Shown here one piece after another: positions 1 through 64,000 of a DNA stretch of 64,000 nt. The notes beneath the pieces were generated by a model that had not been told where the DNA came from, did not search any database, and saw only the letters and a list, made by a program, of their open reading frames with translations. Each line of letters opens with the position of its first letter. Position 1 is the stretch's first letter. The position numbers and the translations under genes were made by a program. Source of the DNA: Sycon ciliatum (Eukaryota > Porifera > Calcarea > Leucosolenida > Sycettidae); NCBI RefSeq assembly GCF_964019385.1, contig NC_088645.1, forward strand, positions 39,893,020 to 39,957,019, in the 5' to 3' direction.

Positions 1-456
1 ATTTCAGCTGGATGCAGGTTTACACTCATGGACAGGTCAGGTCAACACAGGTCAAATGGCGCGTTTTGATTCCCTTGACAGCGGTGATGCACGTGACATC
101 GAGTTCTGGTAATAATCCAAGACTACGTCATCACGTGATTATGATGATGCACGAACATTCTGTCAGTTGTCGAAATTGCATCTGTCCCCTGCCATTGCGA
201 CAATCTTCAAAACTAGCTGTCATAGCTTGGCATGTTCCCACCCCAGCCAGGCTTCAGTGCGCTGATTTCTTTTCAGTGAATCCAACACGACCCCGCGTTT
301 TATTTGCCTGGCTCACCTCTGTATCGCAAGGAGACCTGCTCTGTAGAAGTGGCGTGTGCTTGCCATTACCAAATCAGAGCCACGTGTGTTTAGTTTAGAC
401 TAGTAAGCTTTGTTCCGACTCAGGCGGACATCTCAAGTGTGTGAAGCTTGATTAGA
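1..456. other. Upstream DNA with no recognised feature
   Basis: No recognisable gene, RNA or repeat is seen here. It should contain the promoter of the gene that starts at 457, but I see no convincing TATA box or other core element. Confidence 0.3.
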
Positions 457-3400
457 ATGGCCGACCAACGCTCGTGTCGACCCTGCGCCACTCCCGTTCG
501 CAATGAAACAGAGTTTATGTACTGGAAAACAGAGAAGGTGACTGAGACGAAGAGAACTATACTGTACGTGAAACGTAAGTCCGGTGGAATATCATGCGAT
601 CGAAAGGTCATAGTACGTCGACTTTATAAGGATAATATGAACAAATACACTTCCAAAGCGATAACCCACAAAGTCGAGATGAAGTCAGGCGCACAGCGCC
701 TTTTTTTGCGACCGGCGTCGGCCATTCAAACACAATTTATAAAGTTCATGTCAACAAAAAAAACACTCCAGCCTTTGGGTTACCCGTAATTATGCTGACC
801 TTCCATACAAGCTGCATTCACGCCTAAACGTCGCATAACTCGTGGTTTCAATCTCCTGCAAATACCCTTCCTAAGAGGCCCATACCCGATCGTCAATCCA
901 GTGTGTGAACCGGATTGTGGAACAGTCTCTTGGCCGAACTTCGAACCAAGGGAGAGAAGAACCAGTGGCGTGATACATTGCGCTCGCAAGACCTCCTTAT
1001 TCTCCCAGTTGAAAAACAGTTTTGGTCTGTGAAAAGATCTGGATCTTACTCCTGTTTCCTAATCTATACTACATTATCCACTCCATTCTATCTCCCTTCT
1101 GTGCCTGTTTTTTCTCCCCTTCCCATTCACTGTCTGCCCCCTCCTCGTCTAAGTCGCCTCCTGGTGAGAAGGCACCATTGCCTGTTTGGTTGAACGATTA
1201 TAAATAAAAGATACAATTGGGTGAACTCACCCATTCCAGAATACTCTGCAAATTTCCGAACCATTCCATTATATACAACGTTTCGGCCAATGGCCTTCTT
1301 CAGGTAGTCAATGATGTCCCTAAGGCTGCAAACGGGCGGTTTAAATATGTGCCTGCTCTGCCCGAAGCGCGCGATCTATTCTGCTAACGGGGAGGCAGAA
1401 AAAACCCAAAAAAGCCAGGTGTAAAGCTGGCTTGCATTGATGTCAATGATGATGTTGCGTTGGAACGGAGCACAGTACGAGCCAAGCACAAGGCAGGGAG
1501 GCGGCATATTACAGATCAGGCGCTAGGCGGAAATTCGCCATCTGCACGGATGGCAGGGCGCTGGGCAGTAGCAAGCTATGACTAGTCGACTGTGATTATG
1601 AGTCAGGTGGGAAGCAGGGAGACAGGGTGATAGGAAACAGGTGCAGAGTGACGACTGGCCCCGAGGGTCCGAAATCTGCCTGGTTTCAACACTGGGACTA
1701 TCCATCGATACAAACGATCTAAAAAAACTTGGTCGACCACTATTCCGGTGGATAAATACGATTCAGCCTGACTTGAAGGCAGCGGATCTCTATGGGGAAA
1801 GCGCTCTCCTAGCTGCAAACAATAGGCTGACTAGGCCTAACACTGTTGACACAATTATGTGTCGACCCTGCTCATGTCTAACAGGTTCAGGGAAGATGCG
1901 AGCTGTGTATATAGTTTTCTCTAACCCTCCATATCCGAGAAATCCTAGTTTAAAATTCGCAACTGCATCATACCAGTATAATGCCTCCGGTAGTTCTAGG
2001 GTTAAAACGCTTCGTTCATAGACAACATATTTGATTAAAGTGGCTATTCCTTTTTATTTAAACTCGGATACTGAATGTCTCAGCAGCCTGTCCGTTTTGG
2101 GGCATATTATCGCACTTTTTGACCGTTTATCATCTTGTTACAGTCGTGGATGGTTGCTGCATAACTAGTTCTCAATTTTTTCTTCTCTTTTTCACTAATA
2201 GCTATGAAAAGTATGAATGCCGCAGACATCGCCACGCAACATGACAATTTGTTCAAGGTTTGGTTTTGTGTGTTTCCAAAATTTCCCGACACTGTTAAAG
2301 AAAAGAAATATTCAATGAAATGCAACGACAAACATGGCGTTTCCGCAGGGCGTTATTCAGAGTATCTATCTGTTCTCTAGAGTATCTCCGCTTAAAATAT
2401 ACAAATAATCTACGTGGAGATAAAGGTTCATTGAATATTTCTTTTCTTAAACAGTGTCGGGAAATTTTGGAAACACACAAAACCAAACCTTGAACAAATT
2501 GTCATGTTGCGTGGTGATGTCTGCGGCATTCATACTTTTCATAGCTATTATTAAACTTTTATCTCCACGTAGATTCTTTGTATCTCTTTTTTACATTCAT
2601 CTTTATACTTGAGTATAATGATCTGGTTCCAAAGGTTTAATATCATTTGTGCGTCCTCTCTCCTCTCTTGCTTTCAGGGACAGAGGACGGTCAATTGTAT
2701 GCGGAGGAAGGTCCAGGTAAGTCATATCATCAAGTGCTTTCTTCTGTTCGCTGCAGAAATACATTGCAGAATAGTAAACTGGGATGTCGACGCTATTTAC
2801 TAGGCCATTCTCAACGACTTTTGACGATTTTAGCGAGGCGGTTAGTGGCTACATGTGCGATACCAACCTCAGGGCACGGTAAATGCTGTGAGCGACTTCG
2901 AGTCATCACACAGCGGTATTTGCCAGTACACACCACTAGCATGGAGCAAAATTCAGTAACGGGCATTATCGATAGCTTGAACGGCGTAACGCGGAAAACC
3001 GGCTGGGCTTGAAGTTTGTTTGAAAGAAATATTCTAATTTTCGATCCACATTCGTTTAGAAACGGGATAGCACGAGTATTTCCGCTTTCGAGTACTCGTT
3101 TCCAGGAATAGAGCGGTTTAAAAGTACGTTAATACGTCGATAGATGGTTGCGCTTATTCTGCGACACATGCCGACACTCTGTTCAAATATTAACCTTCTT
3201 GATTCTGGAACCGATCTAGTGATATGTAAATGCCTGGCCGCTTTAAACGTGTCGATCTGCGGTAGTCGTATCAGTACCGGTGTTGTGGCCTTGTAGTGTG
3301 TGATTGTATGCACATAGATGGGCACATGAAGTTGCAGCTGCACAAAACTATTTTTTCTAAACAACATTCGATATTACGAAGTAGTGGTTGCGACTTCGGC

Positions 3401-6400
3401 GATGATTTGTAAGAAAGGGTCAAGTGTCAAGTAAAGTCGGCAGAATAGCGCGAGCTCCGGTGTGGGGAGCAAACCCTTTCTTACAAATATTCGATATTAG
3501 TTGGATAAGTATAGGATATTGACCAAAATATGGTTTACATAGGAAACATAAGCTGAGTAAAAGATCGAGGTTCACCGATATTCATAATTCCCTTAGAGCC
3601 CGAAGTCGAGGTCAATATCCTATCTATTACGATTCCTTTGCCATATCCCCTTTCGGAGCTATTTTGCTCAAAAAGAGTTGGAATTCAGGAAAATGCATTG
3701 CAAATGAAAGGGGGGGGGGGCTGTGAACTGAAAACCGCTCTCTTCATTTGCTGTTCACACTTGGCGCATGCGTTGGATGAAAAATTATGTTGTTAGTGAT
3801 GTCGAAAAATGATGACGTTTCGGAACAGTCACCCATAATCATAGTCACCCTACTAAGGATTAGCAAGACGAAATTCGCGTTCGCGTTCGCAAACATTTTT
3901 CAGTTCACGAACTGGATTGCGAACTTTCGCATTTTTCGTTCGGAAAAGTAGTCGGAACACAAATCGCGGATTCGTGTCAGGGCCGTCATAAATTTACCAC
4001 GCTGTACTGTCTGTACACAATGTACGTCGCGTCAACGTCATGCATGTGCGAATTCTGTTTGCTAATCCTTCTCATAACGCGAATCCCGTCGGAGTTCAAC
4101 TTTCCTTGGAGAGCGAAGGCGAACGCGAAGTTGGTCTTGCTAATCCTCCGTAATAATAGTTACAGTTCGCATGTCACTCATGGAAGGATCCATGGGCTTA
4201 ACGCATCTGTCAATGAAATCTAGGCAGAAGAGCCAGCAAAAGGCATCTCGTTATTGTTAGAGCGTTTCGCAGTAAGAACAACTACGCAAGCGCAGCACAT
4301 TTTACCACAAGCATCAGCCATTTTTCTTGTCTAGAGCCAGTTCAAAGCAGTCACCCATGTTCAGAACAATTTACAATCAGCGAACCTGGTCTTAACGAAG
4401 GCAAGCGAGAAGGTGTGAATTTCCATGTACAGAACAAACCAAACACGGAATAGAGGTGTGAAATTGAGTGTATGATGTACAACGGAAAAGAAGAAGCGCG
4501 CTGAAAGATTGGGAATGCAAGCGTGAGATAAAGTGCAGGAAATTTGTGAACAAAAGTCTACACCGCACTCGCTAGACACCCTTAGCAAACAACGGCAACG
4601 CTATTTTTTTTACGGTACTCGTATCTTGATCACCCAAATAGCGTTGAAGCTGCAGCGTAAAAAAGTTCCGGTTTCTGATTTATCGTTGTGACCAACGGTA
4701 CGTTTTTTGGCCAAATATTGCATAATCCGTGCGCAGTTCACCTTGTATCGCGTATATGGTGACATTAATGGTTGTACCGACCGAACTAAAAGCTATTCTC
4801 GTGGCAACAGCGTACTAAACATAGCGTGCATCTTGCTAAAGGTCGAGCCCAAATCACGGTATTTTCCCCCTTACGGTAATACAGTTACAACATAACGTTG
4901 TTTGCTAAGGGTGTCTATTGTTTGTACAACCCAGTAAAGACACAGCAAGATTCAGTAGCTCCACTGAGAGGGTGCTAGCATTTTCAATGGCCATCCGAAG
5001 GAGATCCATGTATTGATCTCCGGACGACGCTCTTGAATCTCGATGATAGTCACGAAAAAACGTTCTGGAAATATCGCTTTAGCTGTAAAGCTGTATGGCA
5101 GAGGGAAATGTCTATAGTAGCAGAGTCCCATCTGAAGTCAAGAATAGTGATTCCAGTAGAAGCTGAGGACGTTGTTGAGAACTCAAACACCCTTCAGGAC
5201 CTTGTCATAGCGCCACCTATTCCTGGCAATCTAAACGTAAGGATTGAAACAATCGGAGGACAGAGGAAGTGTTTTTACTCAGAGTTTCACGCACTAAGCG
5301 ATTATCAGAAAACAGTTATGGGAAATCTGGATCAGTATTGGTTTATATACTCACAAAGCAAAGTGTAAACGTAAGGATTGTATGGGTTGGGCATCCTGCA
5401 GCCTCCTCACTCGAAAAGAAGTGGTGAGCACAAATGCTCCTTCCCTGAGCACTGCAAATTCACAACACAGTTCGTTGATTCAGTAATTCTGATGCAGTGA
5501 ATTTGCTTTGCCCAGGGACAGATCAACTGTGCTCACCACTTCTGGTTGATCTGAATGTGAAAAGTGAAATAAAGAAGTAAGCAGACGATTCAAGGGATGA
5601 TAAAGTTCTCATCGAACATGCAAGAGATACCGAATGTTGCGGTGCGACTTGGTCCCGCAACTAACCATCGTCAGGCGGACCAAAAAAACCCAGAAACTCT
5701 TTTAATCGACATTACCACTCGTTCTCAACAAGAACACCAAAGAACACACCGAACAACGATCGCCAAATCGCTGTCCTGAGCAAAACGTGCAGCGTGCGTG
5801 CATTTGGCTTGCGCTGCATGCATGCACACACCGACGTGGCATAGAGAGGAAATGCACGGTACAGAAAATGCATGAATCATCGTAGCCATAGAGATACTAA
5901 ATTTGGCGACTGCCAAAGTCCGCGTGCATGCAGCGCGGATTGCAGGTGCATGCAACGAAAAGAAAAGCAATAATTTGAATACAGAACAAGCAGAAACTAG
6001 TTACATGTACTTGCAATGTGCTGAAATGAAAGAATAAAGAATTGTTGATTACGGAGGTGAAAACAGTGTCTGTCAAGGGGTGCTTGCATCCAGCGACAGG
6101 ATGACAGCACACCCTGTCAGCGAGAGTAAGTTTCGCCAAGTAGATCGTAGCGGAGTTGCCGCGGATGGCGATAATGCAACTGATCAAGTACTAGTAAGTA
6201 CATGTACATTGCAACCAATTAGTGTGTCAACAATTCTACTTATATAATAAATTAGAACAATTCACAAGATATTCCGCTCGTGAACATGTCGTGGTACGAA
6301 CACGCATAGCAATTACTGTATCATAAAATGTGCTTCGACGTAGACGTAACAGATATGCACTCGTGATGTAATTCTAACAGACTAACAAATAATTATTACA

Positions 6401-7539
6401 CTCGCGAAATGCATAGCAGTAATACACACCGCACCAATATTGCAAGCGACCTAGCATGTCTTGACAATACTGCCCTTGCAGCATGTGACAGTTCTGTACA
6501 CAATTCGTAACTACAATACACTAATAGTATCAACGTGCAACATGTGACAACATGTGCCAATTCGAAAGGATAAATGTTCAAGAGCGCAGTCTCCTGTCCA
6601 CCGACCCAGACAACTACCAAGTGAAGAATGGAGATGATGATAATGTTGGTGTGCGTCCTCTTGATAGTGAGTAAGACAAAAAATCGCAAACCGCGGGCTA
6701 CGCGTTGGCTGAAATAGACTGGTGTTGGTGATAAACGTCCGGAAATGGAACAGAACTAATCCCTCGACGATAAGCACGAGAGCACTAGAGCATCACCCCT
6801 ATTGACCAATTGCGGGGTATACGCACCCTGTTCTTCTCTAAATAATAATGGACGAGTAAGTACCGCACCATACCCGCGACACGGACAAGGCCAACTTTAC
6901 TTCAAAGCCACTTGAGTGGCTGCTGATGAGATAGATATCTGCTGTGCTAGTCTGTAGCCATGATTCTTCCAATCCTTTTCGTATTTCGCTTACGCGTATA
7001 AGTACATTCCCTAGTACGTACACATGTATTTGTAGGCAATGTTCTTTAGCCGTGTTTCATCCAGCATTTTCGTACTGCACAGGATATAAATGTTTGTCCT
7101 TGCCGTGTTTTTTCTGATTTCAGCTCCTCCCGACTCCGGTGTTTTCGCCGTGTCGACTGCGTCTGGTCCCGAAGAAGTAAGGACCGTTTTCCAGAAGGCG
7201 ACGAGAGATTCAAAAACCAGTGATTTCCAACGTTGGCCGGATTTTGTTGGATCGCAGCTCAACAAGAATTCCCCTATCAGCGACCCTTCATGGGAGTGGA
7301 AAGTGGAAATGATGGGTTTCCCCGGTTCTCCTGAGGACGCCTTAGGCGAAACCAAATGGTACTTCATCCAGAAATCCATTTCAGGCTCGGGCGATGAGAA
7401 CGCGCAACAAAGCCGCTTCCATTCAGCGTTTGACGACTCAATCGTTCTTGCCGTCAGTAGCGTTAATGGAATGATTATCCCTCTTCCGCTAGACCAAGCG
7501 GGTGACCTTGCGACCACTTTCATATTGGAAACTGTGTGA
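457..7539 (+). CDS. Beta-trefoil cytokine-like protein 1 (IL-1/FGF-superfamily candidate), two exons
   Basis: The model joins exon 1 (457-574, 39 codons plus one base) to exon 2 (7124-7539), giving about 177 residues. The ATG at 457 has A at -3 and G at +4. Exon 1 ends in a consensus donor (AAAC|GTAAGT). Exon 2 follows a pyrimidine-rich acceptor ending TTTCAG, and both ends are phase 1. There is no signal peptide, as in leaderless IL-1 proteins. Exon 2 is a series of short beta strands ending in RFHSAFDDSIVLAVSS, then IIPLPL, then DLATTFIL. This follows the order of the last strands of IL-1 proteins: F-x-S-A, a hydrophobic strand, a P-h turn, then D-h-T-x-F. Exon 2 is about 50 percent identical by eye to the terminal exon of gene 2. 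Exon 2 being coding is fairly secure. Joining it across 6.5 kb to this exon 1 rests on phase and on the identical exon length in gene 2. Another beta-trefoil family remains possible. Confidence 0.58.
2197..2549. repeat. Long inverted repeat (foldback), 123-bp arms
   Basis: The arms at 2197-2319 and 2427-2549 are reverse complements with only about two or three mismatches, around a 107-bp loop. The repeat lies in the first intron of gene 1. No coding potential is seen in the loop. It is probably a foldback or MITE insertion. Confidence 0.85.
3403..3623. repeat. Two nested-type short inverted repeats
   Basis: A 15-bp arm around 3405-3419 pairs with 3474-3488 (CCCTTTCTTACAAAT). A second pair, ATAGGATATTGACC near 3510 and its complement near 3610-3623, lies next to it. 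A 10-base G run occurs at about 3711. These are intron sequences of gene 1 with no coding signal. Confidence 0.5.
3857..4146. mobile_element. TIR MITE, family GGATTAGCAAGACG, copy 1
   Basis: The element is about 290 bp. It begins GGATTAGCAAGACGAAATTC and ends with an imperfect inverted copy of the same end (…CTTGCTAATCC), so the TIRs are about 34 bp. A near-identical copy lies at 25241-25532. There is no transposase, so it is non-autonomous. The superfamily is not determined. Confidence 0.8.
4979..5368 (+). CDS. Orphan exon similar to the 5' exon of gene 4 (possibly a pseudogene)
   Basis: An open frame of about 130 codons runs from the stop at 4976-4978 to a TAA at 5366-5368. Its C-terminal part reads DYQKTVMGNLDQYWFIYSQS. 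This matches the end of gene 4's first exon (RYQEVTSEGRPTEYWLIVPE) in spacing and in the YQ-x-QYW/EYW core, and weaker matches extend upstream. It lies inside the predicted first intron of gene 1. The only donor near its end is GTGTAA in phase 0, whereas all terminal exons of the family accept phase 1, so it cannot splice directly to 7124. It may be a decayed relative, an alternative exon needing a further small exon, or part of another gene. Confidence 0.35.
   Translation, partial: HFQWPSEGDPCIDLRTTLLNLDDSHEKTFWKYRFSCKAVWQREMSIVAESHLKSRIVIPVEAEDVVENSNTLQDLVIAPPIPGNLNVRIETIGGQRKCFYSEFHALSDYQKTVMGNLDQYWFIYSQSKV
5417..5543. repeat. Short inverted-repeat element with 16-bp ends
   Basis: AGAAGTGGTGAGCACA at 5417-5432 is perfectly inverted at 5528-5543. 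Inner pairs (GCAAATTCA/TGAATTTGC) extend the fold. It is a 127-bp MITE-like unit within gene 1's intron. Confidence 0.65.
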
Positions 7540-7570
7540 AAAAAATGAAGCCTGTCTAAGCTCAGCTCTC

Positions 7571-7635
7571 TGTCTGTCTGTCGTCTCTCTGTATGTCTGT
7601 CTGTCTGCCTGTTTCTCTATCTGTCTGCCTGTTTC

Positions 7636-7686
<51 letters not shown>
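7571..7686. repeat. (CTGT)n microsatellite
   Basis: Tandem CTGT units lie just after the stop codon of gene 1. The open frames read through this tract on both strands are products of the repeat. Confidence 0.95.
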
Positions 7687-8978
7687 CACGCTCTCTCTTG
7701 ATCCCGATGTCTCCACATATGTATAACCATACTCACTCTTCATCTCATTTTTACGCCCCTTTCCTCATCTCATAGCTATTCTTCAGCCTCTGTCCCTTTT
7801 TACTATGAATATTGTGAAAATAGCATGCAGTCTGCATGCTTGCCTGCGCATTTCTTTTAGTAAACCTTTTCTCTACGGCATGTTGATATCCCACAAATGG
7901 CCCCAATTTTGTCTTGCTGCGCCTTCCCTTTTTCATCCATCAACAAATTGGAATCTTGGCGATATGGTGCGCAGTTGCAAGCAAGTATTTCCCATTGTCT
8001 TTCCCCAACTTACACGGATTGAAATTGAGAATTCGTGGCCTGGCACGAATGAAACATGGAGGCAGTGGGTGGGATTTTTGACGACTTTGATGGTGGGCTG
8101 ATGTGTTCACTTCCCACCGCTTTTTGAGCTGCGTCGGCGGCTTGTTCCTTGAGGTTGGTGAAGTTCAAACGTACGGTAAAACTCCTTCATACAGAGTCTC
8201 AGGAGAACTATGAATTCGCCATCAATCATAATATCCATGACGGTGCTTTTTCTTTGTAAGGGGAACTGGGGGGCAAATCTTGCAGCGTGAGCTTGCTGCT
8301 GCGTCAATTCTTAGCTGAGTCAATTTTAATAATGCAATGAATATAACTAAATGTGCACTCATATCACAACCATGGGGCCGATATAATGTATTCCAGAACG
8401 TTTTCTTGTCAGAATTATCAATGGAATTCGTGACTAAAGATAATGATGACACTACAATAGCATTTATACACTTGGAGTAAAACAGCGAGGATACAAGCAT
8501 AGTAAGAAAAATAGCACAAACTTTAGGAACAATTTGCACAGGTAATAAACTATAGGTGAGGTGAGAACTGAATCTTTGTAAACAAGAAGAAAATGTCACC
8601 GCACTTACGCTCTTCCAGTAAATTCGCACTCACACACACTTGCACATGCATGTCCATTGTCACACTGCACGTGCTGAATTTCCTATCAGTTCTCACCTCA
8701 CCTATAGTTTATTTCCTGTGCAAATTTTTCCCAGGTTTGTGCTATATTTCTTACTAACTGCCACAGATTTGAATCACAGGTCTAGAGGGTATTCAGATAA
8801 TCCCATTCCGCACCACATACTGTGGTATTTTTTCGCATTTTGTGCTACTTGCTATATTTGGTAGATACGGGTAACTCGTGTCTAGTATAGCAGATAGCAT
8901 TCACTGTAGATTGTTGTTATCCAGTTTGCACGCATTTGTTGAAGGAACTCCGTCTGATCACAACAGCACGTTGCGAAA
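7687..8978. other. 3' flank of gene 1 and intergenic DNA before gene 2
   Basis: The stretch to about 8110 still resembles the 3' flank of gene 2. For example, AAATTGGAATCTTGGCGATA near 7943 has its counterpart near 14312. The rest holds a foldback repeat at 8501-8755 and no recognised gene. Confidence 0.5.
8501..8755. repeat. Inverted repeat, arms of about 69 bp
   Basis: The left arm at 8501-8569 is the reverse complement of 8688-8755 with a few mismatches. Both contain the CTATAGGTGAGGTGAGAACT stretch or its complement. It lies just upstream of the first exon of gene 2. Confidence 0.8.
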
Positions 8979-11900
8979 ATGGGCTGCACGCCTTCAATGT
9001 CATCTGAGGCACCGATGATTTCATGTACGCCTGAAGGAGACCCAGTGAACATGTTTGTGAAGCCCCATGGGGGGGATCCAAACCAATACATTGTCCGTGA
9101 GTATGATTTCAGGTACCTGTCTAAGTATACCTCAGCAGCTACATGTTAAATGTACGTGTAGAGCTGATTGTAGGATATTCATCTTCACCATATCTTCTAC
9201 TGGAACAAGCTAACAGCTTACGTAGCTGGAAAAATTACTTGGGCTGTGCGAGCTGATGCTTGGTACTCCTGTCTCCACTTACCGATCTGCAATTGAGCTA
9301 TGAAGGTTGCAGATTCGAACGTATACATACAAGCTCTATCAATGAGCAGAGACTGAGCTCGCTTGAATTCTTGTGATGGCCAAAATTAAGGTTAGAAAGT
9401 GCTTCATTGGATGCTGAGCACCATCTCACTATGGATGTCTCGACCATTCGCACCTCTGTGATGGAAACTACTGATTTCACGTTGCATCAACGGAGTGTAG
9501 TAATGCTCATAGGGATTATTAGGTGGCGTCCCGTGCAGTGCGAATTAGTCACTTGTTACCACAGGGCGTGTTTTCACCCCCATCGCAGGAGTGAAATGAT
9601 CGGTAGTGCTTTCCAGCCATACCTGACTCCTGCATAGATTGTTTTGCTTTGGGCGGGGGTCACTGACTGGCCTGCTGGAACTAAGTTACTTATGCAGTTG
9701 CTGTGTCATCTCCTAAATGCCACAGTAACTTTGATGCTTAGGAAGAGATTGTATTTGCAGCTCCAGCCCCTGCGGGACAGCCCACCTGCAACTGAAATCT
9801 CGGGCTTGTACAAAATCAACACCAAACCTGTTTTGTGTTTACATGTCAAGCGGGCTGGCCTGGCGAGGCGTGACTGAGGCACCCGGGATCCCTGCTAGGC
9901 GGGCCAGAGACAGCACATAGAAGCAGACTAGCCCTTGCCTGTTTACAGAGGAGTTGTATGATCATGGTGTGCACACTGTATATATTCTATATAATAATTA
10001 TCGTTTTTACTTTTTGAAGAGGATGCCCAATATTTCTCTGGTATCCATGATGTTGGATGCATGATTTTTTGTATAGGAACAATAAGGACATGACGTGGGC
10101 GTTCTGTAGTTGTTGACTTGCAATAACAATGGAAAGCGAACTACTTGAAAAAATCATTATTTTATAAGGAAAAGTAAGATGTGAAAAAGGAAGAAGAAGC
10201 GAGATAATACTAGTACCAGTACAACACACCAAGCATATGCCATAGGGCGAAAATATATCAGCAGAAAAAAAATTTGCAAGTGAAAAATGTTTTCAGCTAT
10301 AGTTAAGACATGAGTTGATTTGCAGCCCTGCGTTTCAGCCCGGGGAAGAACACTAATAATAATAACAATAACTTTATTAGGATAACCCAAAGGCAAATCG
10401 CCTATCGAGGGGTGCATCGCATTGAATGGTTGTGGTATGACAAAGCAAAGAGGCAACCATTATGCGTGTGTGTGTGTGGGGGGGGGGGGGAGTTTCGAAC
10501 TACGCACAGTGAAGGGATATTTGTATGTACTTGACCAAGGATAGGGTATACCGGTCATAGTTGCCATTACAGTACAGTAGTAGTGCGTTCGTCGCATACT
10601 CACAACGGGCTGGCGTGTGCTCTTCGCATATACATGTACATGTACTCACAACGGGCTGGCAGTCAGCTCGGCCTTGCACATGTAAACACCCTCGTCGGGC
10701 TGGCCTGCTGGCTCCAGCCCGGGCTAGAGTTGCACAGAATAATTATGCCCTTTGCAGAGCGGGTATGGGCGGGCGTTTATTTTCCGCAATATTGGCCGTT
10801 AGGCCTTTGCGAATAATGCCAGCAGAAAAATTGGCAGAATTCGGTACTTTTTCTGGTAAGTTTCATGCATATTTGGTATGTGGATAAAGAAATGGAGCTG
10901 AATTCGAGGAATTGCCCGCCATAAGGTTTGTATGGTTCTGCCAATTTTACTGCTTTTCGAGCAGAATCTGCCACCTTTTCGAGCATTATCCGCCAATGCC
11001 TATTGGCCGGTGTGTATTAACCACCATAATTATGAATCAAAGATAAGTACAGCTGCGCTGGAATTTTCGTCTTCATTCCAATTCAGTATACATTGTTGAT
11101 CAACTCATCACGCGAGCATAGTTGGATGGTCTAACACCATGATTGAGAGTACCAGGTTCAAGTCTTCCTTGGGAGCGGAATAATACAAACAATAGGGCGT
11201 TCCTCGGCTCACTGTTATTTTGGGTACTCGTGGCCTAGCAGGAGGTAAAAATGGATGCCGCGAATGGGATTTTCGGTCTTTGATCACTTTGCAGGTGGAC
11301 CTGATCTGCTCACCTCCCACCGTTTTAGGAGCTGCATCTGCGCTTGGATCCGCGAGCAGAGAAACACAATATTACAGAAAACATGCTGGAGGTGAGGGGG
11401 GGGGGGGTTAGATTACGGGGCAAAGCATGCGCAATATCTGAGAGTCACTAAGTGAACAGGGGCGGTAACAAAGTTAGGGCTTTCCTTCGTCTTTTTGCTT
11501 TGGTTCATGGCCTGTCCGTTTTCACGGTATTCCAATCTCAGGGGTAAGGCGCTTGGATGTGTTGACTTCTCTTTCAACTGCTACTGTACTAGTCCTTTCC
11601 TTGTTGGCTTGTTCGACAAAACGCACTGCGCGAGATTTTTTCAGATCTCCACAACAGCCTCAGGGATATATCCCAGGTAGTCATTCCGTGTGTATTGTGG
11701 CGAGAGATGATCCATAGCCGCAATGGTTAGGGGTTTTCAACAATGCGAAGCGTAGACAGTCATAATCACACCTTTGGTGGCACCAATAACTTAGCTTTTG
11801 TTTCACGTCAACCGCCCTTTCCCCTCCCAGCATATTTGCGTCGCCATCTCATTTCTTCCGTTGATTTGCTTTGTCTTTGTGTTATATTCTCAGGAGCCAA

Positions 11901-14020
11901 GGGCCACAGCCTTTGTGTGGGCACATATACAAGTAAGTAGTGCTTAAGTGTTTACCGTACCCGCAGCATAAACTAGATGTGGCCTCTCTACGTCTTTCCT
12001 GGACGCTAATACTAAACCTGGTGTGAGCGACCTCTGGATTTAGCGACCACCTGCTCATTACGACCATTCTTGTATGCATGGAAAGTTCTACACAGCCACT
12101 GTGGGATAGCCCTCTCCCAAAGTTGCCATCATTTTTCGCAACTTATGCTTTTCGCAACCGTGCCAAAACAAGTGCTAGTTGCTGAAATCGCATCCATATT
12201 TTCAGAAAAGTTCAAAACTTGCGAATATCGCAACTCAAACTTAATTGGAGAGTTCTTGTGCAAATCCTACAAAACAGGGAGCAGAAATAGCAGAAGTGCA
12301 GCGACAGCAAACTCGTACACCCCTTCCTGCTGTGAACCACCACTTTACACATTGCCAGTAGCCTGTTGGATGTATCTTACATGTACATCATTACAGTGCA
12401 CGGAAAAGGGAATGCACATCATTATCGTGACCACCGTTGATCTACTGTTTCTCAGAAATGAGTCTGAAGGCAGGGGAGAAATGAGCGAGCACGAGTACAT
12501 GACATTGTATGCATTTGTACAACATGTAGTCGGTGACTTGACTTTTTGACCCCATGCCAAGGGGCTAATTGCGCCTAGCTTTCGGAAAAGTTGCGAAATA
12601 GTTCCGGAAAATGAAGAAAGTTGCGAAAGTTGCGAAAAGTGGCGAGCATCTTTGGGAAAGCGCTACTTTGGGACCTTGTTCTAAAGACCATCTGGCTTTA
12701 TCGACCTCTTTTGTTGTTGTTTCGCTCGGTAGAGATCACTTACAATGTAGATTCATGATAGGTAATGGTAAACATAAGGCTTTGTTCTTCTTTTCCAGTT
12801 TCATTTTAGTGCCCCCTTTTGAACAGTTTCCGGTATGCGATGGACGTTAGTAAAAACAGTACCCCGGCTCAGGGGCACTGATCGAACGAATACCGTAAAT
12901 AACCTGTGCACTACAGTCCATTCATCGGAAACTGTCTCGCTGGCTTTTGAAAGTCCGATTTGGGCCGAATTGAGGATCAAAAACCCACTTTAAATCTCAA
13001 AAATCTGGGTTTGGGATATGCTTCTCCATACATATTGCCATGGCATACCTGTCTCAATTTTGTAAAACCTGGCTGAACTTCTATTTCCCTGTTCTTGGAC
13101 TTTTCTGGCCTCAAATGTGGCAAGGAGTAATTGCACGGGTCACACAATGCGGGATGTACTGTTGTTTTCACTATATCTACAACTATGTGCTGGAGACACC
13201 AAAAAGTTAGGGTGCCAGTTTCCAATGAATTGACTGTAATACTTTTCATCTATGGATATACTTGAGAATTGCTATCAACTGCTTGCTGATAATAGTTTCT
13301 AGATATTGTACTTGTATTGGTTACGGGAAATACAGACTGTGCCGGGAATAAGGATAAGAAAGCAGGGGCTTACGTAGTTAACTGGGATAGAGATGAATTT
13401 ACAAGTACTAGTCTGTGGCCGTGATTCTTTCAATTCTATTTTATTGGGCTCACTTGTACGTTCAGTAGTTCATTTAGTATGCATTGTTCTTTCATTGCCA
13501 CTGCTTCGTATCGCCCGGGTTTACCAGGTAATTTCGTGCAGCACAGGACAATAGGGATGTCAATTTTTATACTTTCTTTGGATTTATTCTGATTTCAGGT
13601 GGACCAATTGCCGACGGCATGTTCGCGGTGTCTACTGCATCCAAAAGTTCCAAAGAAGCAAAGATCATTTTCCAGAAGGTGACGCCGGGTTCGGACGGTT
13701 TCAAAACTTGGCCATCGCTTGCTGGATCGCAGCTTACAACGATTTCACCCATCACCGACTTGTCATGGAAGTGGGAAATAGAAATGTTAGAATTCACCAG
13801 TTCCATTTCGGACGCTTTATGCGAACCTAAAATGCACTTCATCCGGAAATGCGCCAATGGGTCTGCCGATGAGAACGGTACACAGTACCGTTTCCACTCA
13901 GCGTTTGACGACGCAATCGTACTTGCCGTCAGTAGCGATGCTGGAAGGATAATCGCTATTCCGCTAGCCCAGGCGAGTGACCTTCTGACCATTTTCACTT
14001 TGGAACGCTGTCCACATTAG
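8979..14020 (+). CDS. Beta-trefoil cytokine-like protein 2 (paralogue of gene 1), two exons
   Basis: Exon 1 (8979-9096, 39 codons plus one base, donor C|GTGAGT) joins exon 2 (13599-14020, after TTTCAG) in phase 1. The product is about 179 residues. Exon 2 is clearly homologous to exon 2 of gene 1. Shared blocks include MFAVSTAS, IIFQK, a W-x-h-E-h-E-M strand, and RFHSAFDDAIVLAVSS followed by IIAIPL and DLLTIFTLE. The last blocks resemble the C-terminal strands of IL-1 cytokines, including F-x-S-A. Exon 1 has the same length and phase as exon 1 of gene 1, although its sequence is divergent (…GGDPNQYIV near its end). No signal peptide or membrane segment is seen, so a cytosolic or unconventionally secreted protein is likely. 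The start at 8979 is the first in-frame ATG after a stop at 8955. The 4.5-kb intron could hide another small exon. Confidence 0.6.
10350..10440 (-). mobile_element. 3' end of a non-LTR retroposon
   Basis: On the minus strand the sequence ends …CCTAATAAAGTTATTGTTAT followed by ATT repeats. This is the usual form of CR1/L2-like retroposon 3' ends with microsatellite tails. No reverse transcriptase frame is attached. Confidence 0.5.
10794..11008 (+). mobile_element. MITE family TAGGC-x-TTGGCGGATAATGC, copy 1
   Basis: The ends are imperfect inverted repeats. The left end GGCCGTTAGGCCTTTGCGAA pairs with the right end CCGCCAATGCCTATTGGCC. The core contains ATTGGCAGAATTCGGTACTT and ATGGTTCTGCCAATTT, shared with the copies at 41572, 46985, 48778 and 50981. 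It is non-coding. Confidence 0.85.
11113..11190 (+). mobile_element. tRNA-derived SINE head (candidate)
   Basis: An A-box-like TAGTTGGATGGT near 11119 is followed about 36 bases later by a B-box-like GGTTCAAGTC (11155-11164). This is the spacing of a pol III tRNA-type promoter. The arms do not make a good complete cloverleaf, so I read it as a SINE or tRNA pseudogene rather than a working tRNA. Confidence 0.4.
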
Positions 14021-14307
14021 GGCATGTCAGATTCGAACGTGGCTTTAACCTCAATATGAAATCTGTCTCTCTTTCTCTTTAACGATCTCTTTGTCTCTCT
14101 CCTCCCGTTGGCACACACACACTATTGAGCTTTACTCACCTCTTCAACTCGCATGTCAATTCTTCAGCCTGTATTTCCTTGCACAACAATTCTTTTTTAC
14201 TATGTTCACATGCCCGCCTGGAAACCAAAAGAATAATGGAAGACAATGGTACTGAGAATAGGAAAATTGTGAAAGGAGCAGGGGCTGCAGTGATTTTCCA
14301 GTCGAGA

Positions 14308-14313
14308 AATAAA
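14308..14313 (+). promoter_or_regulatory. Candidate poly(A) signal of gene 2
   Basis: AATAAA lies 288 bases after the stop codon of gene 2. The aligned position downstream of gene 1 (near 7943) reads CAAATT rather than AATAAA. Confidence 0.4.
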
Positions 14314-14829
14314 TTGGAAATCTTGGCGATATCGTTGGTTAACGCGTCCTAGTCCCACTGTCTTTCCTCCACGTCAGTATCCATGACTTAACGTGTGCTT
14401 CGTCCCCTCTAAGTGGTCTGACTGGAGACGAGTATTGCAACGTGAGCTTTCTGATGACCCTATTCTTAGCTATGCCAAACTATGTTACTAGACAGATACG
14501 AAACGCTCTTTGTCACGAGAATAGGCCATCCCAATAACATGCACATGCCTCTGCAGCTTTTTAAAGCTTGAGCCGAAAAAGAACAACATGCTGGCCCAAT
14601 GTTTTGTCAGGCCCGCATGTTTTTTGGTGCACGATGCAGACGATAATTTATTGCCCGAATGCGCGGAACAGAAATATGCTCCCGTAATAATCCAATTCGT
14701 GTTTAAGTATAGGACCGTGATAACTTGATGTACACCTGTAAAGATAAAGGATCAAGAACCATAAGTGTAGAAAGGAAAAGGAAATATAGATACGAGCTCT
14801 GTAAAACATCCTACTGGTCTCGTCATAGT

Positions 14830-14985
14830 CCAGTAACAATCGACATTCTTTGTTCCGTTGGGACTGTAGCTTAGGCTCATTTTCGTTGCGCTTGCCTTCC
14901 CCTCTTTGGTCTTTCCATAACCTTGAACTTTCTACATTTATTATTGGCTCAACATCCGAGTTTCAAACCATAAATGTGTTTACCT
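14830..14985 (+). repeat. Fragment of dispersed repeat family 'CTTTGGTCTTTCCATAACCT'
   Basis: It shares long near-identical stretches with 24735-24860 and 25130-25165, including CTTCCCCTCTTTGGTCTTTC and GGCTCAACATCCGAGTTTC. It appears to be an internally deleted copy of the longer unit seen at 24720-25165. Confidence 0.65.
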
Positions 14986-15205
14986 GATATTGTCTACTGT
15001 GCTTATATTGGAGACCGTGATTTTTTTTTCAATCAATATATCCATCCATACAGAGCAAGAAGAAATAAATGCTAGATGTTATACATGCAGCATTGATTTC
15101 CACCAAGACCATGCTAATAATAGAGACTGTGCGTATAATGTTTCGAAAGGTGCTCAGAGTGTGCTAGTATTAGAGACTGTGCTAGTAATGGAGACCTGTG
15201 CTTAT

Positions 15206-15698
15206 ATCGTGGTCCGTTGCCTGAACGGAAGAAGAGGACGTGCATGTAGCTCTGTGAACTGCAGTTGCACACTCAATCTGTATTCAATATTTTAATACTT
15301 CAGATGTACGCCTGTGTATGTGCATCCTTGTGTGACTGTGTTTGTGCACGTGTGCGTGTGTCCGATCACGTGCGTATGCGGACACAATCATGTGTGTGAA
15401 AGTGGACCCGAGTTGGCAGCCACATGCTCACCTGGTTCCCAGTTGTACCAAAGATCCGAGGCGTGCACGTCTTGGCGAGGGACAAGAGGCCAGGGAGTGC
15501 TTACTAGTGTTAGGATAGTAAATGCATGTGCCCGCATTCACACGTGCTCGGACAAACGCACACGTGCACAAACACAGTGACACAAGGATGCACATACACA
15601 GGCGCACATCTGAAGTATTAAATTGAATACAGGTTGAGTGTGCAACTGCAGTTCACAGAGCTACGTCCTCTTCTTCCTTTCAGGCACAGGACCACGAT
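15206..15698. repeat. Long inverted repeat, arms of about 160 bp
   Basis: The arms at 15206-15371 and 15541-15698 are reverse complements at high identity, with a 169-bp spacer. The arms are rich in CA/GT but also contain unique sequence such as CTCTGTGAACTGCAGTTGCA. It is probably a foldback element or an inverted duplication. Confidence 0.85.
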
Positions 15699-16289
15699 TT
15701 TCCTTCCGATTATGGAAATGACGTTTGCGACGGAGTGCCCCCCAGCATCTCTGGGTCTTGGCCCCGCAATTTGACTCCTGTTTGTGCACGAATTGCTCTC
15801 ATTGAAGAATACTGTTTACGTCATTTCTTGCATATTTCCTTGATACAGGCGTATTGGATGAGTAGCAGCCCATTGCAACGCCACCCCCCCCCCCCCCCAC
15901 CCCCCACCCCTCCCAGCACACACTCTAATCATCTCCTTACGCAAGGCTCACGCATTCCCGATGAAAGGAATTGTCCTGTTTTTACACATTCATTGCTGTC
16001 AACTCCTCGCCCTGTCTTTCCCTGTGGCTGGATCCTGAACAACTAGAGAGACTTAGTGATTCATAAAACGGATGTATTTCGGCTTGTGTAGAGATGAAAT
16101 TCATGTCGCAATCGTGGAATACTACGAAAACCACAGTCATCTAAGATATGCGTACGGTGCTGAAAAGTAGCAAAAACCCTTTTTATATTCTCTGTGTGCG
16201 ACACATGAGTTTGTGCTAAAACCAAAATTAGTGTAGACAAAAATTAATGTGCATAGTTTAACTCGAATGGTAAGCCAATATAGTTATTC

Positions 16290-16950
16290 TGAAGAAAGGA
16301 AAAGGACAAAATGTTAGGAGTTATGACAAACTGTCCACCAACGTAACCAGATCTTATACAGTCAGCGAGTGCGACAAAATGGCACAAAACTGACAAGGAG
16401 TTCTGAGACATTCGGCGACCTGACACCTAGCTCCGACACTTCTCCAAGGCGCAAACTAACAACCTTCCAACTTGGAAGGCTCAGGTTCGGAAACGTCCAA
16501 GAGGGGAAGGAAAGCGCAACGAAGAAGTGCACGAGCTACGCATCAGGGCACCAAAGAATGCCGAAAGTTACTGGATGATGACGAAACTGGTACAACTGTT
16601 GGACAGACCGGCCTTACTACAACTCGACGACGCAAAGCAACAGACCACCCAACTTGGGAGGCTCAAGTTTACGTAATAAACATAGAAGGGGAAGCTAAGC
16701 GAAGACGAATTGTGACAAACCGAAACGCCAACATCCTACTGAACTCCACTATCATGTATGATGGACTAGTTATGTAAAAATAACAAGTATTTCCACACGA
16801 CATACGTTTGGCCGTACAGGTCATGACGGCTCATCAGGTGTGCAAAGGTTAAGTCGGATGGTGAGCCAATTTAGCTGACTGTATAAGGTCTGGTTACGTT
16901 GGTGGACAGTTTGTCATGACTCTTAACATTTTGTCCTTTTCCTTTCTTCA
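16290..16950. repeat. Foldback element with 77-bp arms
   Basis: The left arm at 16290-16366 and right arm at 16874-16950 are near-perfect reverse complements. They include GACAAACTGTCCACCAACGT and its complement. Parts of the interior (CAACCTTCCAACTTGGAAGG) belong to the dispersed family seen at 17750, 24850 and 58390, which also has palindromic segments. Confidence 0.85.
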
Positions 16951-17749
16951 TAATAGCCAATATGCATCGTTAGAATATACAACGCAAAAGCAACAAGTTT
17001 TACTAGGAGAAAAGTAATGTTATAAAACTTAGTAGGAGCAGCCACTTCAGTTTCTCCAGTGACATTATCAAGTTGTTCACAAGTAAGCTTTCGTGCTTTC
17101 TTTCTAGGTGATATGCGGGCAAGAGGAAAAAGGAACAAGTACAGCAAATTAACTGGCCAAAAACCGGACCCGATCTATCAATGCTCTTTCTATTTAAAAT
17201 CAAGCAAAAAGACCTTCTCAATACCGGCAACATTTTGGGCACGAAATGTACTGCTGTAAAAATGTCTCAATGCTGAAGTGCCTGAAGCGTGTGCTCCTGT
17301 TCTGACATGGACATCATCGCATTGTGTAAGTCATCGTGTTGAAGGCATCTTTTTAGTGTGTTCCGGATAGACGTTCCTGATATTACCGCAATGGATATCG
17401 CCAATTTACAGAAAAGAAAACAATTCTGACTCCCTGGTACACCATTTTGTGTCATTTTGTCCGTCTGAACTGCACTTTCAGCATGGAAACATGAAAGTCA
17501 ACCTCTCGAATAAACACCTCAGATAATACAATATCACACAATAGTGGTACAAGCTTCAGGCTCTTCAACAAAATGATTTTTACGAGTAGACTTTCATTTT
17601 TCTTTCCAGGATATCACCTGAAGAGAAGGCATGAAAATGTCCTGGTGAAAATCATGATGTTGAAGAGCCTGAAGTTTATGTTGCTATTCAGTGTTATAGT
17701 TTTGTTTTTGGTCAGTATTTTAAAGAATTTTTGCATGGGCATATTTGCG

Positions 17750-17990
17750 CTGTGCTCACCTTCCCCTCATTGGCCCTACCATAACCTTGAACCCCCCGAG
17801 CTGGAAGGCTGTTGGTTTGCGCACTGGAGGTGTGAGCGCTTGGTCTCAGGTCGTTGAATGTCTCAGTAAAATGTCAGTTTTGTGCCCTAATAATTGCACT
17901 TTCTGACTGATTATTATCTTGTTGCAGTCGTGGTTAGTTGTTAGTTATATTTTCCGTTTTTTGGCTCAGCATCCGAGTTATATTTTCCGT
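17750..17990 (+). repeat. Dispersed repeat family copy (GCTGGAAGGCTGTTGGTTTG type)
   Basis: The sequence runs CTTCCCCTCATTGGCCCTAC, AACCTTGA, GGAAGGCTG, TGTCAGTTTTGTGCCCTA, CACTTTCTGACTG, ATCTTGTTGCAGTCGTGG and GGCTCAGCATCCGAGT. The same order occurs at 24720-25165, 54020-54250 and 58380-58560. It is non-coding. Confidence 0.7.
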
Positions 17991-18917
17991 AGATATTGCA
18001 CTATATTGAGAATAAAAAAAATATAAAAAAAAATTTCACGGTTCGCGTGAGACTCGGCTGCAAGCCGAGTTTTCCGCATCCGCCGTGGGAACGCCACCAC
18101 CCTCTAGGATATTGAGAATAACATCATTGTATTCAGATCAAGCAAACACACAGCACGCATCTATTCGACATCGCGGATAAAGAAAACAAAACAAAACTGT
18201 TCTCATTGCTGGACACCTTTCAAACTGTTTGATATTAGATTCGCCCTTCCATGACTCTGACGCATCGATCAGATTTTTTCCCAATCCTAAAGTGTATAGT
18301 ACGAGGCAAACTTCACTGGATCGGTGAAAACAGGTGTGATGGGTATACATGTGTTAGCATTTCCTGAGTGGACGTGGTCTATTGTTTGGATCACTACTAC
18401 CGGTACATTGCGAACGCAGGTGTGATGGTTCTTTTTGAACTTTCCTGGGTGGAAGTGGTCGGTTTAGACGTCAATAGACTTCGCTGGTCCTACACCTTGT
18501 ATTTCTCTCCCGCACGGCCTCCGCACTTCTTGTGTAACAGCATTATTGTGTTCTTTTTTTCTGTGGTGAAAACGAGTGTGACTGCAATGTACATTCACAG
18601 CAACACGATCCTCTGCGCGCATGCACCTCGGATCCGCTGAAAGACGACCACGCAGCTGTGGTTTTCTGATTCACCATAAGTTGCTCCAAATGGAATAATA
18701 CTCAACTCTTGCTAACTTGACTCTATGAATTCCCGCACATACAACTATACCACTATGTGCATTTAGCTTTCGACACTTGGTGGGCGGATTTAACTTCCGA
18801 ATACGCAACGGAGTAAGCCAGCCGCAATTGAAGACTGTAGCGCTGCGTACACCCTAGCACTGTACAACAATTATAGCTTTCATAGGTTTCAACGAGAAAA
18901 GTCTGAAGAAACAAATT

Positions 18918-19110
18918 GCAGTGAAACCTGTCTAAGACGATACCTCAAGGGATATTCGCAAGGTGGTCTCTCATAACAGGTGGTCTCCTTAACCAGGGTC
19001 TTTTGACTGGAAATCCCTTGCTCCTGGTTTCTGTGGTTTTCTAGGACAGGTGGTCGCCTTTTCCGAGTGGTCGCCTTTTCCGAGTGGTCGCTTTGACAGG
19101 TTTTGCTGTA
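18918..19110. mobile_element. MITE with CAGTGAAACCTGTC / GACAGGTTTTGCTG ends, copy 1
   Basis: The ends are inverted (GCAGTGAAACCTGTCTAAGA on the left, GACAGGTTTTGCTGTA on the right). The interior repeats the theme GGTGGTC…CCTTTTCCGAGTGGTCGCC. Related copies occur at 50070-50359 and 59059-59172. Confidence 0.75.
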
Positions 19111-19124
19111 CTGTTAACACTAAT

Positions 19125-19205
19125 GTCCAAACCAGGGTCCTTGGCTTTTGGGCAGCGACGGACTACCACTAAGCTATGGTGCAGTCTTCATCCCAGCCGC
19201 TATAA
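19125..19205 (-). mobile_element. tRNA-like SINE fragment
   Basis: On the minus strand an A-box-like TAGCTTAGTGGTAG (plus 19163-19176) precedes a degenerate B box (GGTTTGGAC, plus 19125-19133). It resembles the better copy at 49035-49107, and both are flanked by ATCCCAGC on the plus strand. Confidence 0.45.
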
Positions 19206-19531
19206 CTCAACATTTCCTGCGGACTTGTATCGTATTCATTACATTTTAGTTGTGGGATTTGCATGGCATGTAAGGCATCTTAAAATAATTTGTTTACATT
19301 CTTTAATTTCCAGCTTCCTGTACATTTTCCTAGTAAGAAGAGGGGAGCATGGGTATTATCAAGGTGCTGTTGGAATGGTGTGAAACCCAAACCGCGAGGA
19401 ATAATGAAAAACAGCATCAATATTTGCCCATATTGTTAGGCGGGATAGATTGGTAAACAATAGTTCCGGTTGCTACAGAAATCTGTCGGCGTGGGCGAGA
19501 ACATTACACACAGGAAGTCGCACACTTATAT

Positions 19532-19735
19532 CTTTCTCTTTCTCTCTCTCTCTATCTATCATTTTATCTATCTATCAGTCTATCTATTCATCAGGCTATC
19601 TGTCTATCTATCTCACTATCTCTCTATGTCTCTCTCACTCCTTCTCTTTCTATCTATCTCTATCCATCTATATGTATCTGTGTGTGTCACACACAGACAC
19701 AGACGCAGACACACACACTCATACGAACACACTCT
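19532..19735. repeat. CTCT/CTAT and CA microsatellites
   Basis: Impure (CTCT)n and (CTAT)n tracts are followed by a CA-rich tract. The serine- and leucine-rich open frames across this stretch are products of the repeat. Confidence 0.95.
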
Positions 19736-20771
19736 CTCTCTCCTCGCTCTCTCTATTCTTCTCTAATTATCTCCTTTTCCCTCTCTTTCCCTCTATTTTT
19801 TTATTTCGTTTTTTTTTTTTTATCTGTCTCTGCTTCTTGCCTTCGTCCTTCCCTAACATTATTACTTCTCAACATTTTCACTCAGTTTCTACAATTCCTA
19901 TGCCCCGTAATCGGTTCATATACTGTGCGAATCCGCCTGTGCGACAACCTTCACCCAAACAATTGATATGCGTACCTTTAGTTAGAAACTCTAAGAAGGG
20001 TCTAAGCTCGTTTTGGTTATGCTCAATCGACTTCCGAATTGCGATTTCAGCTGAAACAAGCGATACCTTTGTTCACCACCTACCACCAACACTCCTCTCT
20101 CTGTTCCCTTGCGTTTCGGTGGTCTTCTGCCACGGTATCGACGTGTTGGTAAATATCGGGGACTGGACCACGCATAAGGATACTTGTGCATCGGGATAGC
20201 GGGAAAATACGGTACACGCACTTCCAAGGGTGTCATTAGCGTGCATGCATAGTGTGGTGTTCCAGGACTCCCCTCTGGCACGTTCCGCATCACATCACCT
20301 CTAGCGGAAACCCTAGAATAGCTTGCTTGGTGACGTGCGCTGGTGGCTTCAATCGAGCAATACCAATGTGTCCCGGATTGAATCAGTTCGCCGGAACATC
20401 GAACAGTGGTGCTAAATGGGCACACATCGCGCGCAACGGGCAATATTAGGCCAGCGAATGCAGGTGCTGTGTGGGTATATTATACTGCCGGCACTTGCTT
20501 CATGTTACGCCACTGCAATGAAATGCAGGGCAGATGTTCCCCGAAAAACGAACCTCGAGACCACACTCAGCTTGTATAAATTTGGCGACTAACAAGTCTT
20601 TCCTGTAGTCTTCTAAGAGAGGTTCAGGGCAACAACTTGAATTAAAAAAACAGCGACTTGTTGACGCTCATCCTGATATCATTTTATCCTTTTGAACAGA
20701 GTTGTTGTGTCTGCCTTGAGGCGGGTGGTTCTACTCCGAATACTCCTCGTTAGCAAGACTGCAGAACCGAC

Positions 20772-22245
20772 ATGCCTGGATCAGGGCAAGCAAGTCCCGC
20801 TCACTCACCGGCCGTGGCCAGAGCATTTCCCGACGGTGCGTGTTATAGATGGAGCAGCCGGGACCCGTTCGGCTCTTCGCCTCACTTCCTGCAGATCTTC
20901 AACCCAGCCATTAACAACAAGATGTGTCTCATGGCATTAGACAACGGCCAGGGAGGCAAGACGCTACATGCAGGAATGGGTAGGTAGTTTATTTAATTGT
21001 GTTTAGTTTTTCGGTTACTAGACTTCTTTTTCGTCTTGGTGATTGACATGGGGAAGTAGCCTAATAGGTGCGTTCGCACGCCTTTCGGCACGGGGGTATT
21101 TGTTTTGCAGTGTTATCCTTGAAAGAAGCCTTGCGGTATGGCCACCTGCTGTTGTAATCACATCATTTTGGAAGCCAACAGACTTTATGGGCCTTTACAT
21201 TGTATGATAAATTGGTAAAATGCTCAAGGAAAATCTCCGGTGCAACCACCAATCAAAGATCAATTTTCAAGTATTAGCAAAGACAGTGCTTACATGTCCA
21301 TAGGGACGCTATTGAATATGTGTTGATCATACTTCAAGTACTACGACTATAGGCAAGAAAGGTAAAGAGGAACGCTGGACAGCTCGTATTTACACTGCAA
21401 ATCCACACAGCCAATGAAAACATGTGGTAGTAGCCGAACGTTTCAGTCGATATTGCCATCTCTAGATATTTCTATAAACCTTGGGTTCTCCTATTTGAAC
21501 AACAAGAAGTGTGTAGCATACTGCGATAAGAACTGGTTCACTCACGATATATAAGAACGAATTACTAATTGCAGGAGAATACTTAGAATCTGTAGTCGAG
21601 GCACACTCCGTTCTACTTACAATGTATCGTAAAACCTAACATAATAGAGGCCTCCGGTTTTTCTTCGAAGTATATCTGTGAACAGTATACGGCTTTATCA
21701 CGGATCATCTTCCTAGAAACTAGTCCAGACCATTAGGCGGAAGGTTGCACCCTGTGTCCATGTTTCCATGACGGCTCTTCGGCGTTTCTTCTATTTCCTT
21801 TTCTGAATGTCCAGCTTTCGACAGTGGCAAAGCCTCCTTCAGTATGTACGGGAAAGATGTCACGGACCAAGTGACCACCGAGCAAGAGCAGCTGGTCTGT
21901 ATTCAGACGTATTCACTTATCACCGAACGCCAGTACTACCTCGGGATCGAGTTCGTGGTCGACGAGTCTGGTCTGATAGCGCAGACCTTCATGCGACCCC
22001 TCGAAGGCCCGCCGGGCGCGACGACGTATCGAGCCGCCCTTGCGAAGCCCGAGTTGATGTGGATCAAGCGCGAGAATGACCACGAGGTGAAACTGGGCTC
22101 AAACGCCACGTTTACGCTGCATCCGCGATTCTCGACGGACGTAGTTCTGTGTGTCAGTCACGATACGAATCGACTGTGCCTTCTGCCCACTGACAAACAA
22201 GGAGAGGCGATGACGGAGTTCTCATGGGTACCATTGAAATGCTAG
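20772..22245 (+). CDS. Beta-trefoil cytokine-like protein 3, two exons
   Basis: Exon 1 (20772-20979, 69 codons plus one base, donor G|GTAGGT) joins exon 2 (21815-22245, acceptor TGTCCAG) in phase 1, giving about 212 residues. Exon 2 begins FDSGKASFS, matching PDSGVFAVS in gene 1. It ends with LMWIKREND, FTLHPRFSTDVVLCVSHD, LCLLP and TEFSWVPLKC, in the same strand order as genes 1 and 2 but at low identity. Codons in exon 2 are GC-richer than its surroundings, as expected for coding sequence. No signal peptide or membrane segment is seen. The terminal exon is well supported. Exon 1 depends on the phase match and on its position, and the ATG at 20772 is only the most upstream in-frame candidate. 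A role as a secreted or alarm-type ligand is inference from the fold resemblance. Confidence 0.58.
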
Positions 22246-23027
22246 TTTTGTAATCACACCATCAGCTTGACGTGAAGGGACAACGTGTGTTGGCCGACTT
22301 TATACAGAATCTTGATACCTTGAGCTTTGACTTGTTTAGCTGCAAAATCATTTTTTCTACTTTTGCATCATGACATCATCTACATGGTTGGTGTGCTAGA
22401 CCCATATCAAATGTTACATTCCAATAATTTAGTTTTATACATAATTATGTTCAACTCGTTTTAATGCGTTCCAACATGCAGTTGTAGCAGCAGGATCCAT
22501 TCAAGCTCTCAACTTCACAATGTACCCATGTTCTTTCGTTGGTAGCTTGCCTTAAAAGGCATATGCAACTCAACATCTCTTAGAACACCTAACTTTTGTC
22601 ACTCCATGTCGGTCGTCTGAACTACTCACCTCCATCCCCGCATGCGATTGTTGCAGCCAACCGCTATTTGAAGACCAACGACTGGTCGTGGGCACATGAC
22701 CATCTCTGATCATCAGCATCATATCTGCCTCACCCCATGACTTCTAAATTCCGCTCCACATACTATTCCCAATAACGTCTGTTCTTCTTTTCTCTCCTTC
22801 TCCTCCTAGCACTGTCTGTCTTATCATTCCCCTCCTTCTAATGTACTGTCTCTCCTCCTAACATTTCGTATCATGTACCTGTCACTCCTTTCATTTTTCT
22901 TCTTTTTTTGGTGCGTTTTATGTCCCTATGACGTCGAGACCTCAGGTCGGCTGAGGGCAAAAAGCCTCACCATCACTATGCTCCCACTATGCAATTTTTG
23001 TCTTTGCCTGTGAGCTGTGATCATTGT

Positions 23028-23050
23028 AAAAAAAAAAAAAAAAAAAAAAA
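23028..23050 (+). repeat. Poly(A) tract, possible retroposon tail
   Basis: There are 23 consecutive A bases. The preceding 400 bases have no open frame and end in a structured segment (GTCGAGACCTCAGGTCGGCT near 22933). A SINE or LINE 3' end is likely but its 5' limit is unclear. Confidence 0.5.
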
Positions 23051-23750
23051 TGCGATGTCAAACGCCTTCATTCTTAAGGGCTGTGACAGTCTTTGAATAA
23101 TTTTCGTATCGTTGTAACGAGGCGGAATTGAAGTCGGACTCAGTTTCGTATGGCCCACAAAAACGTTAGCATTATCTTGTCTGGAAGGAGAACGGACTCA
23201 AGACTAGGCACCGCCCGATTATGCCGGCATAATAATTGGCATATTTTGGTGGTTGAAAATTTGGAGCATAATTTGCCATCCTTTCCGGATGTAGGAGCAT
23301 GACTCCATGATTGTACCACAGTTCTAGTATGTAGGCTACACAATTGTATACAATGCACCTGATCAGTGCTGGTGCCTGTGGTGGTCTGCATGGTAAAGGG
23401 TTCGAAGGTCATGCAGATAGTTTTTCAATGAAAACCAGGTAGAAACTTCATGGCAATACATTATTGTATGCTCGAACTCGTCTCCTGCTAAATTAATTCT
23501 TTCTCACACTGATACGGTACATGTAGCAGACGATGCGAGTGAATCAGCCTTTACCAGGTATCCGGAGGCGGAAAAGAATCTGAGATTGACTGGTAGTCCG
23601 CAAATGTTCCGCTTACATGTACGTTTTGCATGTACGAATTGACAAACATTGAGAATCCCAAACGTATATTAGGCAGAACAACAGAGACCAAAAATATGTC
23701 TTGTAACTCCGAGTTTCGTATTGATAACACTCATCAGACATAAAATAAAG

Positions 23751-24019
23751 AGAAGAAACACATGAGAACGAGTTATGCAGCAACTATCCACGACTGTAAC
23801 AAGATGATAAACGGTCAGAAAGTGCGATAATAGGGCACAAAACTGACAGGCTACTGAGACATTCAGCGACCCGAGACCTAGCTCTAACTCCAGTGCGCAA
23901 ACCAACAGCCTTCCCACTTGTTACATTGTATGTGCCCTATTATCGCACTTTCTGACCGTTTATCATCTTGTTACAGTCGTGGATAGTTGCTGCATAACTC
24001 GTTCTCATGTGTTTCTTCT
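23751..24019. repeat. Perfect-looking inverted repeat, 89-bp arms
   Basis: The arms at 23751-23839 and 23931-24019 are reverse complements with no mismatch that I can find. The 91-bp spacer carries another part of the same dispersed family. It arose from two family copies in head-to-head orientation, or by foldback insertion. Confidence 0.9.
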
Positions 24020-24087
24020 ATTTTTACATTTTAGTACTGGCTCTGTACGCGAGTTTAAACTCATCAGTCGATAAAACATAACATAAG

Positions 24088-24619
24088 AATGCTATTCGCT
24101 AGTTATATAGGGTAATTGTAATGTAGACTAAGGCAGTGCCGCAACCACTAAACGAATTCAAATAAAAGAAACAAACAAACCACGATGCTTTAGGAGGCTA
24201 CTCGTGTAGTCTTTAGCCGTTGGAATGGGTACGTTCGTGAGCGAATAGGCCATGTCCGTCCGTTTTGGTCGGTCCATTGTATGAAGCTCAGGGGAAAGTG
24301 CTCAACTGCTAGCAGGAGCGATATAGACAACGTGTCTTGTTCTGAATTATGTAGTACGCTCTGCCCATTTTGAGGTATTGAGCACTATTTGCAGCAAGGC
24401 CTCAAAGCACTTTGTCTATATGGCTCCTGCTAGCAGTTGAGCACATTCCCCTCACCTGCATACAATGGAACGACCAAAACGGATAGGACATCGACTATTC
24501 GCTCAAGAACGTACCTATTCGAACGGCTAAAGACTACACGAGATCCTACTAAAGCTTCGTGGTTGCGGCACTGCCTTAGCCTACATTACAATTACCCTAT
24601 ATAACTAGCGAATAGTATT
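24088..24619. repeat. Foldback element with arms of 209-243 bp
   Basis: The left arm at 24088-24330 and right arm at 24411-24619 pair over most of their length with small indels. GTTATATAGGGTAATTGTAA on the left has its complement on the right. Inner arms share CTGCTAGCAGGAGC. No open frame lies between them. Confidence 0.85.
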
Positions 24620-24719
24620 AATTTTCGCAAAGCTTCCCCTTTCTTTACTTATCTTTGATATTTATGACCCACCCAAACTGGGTGGTGTGCTGCTTTGCTG
24701 CTTGGAATTGTAGTGCGAC

Positions 24720-25165
24720 CACTTTGTCAAATATCGTACTGGTCTCGTCATCGTCCAGGAACAATCGACATTCTTTTTCCGTTTGGACTGTTGCTTTTTT
24801 TTTCGTTTTCGTCGCGCTTGCCTTCCCCTCTTTGGTCTTTCCATAACCTTGAACCTTCCAAGTTGGAAGGCTGTCGATTAGCGCTACGGAGATGTGTTGA
24901 AGCTAGATGTCAGGACGGCGTATGTCTCAGTACTCTGTCAGTTTTTGTGCCTAGTTATTGCACTTTCTGACTGTATATAGTATCCAGTTACAGTGATGGA
25001 GAGTTGCTCTTAACTCGTATCCATATGTCCTTTTTTTTTTTTTACTAAGTACACAACCTACTCGTCAGAAGGGAAGAGGACAACAGAGTATACAATAACA
25101 AAACAGCAGGGAGAGTAGGGGGTTTTCCTTTTTACATTTTATTTATGGCTCAACATCCGAGTTTC
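24720..25165 (+). repeat. Dispersed repeat family copy, longest version
   Basis: It carries the full order of family blocks: CGTCATCGTCCAGGAACAAT, CTTTGGTCTTTCCATAACCT, CCTTCCAAGTTGGAAGG, CAGTTTTTGTGCCTAG, CACTTTCTGACTG and GGCTCAACATCCGAGTTTC. The CCTTCCAA-x-TTGGAAGG block is itself palindromic. It is non-coding. Confidence 0.7.
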
Positions 25166-25240
25166 GAATAGTATTACTGTAATATTTATATCCTCTGATG
25201 AGTGTTTATCAACACGAAACTCGAATCTCATCACTACGGA

Positions 25241-25532
25241 GGATTAGCAAGACGAAATTCGCGTTCGCGTTCGCAAACATTTTTTGGTTCGCGAACTGCA
25301 TTGCGAACTTTCGCATTTTTCGTTCGGAAAAGTAGTCGGAACACGAATCGCGGATTCGTGTCAGGGCAGTCATAAATTTACCACGCTGTACTGTCTGTAG
25401 ACAATGTACGTCGTGTCAACATCATGCATGTGCGAATTCTGTTTGCTAATCCTTCTCATAACGCGAATTCCGTCACTGAGTTCGACTTTCCTTGGAGAGC
25501 GAACGCGAACGCGAATTTCGTCTTGCTAATCC
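25241..25532. mobile_element. TIR MITE, family GGATTAGCAAGACG, copy 2
   Basis: The TIRs are 34 bp and near perfect: GGATTAGCAAGACGAAATTC on the left and its complement ending GTCTTGCTAATCC on the right. The interior is nearly identical to 3857-4146. The inverted symmetry continues into the flanks (TACGGA… and …TCCGTA), so the true ends may be a few bases further out. Confidence 0.88.
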
Positions 25533-25636
25533 TCCGTACTATGTCCCTATTATCCCTATCATTCGTATTCGTTTACTGAAATTCACAAATGCAAAGGCAC
25601 GGGCTGCAAACCCGATTTTATGGACGCGAGTGTGCA

Positions 25637-25717
<81 letters not shown>

Positions 25718-25792
25718 GTGTGTGTGTGTGTGTCTGTGTGTGTCTGTGCATCTGTGTGTGTGGATGGGGGTTGTGTGTGTGTGCGTGTGTGT
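25637..25792. repeat. (GT)n microsatellite
   Basis: About 155 bp of mostly GT dinucleotides. The cysteine/valine and threonine/histidine frames on the two strands are artefacts of it. Confidence 0.97.
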
Positions 25793-27228
25793 AAATTTTC
25801 GCGGAGAGGAAGCCGATTTGTTAGCTCCTTGGTTTTTCTTTGTTGGCATCCTCCACGGGACGACCTTGGCCTTCTTGTCAGGGCCGTCCTGGGTATTGAC
25901 TGGGCCGTAGGCTTTTCATGCGTTGCAGCCGGTTTCGCTCGCGCGGAAGGACATTCTGTGAGCTGACGACCAGGGCGGGTAATTTTTTTGCCGTCACCGT
26001 CTTCTTGCGTCGTTTCCGCATCCTCCGCAGTGGCGTGGCGAGCCCTCGGATCAATCCCCAGCCTGAAACAATGCAGTGGCGCTCGGCAAAGCAAGTGGAT
26101 TCCTGGATGAGAAAGGAAGCAGTTCACACTCGCAGCAACTCATTCCTGCGCGGTGTGTCGCTGGAATTGTAAATTTGTCGTGTTGTTTGGACCTGAGATA
26201 GCGGACCTACAGCAGACTGTTCATCTCGTTTTTTGATATTTTTTCCTCTGTTTGGGAGTCATTTTCCATCAATATGGCAGCTTGTTTTGATTTCCTTCTT
26301 TTCAATTCATTTTGCTGTACTTCCTGTTTTGTTTTGCGCCACTGCTCGTCACCTTGCGCTCAGTTCTCTGAGTGGAGGGCGGCGTGACCCCATGGGGTAG
26401 GTGATTGATAGTAGTAGTAGTCTGTGTGTGTTTGTGTGTGTGCGTGTGCGTGTGTGTGTTCCTGAGTTGTTGAGTTGAGTGAAGGTTGGGGATATTTTTC
26501 CTCCGTCTTCTGCAAGTAGTTTTCAGCCACGGGCTGGCTTCTGGCCAAGGCCAGAGCCAGCCCTGGTGACAGGAGCATTAGATAGGTTGCGCTGAACAAG
26601 ACGACGTACATGTTGTCGTCGCGGGCGAGGAAATAAATCAGTGTCGACACCATGGTCACTTCCGATTTGACCACTCGTACTGAACCTCGTCCGCCTGAGC
26701 GCGGAGGCTCTGCAAACCCCCGCTTAGAGTGCGGCTCGCAACGTGCACCAGCAGCAAGGAGATTTGTGTTGTCCATGGGGACGTGGAACGTCAGAACTTT
26801 GGTGAACGTGGACGGCGATTTGAACACTGCCTCAAAAATTCAAAAAGACAACTCCGCGAGGAGAGAAAAATCGATCTTGTTTGCCGGCAACTGCAGCGCT
26901 ACAGCATGAACGTCGTTGGATTTCAGGAGACCCTCTGGTTTGGAACTAATTCCTACCAAGTCGACGACTTGTCCGTCCGTCGCCTGGAGTCCTTTCGCCT
27001 GCAGTGCGTGTGCTCCATCCTTACGATAAATCGTGGCCGGCAGATCGAGGAGCACATCTCCTCTCTCCAGGTTCGCAGGATGTGGGGCGATATGGAGGAG
27101 ATCGCGGACAAAGTCAGAGTCCGCCGACTTCGATGGTTTGGCCACGTGTCCCGCATGCAAGATCGGATCCCTCGTCAGCTGCTGCACGGCGCGTTAGGCC
27201 CCGGTCACACATGCCCTTTTTTTGGCGG

Positions 27229-27302
27229 TTCCGCCAAAGCGTAACTTACGCTTCCGCCGTTGCCTCGGCAACGGCGGAGGCGTAAGTTACGCTTTGGCGG
27301 AA
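27229..27302. repeat. 74-bp palindrome (36-bp arms)
   Basis: TTCCGCCAAAGCGTAACTTA and the rest of the arm through 27264 are repeated in inverse from 27267 to 27302 around a 2-base centre. Related TCCGCCAAAGCGG stretches recur near 28187 and 28256. It is subterminal in the Harbinger-like element. Confidence 0.9.
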
Positions 27303-27733
27303 AGTAACACTTGGTTTGGATTTCGCTACGCCAAAAAAATGCGAGCGGAGCCTCCGCTTTCGCGGATCCGCTTTGGCGGAACCTGCATGGTGATCAGCTT
27401 TGGAGTTTGGTGTGCTACTTCTGCACTGAGTTCTGGTGTTGTTTGGTTGCCGTTTGGTATTCATTTTTCATATTGTTCTTCTTTGCCAATGAACTGCACG
27501 TTCTGGAGATCTCGCAAACAATACTGCATCGTTATGAGTGGATAATTGGTGAGGGAATCCGTCTCCCAACTCATTGGCCCCGATCGCGGACGATCTCCAA
27601 CTCTCTCCAACCAATACGTCCACCAGAGTATGCAACACTAGGACTGCAACCAGGGAGTAGTAGAGTACTCTGCCACACCCTCACTGCAACTGCAGGCATC
27701 CACGCAGTTGCTGGGTCGATGATGGATCATGGA

Positions 27734-28135
27734 GGAGGCAACGACACCCTGCTATAAAACTATTTGAATTTGATATTGCTGTAAACTAAACTAATATTCA
27801 AATACACCCGTGCTGTGCCGCAGTGAATGTGCCCCAAATCCACGAGTGTACTTGACAGGAGACATTCAGCAGCCTGTCAGCGATCACGATAGCTCTACTT
27901 GTACAAGCGAAGGTCGCTTCAACTCGGACAAGAAGGAGGCAACGGCACCCTGCTATACAACTATTTGAATTTGATATTGATGTAAACCAAACTAGTAATA
28001 TTCTAATACACCTGTACTGGGCCGCAGTGAATGCGCCCCAAATCCACGAGTGTACTTGACAGGAGACATTCAGCAGCCTGTCAGCGATCCACGATAGCTC
28101 TACTTGTACAAGTGAAGGTCGCTTCAACTCGGACC
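27734..28135 (+). repeat. 201-bp tandem duplication
   Basis: Two adjacent units, 27734-27934 and 27935-28135, share most bases. Both contain CCACGAGTGTACTTGACAGG and CAGCAGCCTGTCAGCGAT. It lies within the Harbinger-like element. Confidence 0.85.
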
Positions 28136-28314
28136 GTTGGCAAGAACATCTAAAATTTCATAGGACGTGCTGCATTTGCATTCTCTCCGCCAAAGCGGAG
28201 CGTTGAGGAGCAGAGTAGTCTACATGTGTGTTGTGTGACCGCTGCATCGTGTGGTCCGCCAAAGCGGCTGCGGTAGTTCCGCTTTCCGCCTTCGCAAAAG
28301 CGGTGCAAGCTTTT

Positions 28315-28876
28315 CATGTGTGACCGCGGCCTTACCCTCCAAATGTCCACCGCATGGACCCCGTAAGCGCTGGAAGGACTCCGCAACGTGAGACTTGATG
28401 GCTGTTGGCGTTCCTCTGGAGCAGCTTGGTGACAACGGCCAAGATCGACAGGGATGGCGGGTCACCTGCCGTGACGCTGTCGACGCTATTGTCCAGTCCC
28501 GCATGGAGTCTGTGGCGAAGCCCCTCATCTGTGGCACTTGTGCGCGCAGTTTTTGTCGGCCACAGGATATTGCGAGGCACTAGTGTAACGCTGTTCATGT
28601 GTGACCGCGGCCTTACCCTCCAAATGTCCACCGCATGGACCCCGTAAGCGCTGGAAGGACTCCGCAACGTGAGACTTGATGGCTGTTGGCGTTCCTCTGG
28701 AGCAGCTTGGTGACAACGGCCAAGATCGACAGGGATGGCGGGTCACCTGCCGTGACGCTGTCGACGCTATTGTCCAGTCCCGCATGGAGTCTGTGGCGAA
28801 GCCCCTCATCTGTGGCACTTGTGCGCGCAGTTTTCGTCGGCCACAGGATATTGCGAGGCACTAGTGTAACGCTGTT
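28315..28876 (+). repeat. 281-bp tandem duplication across a transposon/LINE junction
   Basis: Units 28315-28595 and 28596-28876 are almost identical. The one difference I see is TTTTG versus TTTTC near 28555/28836, changing Cys to Arg in the LINE zinc-finger frame. Each unit begins with the right TIR of the Harbinger-like element and then LINE sequence, so the duplication came after that insertion. Confidence 0.9.
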
Positions 28877-28980
28877 CGCGCGGCCCACGCGCGCGCTGAG
28901 TATGGCGTTTCCCGCCTGGTGGACTACACGTCTCCTGGTCTGCCCCGTATGGGGCCACATAGCCAGTCATGGTAGTGGAG

Positions 28981-29020
28981 GAAGGAAGGAAGGAAGGAAA
29001 GAAGGTGTGTGTGTGTGTGT
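28981..29020. repeat. GGAA and GT simple repeats at a LINE junction
   Basis: A short (GGAA)n followed by (GT)n separates two LINE 3' segments. Confidence 0.85.
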
Positions 29021-29029
29021 ATGAGGCAG

Positions 29030-29520
29030 TGTTGGGCATCGACAAATGGTACGACTTGGCCGAGGATAGACTGGGATGGCGGGCCGCTTACACTGTTCTG
29101 CCCCCGCCCGAACCCGATTGTAGGCCTCTGCGGGTACCTTGTGCCGTGTGTGGTCGTCTCTTCTCCAGGATTGGTTTGCCTCCTCACAAATGCCTAGGTG
29201 AGCGCCGCAAACCTGTATCGGAACAGAAAGGTAGCCGACAATGTTTTGCCTGCCAGCGCTGGTTCCTTAGTTCTGGCGTTTTGGCGGTCCACAAGTGCCC
29301 CATCTCCGAGGCGCTCCCCGCGGCATCATCTCAAGCTCCATGCCGAAGTGTCCACCATTGCTGATCAGCCGACTCCTCCGCCGCTGCGTGTCCGGCTCGA
29401 TCTCTCATGTTGCAAGGCCCACTGTGGAGGTTGTGGTTGGTTCTGCCGCTCTACTCGTGGCTTTCAAATCCATAGCTGCCGGAGATGGCTCTCTCGTGGT
29501 GCCAATTGAACATGGTTCCT
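29030..29520 (+). mobile_element. LINE ORF2 C-terminal fragment with zinc-finger motifs
   Basis: The frame reads WYDLAEDRLGWRAAY, then CAVCGRLFSRIGLPPHKC, then CFACQRWFLSSGVLAVHKC, and in another frame CGGCGWFCRSTRGFQIHSC. The same order of a tryptophan-rich linker and C-x2-C…H-x3-C fingers occurs in the longer fragment at 29707-30732. It is frameshifted and has no RT. Confidence 0.7.
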
Positions 29521-29620
29521 GACCTCTTGGCAGACTGCCGACATTCTGCTGTCGCTCGTCGTTCCCTGTTGTGGGCCCCGCAAGGGGACACGTGACCGTA
29601 ATGGCAGTTTTTACCAGGAC

Positions 29621-29621
<1 letters not shown>

Positions 29622-29705
<84 letters not shown>
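29622..29705. repeat. (GT)n microsatellite, about 42 units
   Basis: A pure GT tract lies immediately upstream of the LINE C-terminal frame. It may mark the 5' truncation point. Confidence 0.97.
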
Positions 29706-29706
<1 letters not shown>

Positions 29707-29708
<2 letters not shown>

Positions 29709-30732
29709 AGTGGTAACACCAGACGGACGATGCCACACCGATGTGTCCAACCGCATAGCTGCTGCATCTAAGGCCTTTGGCAGCCTCTACTCGTCAGTTT
29801 TTCGGAACACTTCACTAACATCCAAGACTAAACAACACACGTACACATGCTGTGTGTTGTCGGTGCTGTTGTATGGGGCTGAGAACTGGACACTGTTGCG
29901 TGCCGACATACGTCGCCTTGAACAATTCCACAACCGCTGCGTTCGTGTCATTCTCGGCACCTCGCGTTCCAAACAGTGGGAGGACCACCTGTCATCTGCC
30001 TCGCTGCATAGAATGTGCGCTACAGAGCCAGTTGCTGACATGGTTGCCCGTCGACGGCTGCAGTGGCTTGGCCACATTGCCAGGATGGACGACCACCGGC
30101 TTCCAAAGGCAGTGTTGTTCTCGTGGCTCCATACTCCACGCCCTGCTCATGGCCCCAGGCGTCGATGGCGTGATGTGGTACGCGATGACCTCAAGGCGTT
30201 CGGTCTATACACCGGTTGGTACGACCTCGCAGCTGAACGTGGCGAGTGGATCCAGTCCATCTCGGATGCTATTGTTGCACGGTGCTTACGCCTTGAAACG
30301 ACAGCCAAGTCAGTGTGTTGTGCGATCTGTGAGCGACTCTTCGCCAGTGAAAGCGGACTTCGGCGGCACAAATGCAGGGAAGAGCGACTGAAGCCGATCC
30401 ATGAACAGGCCAGTGCTGTGTTGTGCGAAACGTGCCATCGTTGGTTTGCTAGCCGAGGTGGATTTGCTGTGCACAGCTGCTCTCCCAGTCTTGGTGACGC
30501 TCCAGTTCCAGAGATTGTTGCACCTCGCCCACCTGATTGCAGCCAATGTCATTACCACTGCCACACCTGTGACCGCTGTTTCCGGAGCAAAGATGGGCAC
30601 CGCCGGCACAACTGCAACTCCAACCGCAGAACATGCAGCTCTGGCTCCGAGCGCCGCACCATCCCATGCCCGACCTGCTCTCGGAAGTTCACACGTCTCC
30701 AGTACCTGGCTCAACACAAATGCAAGAAGTAA
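29707..30732 (+). mobile_element. 5'-truncated LINE ORF2 C-terminus (RT tail plus zinc fingers), open to its stop
   Basis: An intact frame of about 340 codons runs into the natural stop at 30730-30732. It begins in the thumb region after the RT catalytic core (CCVLSVLLYGAENWTLL, then IRRLEQFHNRCVRVILG and RRRLQWLGHIARMDDHRLPK). It continues through WRDVVRDDLKAFG and GWYDLAAERGEWIQSI into four or five fingers: CCAICERLF, CETCHRWFASRGGFAVHSC, CHTCDRCFRSKDGHRRHNC and CPTCSRKFTRLQYLAQHKC. The YADD catalytic core is absent, so it cannot transpose. The clean frame suggests a younger insertion than its neighbours. Confidence 0.85.
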
Positions 30733-30802
30733 CTCTGCCCTCCTTGCCTCTTTGAGGCACTGCATCACCTTTAGGTGGCAGTTTCAAGGTTTCATGGTTC
30801 AA

Positions 30803-30890
30803 GGTGTGTGCGTGTGTATGTGTGCGTGTGTATGTGTGTGTGTAAGGGTGTGTGTGTGTGTGTGTGTGTGCATGTGTTGTTGTTGTTGTT
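30803..30890. repeat. GT and TGT simple repeats
   Basis: Impure GT tract ending in TGTTGTTGTT, just 3' of the LINE stop. It could be part of the LINE tail. Confidence 0.85.
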
Positions 30891-31168
30891 TGGCTTTATT
30901 TAGAGTGGAGTTCCAAAACAAGCCTAAACCTAATGACAACGGTCCCACTGATAATACGAGAAAAGAAAAATATGTGAAAATAAGCGGACAAGCAGAACAG
31001 AGAAGAATATATTAAAGTTAGATAACCAATATGAGCACGGCAGCAGGGAAACAAATTCTGTGTGCATGTGTGTCAGACAGAATAGATAACTCGGATTCTA
31101 GGTCATGTAGGTGTCACATTCTAGCTGGCACTGATGGGGGTGCGGGGGTGCAGTACAAGTACATCTAC

Positions 31169-31219
31169 AGTATGTGTGTTTGTGTATGCGTATGTGTGTG
31201 TGTGTGTGTGTGTGTGTGG

Positions 31220-31251
<32 letters not shown>

Positions 31252-31266
31252 GTGTGCGTGTGTGTG
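31169..31266. repeat. (GT)n microsatellite
   Basis: GT repeats with scattered interruptions. Confidence 0.95.
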
Positions 31267-31459
31267 AGAGAGAATTGATGACTATGATCCTAGGTGACTG
31301 GTCATGTACATGCATGTCACAATCTAGATGCTACTGATGACAGTCCCATCACATGATTTCAGGCATCCAAAGGGATGAACATTGATACTGGTTTTACACA
31401 TTGTTGTGAATTCCAGCAGAAATCTAAGAGAGCTCGATACCGGGAAGGCAGAGCCGTGA

Positions 31460-32460
31460 CACGCTAGTCAGAACAACAGATGGCTTGATCAGTCACAACT
31501 TAAAGTTTCATGCCATCTCAGGCACTCATCAGGTGATATATCACCTGATGAGTGCCTGAGATGGCATGAAACTCTAAGTTGTGACTGATCAAGATCAGTG
31601 AATAGTTAAACCCAACACGAATGAAAAATGAGAAATGGAATAAAACAAAATTTGTAAAAAAATAAATAGATAAATAATCAAATCAAATATCAAACGAGAG
31701 AGCTTGGAAACTCAGGGCCCTACGCTATGCTTTTTTGCCTTGATGACCTAGACAAAAAAAGCATAGGGGTGTTATAAATTCATATAAATTTCTATTTTTT
31801 GTTTTTAGGCATAACCTGGGATTCGAACCCGCACTATCGCCCTGCATGCATCCCCCGATACACTTCGCATACATACTAATTCTTCCAAGTTGCTTCACGT
31901 TAATGATCTTGTATTTGAAAGCCCTATTTGAATATGCATTGTGGCCAGCCGTCTTTGATTGTACGGTACGGGACAGGTACGGTCGAGGGTAATACGACAC
32001 CATCTACCGCCTTGATGATGGCAATAAAAGCATAGGGATGTTATAAATTTTTCGATTCTCCTATTTTTTCAGGCATTACCTGGGATTCGAACTCGCACTA
32101 TCGCCCTACATATATTCCCCATACACTTCGCATTCATACTCATTCTTCCAGGTTGCTTCACGTTATGATCTTGCGTTTGAAAGCCCTATTTGAATAGTGC
32201 GGCCAGCTGTATGTGGCCAGCTGTGTTTGATGGTACGGTACGGTACGGGACAGATACGGGATAGCGCCAGGCGTGACGCAAACACACAAACACACAAACA
32301 AACACCAAATTAAAGCTGTGTGGACCCTGGCTAGCGCCAGACGTTACTGACGTAAAGTCTTCTGCATAGCTACGGGAATAAATGATCAAGATGAGTGCCT
32401 GAGATGGCATGAAACTCTAAGTTGTGACTGATCAAGCCATCTGTTGTTCTGACTAGTGTG
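31460..32460. mobile_element. DNA element with 70-bp terminal inverted repeats
   Basis: The left end (31460-31530, CACGCTAGTCAGAACAACAG…) is the reverse complement of the right end (about 32391-32460) with very few changes. Just inside the left TIR a second inverted copy of its inner half forms a palindrome at 31489-31591. The interior carries two direct repeats of about 240 bp. No transposase frame is seen. Target duplications are not clear. Confidence 0.8.
31758..32265. repeat. Two direct repeats of about 240 bp, each with a tRNA B-box-like motif
   Basis: Units 31758-31995 and about 32026-32265 share AAAAGCATAGGG, CTGGGATTCGAAC, CACTATCGCCCT, TACACTTCGCAT and TTGAAAGCCCTATTTGAAT. On the minus strand each has GGTTCGAATCCC or GAGTTCGAATCCC, which matches a pol III B box. 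No convincing A box or cloverleaf accompanies it. Confidence 0.7.
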
Positions 32461-32465
32461 ATACT

Positions 32466-32659
32466 GGTTATACATATACTCCAGCCTATGATCTTCAGGT
32501 ACATGGTCATGGATTGGGAAAGGGTGAACATGCAGTACTTTCCGATCTCGCTTTAGGTCATCACGCTAGCGAGAGAGGCGCCCCTGTTATCCTCTTCGAG
32601 GAAAACAATGTTCTGGCAGCTTGCGCTTCTGACAAACAGAGACCACCTGGCACGAGCGT
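32466..32659 (+). CDS. Possible orphan exon or gene remnant of the trefoil cluster
   Basis: An open frame without ATG runs to a TGA at 32657-32659. Its end, GAPVILFEENNVLAACASDK followed by QRPPG, can be laid against the end of gene 3's exon 1 (NNKMCLMALDNGQGG) or against the C-terminal strands of gene 3. No donor with the family's phase 1 is seen at its end. It may be chance, a pseudogene piece, or an unrecognised terminal exon. Confidence 0.2.
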
Positions 32660-33797
32660 ACGCTGATATCCGTGCCAGCCATATGTCACTGACAGGCAGC
32701 CCCCAATCCCGAAATAATTAATTCATGTATCGTGGCTGTGAGACATGCTAGCAGATGGTTACCACTTGCAGCGCTTTTCACGTGGCTACCTCTACTCACA
32801 GCTACAACTGTGTTCACTCCATTTCGGGGGTGAGACATGGGGAAGCCGTCAGACAGAGGTGTAAGCGCGCGTGTGGCGCTTGGAGTACAGCTCTAGCTCG
32901 CTTTACTCGATTCGAGTGAAGAGGACCCGTACCTTGACCTGGTGACCGGTGGCCTGAGCCATGGGGATTTTCCTTTCACATAATTATGGCGACAGTGTCA
33001 CTGTAGATCTATACAGTAGGTCTACGCACTTGAATCTACATTCTACATGACTGTCGACTCTACATGTATTCGGAAGGCAGTTGTTGCATCATCGGACAAG
33101 CTAAACATCACATGACGCCAGGATGATGCATGTGCTTGCTCATGCATATTCTCGTGTGACATGTACTGGCTGCCTTTGAGAGTGATTTCGTACCGTAGAT
33201 CTACTCCTCGGCTCAATCATCAATGAAATCCCGTCGCATCACTCAAGTGTTCGCCTCGCACCTTTTCGCAGCCCAATACTCGCAGGTCTAGGGACAGCAC
33301 TGTACATCAAGTCAGGACAACACCAGCCGTACAGTTCCTAACACTAGGTTGATCGAGGTCAACAAGACTGCCTGAAGACAACACACAATAATTCGAGCCA
33401 GGGTCCTTGGCGACCACCAAGCTCCATGGACGTTGATCTGGTGCAGGGTGCAATCTTGACTCTCATTGTCGGATTTCATGGACTAGCATTCTACTTTATA
33501 GGTTCTCATCACATCTTATACGGAATTGCTCCTTACCCATGGGCTCACTTATTTCCCAATTTTAGTTGTTCATGCATTGTGGGTGTGAAGGTTGCCCTGG
33601 TATTGTTTTGCAGCATTTTTCCCAGATAGTTCGCTACGTTCAGTATCTTAGAACTTCAAAGCTCACGCCTCTTGTTTAGCCTTTGGCGGAGTATGTTGGC
33701 ATGTTTTCTGGCATCATTTCTGGCATAATTTTCGGGTATTGTCTAAACATTATGCCCTGGCATAAAAGGACTTGTTCTTTTAGATACATGTACATAC

Positions 33798-33817
33798 GAA
33801 CACACACACACACACAC

Positions 33818-33863
<46 letters not shown>

Positions 33864-33977
33864 ACACACACACACGAACACATACATACACACACACACA
33901 CACGCACGCACACACGAACACACACACACGAACACATACATACACACACACACACACGAACTCACACACACACACGA

Positions 33978-34026
<49 letters not shown>

Positions 34027-34085
34027 AACACATACACACATACATACACACATACACATACACACAAACACACACACACATACAT
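33798..34085. repeat. (CA)n microsatellite, about 290 bp
   Basis: Mostly CA dinucleotides with ACGAACACA and ACATACATA interruptions that recur in higher-order blocks. Overlapping low-complexity frames are artefacts. Confidence 0.97.
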
Positions 34086-35003
34086 ACAGTGTAGTAATAT
34101 TGCATGTACAAACTACTGGAACTGATTTCTCTCATTCATTTTTCAGGATTGTCACATGATGGTCGATATCTTGCGTCCAACGATGAGTTACGTGTCATGG
34201 GACTGTAGTGTAGAGGTGTATGGCAGTTCCCTGATCTTTGACTTGACAGTACCCAAAACGCGCGCGTAGATCTACCAAACAGGCGACGAGAGCTGTCCTT
34301 GGTTCCCGGGAACCCAAACAGCTCGTGTTAGGTCAAGTGCGGCAACTGTATGGATCACACGCATCAAGTGCGCAAGCGACATCATACTTTTTTGGGGTAT
34401 GTAGACTACTCGCAGTCTAGCAGTGTAGTGGCTGTCTGGAACTACCAGACCTGTGCGAAATAGGTTCGTCTCGTAGACAGCAGGTCTACAGAACTCTTAC
34501 AGAGCTGTCTCGTGATATCCAACGAACAGCGTGCTAGTAGAGTCTACGTGCTGGTGCGTGGTGTATTTTGCAGAAGGAAATCGTCCCGTCTGTCAGTCGG
34601 TGGAGGGGACGCAGTCCCTGTTGACAATGACCTCAACAGCTGTTAGGCATGCTATCAGCGTGTCGCATCCTTGTACTTGTACTTGTACTAAGGACTTGCT
34701 GAAGATGCATAAACATCCATGCTTGTACTTTTGAGCAAAATTCGATCAGTGCGAGAGTACACAAAACAGAACGTGATATCTTCGCGATTCCGTCCAAACC
34801 CACCGAGACGATGCGAGGATCGAGAGAGTCTGGCTGTGATGGTATACTATAAAGTCGAATGCAGCCGAACACAAACATCACTATTGTCGTTCACGCGAGT
34901 TCGTAGAGTTCTGAACATTCTCGTCAGTGGGCTTCCTCTCCAAACATCAGTCGTTAAATCAGTTTTCCTTCGTTATTCGTGCAGTCAGCTCTCCTCTGAA
35001 AAC

Positions 35004-36698
35004 ATGGAGTGTAACCCCAGGTTGAAATGTGAGATCGAAGATGTGTTGGATCAGGATTGCACTACCCAATGGTTTCCACTGGGCATGAAACCCTTCCATC
35101 GCTGGACTATGCAGCGAACCGAACACTTCAGAGGCAAAATGCGGCAGGCTTATCGCTTAGTGATATATGGTCAAAGACAATTGCCGGCCGTCCCAGAAAG
35201 CGACGTGGACGAGAAGCAGTTTGAACCAGTTAATCCCGCACGTCAGCCGGTGAATGTGGCAGAAGGCTTCGAGTGCCCGGACGGGCAAGTGACGCCTAAG
35301 ACGATGAGATTGGTTTACCCAATGGACAGTATGGAGATAGATGTTCGGTACCAAGAGGTGACGTCAGAAGGAAGGCCGACCGAGTACTGGTTAATAGTCC
35401 CTGAAGGTAAGCAGTGCTAAGAAAGTAGACACCCTGCATAATTAGGTATAATATAATACATGTATAAATAAAAGGGGGCTAGTGTGGGCAGGCATCAGTA
35501 TAATGACGGCTTTCTGCCTAGTTATTACGCATTTTTAACAAAATAGTTTATAGGAAAGAAAAAGGAGCAAGCATCTACAAGTTACGCTGTAGCTATAACA
35601 AATTATGCTATGACTAAACAAACAGCTCATGAGATAACATTGCAGTTTTTGTTCCATGGTCCTTTTTCTTTCCTATACATTCATCCTTGGCTTTCCCTCC
35701 GAGTCAAATACTTGCACAAAAAAATGTCTACTGTTGCCGACATTGAGATCCGTTTAGAAGTCTTGCGGCCATATGGGGGCGCTGGCTGTGCAACCTTGGG
35801 CACTCCTGGTCCATTTGTATAGTGTTACAGTCAGGGAGTCGTAAAATACGTATTTTACGACTCCCTGGTTACAGTGTGTGTGATTGCGCTAAGCAAGTAA
35901 AGGCGACGGCCTATCGGATTTCAATATCCACAGGTTCAGTGGGTGACAGCTAGGCATAACTCGTATCATTGTGTCCCTATCATTGATAAAATTGCAGAAA
36001 CAACTGCGAAAGAGTTACTTCAAGACTTACCTCTTGAAACATGCTAACTGTGGGCACAAGTTATGCGATCGAGTTCACATACTAAACCAGATTTTGAACA
36101 GTCAGACGTGCACAATCTAGCACAAAATTGACGATTTCCATGTTACCATTTTTTTCCTTCGCTCACCATCTGCGTTCTCAAGATTTACGGGCAGTACTAA
36201 TGCCAGAGTTCATTCTTCTTCTTTCTATGTATTGCCTTGTATCCAGACCCTAACACGAGTCCGCTTCCCGAGTGTCTCTTCACCATATACATGTTACCAC
36301 AAGCCGTGGATGGTGAAATCCCGAACACTGTCGACGGCCTGGGTCTGGTCCTACTACAAGTCACTCCGAAAGAGCCTGGTGATAACAATCCCCAGCAGCT
36401 ATTCGTTCAGCAGCGTCGTACCCAAGAGGGGATCGCAATGGTCACGGATGTTGTGCTGACAAAATCCTCCCTTGAAGTGGCCTCCACCCAAGACGATCTG
36501 CTGTGGCTTTGGGATAATCAAAGCTCTTTCAACGGAGAGTTCTACAACACGTTCCGACCGTACGGCTGCCGAGGCAATCCACCGTGCTTTCTCTGCGTGC
36601 CATGTGACGGTGGAAATGCACGACTAAGCATCGCCCAGGATACTGAAGATTTGACTGGACTCAAGTTGAAGTACTTCAAATTCTGGTCGTCATCTTAA
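35004..36698 (+). CDS. Beta-trefoil cytokine-like protein 4, two exons
   Basis: Exon 1 (35004-35406, 134 codons plus one base, donor GAAG|GTAAGC) joins exon 2 (36247-36698, after a long pyrimidine tract and CCAG) in phase 1, giving about 284 residues. The chosen ATG (AACATGG) has A at -3 and G at +4; an upstream in-frame start at 34719 would add 95 residues without a better context. Exon 1 carries an N-terminal extension (WFPLGMKPFHRWTM…) and ends RYQEVTSEGRPTEYWLIVPE. Exon 2 holds strands such as CLFTIYMLPQ, LGLVLLQVTP and LLWLWDNQ, then PPCFLCVPCDGGNARLSI and LKLKYFKFWSSS. This is the same closing order as genes 1 to 3 and reminiscent of the W/F-x-L-C…F-x-h ending of IL-1 proteins. Exon 2 has a cysteine-rich insert (GCRGNPPCFLCVPC) absent from the others. 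No signal peptide is seen in the chosen start. Confidence 0.68.
35824..35875. mobile_element. 36-bp perfect palindrome flanked by 8-bp direct repeats
   Basis: A 36-bp perfect palindrome (35832-35867, arm CAGGGAGTCGTAAAATAC) is bounded on both sides by GTTACAGT (35824-35831 and 35868-35875). An 8-bp target duplication with CAGGG-type ends fits a hAT-superfamily insertion reduced to its two ends. It lies in the intron of gene 4. Confidence 0.65.
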
Positions 36699-37474
36699 GC
36701 CTGTCTGGCTCGAACACTAGGACTTCTGTGTTAGCAATATCCGGACTTTGCAGAGGACTGTAGATGCCAGCAATGTCTATGTAATCTGTTTACTAAATTA
36801 GTGCCTTGACTCTGCATTTGAGAGATTGACACTTTATCTGTATCACCTACATTGCATTTCTTTTGGGTAGCTTAGCTGTTGCCGTTGACGATAGTTCAAG
36901 CCATCATAATGCCTCAAAGAGATGGACATTTTATTGTAATACTGTACACCTGTTGTCTGTGGTTCCTGAGGCTCAAGATATTTTAAATTACCAATCGTCC
37001 TTGACCTTTCAATACGCATACTGTTTACCCGAATTTGTTTTTTGTCATGCGTGCCTCATGGATTGATATTTCTAACAATATGATTTTAATCGATGGTCCC
37101 TCGCGTGCAAGGAACTTGATGCTTGTGAACAAAGTTACTCGTTCTCGGGTCAACATTGAAATTCTTGTTCGGCGGTGATGGATCTACATATCCTTGTTAT
37201 TTGGAAGAAAAAGAGATGTTCAGCTGCACGATATTTATAACGTTATCCAAAATTTCAGTTAAACCCTGGCGTAAAACTCTCAATTTCCACGGGGTTGCCA
37301 GCATGTCACTCGCGTTGTTTTCCAACATGGGAGCCAAATAACGCAAGCTGAGCAGTCGCCGCACGTCAAAAATAACGTGCAGCTTAAAAATGCATTGTAA
37401 ACTAATGTGTCCCATTGTGCATCAATGAGTTGCTTGAAGAGATGGTACCCCCCCCCCCCTCCCTGAGGCTTTCC

Positions 37475-37850
37475 CCAAATCGGCCGGCCGAAAAATTCCC
37501 CCGAAAAAGAGACTTATCGAAAAATCGCTAAGCTTTTCGGCGATTTTTGGAGTGTGCCTTTGAGAATCGCTGAAAATCTACCGAACTCTGTTGCAAAGTG
37601 CGTTTACGAACGTATGATGTTGCTGCAGGCATGAGCTGCATGACCGCTCGGGCTCTCTGTTTCATGACTTGTAGTACTAGCACGTTGAGGTCGTGTCTCT
37701 CTTGGGTCCTTTGACTTCCAAACATTAGCCATTAGGAAGATCGTAAAAACCAAATCGGCGGCCGAAAAATTCGCCGAAAATGAGACTAATCGAAAAATCG
37801 CTGAGCTTTTAGCCGGTTTTGGAGGTTTCTTTTGAGAATCGCCGAAATTC
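37475..37850 (+). repeat. Dispersed direct repeats with GGCCGAAAAATTC motifs
   Basis: Two similar blocks of about 100 bp (37475-37580 and about 37750-37850) share CCGAAAAATTC, ATCGAAAAATCGCT, AGCTTTT and TTTGAGAATCGC. They are probably parts of one decayed repeat. Further CCGATTTT variants follow to about 38085. Confidence 0.6.
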
Positions 37851-38989
37851 TACCTAATCTTCCAATGTTTGAAGAAGGGCTGAGGCTTCCCGAATTCTTT
37901 TCACATCTTCCAATGTCTCACAAATTTGGAAGCCAATATTCCCACAATTCTTGTAGCCGATTTTTCAATATAATTATTCGAATTTTGCTGCCGATTTTCG
38001 AACAATCAGCTGATTTTGCAGCCGAATTAGATGTATTTTTGAGCCGGGCGAAGAGCCGAATAGGAGAAAAATGGGCCGATTTGGGGAAGGTCTACTCCCT
38101 CCCCACCCCCCCCCCCCCTCCTCTCTCCCGATTAAATATCACTCCGCCTCGCACTTTCCAGACACTGCAATCTGGATTCGAAACCCACTTGAGTAGCGCT
38201 TCCAGACGCAGCCTGCAAGGTTCACAAATACGGTTGAGGCCGTGTTGGATTGAAAATCCCAACGCCTCCTTCACATTGTAGTTGTGTGTTTTCAAAACCA
38301 TGATGACTTTCTATTCTCTTCAGCTAAGAGGACGGGGTTAATAGTGTACGATTCAAGTGTTTCGTTATGAAGAGAGCCCTTTGATGTTGTTAAATTCGAT
38401 CAGAATATCAGCCCGAATCAGCCCGAACCGTAGGGACTGAGACGAAGGTTTCCCGAAAATTCCGACAGATGTTGTGAAAGGGAGTGTCTACATACGTGGT
38501 GATATCGTGACCAGGACAAACATACAATATGGTACTCCTTTATGTCATTTGAGTGGCAAACATGGAGAAATGTGTACTGAGATATTCCAAAAGCCCTGAT
38601 ATGGCATCCAACTCAGTGACAAAAGTGATAATTTATTGACTTCTGGTTAGGCAAAGCCCGATTTTGCCAGTGAAGTTGCGATATTTTCCCCCAAATTTGG
38701 TTGATACTCTTTGTTTTCGTAGCTATTGAGAGTTGCAGCATGATGGCCAAGAAACCCGTTCAATTGTTCTGTATTTCGGACCACGGTGGCTCTGATCTCT
38801 ACATCAAGGAATCCTACAAGCCCGGGTTTGCTTGACTCCATGTCACACCGTAGATCGGAGATATACTCACACGATCAGTACTGTACATGTATGAACTGTC
38901 CAAAAAAATGGGCTTTGGCTCGATTTTGGTGCGGGAGGGCCGGGAATCTGAATCTTTTTGGTCTCGCCTAAAGAGCCTAACATATTTAC

Positions 38990-39397
38990 TAGGGCTCAAA
39001 CGGTCACGGTTTTACCCCTGACGGTTAACTGCTAAGCTAACGGTCGGTTAACCGGTTATAACCTATCAGCCACGGCAATCCTGCGGACTCTTTTTTAACC
39101 GTGTATTTGACTATACTCATTCAAAAAATGTACCCTATTCAGTACAACGCACACTTGTACATTCTCTTGCATGCTCATTCATACATACTCTCACACCAAG
39201 AGACCAGATATGACCGAGTTGACAGCCCAGAGATTGCGTACGCGTGCGACAGCCCGCGAAAGTGCACACTTTGCAACGACCTGATACTTCAAAAATTGAC
39301 TGAAAAGTTACTGCGTAACCGTTATCTTTATCGGTTAACCGTTAATTCTTCGTAACCGGTCTGCAACCGGTTAATCGGACTAATCGTTTGAGCCCTA
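38990..39397. mobile_element. hAT-type MITE with intact 8-bp target duplication
   Basis: The 408-bp element starts TAGGGCTCAAACG and ends with the exact complement CGTTTGAGCCCTA. It is flanked by ATATTTAC on both sides (38982-38989 and 39398-39405). An 8-bp duplication is the signature of the hAT superfamily. The interior repeats GGTTAACCG-type palindromes. It has no transposase. Confidence 0.9.
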
Positions 39398-40741
39398 ATA
39401 TTTACTAGAACTCAGTGTACAGCTTATCTACACTGATACCTCGTTTGTCCCGGCAGTCGGGGACTGGGTACTGCCCGTAACTTTGAAATGTCCGTATCTC
39501 CGAATCACACACATTTAGATGTGGAACGGCCACATGACGTCAGTATTCCACAAAAGGCGATAAAAGCCATGTAATATTTCCACTGAAAATAGTCCAAAGG
39601 GTGCCCAGTGGACCGAGTACAGGCCACTTTTAAAAGTTAGGTGTCTGGATAGCCCAAGTATGAGTGGACTTCAGTACCTGCAATTCAATTTTTTCACACT
39701 TTTTGTAAGCCTGCAATTCAACTGGAATCTGTACGCAACTGCACAGACGCCAAATGACAGTACTGGCTTTCAGGTGATGTGCTCTGTAATAATTCTGGAT
39801 TGGCGCCACAGCAGCTCATTCCACTACTTTTGCCAAATGCAGAAGCGATTGCAATATTGAACATGTGTGCGGGTAATACTGACTCGATAAAACAATTCTT
39901 CGTGAATTTATCAGAATAGGGAAATGAAGGTAAAAATGATTTGAAGTTTTTTTTTGGTTTGGGGTAGAAAATCATGTTAATCCATTGTGCTATTTTGCCC
40001 GTAAACGAGGCCGGCAACCAGTAAAAAAAGAAGAAGAAAAAAGAAATGAAGTTTTAAAAAGAATATTACAGTAAATGTAATGGTAAACTTTAAATTCAGT
40101 GAAAATCATCATGCTCTATTCTGAATCTTCTGGATATACACTGAAAATATATAGGCATGGTTGTTGGATTAAAAAACATTCTCTTTCCAAGAGGTGCATT
40201 GCTCTAGGTTTGCTTCGAAACGGAGGCTAAATGTTCACAGTGGTATTTCTCAGAGTTACAGATGTTCTGTGTTGGGAATATCAGTCGAGCCACAAATCCA
40301 CATCCCCCTCTCGGCCGGCCCACTCCCCTTAATTTTCATCAGAGTAGCAGGGATAACCCATTGCAGTGAGAATGCATTGCGGAGTGGGCATGGGACTCAT
40401 AGTAAGGAGATGCCCAAGTTTCTCACTTATGTTTATGTACAATGTAGGTCCATTTTGGGACTAGTTCTAAATCTGCCAACTATCAAAATCCACTTCCACA
40501 AGGACGTGACATAATACTGGGGTGAATCCGCTTATCTACAGCTTCATATCCGTATAGAAGAGGTTGGTGCGACTTCGGCGAAAACACGTTTCCCTTCAGA
40601 TTCGTATAATCGATGCTATTTCGATGTACGGTCACAGGCTATCATACGAACCCCGTGAGCCAGATTTCAATGCCTTCACCTTGGTGACAATGAACAGCGC
40701 ACCTTCCTGGAACAATGCGAACAGCACGGGAGAAATAGAGA

Positions 40742-43700
40742 TTAGGAAAATCCTTCACGACAGGGCACATTGCTGGGCAAAGCATCAAACTGCAGCTGCG
40801 AGTGCTCTTCATAGAACCGAAAATCAAACACAAACGAGGACAGTAGAACATCTATCCATATCGCCTGCTTAACCCTTGCATCGAGTGAAGAGTTCCGTTT
40901 CGAGGCCAAACTCATTCCATCCTGTGATATGAGCATCTATGAAAAGTTCTTAGACTAGAAGGTATCAGTTTTAGGTGATTTGAGGTTGTGTTCCACTGAA
41001 GTGTCCCTTTCTGTGAAGATTCTACTCAACCTAAGTAAATTCCTGCATGGTTTCTGGGTGGAACCTTTGACATGATCTTCGGGTGCTCCAGACAGAAGCC
41101 CCAAGTCAATCAGGTGTCTTGTTAGTCTGTGGGAAGCAGGACCTCCAATGTTCAGATTTCCGATCGGAAAAAAAATTTGACAAGAAGCCATTGCGTAGCA
41201 GACTTCATCCATACAATTTCCTTGTCAGTGGAGCATGACCTATTCACTGCACAGCAACTACACTTGGGTCTGCATCTTGTTATCATTGCCGGTTTCGAAA
41301 AATCGTTGCCATGCTCACAAGGAAGGAAATAGACTGGCAATACATTGCATTCACAGATACTGTATTTCCTACACGAGATTGTTCTTCTTACCTTCACAAG
41401 GACAGGGAGCCCTGTCCAGATCTGGTAGTTCGGCAAAGCCTCTTTTCCGCGTGCACCTCGCCGGAAGTACATGAATGCAATCCCACCCGCAGCATAGGAG
41501 ATGACCGCCATTAGAACACTGCATGGGAGAGAGAGTGAACCAGTATGAATGGGAGAGAGTGTGAGTCGGGGGTAGCCCTTGGCGGATAATGCTCGAAAAG
41601 CAGTTAAATTGGCAGAACCATACAAAACTTATGGCAGGAAATTCTTCGAATTCTGCTCCATTTCTTTATCCACACACCAAACATGCATGAAACGTACCAG
41701 AAAAAGTACCGAATTCTGCCAATTTTTCTGCCGGCATTATCCATGAAGGCCTAGTCGGGGGGAGGGGGGGACACAGAATCCAATGACGATATCTCAGAGG
41801 ATATCCTCTAGCGCAAATATTTGGGAGGATTGAAGAACCTTGTTGTGTATCCAAGGACTCAGCATAGTTGAGTGTGCAATTGTCCTGTATATTGTGTAGC
41901 ATGTGTTTGTGCCAGTATAAAAAATAGGCTCTCGTTCTATCGCCTCAACTTGTCCGTAAACATTATAGATATTCATTCACCTCTAGCAATTTGGCTCACC
42001 AGATGTCCATTATCGTTCCTAGGCTGATAGAATTGTGCTCAGGCTGCCGGTGGTGCGAGGCGGTCGTCGGACCAGGTGGCGGCGGAGGCTGTGTTTTTGG
42101 CGGGGTTGTTTGTGGCGGGTTTGTTTGAGGCGGCGGTGGGACATGCAGACAGGCATACTTGGAATTGAGTGTCATTATCTGGACAGAGAACATTAAAATA
42201 TAGTTGTTTGATTAGGTGGCGGAAAAGGAAACTAGAGTTTGTTGCATGTGATATACTTTCTACTACTTGCACAATATTTCGTGTAGCACCAAAAAGAACA
42301 AATGAAAACCAATATTGTCAAATCCATAATTGCAGTACCGTAAAAATTATGGTTTTTGGGTGGAAATAATTTCTGAAGGCTTCGTGCAAAATGAAAGTGG
42401 TGTTCAAGCATACATGCAGTGCACAAGGAATGCAGGCGTGCGTAGATACAGACAGAGCAAACAACCAATTGTCTCCAAGAGAGTCGATGTGTACACAGAA
42501 TAACCGTACGCCACACTGTGGTCATTAGGCAAGAGAGTTCTTACATAGTGGCCTCTTGGACTTTCTCCATGTGCTGTAAAGTCGTGCTCCTTTGTAGGGT
42601 CACACTGAAAATTGATCACTCCAGTTCTGCCAAAAAAGAATTTCAGCAACAGGGGAGGAGAAGGGATAGCTCGGGAAAACGAACAAGTAAAAGCGGGAAT
42701 CCTGGTAGGTGGTAATTTTGAAACACCAATATTATTTGGCTGCTTAGATACCCCCCCCCCCCCCCACCCCACACACACACCCAATGGATGGGGCTTGAAG
42801 ATGGCGGAGCGTAGCTTTCGAAAAGGAAAACAAAAACGCTTATGTCAAGAGCAAACATAGGCTGTTATTGCTCCAAAGTTTCCTATACTGGCTTGCAGTT
42901 CTTTAGAAAAGCAGGAAAACATATTTTCTGTCCCCTCCTTCACCCCATCACAACCATTTTCCCTTCCCGCTCGGTCGATCTGTGCACAAGTGCATTTTCT
43001 GATGAAAAATGAAAGGAAGACTAAAAAAATGTGGAGAAGTGATGGACATGTTCTTGATTACTGTACAGCAGGAAATTTTCGGACGGAATTTATTTTCGTA
43101 CGATTTCGTACACGGCCTCTTTTGTACTAAAATTAATTCCGTACTAAAATTTGTTCCTGTGAAGTTATGTACACTATGCATGCGCACTGCATGTGAACAC
43201 AGTCATGCATTTAGCATGCAGCACTGTATGAAAATAAAATCCGTTCGAAAGGTCAAAATTCGGCTATGTCCGAAAACATTTCCGTCCCAAAATTTCCTGC
43301 TATACAGTATGTAGTACTGAACGACCTGAGGACACTAGGCGTTGTCCACAAAATCAATCAAACATGATTTCTGGCAAACCATTTTCCAAGTACTACAGGG
43401 AAGACGAAAAATACTTTAGAAGAGTAGTATAGCATTGCTAACCTGCTCTCGTAGAGCAAACATCCCCAGTTACGATCTTCGGATTGAGAGTCATTTCTTT
43501 CTTCAGCGCTTTCCCTTTATTCTTTTATTATTTCCTTGTATTGTGTTCCAAGTAATACATGGCTGGGAACTCAGCCCTGAAACGGATAGGTTGATCAACA
43601 GTACCTTGGCGTTTTGCCGAGCACATCTCCATTAGCGTAGGCTAGTGTCCCTTTTATTGGGTTTGTCCCAGTTACTGTGCACTGTACTCCAGTCTGCCTT

Positions 43701-43790
43701 CCTCCCACGTAGTCGCCACTCTGACAGACCTGGTCCAGGCAGCAGTAACACACAACCACGGGCGCACACACACAAACACACACACACGCC

Positions 43791-43826
<36 letters not shown>

Positions 43827-43853
43827 AACACACACACACACACAAACATACGT

Positions 43854-43907
<54 letters not shown>

Positions 43908-46900
43908 TAGTTTCACTTCATTGGCTAGCTGTGATGTACTTTTTCTGTAGGATTTTGTAGTACTTTTAAGGGGGATTCTTGTGCTGGGTGCTATTTGCTC
44001 CCTTCATCCATGATAACAGAATATCGATATACAGCATACACTTCGAAAACCTGGAAACAAATATCAGCTAAAGTGTGTATTGGTTCAGGATCAGAGACGT
44101 AGCTGGTCCTTTTCCCAGGGGGTGCACTGCCACATCTGTGAAGGATGGCAGGTGCATGTCTAAAATGGTTTTTAGGTGCATGCCAAACCTAGGTCGTTAT
44201 TTTGAAAGGGGGAGGGGTGCCCCCTGTGCCCCTTGCGGGCTAGGCGCCTGAGGAGATACATGCCTGAGGAGGCACATGTATTATAGAACTTCGTTTTGTT
44301 ACAGAATCTACATTGCCAGGTGTGGCCTTGCCTTCTCATCATCACATCATTTCAAGAATGGCGCTTTGAAGTAGCCAGTGAATCACCACCGAGAGGCTAT
44401 CGCAAACACCTACCTCTATAATCCACTGTATGTGAATAAGAGGATGAAAACAGAAATCGAACCTGCAAAAATGATAGAATGCAAAGAAGGGCGGCGTGGG
44501 GATATATTAACCCTTTGCTGTCCGACTATACATCTATCGAACACCGGTGTTCGATTCATTCGACATTTTCAAAGTATAGTAACTTGGGACAATTCTTGGT
44601 TTTGGAGAAAAGGAAATACGTGGGTTGAAGGGAAGACTCTCAGCTGAAGTCTCGAATAAATACCGAAGCGATGCGGTAAGCAGTTTGAGAGTTTAGACGC
44701 TTGTAACTTTCGTCATGGTCAATTGGCGCTCAGGGAGCGATGAGCGACTCAGAGGCCGAGATGTTCCCTGACAGCATCAGAAGTTGGCAGGGATACTCTC
44801 ATTCAAAGTCAAACTAAGATTCCCATGATTCGCTGATTGTACTTGAGCTTAATGCGGGCAAGGAGAATGAAATGGCGGATAGAGCTCGATCGTGAGCGCA
44901 AGCCCCGCGCTGAAACGCCTTCGCTGGCTTGCAGCGCTGCTCGAGGACATCATTATGGATTCATAGTGTACCTCTCGTCCTGAGCCTTCCAGGGTGCTCG
45001 ACATGATTGTAATTGTTCTAGGGACTCCAAAGCCTGGTTAAGTCCAATTCAAGGTTACATTTTATAGGATGTACATCTAATTCTCTGTACACATTTAGTG
45101 CGGCCGTAAAAGGTTACAAAGACACCCATGTTGAGAAACATGTGCAATTACACAGAAAAGACACTGCATGTACTTTATCTAACAATTTAGCATTGGCAGT
45201 ATAGCAAGAAAGATACTGCAGAGTACCTATCTGTGTCACGTGGCTTTGGAGCAAATGTAAAAATGATTTGCGACTATGCAGAACAGTCACTAACCGCAAC
45301 ATCTGTTTTGCACTTTCCTTCCGTGAATGGCACACATGGGTTCCAGCTGTATGTCCAGGAGCCGCTTTTGTAGTCCTTGAAACTAGACAGGACGCAGATC
45401 AACACAGAATACGAGCATGAAAGCGCCTGCAGCAAAGTACTCCTGTCACTCCTCAACTCCTTTCAAAACACAGGCAAACGTTTCTTTTCCAAACCTAATG
45501 TAGTCAGAGTTGTGCTACAATTCGGCTTGAACTGGGTTTGAGGCCAGCATATCAGAGCATTTCTTTATGATGAAGTTCGGGAAAGCAAAACAGGGTTAGA
45601 AAGATAGTTTGTCCTGGGTTGATATCATTGTGTGCTCCTACACAAATGAGAACACCACTAGCATGTTATGCAATACCTCCTGAATACAGTCTACTTCGTG
45701 TATAACGACACTCGACGGAGCATTGGAAAAGTGTTCTATCTCGCGAAGTGTCCTGATACCCCCGAAGTCCCATTATGTATTACAGTTAGATGGGACTTTG
45801 CTCTGGGCATGGAAATTCTGTCGTTATTCGCGAATTGTCGTTATATCCACAGTCGTTATCAGTGAAGTTGACTGTATGTCATGTAATAGTGCCTGTTTAT
45901 TCCATGATTGATTCTCTCCAAGAACTATTAAAGCAGAATCTCCAAGCTATGGGACATTGTGTAGTAACACTGAGAATGGTAGCAGAGGTGCTGGTGAGAG
46001 CAAGGCTATCCAATACGACTTGACATGTTGGCAAGTGGCTCCGCATGGTGTGTTCTATTTTTATTTTTATTTTTACTGGATACCACAGTACCATCAGATG
46101 CTGCACAGCGGGGGTGGTGGCATATTGGATGGAAGTGGGGGCGGGGCAAAAGTAACTCCTCCGACCAAAGGTCTCGGAATCATCGTTACTCCTGTGCGCC
46201 GATTCATAGGAGAAAAGAAACATGTGCATCCAAGAGGGGAGCACCGGCTTTGCAAACGATAATCGGGAGAATTTGAGATTGAGATAGGACAAAACAATAG
46301 TAAAAGCAGTGCACCGTAGAAAGATGGAGAGAACTGAAAATCGGATTTTAAGGCTGAGCGAAGGGGATCAAAGAGGGGTAGAAGGGAGCTGAAGTGCGGT
46401 CGGTATAATTAGGCTGGTGTGTTGGCTGCGATGGAGAGATCATAGCCTGTCTGTGGCCCACTTCCACTTGCGCCGCAAGTGGTCGTTGACATTTTTCTTG
46501 AACGTGTGCATACCTCTGCGAGAAGGGGGAGACTGCAGAAGGGTAGGTGGGAGCTGATTCCACGTTGCGATGAGGGAGTGGGGAAATGAGCGGAGCGTGT
46601 TGTTTCGTGACTGAGGAGGAAGAATCCTGGTGAGTTGTGATGGATGATGTGTTGCAGATCTGGTTGTCTCACGAGTAGACATGCGGCATTGCGGTGCGGC
46701 TGCTGATGGTGGCAGAGTGACTTTCACCATTTCCGAACCCTCCACAAAGTGCAGCTTGTATAGAAAGCAGAGCCCTGCTACCGTACGGCGAATGTCGAGG
46801 TTCGGGAGGTATGATCCATCTCCAATTATGTGCAGGGCACGGCGCTGGATGGCAGTGAGGCGGGCCAAGGTGGTGGGGGCTGCGCTCATCTACACCAGCA

Positions 46901-47608
46901 TGCCATACTTTAACACAGGGCGGACAAAGCCACGGTACACGATTGCCCGGTGCTTTGGGTCTAGCACAGCGGATGCCTTAGTGTCCGGCGGATTCTGCCA
47001 GCAGAAAAATTGGCAGAATTCGGTACTTTTTCTGGTAAGGTTCATGCTTGTTTGGTATGTGGATAAAACAATGGAGCAGAATTCGAGGAACTGCCCCCCC
47101 CCCCCCATAAGGTTTGTATGGTTCTGCCAATTTCACTGCTTTTCGAGCAGAATCCGCCGGTCCCTATATTCTATTCATATGCATGCTAAATACCCACAGT
47201 TCCAGATCAGAATTGTGTCCGTACAGGAGTCCTCTGGCTAACCAGATATTATAGACCTTGTGATCGGAGCGAGTGAGCAGATTTTCGAAGACATTTTTTT
47301 ATAGAATGATCTTTGCCGGTTTGTCATTCGATCAGCCTCCTGCACTTCAAGTTTTGAGTGTCGTCCTATATAATAGCAATATGTTATTGTACTTACAACG
47401 GAGTACCGTCCTTCTTGCTGAGTGGCGAAAAGTCCAAAGAGCCAGATTTATCCTCCAAATCACAGATGCACGTCGATCCCGACCGCATGTTGCACTTCAC
47501 GTCGGCTGCGCGCGTCGCTAGCGCCGACAACACGACCATCGCGTAGTGCAGGCAAACGGAAAAGCGGACCTGCCACTTCGATCCGCCTTTCCCGCAATGG
47601 GCGTGCAT
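40742..47608 (-). CDS. Mannose-6-phosphate-receptor-like (MRH/ATG27-fold) type I membrane protein, copy A
   Basis: Seven exons on the minus strand: 47608-47397, 45382-45295, 43729-43605, 42626-42545, 42178-42000, 41518-41392 and 40921-40742, giving about 330 residues. All junctions are GT/AG with phases 2, 0, 2, 0, 2, 0. The order is: signal peptide (hydrophobic core FSVCLHYAMVVLSALA), then TCICDLEDKSGSLDFSPLSK and DGTPFF, then NPCVPF, VCQ, a TPR-x6-C block (VINFQCDP) and a GESPRGHY block. A proline-rich stalk follows, then the membrane segment (…VLMAVISYAAGGIAFMY) and cytosolic FRRGARGKEALPNYQIWTGL. The DG…NPC…VCQ…R…CD pattern and the RG-x4-PN-x2-W juxtamembrane motif are those of cation-dependent M6P-receptor-like proteins. 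The last exon begins DG, as in that family's tail. It is the least certain exon. Transport between Golgi and endosomes is the family role; ligand binding is not shown. Confidence 0.82.
41572..41754 (-). mobile_element. MITE family TAGGC-x-TTGGCGGATAATGC, copy 2
   Basis: It is in reverse orientation to copy 1, running from CTTGGCGGATAATGCTCGAA to TGCCGGCATTATCC with the shared core. It lies in the intron between the stalk and membrane exons of copy A. Confidence 0.88.
43766..43906. repeat. (CA)n microsatellite
   Basis: A CA tract in the intron just upstream (on the coding strand) of the VCQ exon of copy A, beginning about 36 bp from the acceptor. Confidence 0.96.
46440..46985 (-). mobile_element. 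Fragment of a non-LTR retrotransposon RT C-terminus
   Basis: On the minus strand the frame reads HRAIVYRGFVRPVLKYGMLV, then a TAG, then LARLTAIQRRALHIIGDGSY and LRSFPHSLIATWNQLPPTLL, ending FKKNVNDHLRRK. This is the typical end of CR1/Jockey-like ORF2 (RP-x-LEYG-x-VW, IQRRA, FxxxVxxHL). The TAG stands where tryptophan is usual, and the YADD core is missing. It lies in intron 1 of copy A and abuts a MITE at 46985. Confidence 0.8.
46985..47160 (+). mobile_element. MITE family TAGGC-x-TTGGCGGATAATGC, copy 3
   Basis: It starts CGGCGGATTCTGCCAGCAGA, ends GAGCAGAATCCGCCGG, and carries the shared core. A run of 13 C bases interrupts it near 47094. It is in intron 1 of copy A, next to the LINE fragment. 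Confidence 0.88.
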
Positions 47609-48777
47609 TGTCGGTCCGTAACTGTGGAAGCCTCAGCTCACACTCACGGTTTAGTTCATCAATAAGAAAGGGTTCCTCAAACAGTCAAACGTGTGTTGTC
47701 CTATTTCACCCAGAATGAAAGAGCGTGGCAAGCTCAGTTTAGAAAATGATCTTAGACCAAACCATTGTGCTTTTGTTTACGACTTTTGTCCGCGTGCTCA
47801 CGAGACCAGTCGCTGTCGATGCGTCTACCATCTACAAAGACTACAGGGCAGTGTCCAGTGTCGACATGTCATGACTGTAGTACACTAGTCTGTAGTGTCG
47901 TCCACACCAGACCTGCTAAGGCTGTATACATGTAGGCGTGTAGCACGATCTTGTCGACATGTCCCAACGCACTGCCCATGACCCACCTCCTGGCATCACG
48001 TGCATCATGATGCAGATACCGCGTACCGCTATCGGGATGCACCTTTGCGCTAGAAAAGCAAGGCAAAATTGTGCACGGGCGGTGACTGCGTCTGTGTTCA
48101 AGTGTGTTGTTGGGTGATGATTTGGATCCATCGGATAATGAAATTAAATCCACGAAGAACGGGCCGGGTGACCATTACGACAAGAGTATCGCATTCATTT
48201 GGTTGTGATGCAGCGTACTAGTAGGTCAATGTGTTAGCACTCAGGCTAAGGCGAATAATAATTACTGGAACTGCACTCCACGAAAGTTATTATTTACATT
48301 AGACTGTATTTTTTACAGCCATTTATCTCCTTTATTCCTGTTGTATACCGGTAATCACTGTCCGGCGTGTATGAACCGCCATAAAAAAATTAATAAAAAA
48401 ATTAAAAAATCCACGAAAGTTGCTACATGTGGCTGTACCTGTAAACGTCTACAGCATTGTGCAAGCCAGTGCTGATGTTATACATGTAGATGCATGCGCA
48501 AGTGCACGGAGATAGTTCACGCCATCCGCGTACAGAGTGGAGTAACGATAATAAGAGGGTGAAAAAGTGTTTTAAATTAACTCCGAGTTTCACGGATCCT
48601 CATTATTATTGTTTGAACTAGACGTGCCTTTCGGTATTGAGCACTCTATTTGACAGCCTGGAACCTCCCTGTTGTACCTAGTGGAATATGATCGCTAAAC
48701 TGGTAAAGGGTGCGGTGTCCTGGTTTCTTATCGTGTGATACGGGTCTGAACAAAAATTCATTCACAACGTGATATTG

Positions 48778-48969
48778 AGATTATGCCGGCAGAATAATGG
48801 GCAGAATTTGGTACTTGTCCCGGTAAGGTTCATGCATGTTTGGTATGTGGATAAAGAAATGGAGCAGAATTCGAGGAATTGCCCGCCATAAAGTTTGTAT
48901 GGTTCTGCAATTTCACTGCTTTTCGAGCAGAATCTGCAACCTTTTCGAGCATAATCCGCCAGTGCCTAC
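48778..48969 (+). mobile_element. MITE family TAGGC-x-TTGGCGGATAATGC, copy 4
   Basis: It has the shared core with a more diverged left end (GATTATGCCGGCAGAATAAT) and a right end CATAATCCGCCAGTGCCTA. It lies between copies A and B. Confidence 0.85.
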
Positions 48970-49034
48970 TCATGGGTGTGCAGTACAAGGTAAAGATGTA
49001 AACTGGAAAAGTAAAGAAAATGAATACTGACTGT

Positions 49035-49107
49035 CATCAGCAGGACTCGAACCAGGGACATTCGCTTGAGGCCCTCAATTCTCTAACCATTGAGTTATGG
49101 TGTAGCT
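49035..49107 (-). mobile_element. tRNA-derived SINE head
   Basis: On the minus strand a good A box (TAACTCAATGGTTAGAG, plus 49081-49097) is followed by a perfect-looking B box (GGTTCGAGTCC, plus 49043-49053) at tRNA spacing. The stems are not fully paired, and a related fragment at 19125-19205 shares the flank. So I call it a SINE or tRNA pseudogene rather than a functional tRNA. Confidence 0.55.
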
Positions 49108-49621
49108 GTCATCCCAGCAGAGACCGTTCACCATTTTGTTCAGACTTCGAATCTCGATACACGTGAAAATTGTCTTACCTGAGCCGAATACAGTGTAATT
49201 GCTTTCTCGTTAAATTATGCAGTTCGCAAAGTGTGATACTGATTCAGTTAAAGTGATTAGATCCAAAATGATTGTGTTTTACAAGGTAGGTAAATATACC
49301 ATGCTGGATGATCAGGATCATGCTGACGAACTCCCGAGCTCTAGTGACGTTAGTTGAATGTCATCGCATTGACAGCACTCAAGCGCTCCGTGAAGCAAGA
49401 AGCTCACCTGCTCAGCTGACAGGCTACTACCAGTACAGAGCATGCAACAAAGAAACACAGCACAGTAGAAAGAATGAGTAGAGGTTGAGTACCTACGAGA
49501 AGACATTGTAAAAAGTATCTTCTGCTTGCTAACACCGCTGGGATGCATTTGTCTCAAACGCTGTTGAATGTGTAGGTGAAAAATCGAATCAACCTTTCTG
49601 TGTTAAAATTCGTCGTCCAAA

Positions 49622-55908
<6,287 letters not shown>

Positions 55909-57672
55909 CAAGGGCATTTACTCCTAAGACGTGAAAATGCCTTCTTGAAGACCAGGCCACCGCACGTTTCCGTAAGCCAAAAGAATACATGGATCACCAT
56001 TTTTCATTTTTATCAAGCTTTCCACATTGAGGCAGACGTCAAAGCCAATTCCGTTGCTTTGAACAATCGCCTTTACCTGATTTCATTTTAGAATGCCGTG
56101 GTTTACAGGAAGTTTGCGCAAATTAGCCTGTCATTTTAGCTGGTTAAATCGTTAAAGCATCTCATCGCCAAGTTCACAAAATTATGTCTTTTGCCGACAG
56201 GTTGATACCTCCCGTACGTTTGATCTATTGATTGTGCTTGCAGCTTTGCGTAGCTTTACGCACAACAAATAAAGTATTTCCATTTTTCCATTCCCTCAAC
56301 CGATGAGTATTATTAGATAGGCATAATTCCTTGACGTGATAGGTTTTGTTAGCTAGAAAAGATAGGTTGTACGTAGAACTAAAAATGGTGGAATTCTATA
56401 GAAGAATAGGAACAAAGAGGTGTTGTGTTTGAAGATTTTTACTAATCTTTTCTTACCAGTCTTAAATTACAACCGTGATTTATAACCGTGATTTTCAAGA
56501 TGTTTTCTGCACCATTCCATTCAAAACATGCCCAGTAGCATACAGTACGGTACATGTATAGATCTTGAAGGTGCCCTTTTTCAGTGTCCAACATAGCTGA
56601 ACACACCTCCGGAACCTCACCCAACTCATATATGCCTTCTTTTTCATTTTCGTGGCTGTTTGTTTCTGTCTATTTGCGCTGTCGTTAGTAGATACATGTA
56701 CGTGTATTTTCAAACAAAAGATTTTTCACACCGTAAGAACGTTGAGCCCTAGGAACTGTTACTTCCCCTGCTGGAGTTTTATTTTTTTGTTTCAATCAGA
56801 GCCAATATGTAGTAGAAGTGTTTTGCTTCGCCAACCTCGGACGAGTCGGAGGTCATGTACATGTATACACAGCCAGGTAATTTTGTCCCATATCGGTACG
56901 TCACTGCGACCTCAACAATATTTTTTTAAATCTTCAACCAACAAAGTCCAGCAGCACATTTTCTCACTGCAGACCTGTCCATTGTTTGCGTACACTGATA
57001 GTGAAGCTGATACATCTACAAGTACATGTACAGTTCTGTTCTGGTTGCTTTTCAGGAGCATGATAACATAGACAGCAACATTTACACTTTGCTTTGTGGG
57101 TATACAAGCCGGACCCGGTCCGGTACTGGTCAAGTACTCATTATTGTTTGCTGATGATCGCTTAGTATGTGAAACTCAGAGTTAAAAACACCTTTTCCGG
57201 CCACTTATTGTTTGTTTGTTATTTAGACAGCAAAATCCTGAAGAACAGACACGAACCAGCAATGAATAGAAGTCACGTGATTATTCTCAGCACCGCCTCT
57301 GCTGCGTGTGTAGATTCTAGACCGTCAACCAGTAGATCTACTGTACTTGTACTGTAAGTAAGTTGTAGATCTGCACTGTCTGTAGACTACAGATTCTTAT
57401 CCGGCTGTGCACGAGCTAGCGCCGCAGAGCCAAAGATTGATTTGACTGGAAAAAACCAGTCAACGATACGTGCTCTGTCACCATCCACATAATTGTTTTC
57501 ATTGAACTCCAAATTATTGTGGGTGTGATGTTCCAATGTAGCTTGGATAGAAATCGGACTGAAGTCACAATCCGATAATTTCTTCGTCTGCAAAGCAGCG
57601 TGGGGCTGGGTGCTGAAACCAGTGAGGGAGGAGAAAGATAGCACCGCGGCCACCGTCACTTGGCCAAGGGTG
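55909..57672. other. 3' flank of copy B and upstream DNA of copy C
   Basis: It contains a candidate poly(A) signal at 56268 and several TACATGTA-type palindromes (near 56550, 56694, 56852 and 57020). No gene is recognised. The promoter of copy C should lie towards the right end. Confidence 0.4.
56268..56273 (+). promoter_or_regulatory. Candidate poly(A) signal of copy B
   Basis: AATAAA lies 360 bases after the stop of copy B, followed by a T-rich stretch. Confidence 0.45.
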
Positions 57673-58779
57673 ATGGACATTATCACCTTTTGTAGTCGTT
57701 TGGTGCTGTCAACGATAGCGTTAGTCGGTGGATTGCAGTACGGCTCAGTGGTGCGGGCGGTAAATTGTAACCCCCGTGATGGATCTACGTGTATTTGCGA
57801 TATGGACGACGGGTTAGGGTATTTGGACCTGACGCCAATCAGCAATAACGACGGCACAGCATTGTGAGTGTTGCAAACTGCAGTCCGCATCTTCGACTCC
57901 CATCCATTCACACGCACATTTATTACTGAAGTATTTTTTTATTAACTTTGTACGGCACTGCTCGATGAAATTCGATCGAGTCACTCACATAAGCGCCCCG
58001 CGTTGCGAAACCTAGCCTAGACCCACGAATACTAGGTTGCCAAATGGCGCACCGCAAAAATTTGACTCAGCGATTGGATTTCATTGAGCAGCAGTGTACT
58101 AGTGGATGCATGCAGGGTGAGCCCAGTGCGAAATTGATAGGCGCAACCACCAGCCACCATCCAACCGTGACTATTTGAATGTCTGGGAAACACAATATCA
58201 GCCAGGGTTCTGGGTAGGTTCGCCTGCATATCCGACAGCACACAATACTACTTGGTCTCCAGCTTTTTGAGTCATCATACCTTTCCGACAATGACGCCAA
58301 CCACCATTCTATACAAGCATCCATTATTTCTGTTGTCACTTGTAACTGGAATAAATTGCCTCCCCTCATTGGACCTATCTGAACAAGAGCCTTCCAAGTT
58401 GGAAGGTTGTTCGCTTGCACTTCTTAGACGTACTATAGCTAGGTGTGAGTTCGTTGAATGTCTCAACACTCCCTATCTGTTTTGTGCCGTGTCGTACGCG
58501 CTGACTAAATATCATCTTGTTACTTTGGCGGACAGTTAGTCATGGCTCGAAACATTTTGTTCTTCCCTTTCTTCATCCATGGCAAGACTTGGTGTAGACT
58601 TCGATCAATGATACAGAATCTAATGTTACCCATTCTAGTTGGAGTGCAGCTCTCAGGGGAACACAAACATATTGCGCGTCAATTCCACAGCTTATCCCAT
58701 AGACATGCCAAAAAGCGTCGATCTAGTGATGTTTGGCGCTACCCAGGGTCCACTGCGCTATATTTCTGTGTGTGTGTGT

Positions 58780-58846
<67 letters not shown>

Positions 58847-58966
58847 ACCCTTTGGACTCTTTAACCGCCAATTCAGTCCTCTTTCTAAGAATCTGTTTGA
58901 GTCTGTCTCCCCTGTCCCGAGGAGACTCGCATGACCAATTTCGGCAGTGAGCAAGCTCAAGTACAA

Positions 58967-58998
<32 letters not shown>

Positions 58999-61900
58999 AC
59001 GTGTGAGTGTGTGTGTGTACGTACACAGGTGGGTGGTCACGAACCATGTCATACGGCAACAGTGAACCCTGTTTAAGACGAAATAACATCCCGTGGTCCT
59101 GGCTGCAGTGGCCTTCTGGGATAGGTGGTCGCCTTATAATTATGAGGAGTCGCCTTGACAGGTTTTGCTGTAGTTTCTCCCGGCCTGGCGTACTATTCAT
59201 ACATAGCCCATACCTTACGTAAGGCCAGGGTGCGCCAGGAGCCAGTTGTTCAACTAAGCACAAGCTCGCCTAGCTCAGGAAAATAACCATGCAAAACAAG
59301 CATCGCTAAACGTTGTAAGCTTGCTCTCTCTCTCTCTTGATCATTTTTCTTCTGTGCAGCTTTACGAACATTGCCGGCGATGGCGGATTTAGCTACAATC
59401 CGTGCTATTCGTTTCAGGACAACAAGTGCCAGAATAATGTTGCCGTAAGTCACCTGCAGGTCTGTGTGCATACGTATCTCTCCCCTAGTGAACTGAAGTG
59501 GCTCATAGCCAGTCAGGAATTGCAAGCGTGCACAACATCGTGGATATGAGAATGAGAGTTTAGTTTCGGCTGGAGCAGGACACCCTTTGTTCTATGCTGC
59601 ACCCGGAATTCAACTATTCAAAAAAGGAAGTTTCAGGGAGTTTTGCAGACCCAATCAGCTGTGATTTTACAAGTCCCTTGTGCGATGAGGTGGCGGTGAT
59701 TCTGGGGTCGGTATAGGGATACGGGCCTATCACCACCAAGCTAAAAGACAGACCACGTTCCATGTGTCTGTCTGTATTCTTTCTGCAGAAATTCTCTGGT
59801 CTATCCTTCTGTGTATCTCCATGGCAGAGAGGCAACTGTGTTGAAATAGAACTTAGCGTTTTAGGCAATTCTATAGAGATCCAACAAATTAAGTCAGTCA
59901 GGCTTAATCTATCTGGCTGTTTGGCTGGCTACCTCATACGTAATCAGATATCCAGACCACAAGCCAGCGCTGGAACTCCCTACAGCGCAATGTTCAATCT
60001 TCAACGACTGGTCTGAGATATGTTGTGTTGTACTCCAATTGTTTATCGATGACAAAGCTGGGACTTTTCTGGTGCATATTTTTGTGGATAACCAGTTTTT
60101 TGTTTGTTCTCTTTCTTTTTCTGTCTCTCAAGCTGTGTCTCATTTTCTACTACTGCCTGTTGTCTTTCCCTCTCGTTGTCTCTCTCTCTCTCCCTCTCTT
60201 CCTTTCTTTCTGTCTCTATTCACCTCTCTTTCTCTGTCTCCCTCTCTGTCTCTTTATCTCTCCATCTCTCTGCCGCTCTATCTCTCGCTATCTCTATCTT
60301 CTATCTCACTTTCTCTACCTCTGTGTGTCGATTTGCCTCTTTCAATGTCTCTTTCTCTCCCTGTTACATGTTATCTGTGTCTGTCTCACTTTCCCCACCT
60401 TCTCTCCTTCCCCCTCTGTCTGCTTGTTTCTGAATCTCCTTAGGTTTGCCAGCATGGCGAGGTTGTCTGTGGCCAGCAATCCACAGCTAAGTTCACCATC
60501 ACGAGTACATCCCCACTACAAGCAACTATAGCCTATGGCAATGGTGATGAGCAAAAAGGCCAACCAAGGTGAATTCTGAATTTATGGTTCAGTGTCTCAT
60601 ACGTTGGTGGTGGCGGTGGTGACGGTGTTTGTCGCCCTGCTGATGATGGTGGTCGCAACAGGGGAAGTGGTGGTGTGATTTAAGGAGGCAGCCAGTGCGA
60701 GGGAAGTTGCTAATATTATTCGAAAAGAGGAAGAGAAGGGGTTTAAGCTGTATTATTATATGCTTGTCCGCATTGACATCACCAAGCAAGCTTGGCTAGT
60801 CTTCGCATAAGCCAAATGAACAAAAGAATGAGGAACGAGCCAGGCCGATGAAGTGAACACACGCTTACAACTGCAGTATAGGCAAAAGGAATATACATGT
60901 AATAAGACATTTAAGCTTTATAGTAAATTTAATAGTTCAAGAGTATTCTCCGTTGGGGGTGTTTTTCCAGCCGTGCTGCTACCCACAGCCAACTGGGAAC
61001 TTGTGGCCAGGCACAAGGGGTAGGTGGATTCGCCTGATGGGCTTTTCGGCACTTGTCCCAATGGTGTGAGGCCTATCGACTCACCCCTACCGTTAGGCAC
61101 TGCGTCTGCCACTGTATTCTCAGGGCGTTAACAGCCGCCATGTGTTCCCTTGGGAACAGAGACAGCACTTTCCTTTTTGTTTTACATAATTTCTACCATC
61201 TTGCCTTGTCCATTCTTCAGGGTGGCAAATGTAGCAATCAGCTGCGACCCAACAAAGGACCATGATATCACGTTCACATCCGAGGCGCCAGGATTAACAT
61301 ACGTGAGTGGACAAGTTGCTATTTTGACGTATGGCTATGGTTTGCAAGTGAACTGCCTTTGGCATGTTTACCCAAAGTGTTGTGGGGCTTGAATTGGAAT
61401 GATGTTAACTTCGTCCCGCAAAATGCCCCCCTGTGACTAAGCAATGTTCGGTATGTTGTAAGGCTTAGTGCTGAAGCTCTTGATCCTTCTAGCAGCATGA
61501 CACATTCGTACTTGGAATACCTGAGCAGCATACCTCCCCCTCCTCCTCCCCCCCCCCCCTCTCCACCACATGCCCATGCATAATCGAGAACCTATGATGA
61601 CACAACGGTGCGAGAGTCATAGCTCCATGGTACATAAAAGCGCTAATGCCAAGACCAGAGATCGGCCTTTTTGGTGCGCGTGCTGCTCAGTCGCTCCACC
61701 ATGGAGCTCTCGCTCTCGCACTGTTGTGTGTGTGCTTATATCCCTTGATGGTACTCTCTTGAGTGGATTGTATCCATATTCCCTCAGTCCCCAAGCGGTC
61801 TCCGGGTCTCTGGGTAGCACAGAGACCGCTTGAAGAGTGTTTAAACCCTTTGAGGGTCCATCGTTCGAATCCGAACGATATGTAGTGCGTACCGTAAAAC

Positions 61901-62647
61901 TGTCGTAACTTCATTGTTTTTAGTCCTGTTGCAAATATCGAAATATGTAGATCGAAGAGGAAGCTCCAAGCAAGGATGAATAGATAGACTGTCAGTGTAC
62001 AGATATTAGGCCCATTCAGATGTCCGCCTCCCTGGGCTAAAACCCATTTCAGCCACATCAAATCTTCGGGCTGTACTCTTGCCGCCGGTATACACTGACG
62101 CACTGAACCTTGCAAAACGAAATTTCCGCCGCAACAATATTTCGGCCAAACATGACCAGGTCGAAAGTAGGCGAAAATAAAATTCATGCACCGAATATTA
62201 AATTTTGTTGACGTACGGTACATGTAACAGATGACTACTATGGAGTCTGGGTATATCAAGAAATTCAGTAGATTGTGTTATCAGCATAATATCCGTTTTA
62301 AAGCTCACCGACTTGTCAGTTTGAGCACTCTGGCAAGGTACGTTCGGGCCTGATTGGAAATTTGTATTTCCATTGCTATCAGGTTCGGCCTCATTTCCTC
62401 TGTGCTGCGCTGACGAGTCCACAAAGGACGAAACAGTTCTGTCCGCAGATGGAGTACCCGTTTTAAATAACTCTCCCTCAGGGGAAAACTAAGTTCTTAT
62501 TGTCTGGTTTCTGCTTGCATCCATACAGAACCTGGCTTTGACGTCAAAGTATGCCTGCCTTGCTCCAGCACCTACGTCGCAGAGACCAAGAAAACCAGAG
62601 GGAAATGTGCTCAGTCTTGGGACCATATTGGATATCTGGTAAATAAT

Positions 62648-62707
<60 letters not shown>

Positions 62708-63164
62708 ATATGTGTGTATGTGTGTGTGTGTGCGCGCACGTGCGCACGTATGGTACTTGTGTGGATGTGTACATGTATTTGTGTATGCTTCGAGTATGTG
62801 ATTTTGACTGATCCCCAACTTCTGACTAGATGCGCCCTTTAACCCTTTGCTGCGGACGGATACCTTGATTTCGCTAATCTCTTTTCTGCACCTTGTTCTC
62901 ACCCACACCACACTGCGCATACGCTCTGACAACATTAATGATCTTCAACAAGCATATCTGCCAGTGTGATATCTTCTTGTATTGCTGCCTGATGGTGTGC
63001 ATTGTGCATCGTTTCTGTTTCCCTCAATCTCCCACAGTGCTGTTGCTGCACTTCTCCTGTACCTCAGCATGGGCTCGGCGTTCATGTTTGTACGGCGTGA
63101 AGCGAGGGGACGCGAAGTCTTGCCAAACTACACGTTCTGGGTTGCCATTCCCGGCCTTGTCAAG
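57673..63164 (+). CDS. Mannose-6-phosphate-receptor-like (MRH/ATG27-fold) type I membrane protein, copy C (3' end outside)
   Basis: Six exons are found: 57673-57863, 59360-59444, 60444-60568, 61221-61302, 62529-62638 and 63038-63164 (240 codons). The final tail exon expected in phase 0 is not seen before the window ends. Signal peptide hydrophobic stretch LVLSTIALVGG; then TCICDMDDGLGYLDLTPISN, DGTAFF, YNPCYSF, VCQHGEVVCG, GQPR-x6-SCDP and SEAPGLTY. The stalk exon is shorter than in A and B (110 versus 179 nt) and basic (SQRPRKPEG) instead of proline-rich. It ends SLGTILDIC before the membrane segment (AVAALLLYLSMGSAFMF) and cytosolic VRREARGREVLPNYTFW. Exons 3, 4 and 6 have the same lengths as in A and B. 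The ATG at 57673 was chosen because it directly precedes the signal peptide; the upstream in-frame start at 57610 would add a charged leader. Confidence 0.86.
58380..58560 (+). repeat. Dispersed repeat family copy
   Basis: It shows GAGCCTTCCAAGTTGGAAGG, GAATGTCTCA, TGTTTTGTGCC, ATCATCTTGTTAC and GGACAGTTAGTCATGGCTC, related to 16290-16950 and 24720-25165. It is in intron 1 of copy C. Confidence 0.6.
58768..59025. repeat. (GT)n microsatellites
   Basis: Two GT tracts (58768-58845 and about 58966-59025) in intron 1 of copy C. Confidence 0.95.
59059..59172. mobile_element. MITE with CAGTGAACCCTGTTTAAGAC / GACAGGTTTTGCTGTAG ends
   Basis: It has the inverted ends and the GGTGGTCGCC interior of the family at 18918-19110. 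It lies in intron 1 of copy C. Confidence 0.7.
60160..60430. repeat. Pyrimidine-rich (TCTC)n tract
   Basis: An impure CT-rich stretch just upstream of the VCQ exon of copy C. It may serve as an extended polypyrimidine tract for that acceptor. Leu/Ser frames across it are artefacts. Confidence 0.9.
62651..62740. repeat. (GT)n microsatellite
   Basis: A GT tract beginning 13 bases after the stalk exon donor of copy C. Confidence 0.96.
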
Positions 63165-63486
63165 GTATGCATAAGGTTTCAACAGTGTTCTAACTAAGTG
63201 GGGGTAAGGGGGGGGGGGGGAGGCGGCACGCCGCTCTCCTATTCTGATTTGAGCGCCCCCTGTGAAAAAAGGTGGCCACTCATCTTTCCATGGTCGTGTT
63301 TTTCTCATTCCATTCAAAGGAAATGAAGTCGATAGTCACTACTAGAGGGTTCATCAAGGCACATTTGTCTGTTCATTGAAATCAGGCGTCTCTCCCCCCC
63401 CCCCCCCTTGTGCCTTATATTTTGCATGGCAAGACAAATTTAGAAAATGGAAAATGGGTTAAAGGGGAAGTATACCCTAAAATCAA

Positions 63487-63790
63487 ATTTTCACCAGTTG
63501 TAGTCTTCTGGGTGCTGAGTCGAATGGTCTTGGTCCGAGGAAGCTGCGACGCTCCCTTCCTACTTGAATCCCAATCGAACTCGCGCACTTCCACCGAAAC
63601 TGGGTGACTGCGCCCTACTAGATGGGGATTTGTATGCAAAATGTCACTAAAAGCGCCATTTCGTTCTTATAAAAGCACGGATGACCGCGATTGGCCCATA
63701 TGTTGTAGTCTTTTGGACGCTGAGTCGACTGGTTTTGGTCCGAAAAGGCTGCGATGCAGCGTTCCTCCTTTATTCCCAATCGAACGTGGT
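63487..63790 (+). repeat. Direct repeats 'GTAGTCTT…GCTGAGTCGA'
   Basis: Units beginning near 63497 and 63703 share TGTAGTCTT, CGCTGAGTCGA or its variant, TGGTC/TTTGGTCCGA and ATCCCAATCGAAC. They are non-coding, probably parts of one transposon. Confidence 0.7.
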
Positions 63791-63998
63791 TGAACAAGTG
63801 GTCACGTGCTCCTGGGTGCCCAAATCACCTGGTCACCGCGCCAGCAGGCGACAACTTTCACACCAAGGTTCAACTCGAGTTCAACTCGAGTGACAGGACT
63901 GCACCCAAAAAAGGTCAAACAGGCTAGTAAGTTGTACCCTGCAGGCACGGTGACCAGGTGACTGGTGTACGCAGGAGCACGTGACCGCTTGTTCAACC
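63789..63998. repeat. Inverted repeat running to the window edge, arms of about 51 bp
   Basis: GGTTGAACAAGTGGTCACGT (from 63789) is inverted at the very end of the window (…ACGTGACCGCTTGTTCAACC to 63998). The arms include CACCTGGTCACCG and its complement. The element probably extends beyond the window. Confidence 0.8.
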
Positions 63999-64000
63999 AT

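Follow-up and report, generated by a model that had tools for sequence, protein, structure and literature searches.

The window analysed here, a stretch of 64,000 nucleotides (C3:39893020-39957019 within the assembly), carries a cluster of four predicted genes that we read, with somewhat better than even confidence and on the basis of structure models, as part of a tandemly expanded, leaderless β-trefoil family whose members would be related in structure, and probably by descent, to the vertebrate IL-1 superfamily (IL-1, IL-18, IL-33 and IL-36). This reading is supported by open predicted frames, a common gene structure, many paralogues and the predicted folds of two terminal exons, which best match IL-1-family structures. 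An IL-1-like fold is highly probable from these models and homology with IL-1 is quite likely; a function as an extracellular ligand, argued by analogy, has about even chances.

According to the excerpt of PMC9020223, IL-1 has no known orthologue outside vertebrates, genes resembling IL-1R are present in Cnidaria, Protostomia and Deuterostomia, and IL-1-like activities have been reported in echinoderms, tunicates and insects, with the molecule never assigned. The excerpt of PMC9382457 gives IL1 as missing in invertebrates and jawless vertebrates, and in that of PMC12108812 invertebrates figure only for receptors and receptor domains. Among the titles and abstract openings of the literature searched, none describes an IL-1 gene from an invertebrate; within that literature, the family would be the first concrete invertebrate IL-1 candidate if the animal is an invertebrate. 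That an invertebrate possesses a true, tandemly expanded IL-1 superfamily of at least 16 loci, and that IL-1-type ligands predate jawed vertebrates and pair with the Ig-TIR receptors known from invertebrates, is a tentative reading to which we give slightly less than an even chance. If it is true, the origin of IL-1-type ligands would lie earlier than jawed vertebrates and the receptors-before-ligands view would be wrong. Such a family, missed by sequence search and found by fold comparison, would fill the ligand gap and offer concrete genes for expression and testing.

Gene models and other features of the window

The DNA of the window is eukaryotic and contains introns of kilobase size, microsatellites and remnants that resemble retroelements. 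Stop-to-stop frames and the DNA sequence alone yielded complete models of four plus-strand genes (Table 1). The predicted proteins of genes 1–4 contain 190, 192, 212 and 284 residues, respectively, and all six introns in the spliced models are GT–AG and in phase 1. The span that the initial annotation had assigned to the cluster, 457 to 36698, is exact, running from the ATG of gene 1 to the last base of the gene 4 stop codon. The first two exons of genes 1 and 2 agree in length (118 and 39 nt) and in phase, and exon 1 of gene 1 encodes the strand-like segments EFMYWK and RTILYVK. By eye, the N-termini of the six complete models (genes 1–4 and two further loci described below, L005 and L022) contain no hydrophobic leader, in agreement with the earlier proposal of leaderless products. 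The long N-terminal extension of gene 4 (∼100 residues) may be a propeptide and the product possibly a proform.

Table 1. Exons of the four predicted genes, in window coordinates.
Feature	Position	Strand	Remarks
Gene 1 exon 1	457..574	+	ATG; in-frame GT-AG model; donor GTAAGT, phase 1
Gene 1 exon 2	2678..2716	+	39-nt mini-exon TEDGQLYAEEGP; phase 1 at both ends
Gene 1 terminal exon, β4–β12 region, with stop	7124..7539	+	AlphaFold model; IL-1-family matches
Gene 2 exon 1	8979..9096	+	118 nt; spliced model
Gene 2 exon 2	11894..11932	+	39-nt mini-exon AKGHSLCVGTYT
Gene 2 terminal exon, with stop	13599..14020	+	55% identity to gene 1
Gene 3 exon 1, putative β1–β3 region	20772..20979	+	FLQIFNPAINNKMCLMALDNGQGGKTLHAGM; start codon is the analyst's choice
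Gene 3 terminal exon, β4–β12 region, with stop	21815..22245	+	AlphaFold model; Foldseek and VIA IL-1-family matches
Gene 4 exon 1	35004..35406	+	∼100-residue N-terminal extension, putatively propeptide-like, and putative β1–β3 region
Gene 4 terminal exon, with stop, divergent	36247..36698	+	Preceded by phase-1 GT-AG intron

Genes 1 and 2 are paralogues, with terminal exons that are 55% identical (BLASTP E value of 1e-47). Searched against a four-sequence database, gene 3 matches gene 2 with an E value of 1.1e-5 and gene 1 with an E value of 1.8e-4. For gene 4, BLASTP in this database gave no significant match to genes 1–3 (best E value of 0.19, to gene 2), and the gene is linked to them by position, strand, a phase-1 intron and, by eye, the pattern of strands. 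The proposal of a terminal exon common to all four genes is thus weaker for gene 4. The closing motif quoted with that proposal is present in gene 1 (FHSAFDDSIVLAVSSVNGMIIPLPLDQAGDLATTF) and gene 2 (FHSAFDDAIVLAVSSDAGRIIAIPLAQASDLLTIF).

A 129-residue open frame at 4979-5368 (+) lies in the last intron of gene 1 and resembles exon 1 of gene 4 in layout, as judged by eye. It was considered as a further exon of gene 1 and omitted because the donors seen near its end are out of phase 1; possibly it represents a relic or serves as an alternative first exon. Rfam and tRNA searches of the window gave no match, and COX1 was looked for in the assembly and not found. Self-BLAST revealed two sets of repeated protein pieces, one at 41155-41628 (-), 55212-55457 (+) and 62970-63194 (+) and another, of mutually matching pieces, at 47396-47632 (-), 49607-49804 (+) and 57529-57864 (+). 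The second set may represent the second exon of tandem genes to which the first set belongs. The piece at 41155-41628 (-) has a weak match to ATG27/mannose-6-phosphate receptor (PF09451, E value of 5.6e-6), just under the cut-off. A 376-residue open frame at 29602-30729 (+) appears retroelement-like by eye and is perhaps a LINE-type remnant; it has a C2H2 zinc-finger match (zf-met, E value of 4e-7 for 29740-30729) after a long GT repeat. At 28309-28870, a 281-bp unit is tandemly duplicated with 99% identity.

Predicted fold and comparison with the IL-1 superfamily

AlphaFold models were obtained for the terminal exons of genes 1 and 3, which correspond to the trefoil without strands 1–3, with pLDDT 79.4 and pTM 0.73 for gene 1 and pLDDT 83.3 and pTM 0.77 for gene 3; AlphaFold may favour folds already seen. 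DSSP assigns eight strands of at least three residues to each model versus nine expected, and the last strand is barely formed in the gene 3 model and absent from the gene 1 model. The strands encoded by the upstream exons would close the 12-strand trefoil of the complete protein.

The best structural matches of the two modelled members are to the IL-1 superfamily (IL-1β, IL-1Ra, IL-18, IL-33, IL-36 and IL-38; PF00340), as found in structural searches of the kind suggested by the initial annotation. For gene 3, IL-1-family chains occupy Foldseek ranks 1–23, with no match at E ≤ 0.001 and an r.m.s.d. above 13 for several of these ranks. In the VIA structure comparison, 49 of the best 50 matches listed for gene 3 are IL-1 family by title, as are all 50 of those listed for gene 1. 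Identity in the IL-1-family structural alignments is 6–17% among the matches listed. The FGF family has the general trefoil fold in common with the models and gave no positive structural match among those listed. An FGF-type reading was considered and not adopted: no FGF-titled chain appears among the best 50 matches listed (Foldseek for gene 3; VIA for genes 3 and 1) and the hhalign comparison with FGF1 was not significant. The original description of an IL-1/FGF-type trefoil is supported in its IL-1 half by the two models, the structure searches and a PDB profile search with weak E values, whereas the FGF half received no positive support.

The Pfam IL1 model PF00340 has no match in eight window frames, three spliced proteins and 13 terminal exons; its genome-wide profile search also gave no match, but none of the 14 controls was detected either. 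The only other Pfam matches are weak ones to pYEATS (E values of 0.008–0.016, below the cut-off) and Peptidase_S37 (E value of 0.26). In phmmer searches of the PDB, a single match, attributed to chance, was obtained with the gene 1 exon (E value of 1.2) and none with the protein of gene 3. With MAFFT, the beginning of gene 3 or gene 4 is misaligned in alignments A1, A3, A8 and A10; alignment A6 covers eight of the 16 loci, without gene 4, and alignment A9 covers 12 of the 16, without genes 3 and 4. A 12-sequence profile, searched against 177,635 distinct PDB sequences, found two matches at E ≤ 10, IL-1 family member 5 (IL-36Ra; 0.64) and IL-18 (0.77), both aligned through the C-terminal strands. 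With E values above 0.5 each of these is meaningless alone, and that both belong to the IL-1 family is hard to call luck because the family is a small fraction of the PDB set (an IL-1Ra query recovers 40 distinct members at E ≤ 0.001). With an eight-sequence profile, an unrelated phage capsid protein came first and IL-18 second of four matches.

The HMM–HMM comparison that had also been suggested, run as hhalign against a joint three-sequence alignment of IL-1Ra, IL-1β and IL-36Ra, was not significant (Probab 0.42%, score 8.99, with three of 100 column shuffles scoring higher and two outliers in the null, 128 and 125, taken as script artefacts). Against single sequences the scores were 7.04 for IL-36Ra, 6.58 for FGF1, 3.27 for IL-1Ra and 3.20 for IL-1β, so that FGF1 falls within the range of the single IL-1-family sequences (3.20–7.04). 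Caution on both fold and homology is warranted, since the closing strand is barely formed and FGF1 does not score below the single IL-1 sequences. The PROSITE C-terminal signature of IL-1 is F-x-S-[ASLV]-x2-P-x2-[FYLIV]-[LI]-[SCA]-T. Read by eye, genes 1 and 2 (F-H-S-A-F-D-D-x-I-V-L-A-V) do not match this pattern; the F, S-A, hydrophobic, L and A positions are retained and P and T are substituted.

Since single sequences find no IL-1 and the profile and hhalign scores are weak, the claim of a relationship with IL-1 is based on fold, order and gene structure rather than on sequence homology. The C-terminal order F-x-S-A … V-L … turn … F of genes 1 and 2 is IL-1-like, as are the N-termini of the family models, which appear leaderless by eye; leaderless synthesis is typical of IL-1, IL-18 and IL-33. 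An intron precedes the β4 region in 13 of the 16 family loci; in human IL1B, exon lengths would likewise place a phase-1 intron before β4. In contrast to IL1B, in which a further intron splits the corresponding region, the terminal exon is unsplit here and genes 1 and 2 contain a 39-nt mini-exon. The family also has at least 16 loci, compared with eleven human IL-1 members.

The family across the genome

The tandem arrangement proposed for the cluster was confirmed, although its size of four was not: at least 16 loci, including the four window genes, were found by tblastn of the flanks and by single-exon searches of the genome (538 Mb, 313 contigs), a lower bound as the searches score best candidates only. 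When the four proteins were searched against the two 100-kb flanks of the window (partly N), the upstream flank yielded three further terminal exons, L001 (E value of 1e-9), L002 (3e-7) and L005 (1.1), of which L005 belongs to a complete three-exon gene of 200 residues built like the cluster genes. In the whole-genome searches, in which single exons of genes 3 and 1 served as queries, the gene 3 exon found L022 (7.7e-4), L023 (0.006) and L024 (0.08) and the gene 1 exon found L030–L036 (4.5e-14 to 0.012), with L034 being the gene already found in L001. The weak matches L005, L024 and L036 (E value of 0.012) were retained for their gene structure and motifs. The reverse search with L022, a distant paralogue, returned gene 3 with an E value of 8.0e-4; because the two recover each other in genome searches, the similarity within the family is beyond chance.

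Twelve of the 16 loci lie on one strand of C3 at 39.57–39.93 Mb. The outlying loci are L036 at 34.3 Mb and L022 and L023 at 46.2–46.4 Mb of C3, and L030 on C8. L022 (46.38 Mb) and L023 (46.24 Mb) are ∼139 kb apart with 99% protein identity and represent a recent duplication; exon 1 of L022 contains an acidic serine-rich stretch. L030, at C8:9643254-9643439 (-), corresponds to the terminal exon of genes 1 and 2 in truncated form, with 60% identity to gene 1 over 62 residues.

Immediately upstream of the first terminal-exon strand (GVFAVS or its equivalent), a phase-1 acceptor was identified in 13 of the 16 loci: genes 1–4, L005, L001 (by eye), L022, L024, L031, L032, L033, L035 and L036. As for the other three, L002 is without the cognate AG, L030 is truncated and L023 was not read separately. 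The terminal exon at L002:8050-8531 is open, with its acceptor AG altered relative to the neighbouring copy L001, and a simple scan upstream of L002 found no convincing mini-exon; L002 may be a pseudogene or use a shifted acceptor. Nei–Gojobori dN/dS values are 0.16–0.97 in the seven of nine pairs for which they were computable (0.61 for genes 1 and 2), the pairs being mutually dependent and the values descriptive. Judged from these ratios, the reading frames are maintained yet fast-changing.

Alternative readings and possible function

An independent family of β-trefoils, lectin-like or protease-inhibitor-like and unrelated to IL-1, could have converged on IL-1-like proportions. Such an origin agrees with the lack of significant sequence homology to IL-1, and Ricin-B/HA33 lectins and Kunitz inhibitors, which have the β-trefoil fold class in common with the models, do occur in the Foldseek list for gene 3 (HA33 lectins from rank 37 and a Kunitz inhibitor at rank 39, with such titles at ranks 37–41). 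However, the highest-placed chain with a different trefoil in its title is only at rank 37, below 23 IL-1-family chains, both PDB matches obtained with the 12-exon profile belong to the IL-1 family, and the intron before the terminal exon falls where IL1B would have one; we consider convergence unlikely. That the genes are merely very divergent IL-1 genes of a jawed vertebrate is more improbable by far. Vertebrates typically have IL-1 genes in tandem clusters, but the Pfam IL1 model matches none of the 13 terminal exons scanned, and the mini-exon and unsplit terminal exon differ from IL1B.

For relatives of IL-1, function can be sketched by analogy. Like IL-1, the protein would be synthesized in the cytosol, lacking a signal peptide, would leave cells on damage or lytic death, and once released would bind an Ig-domain receptor and signal via a TIR adaptor. 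Compatible with the proposed fold, although rather doubtful, is an intracellular role without release, for instance in the nucleus or as scaffolds. The absence by eye of a signal peptide would suit such a role, but IL-1, IL-18 and IL-33 are typically leaderless too, and the fast divergence and tandem expansion of the family fit an immune or tissue-damage ligand. Also in keeping with an intracellular role, a limited TIR search of the genome, made exon by exon with few candidates scored and one of 14 controls detected, found no IL-1-type receptor. It returned two loci on C9. One of these, L037:1462-1935 (+), is a frame of 157 residues with a TIR domain alone, unlike an IL-1 receptor; the other, L038, has an equal bit score and lies ∼20 kb away on the opposite strand.
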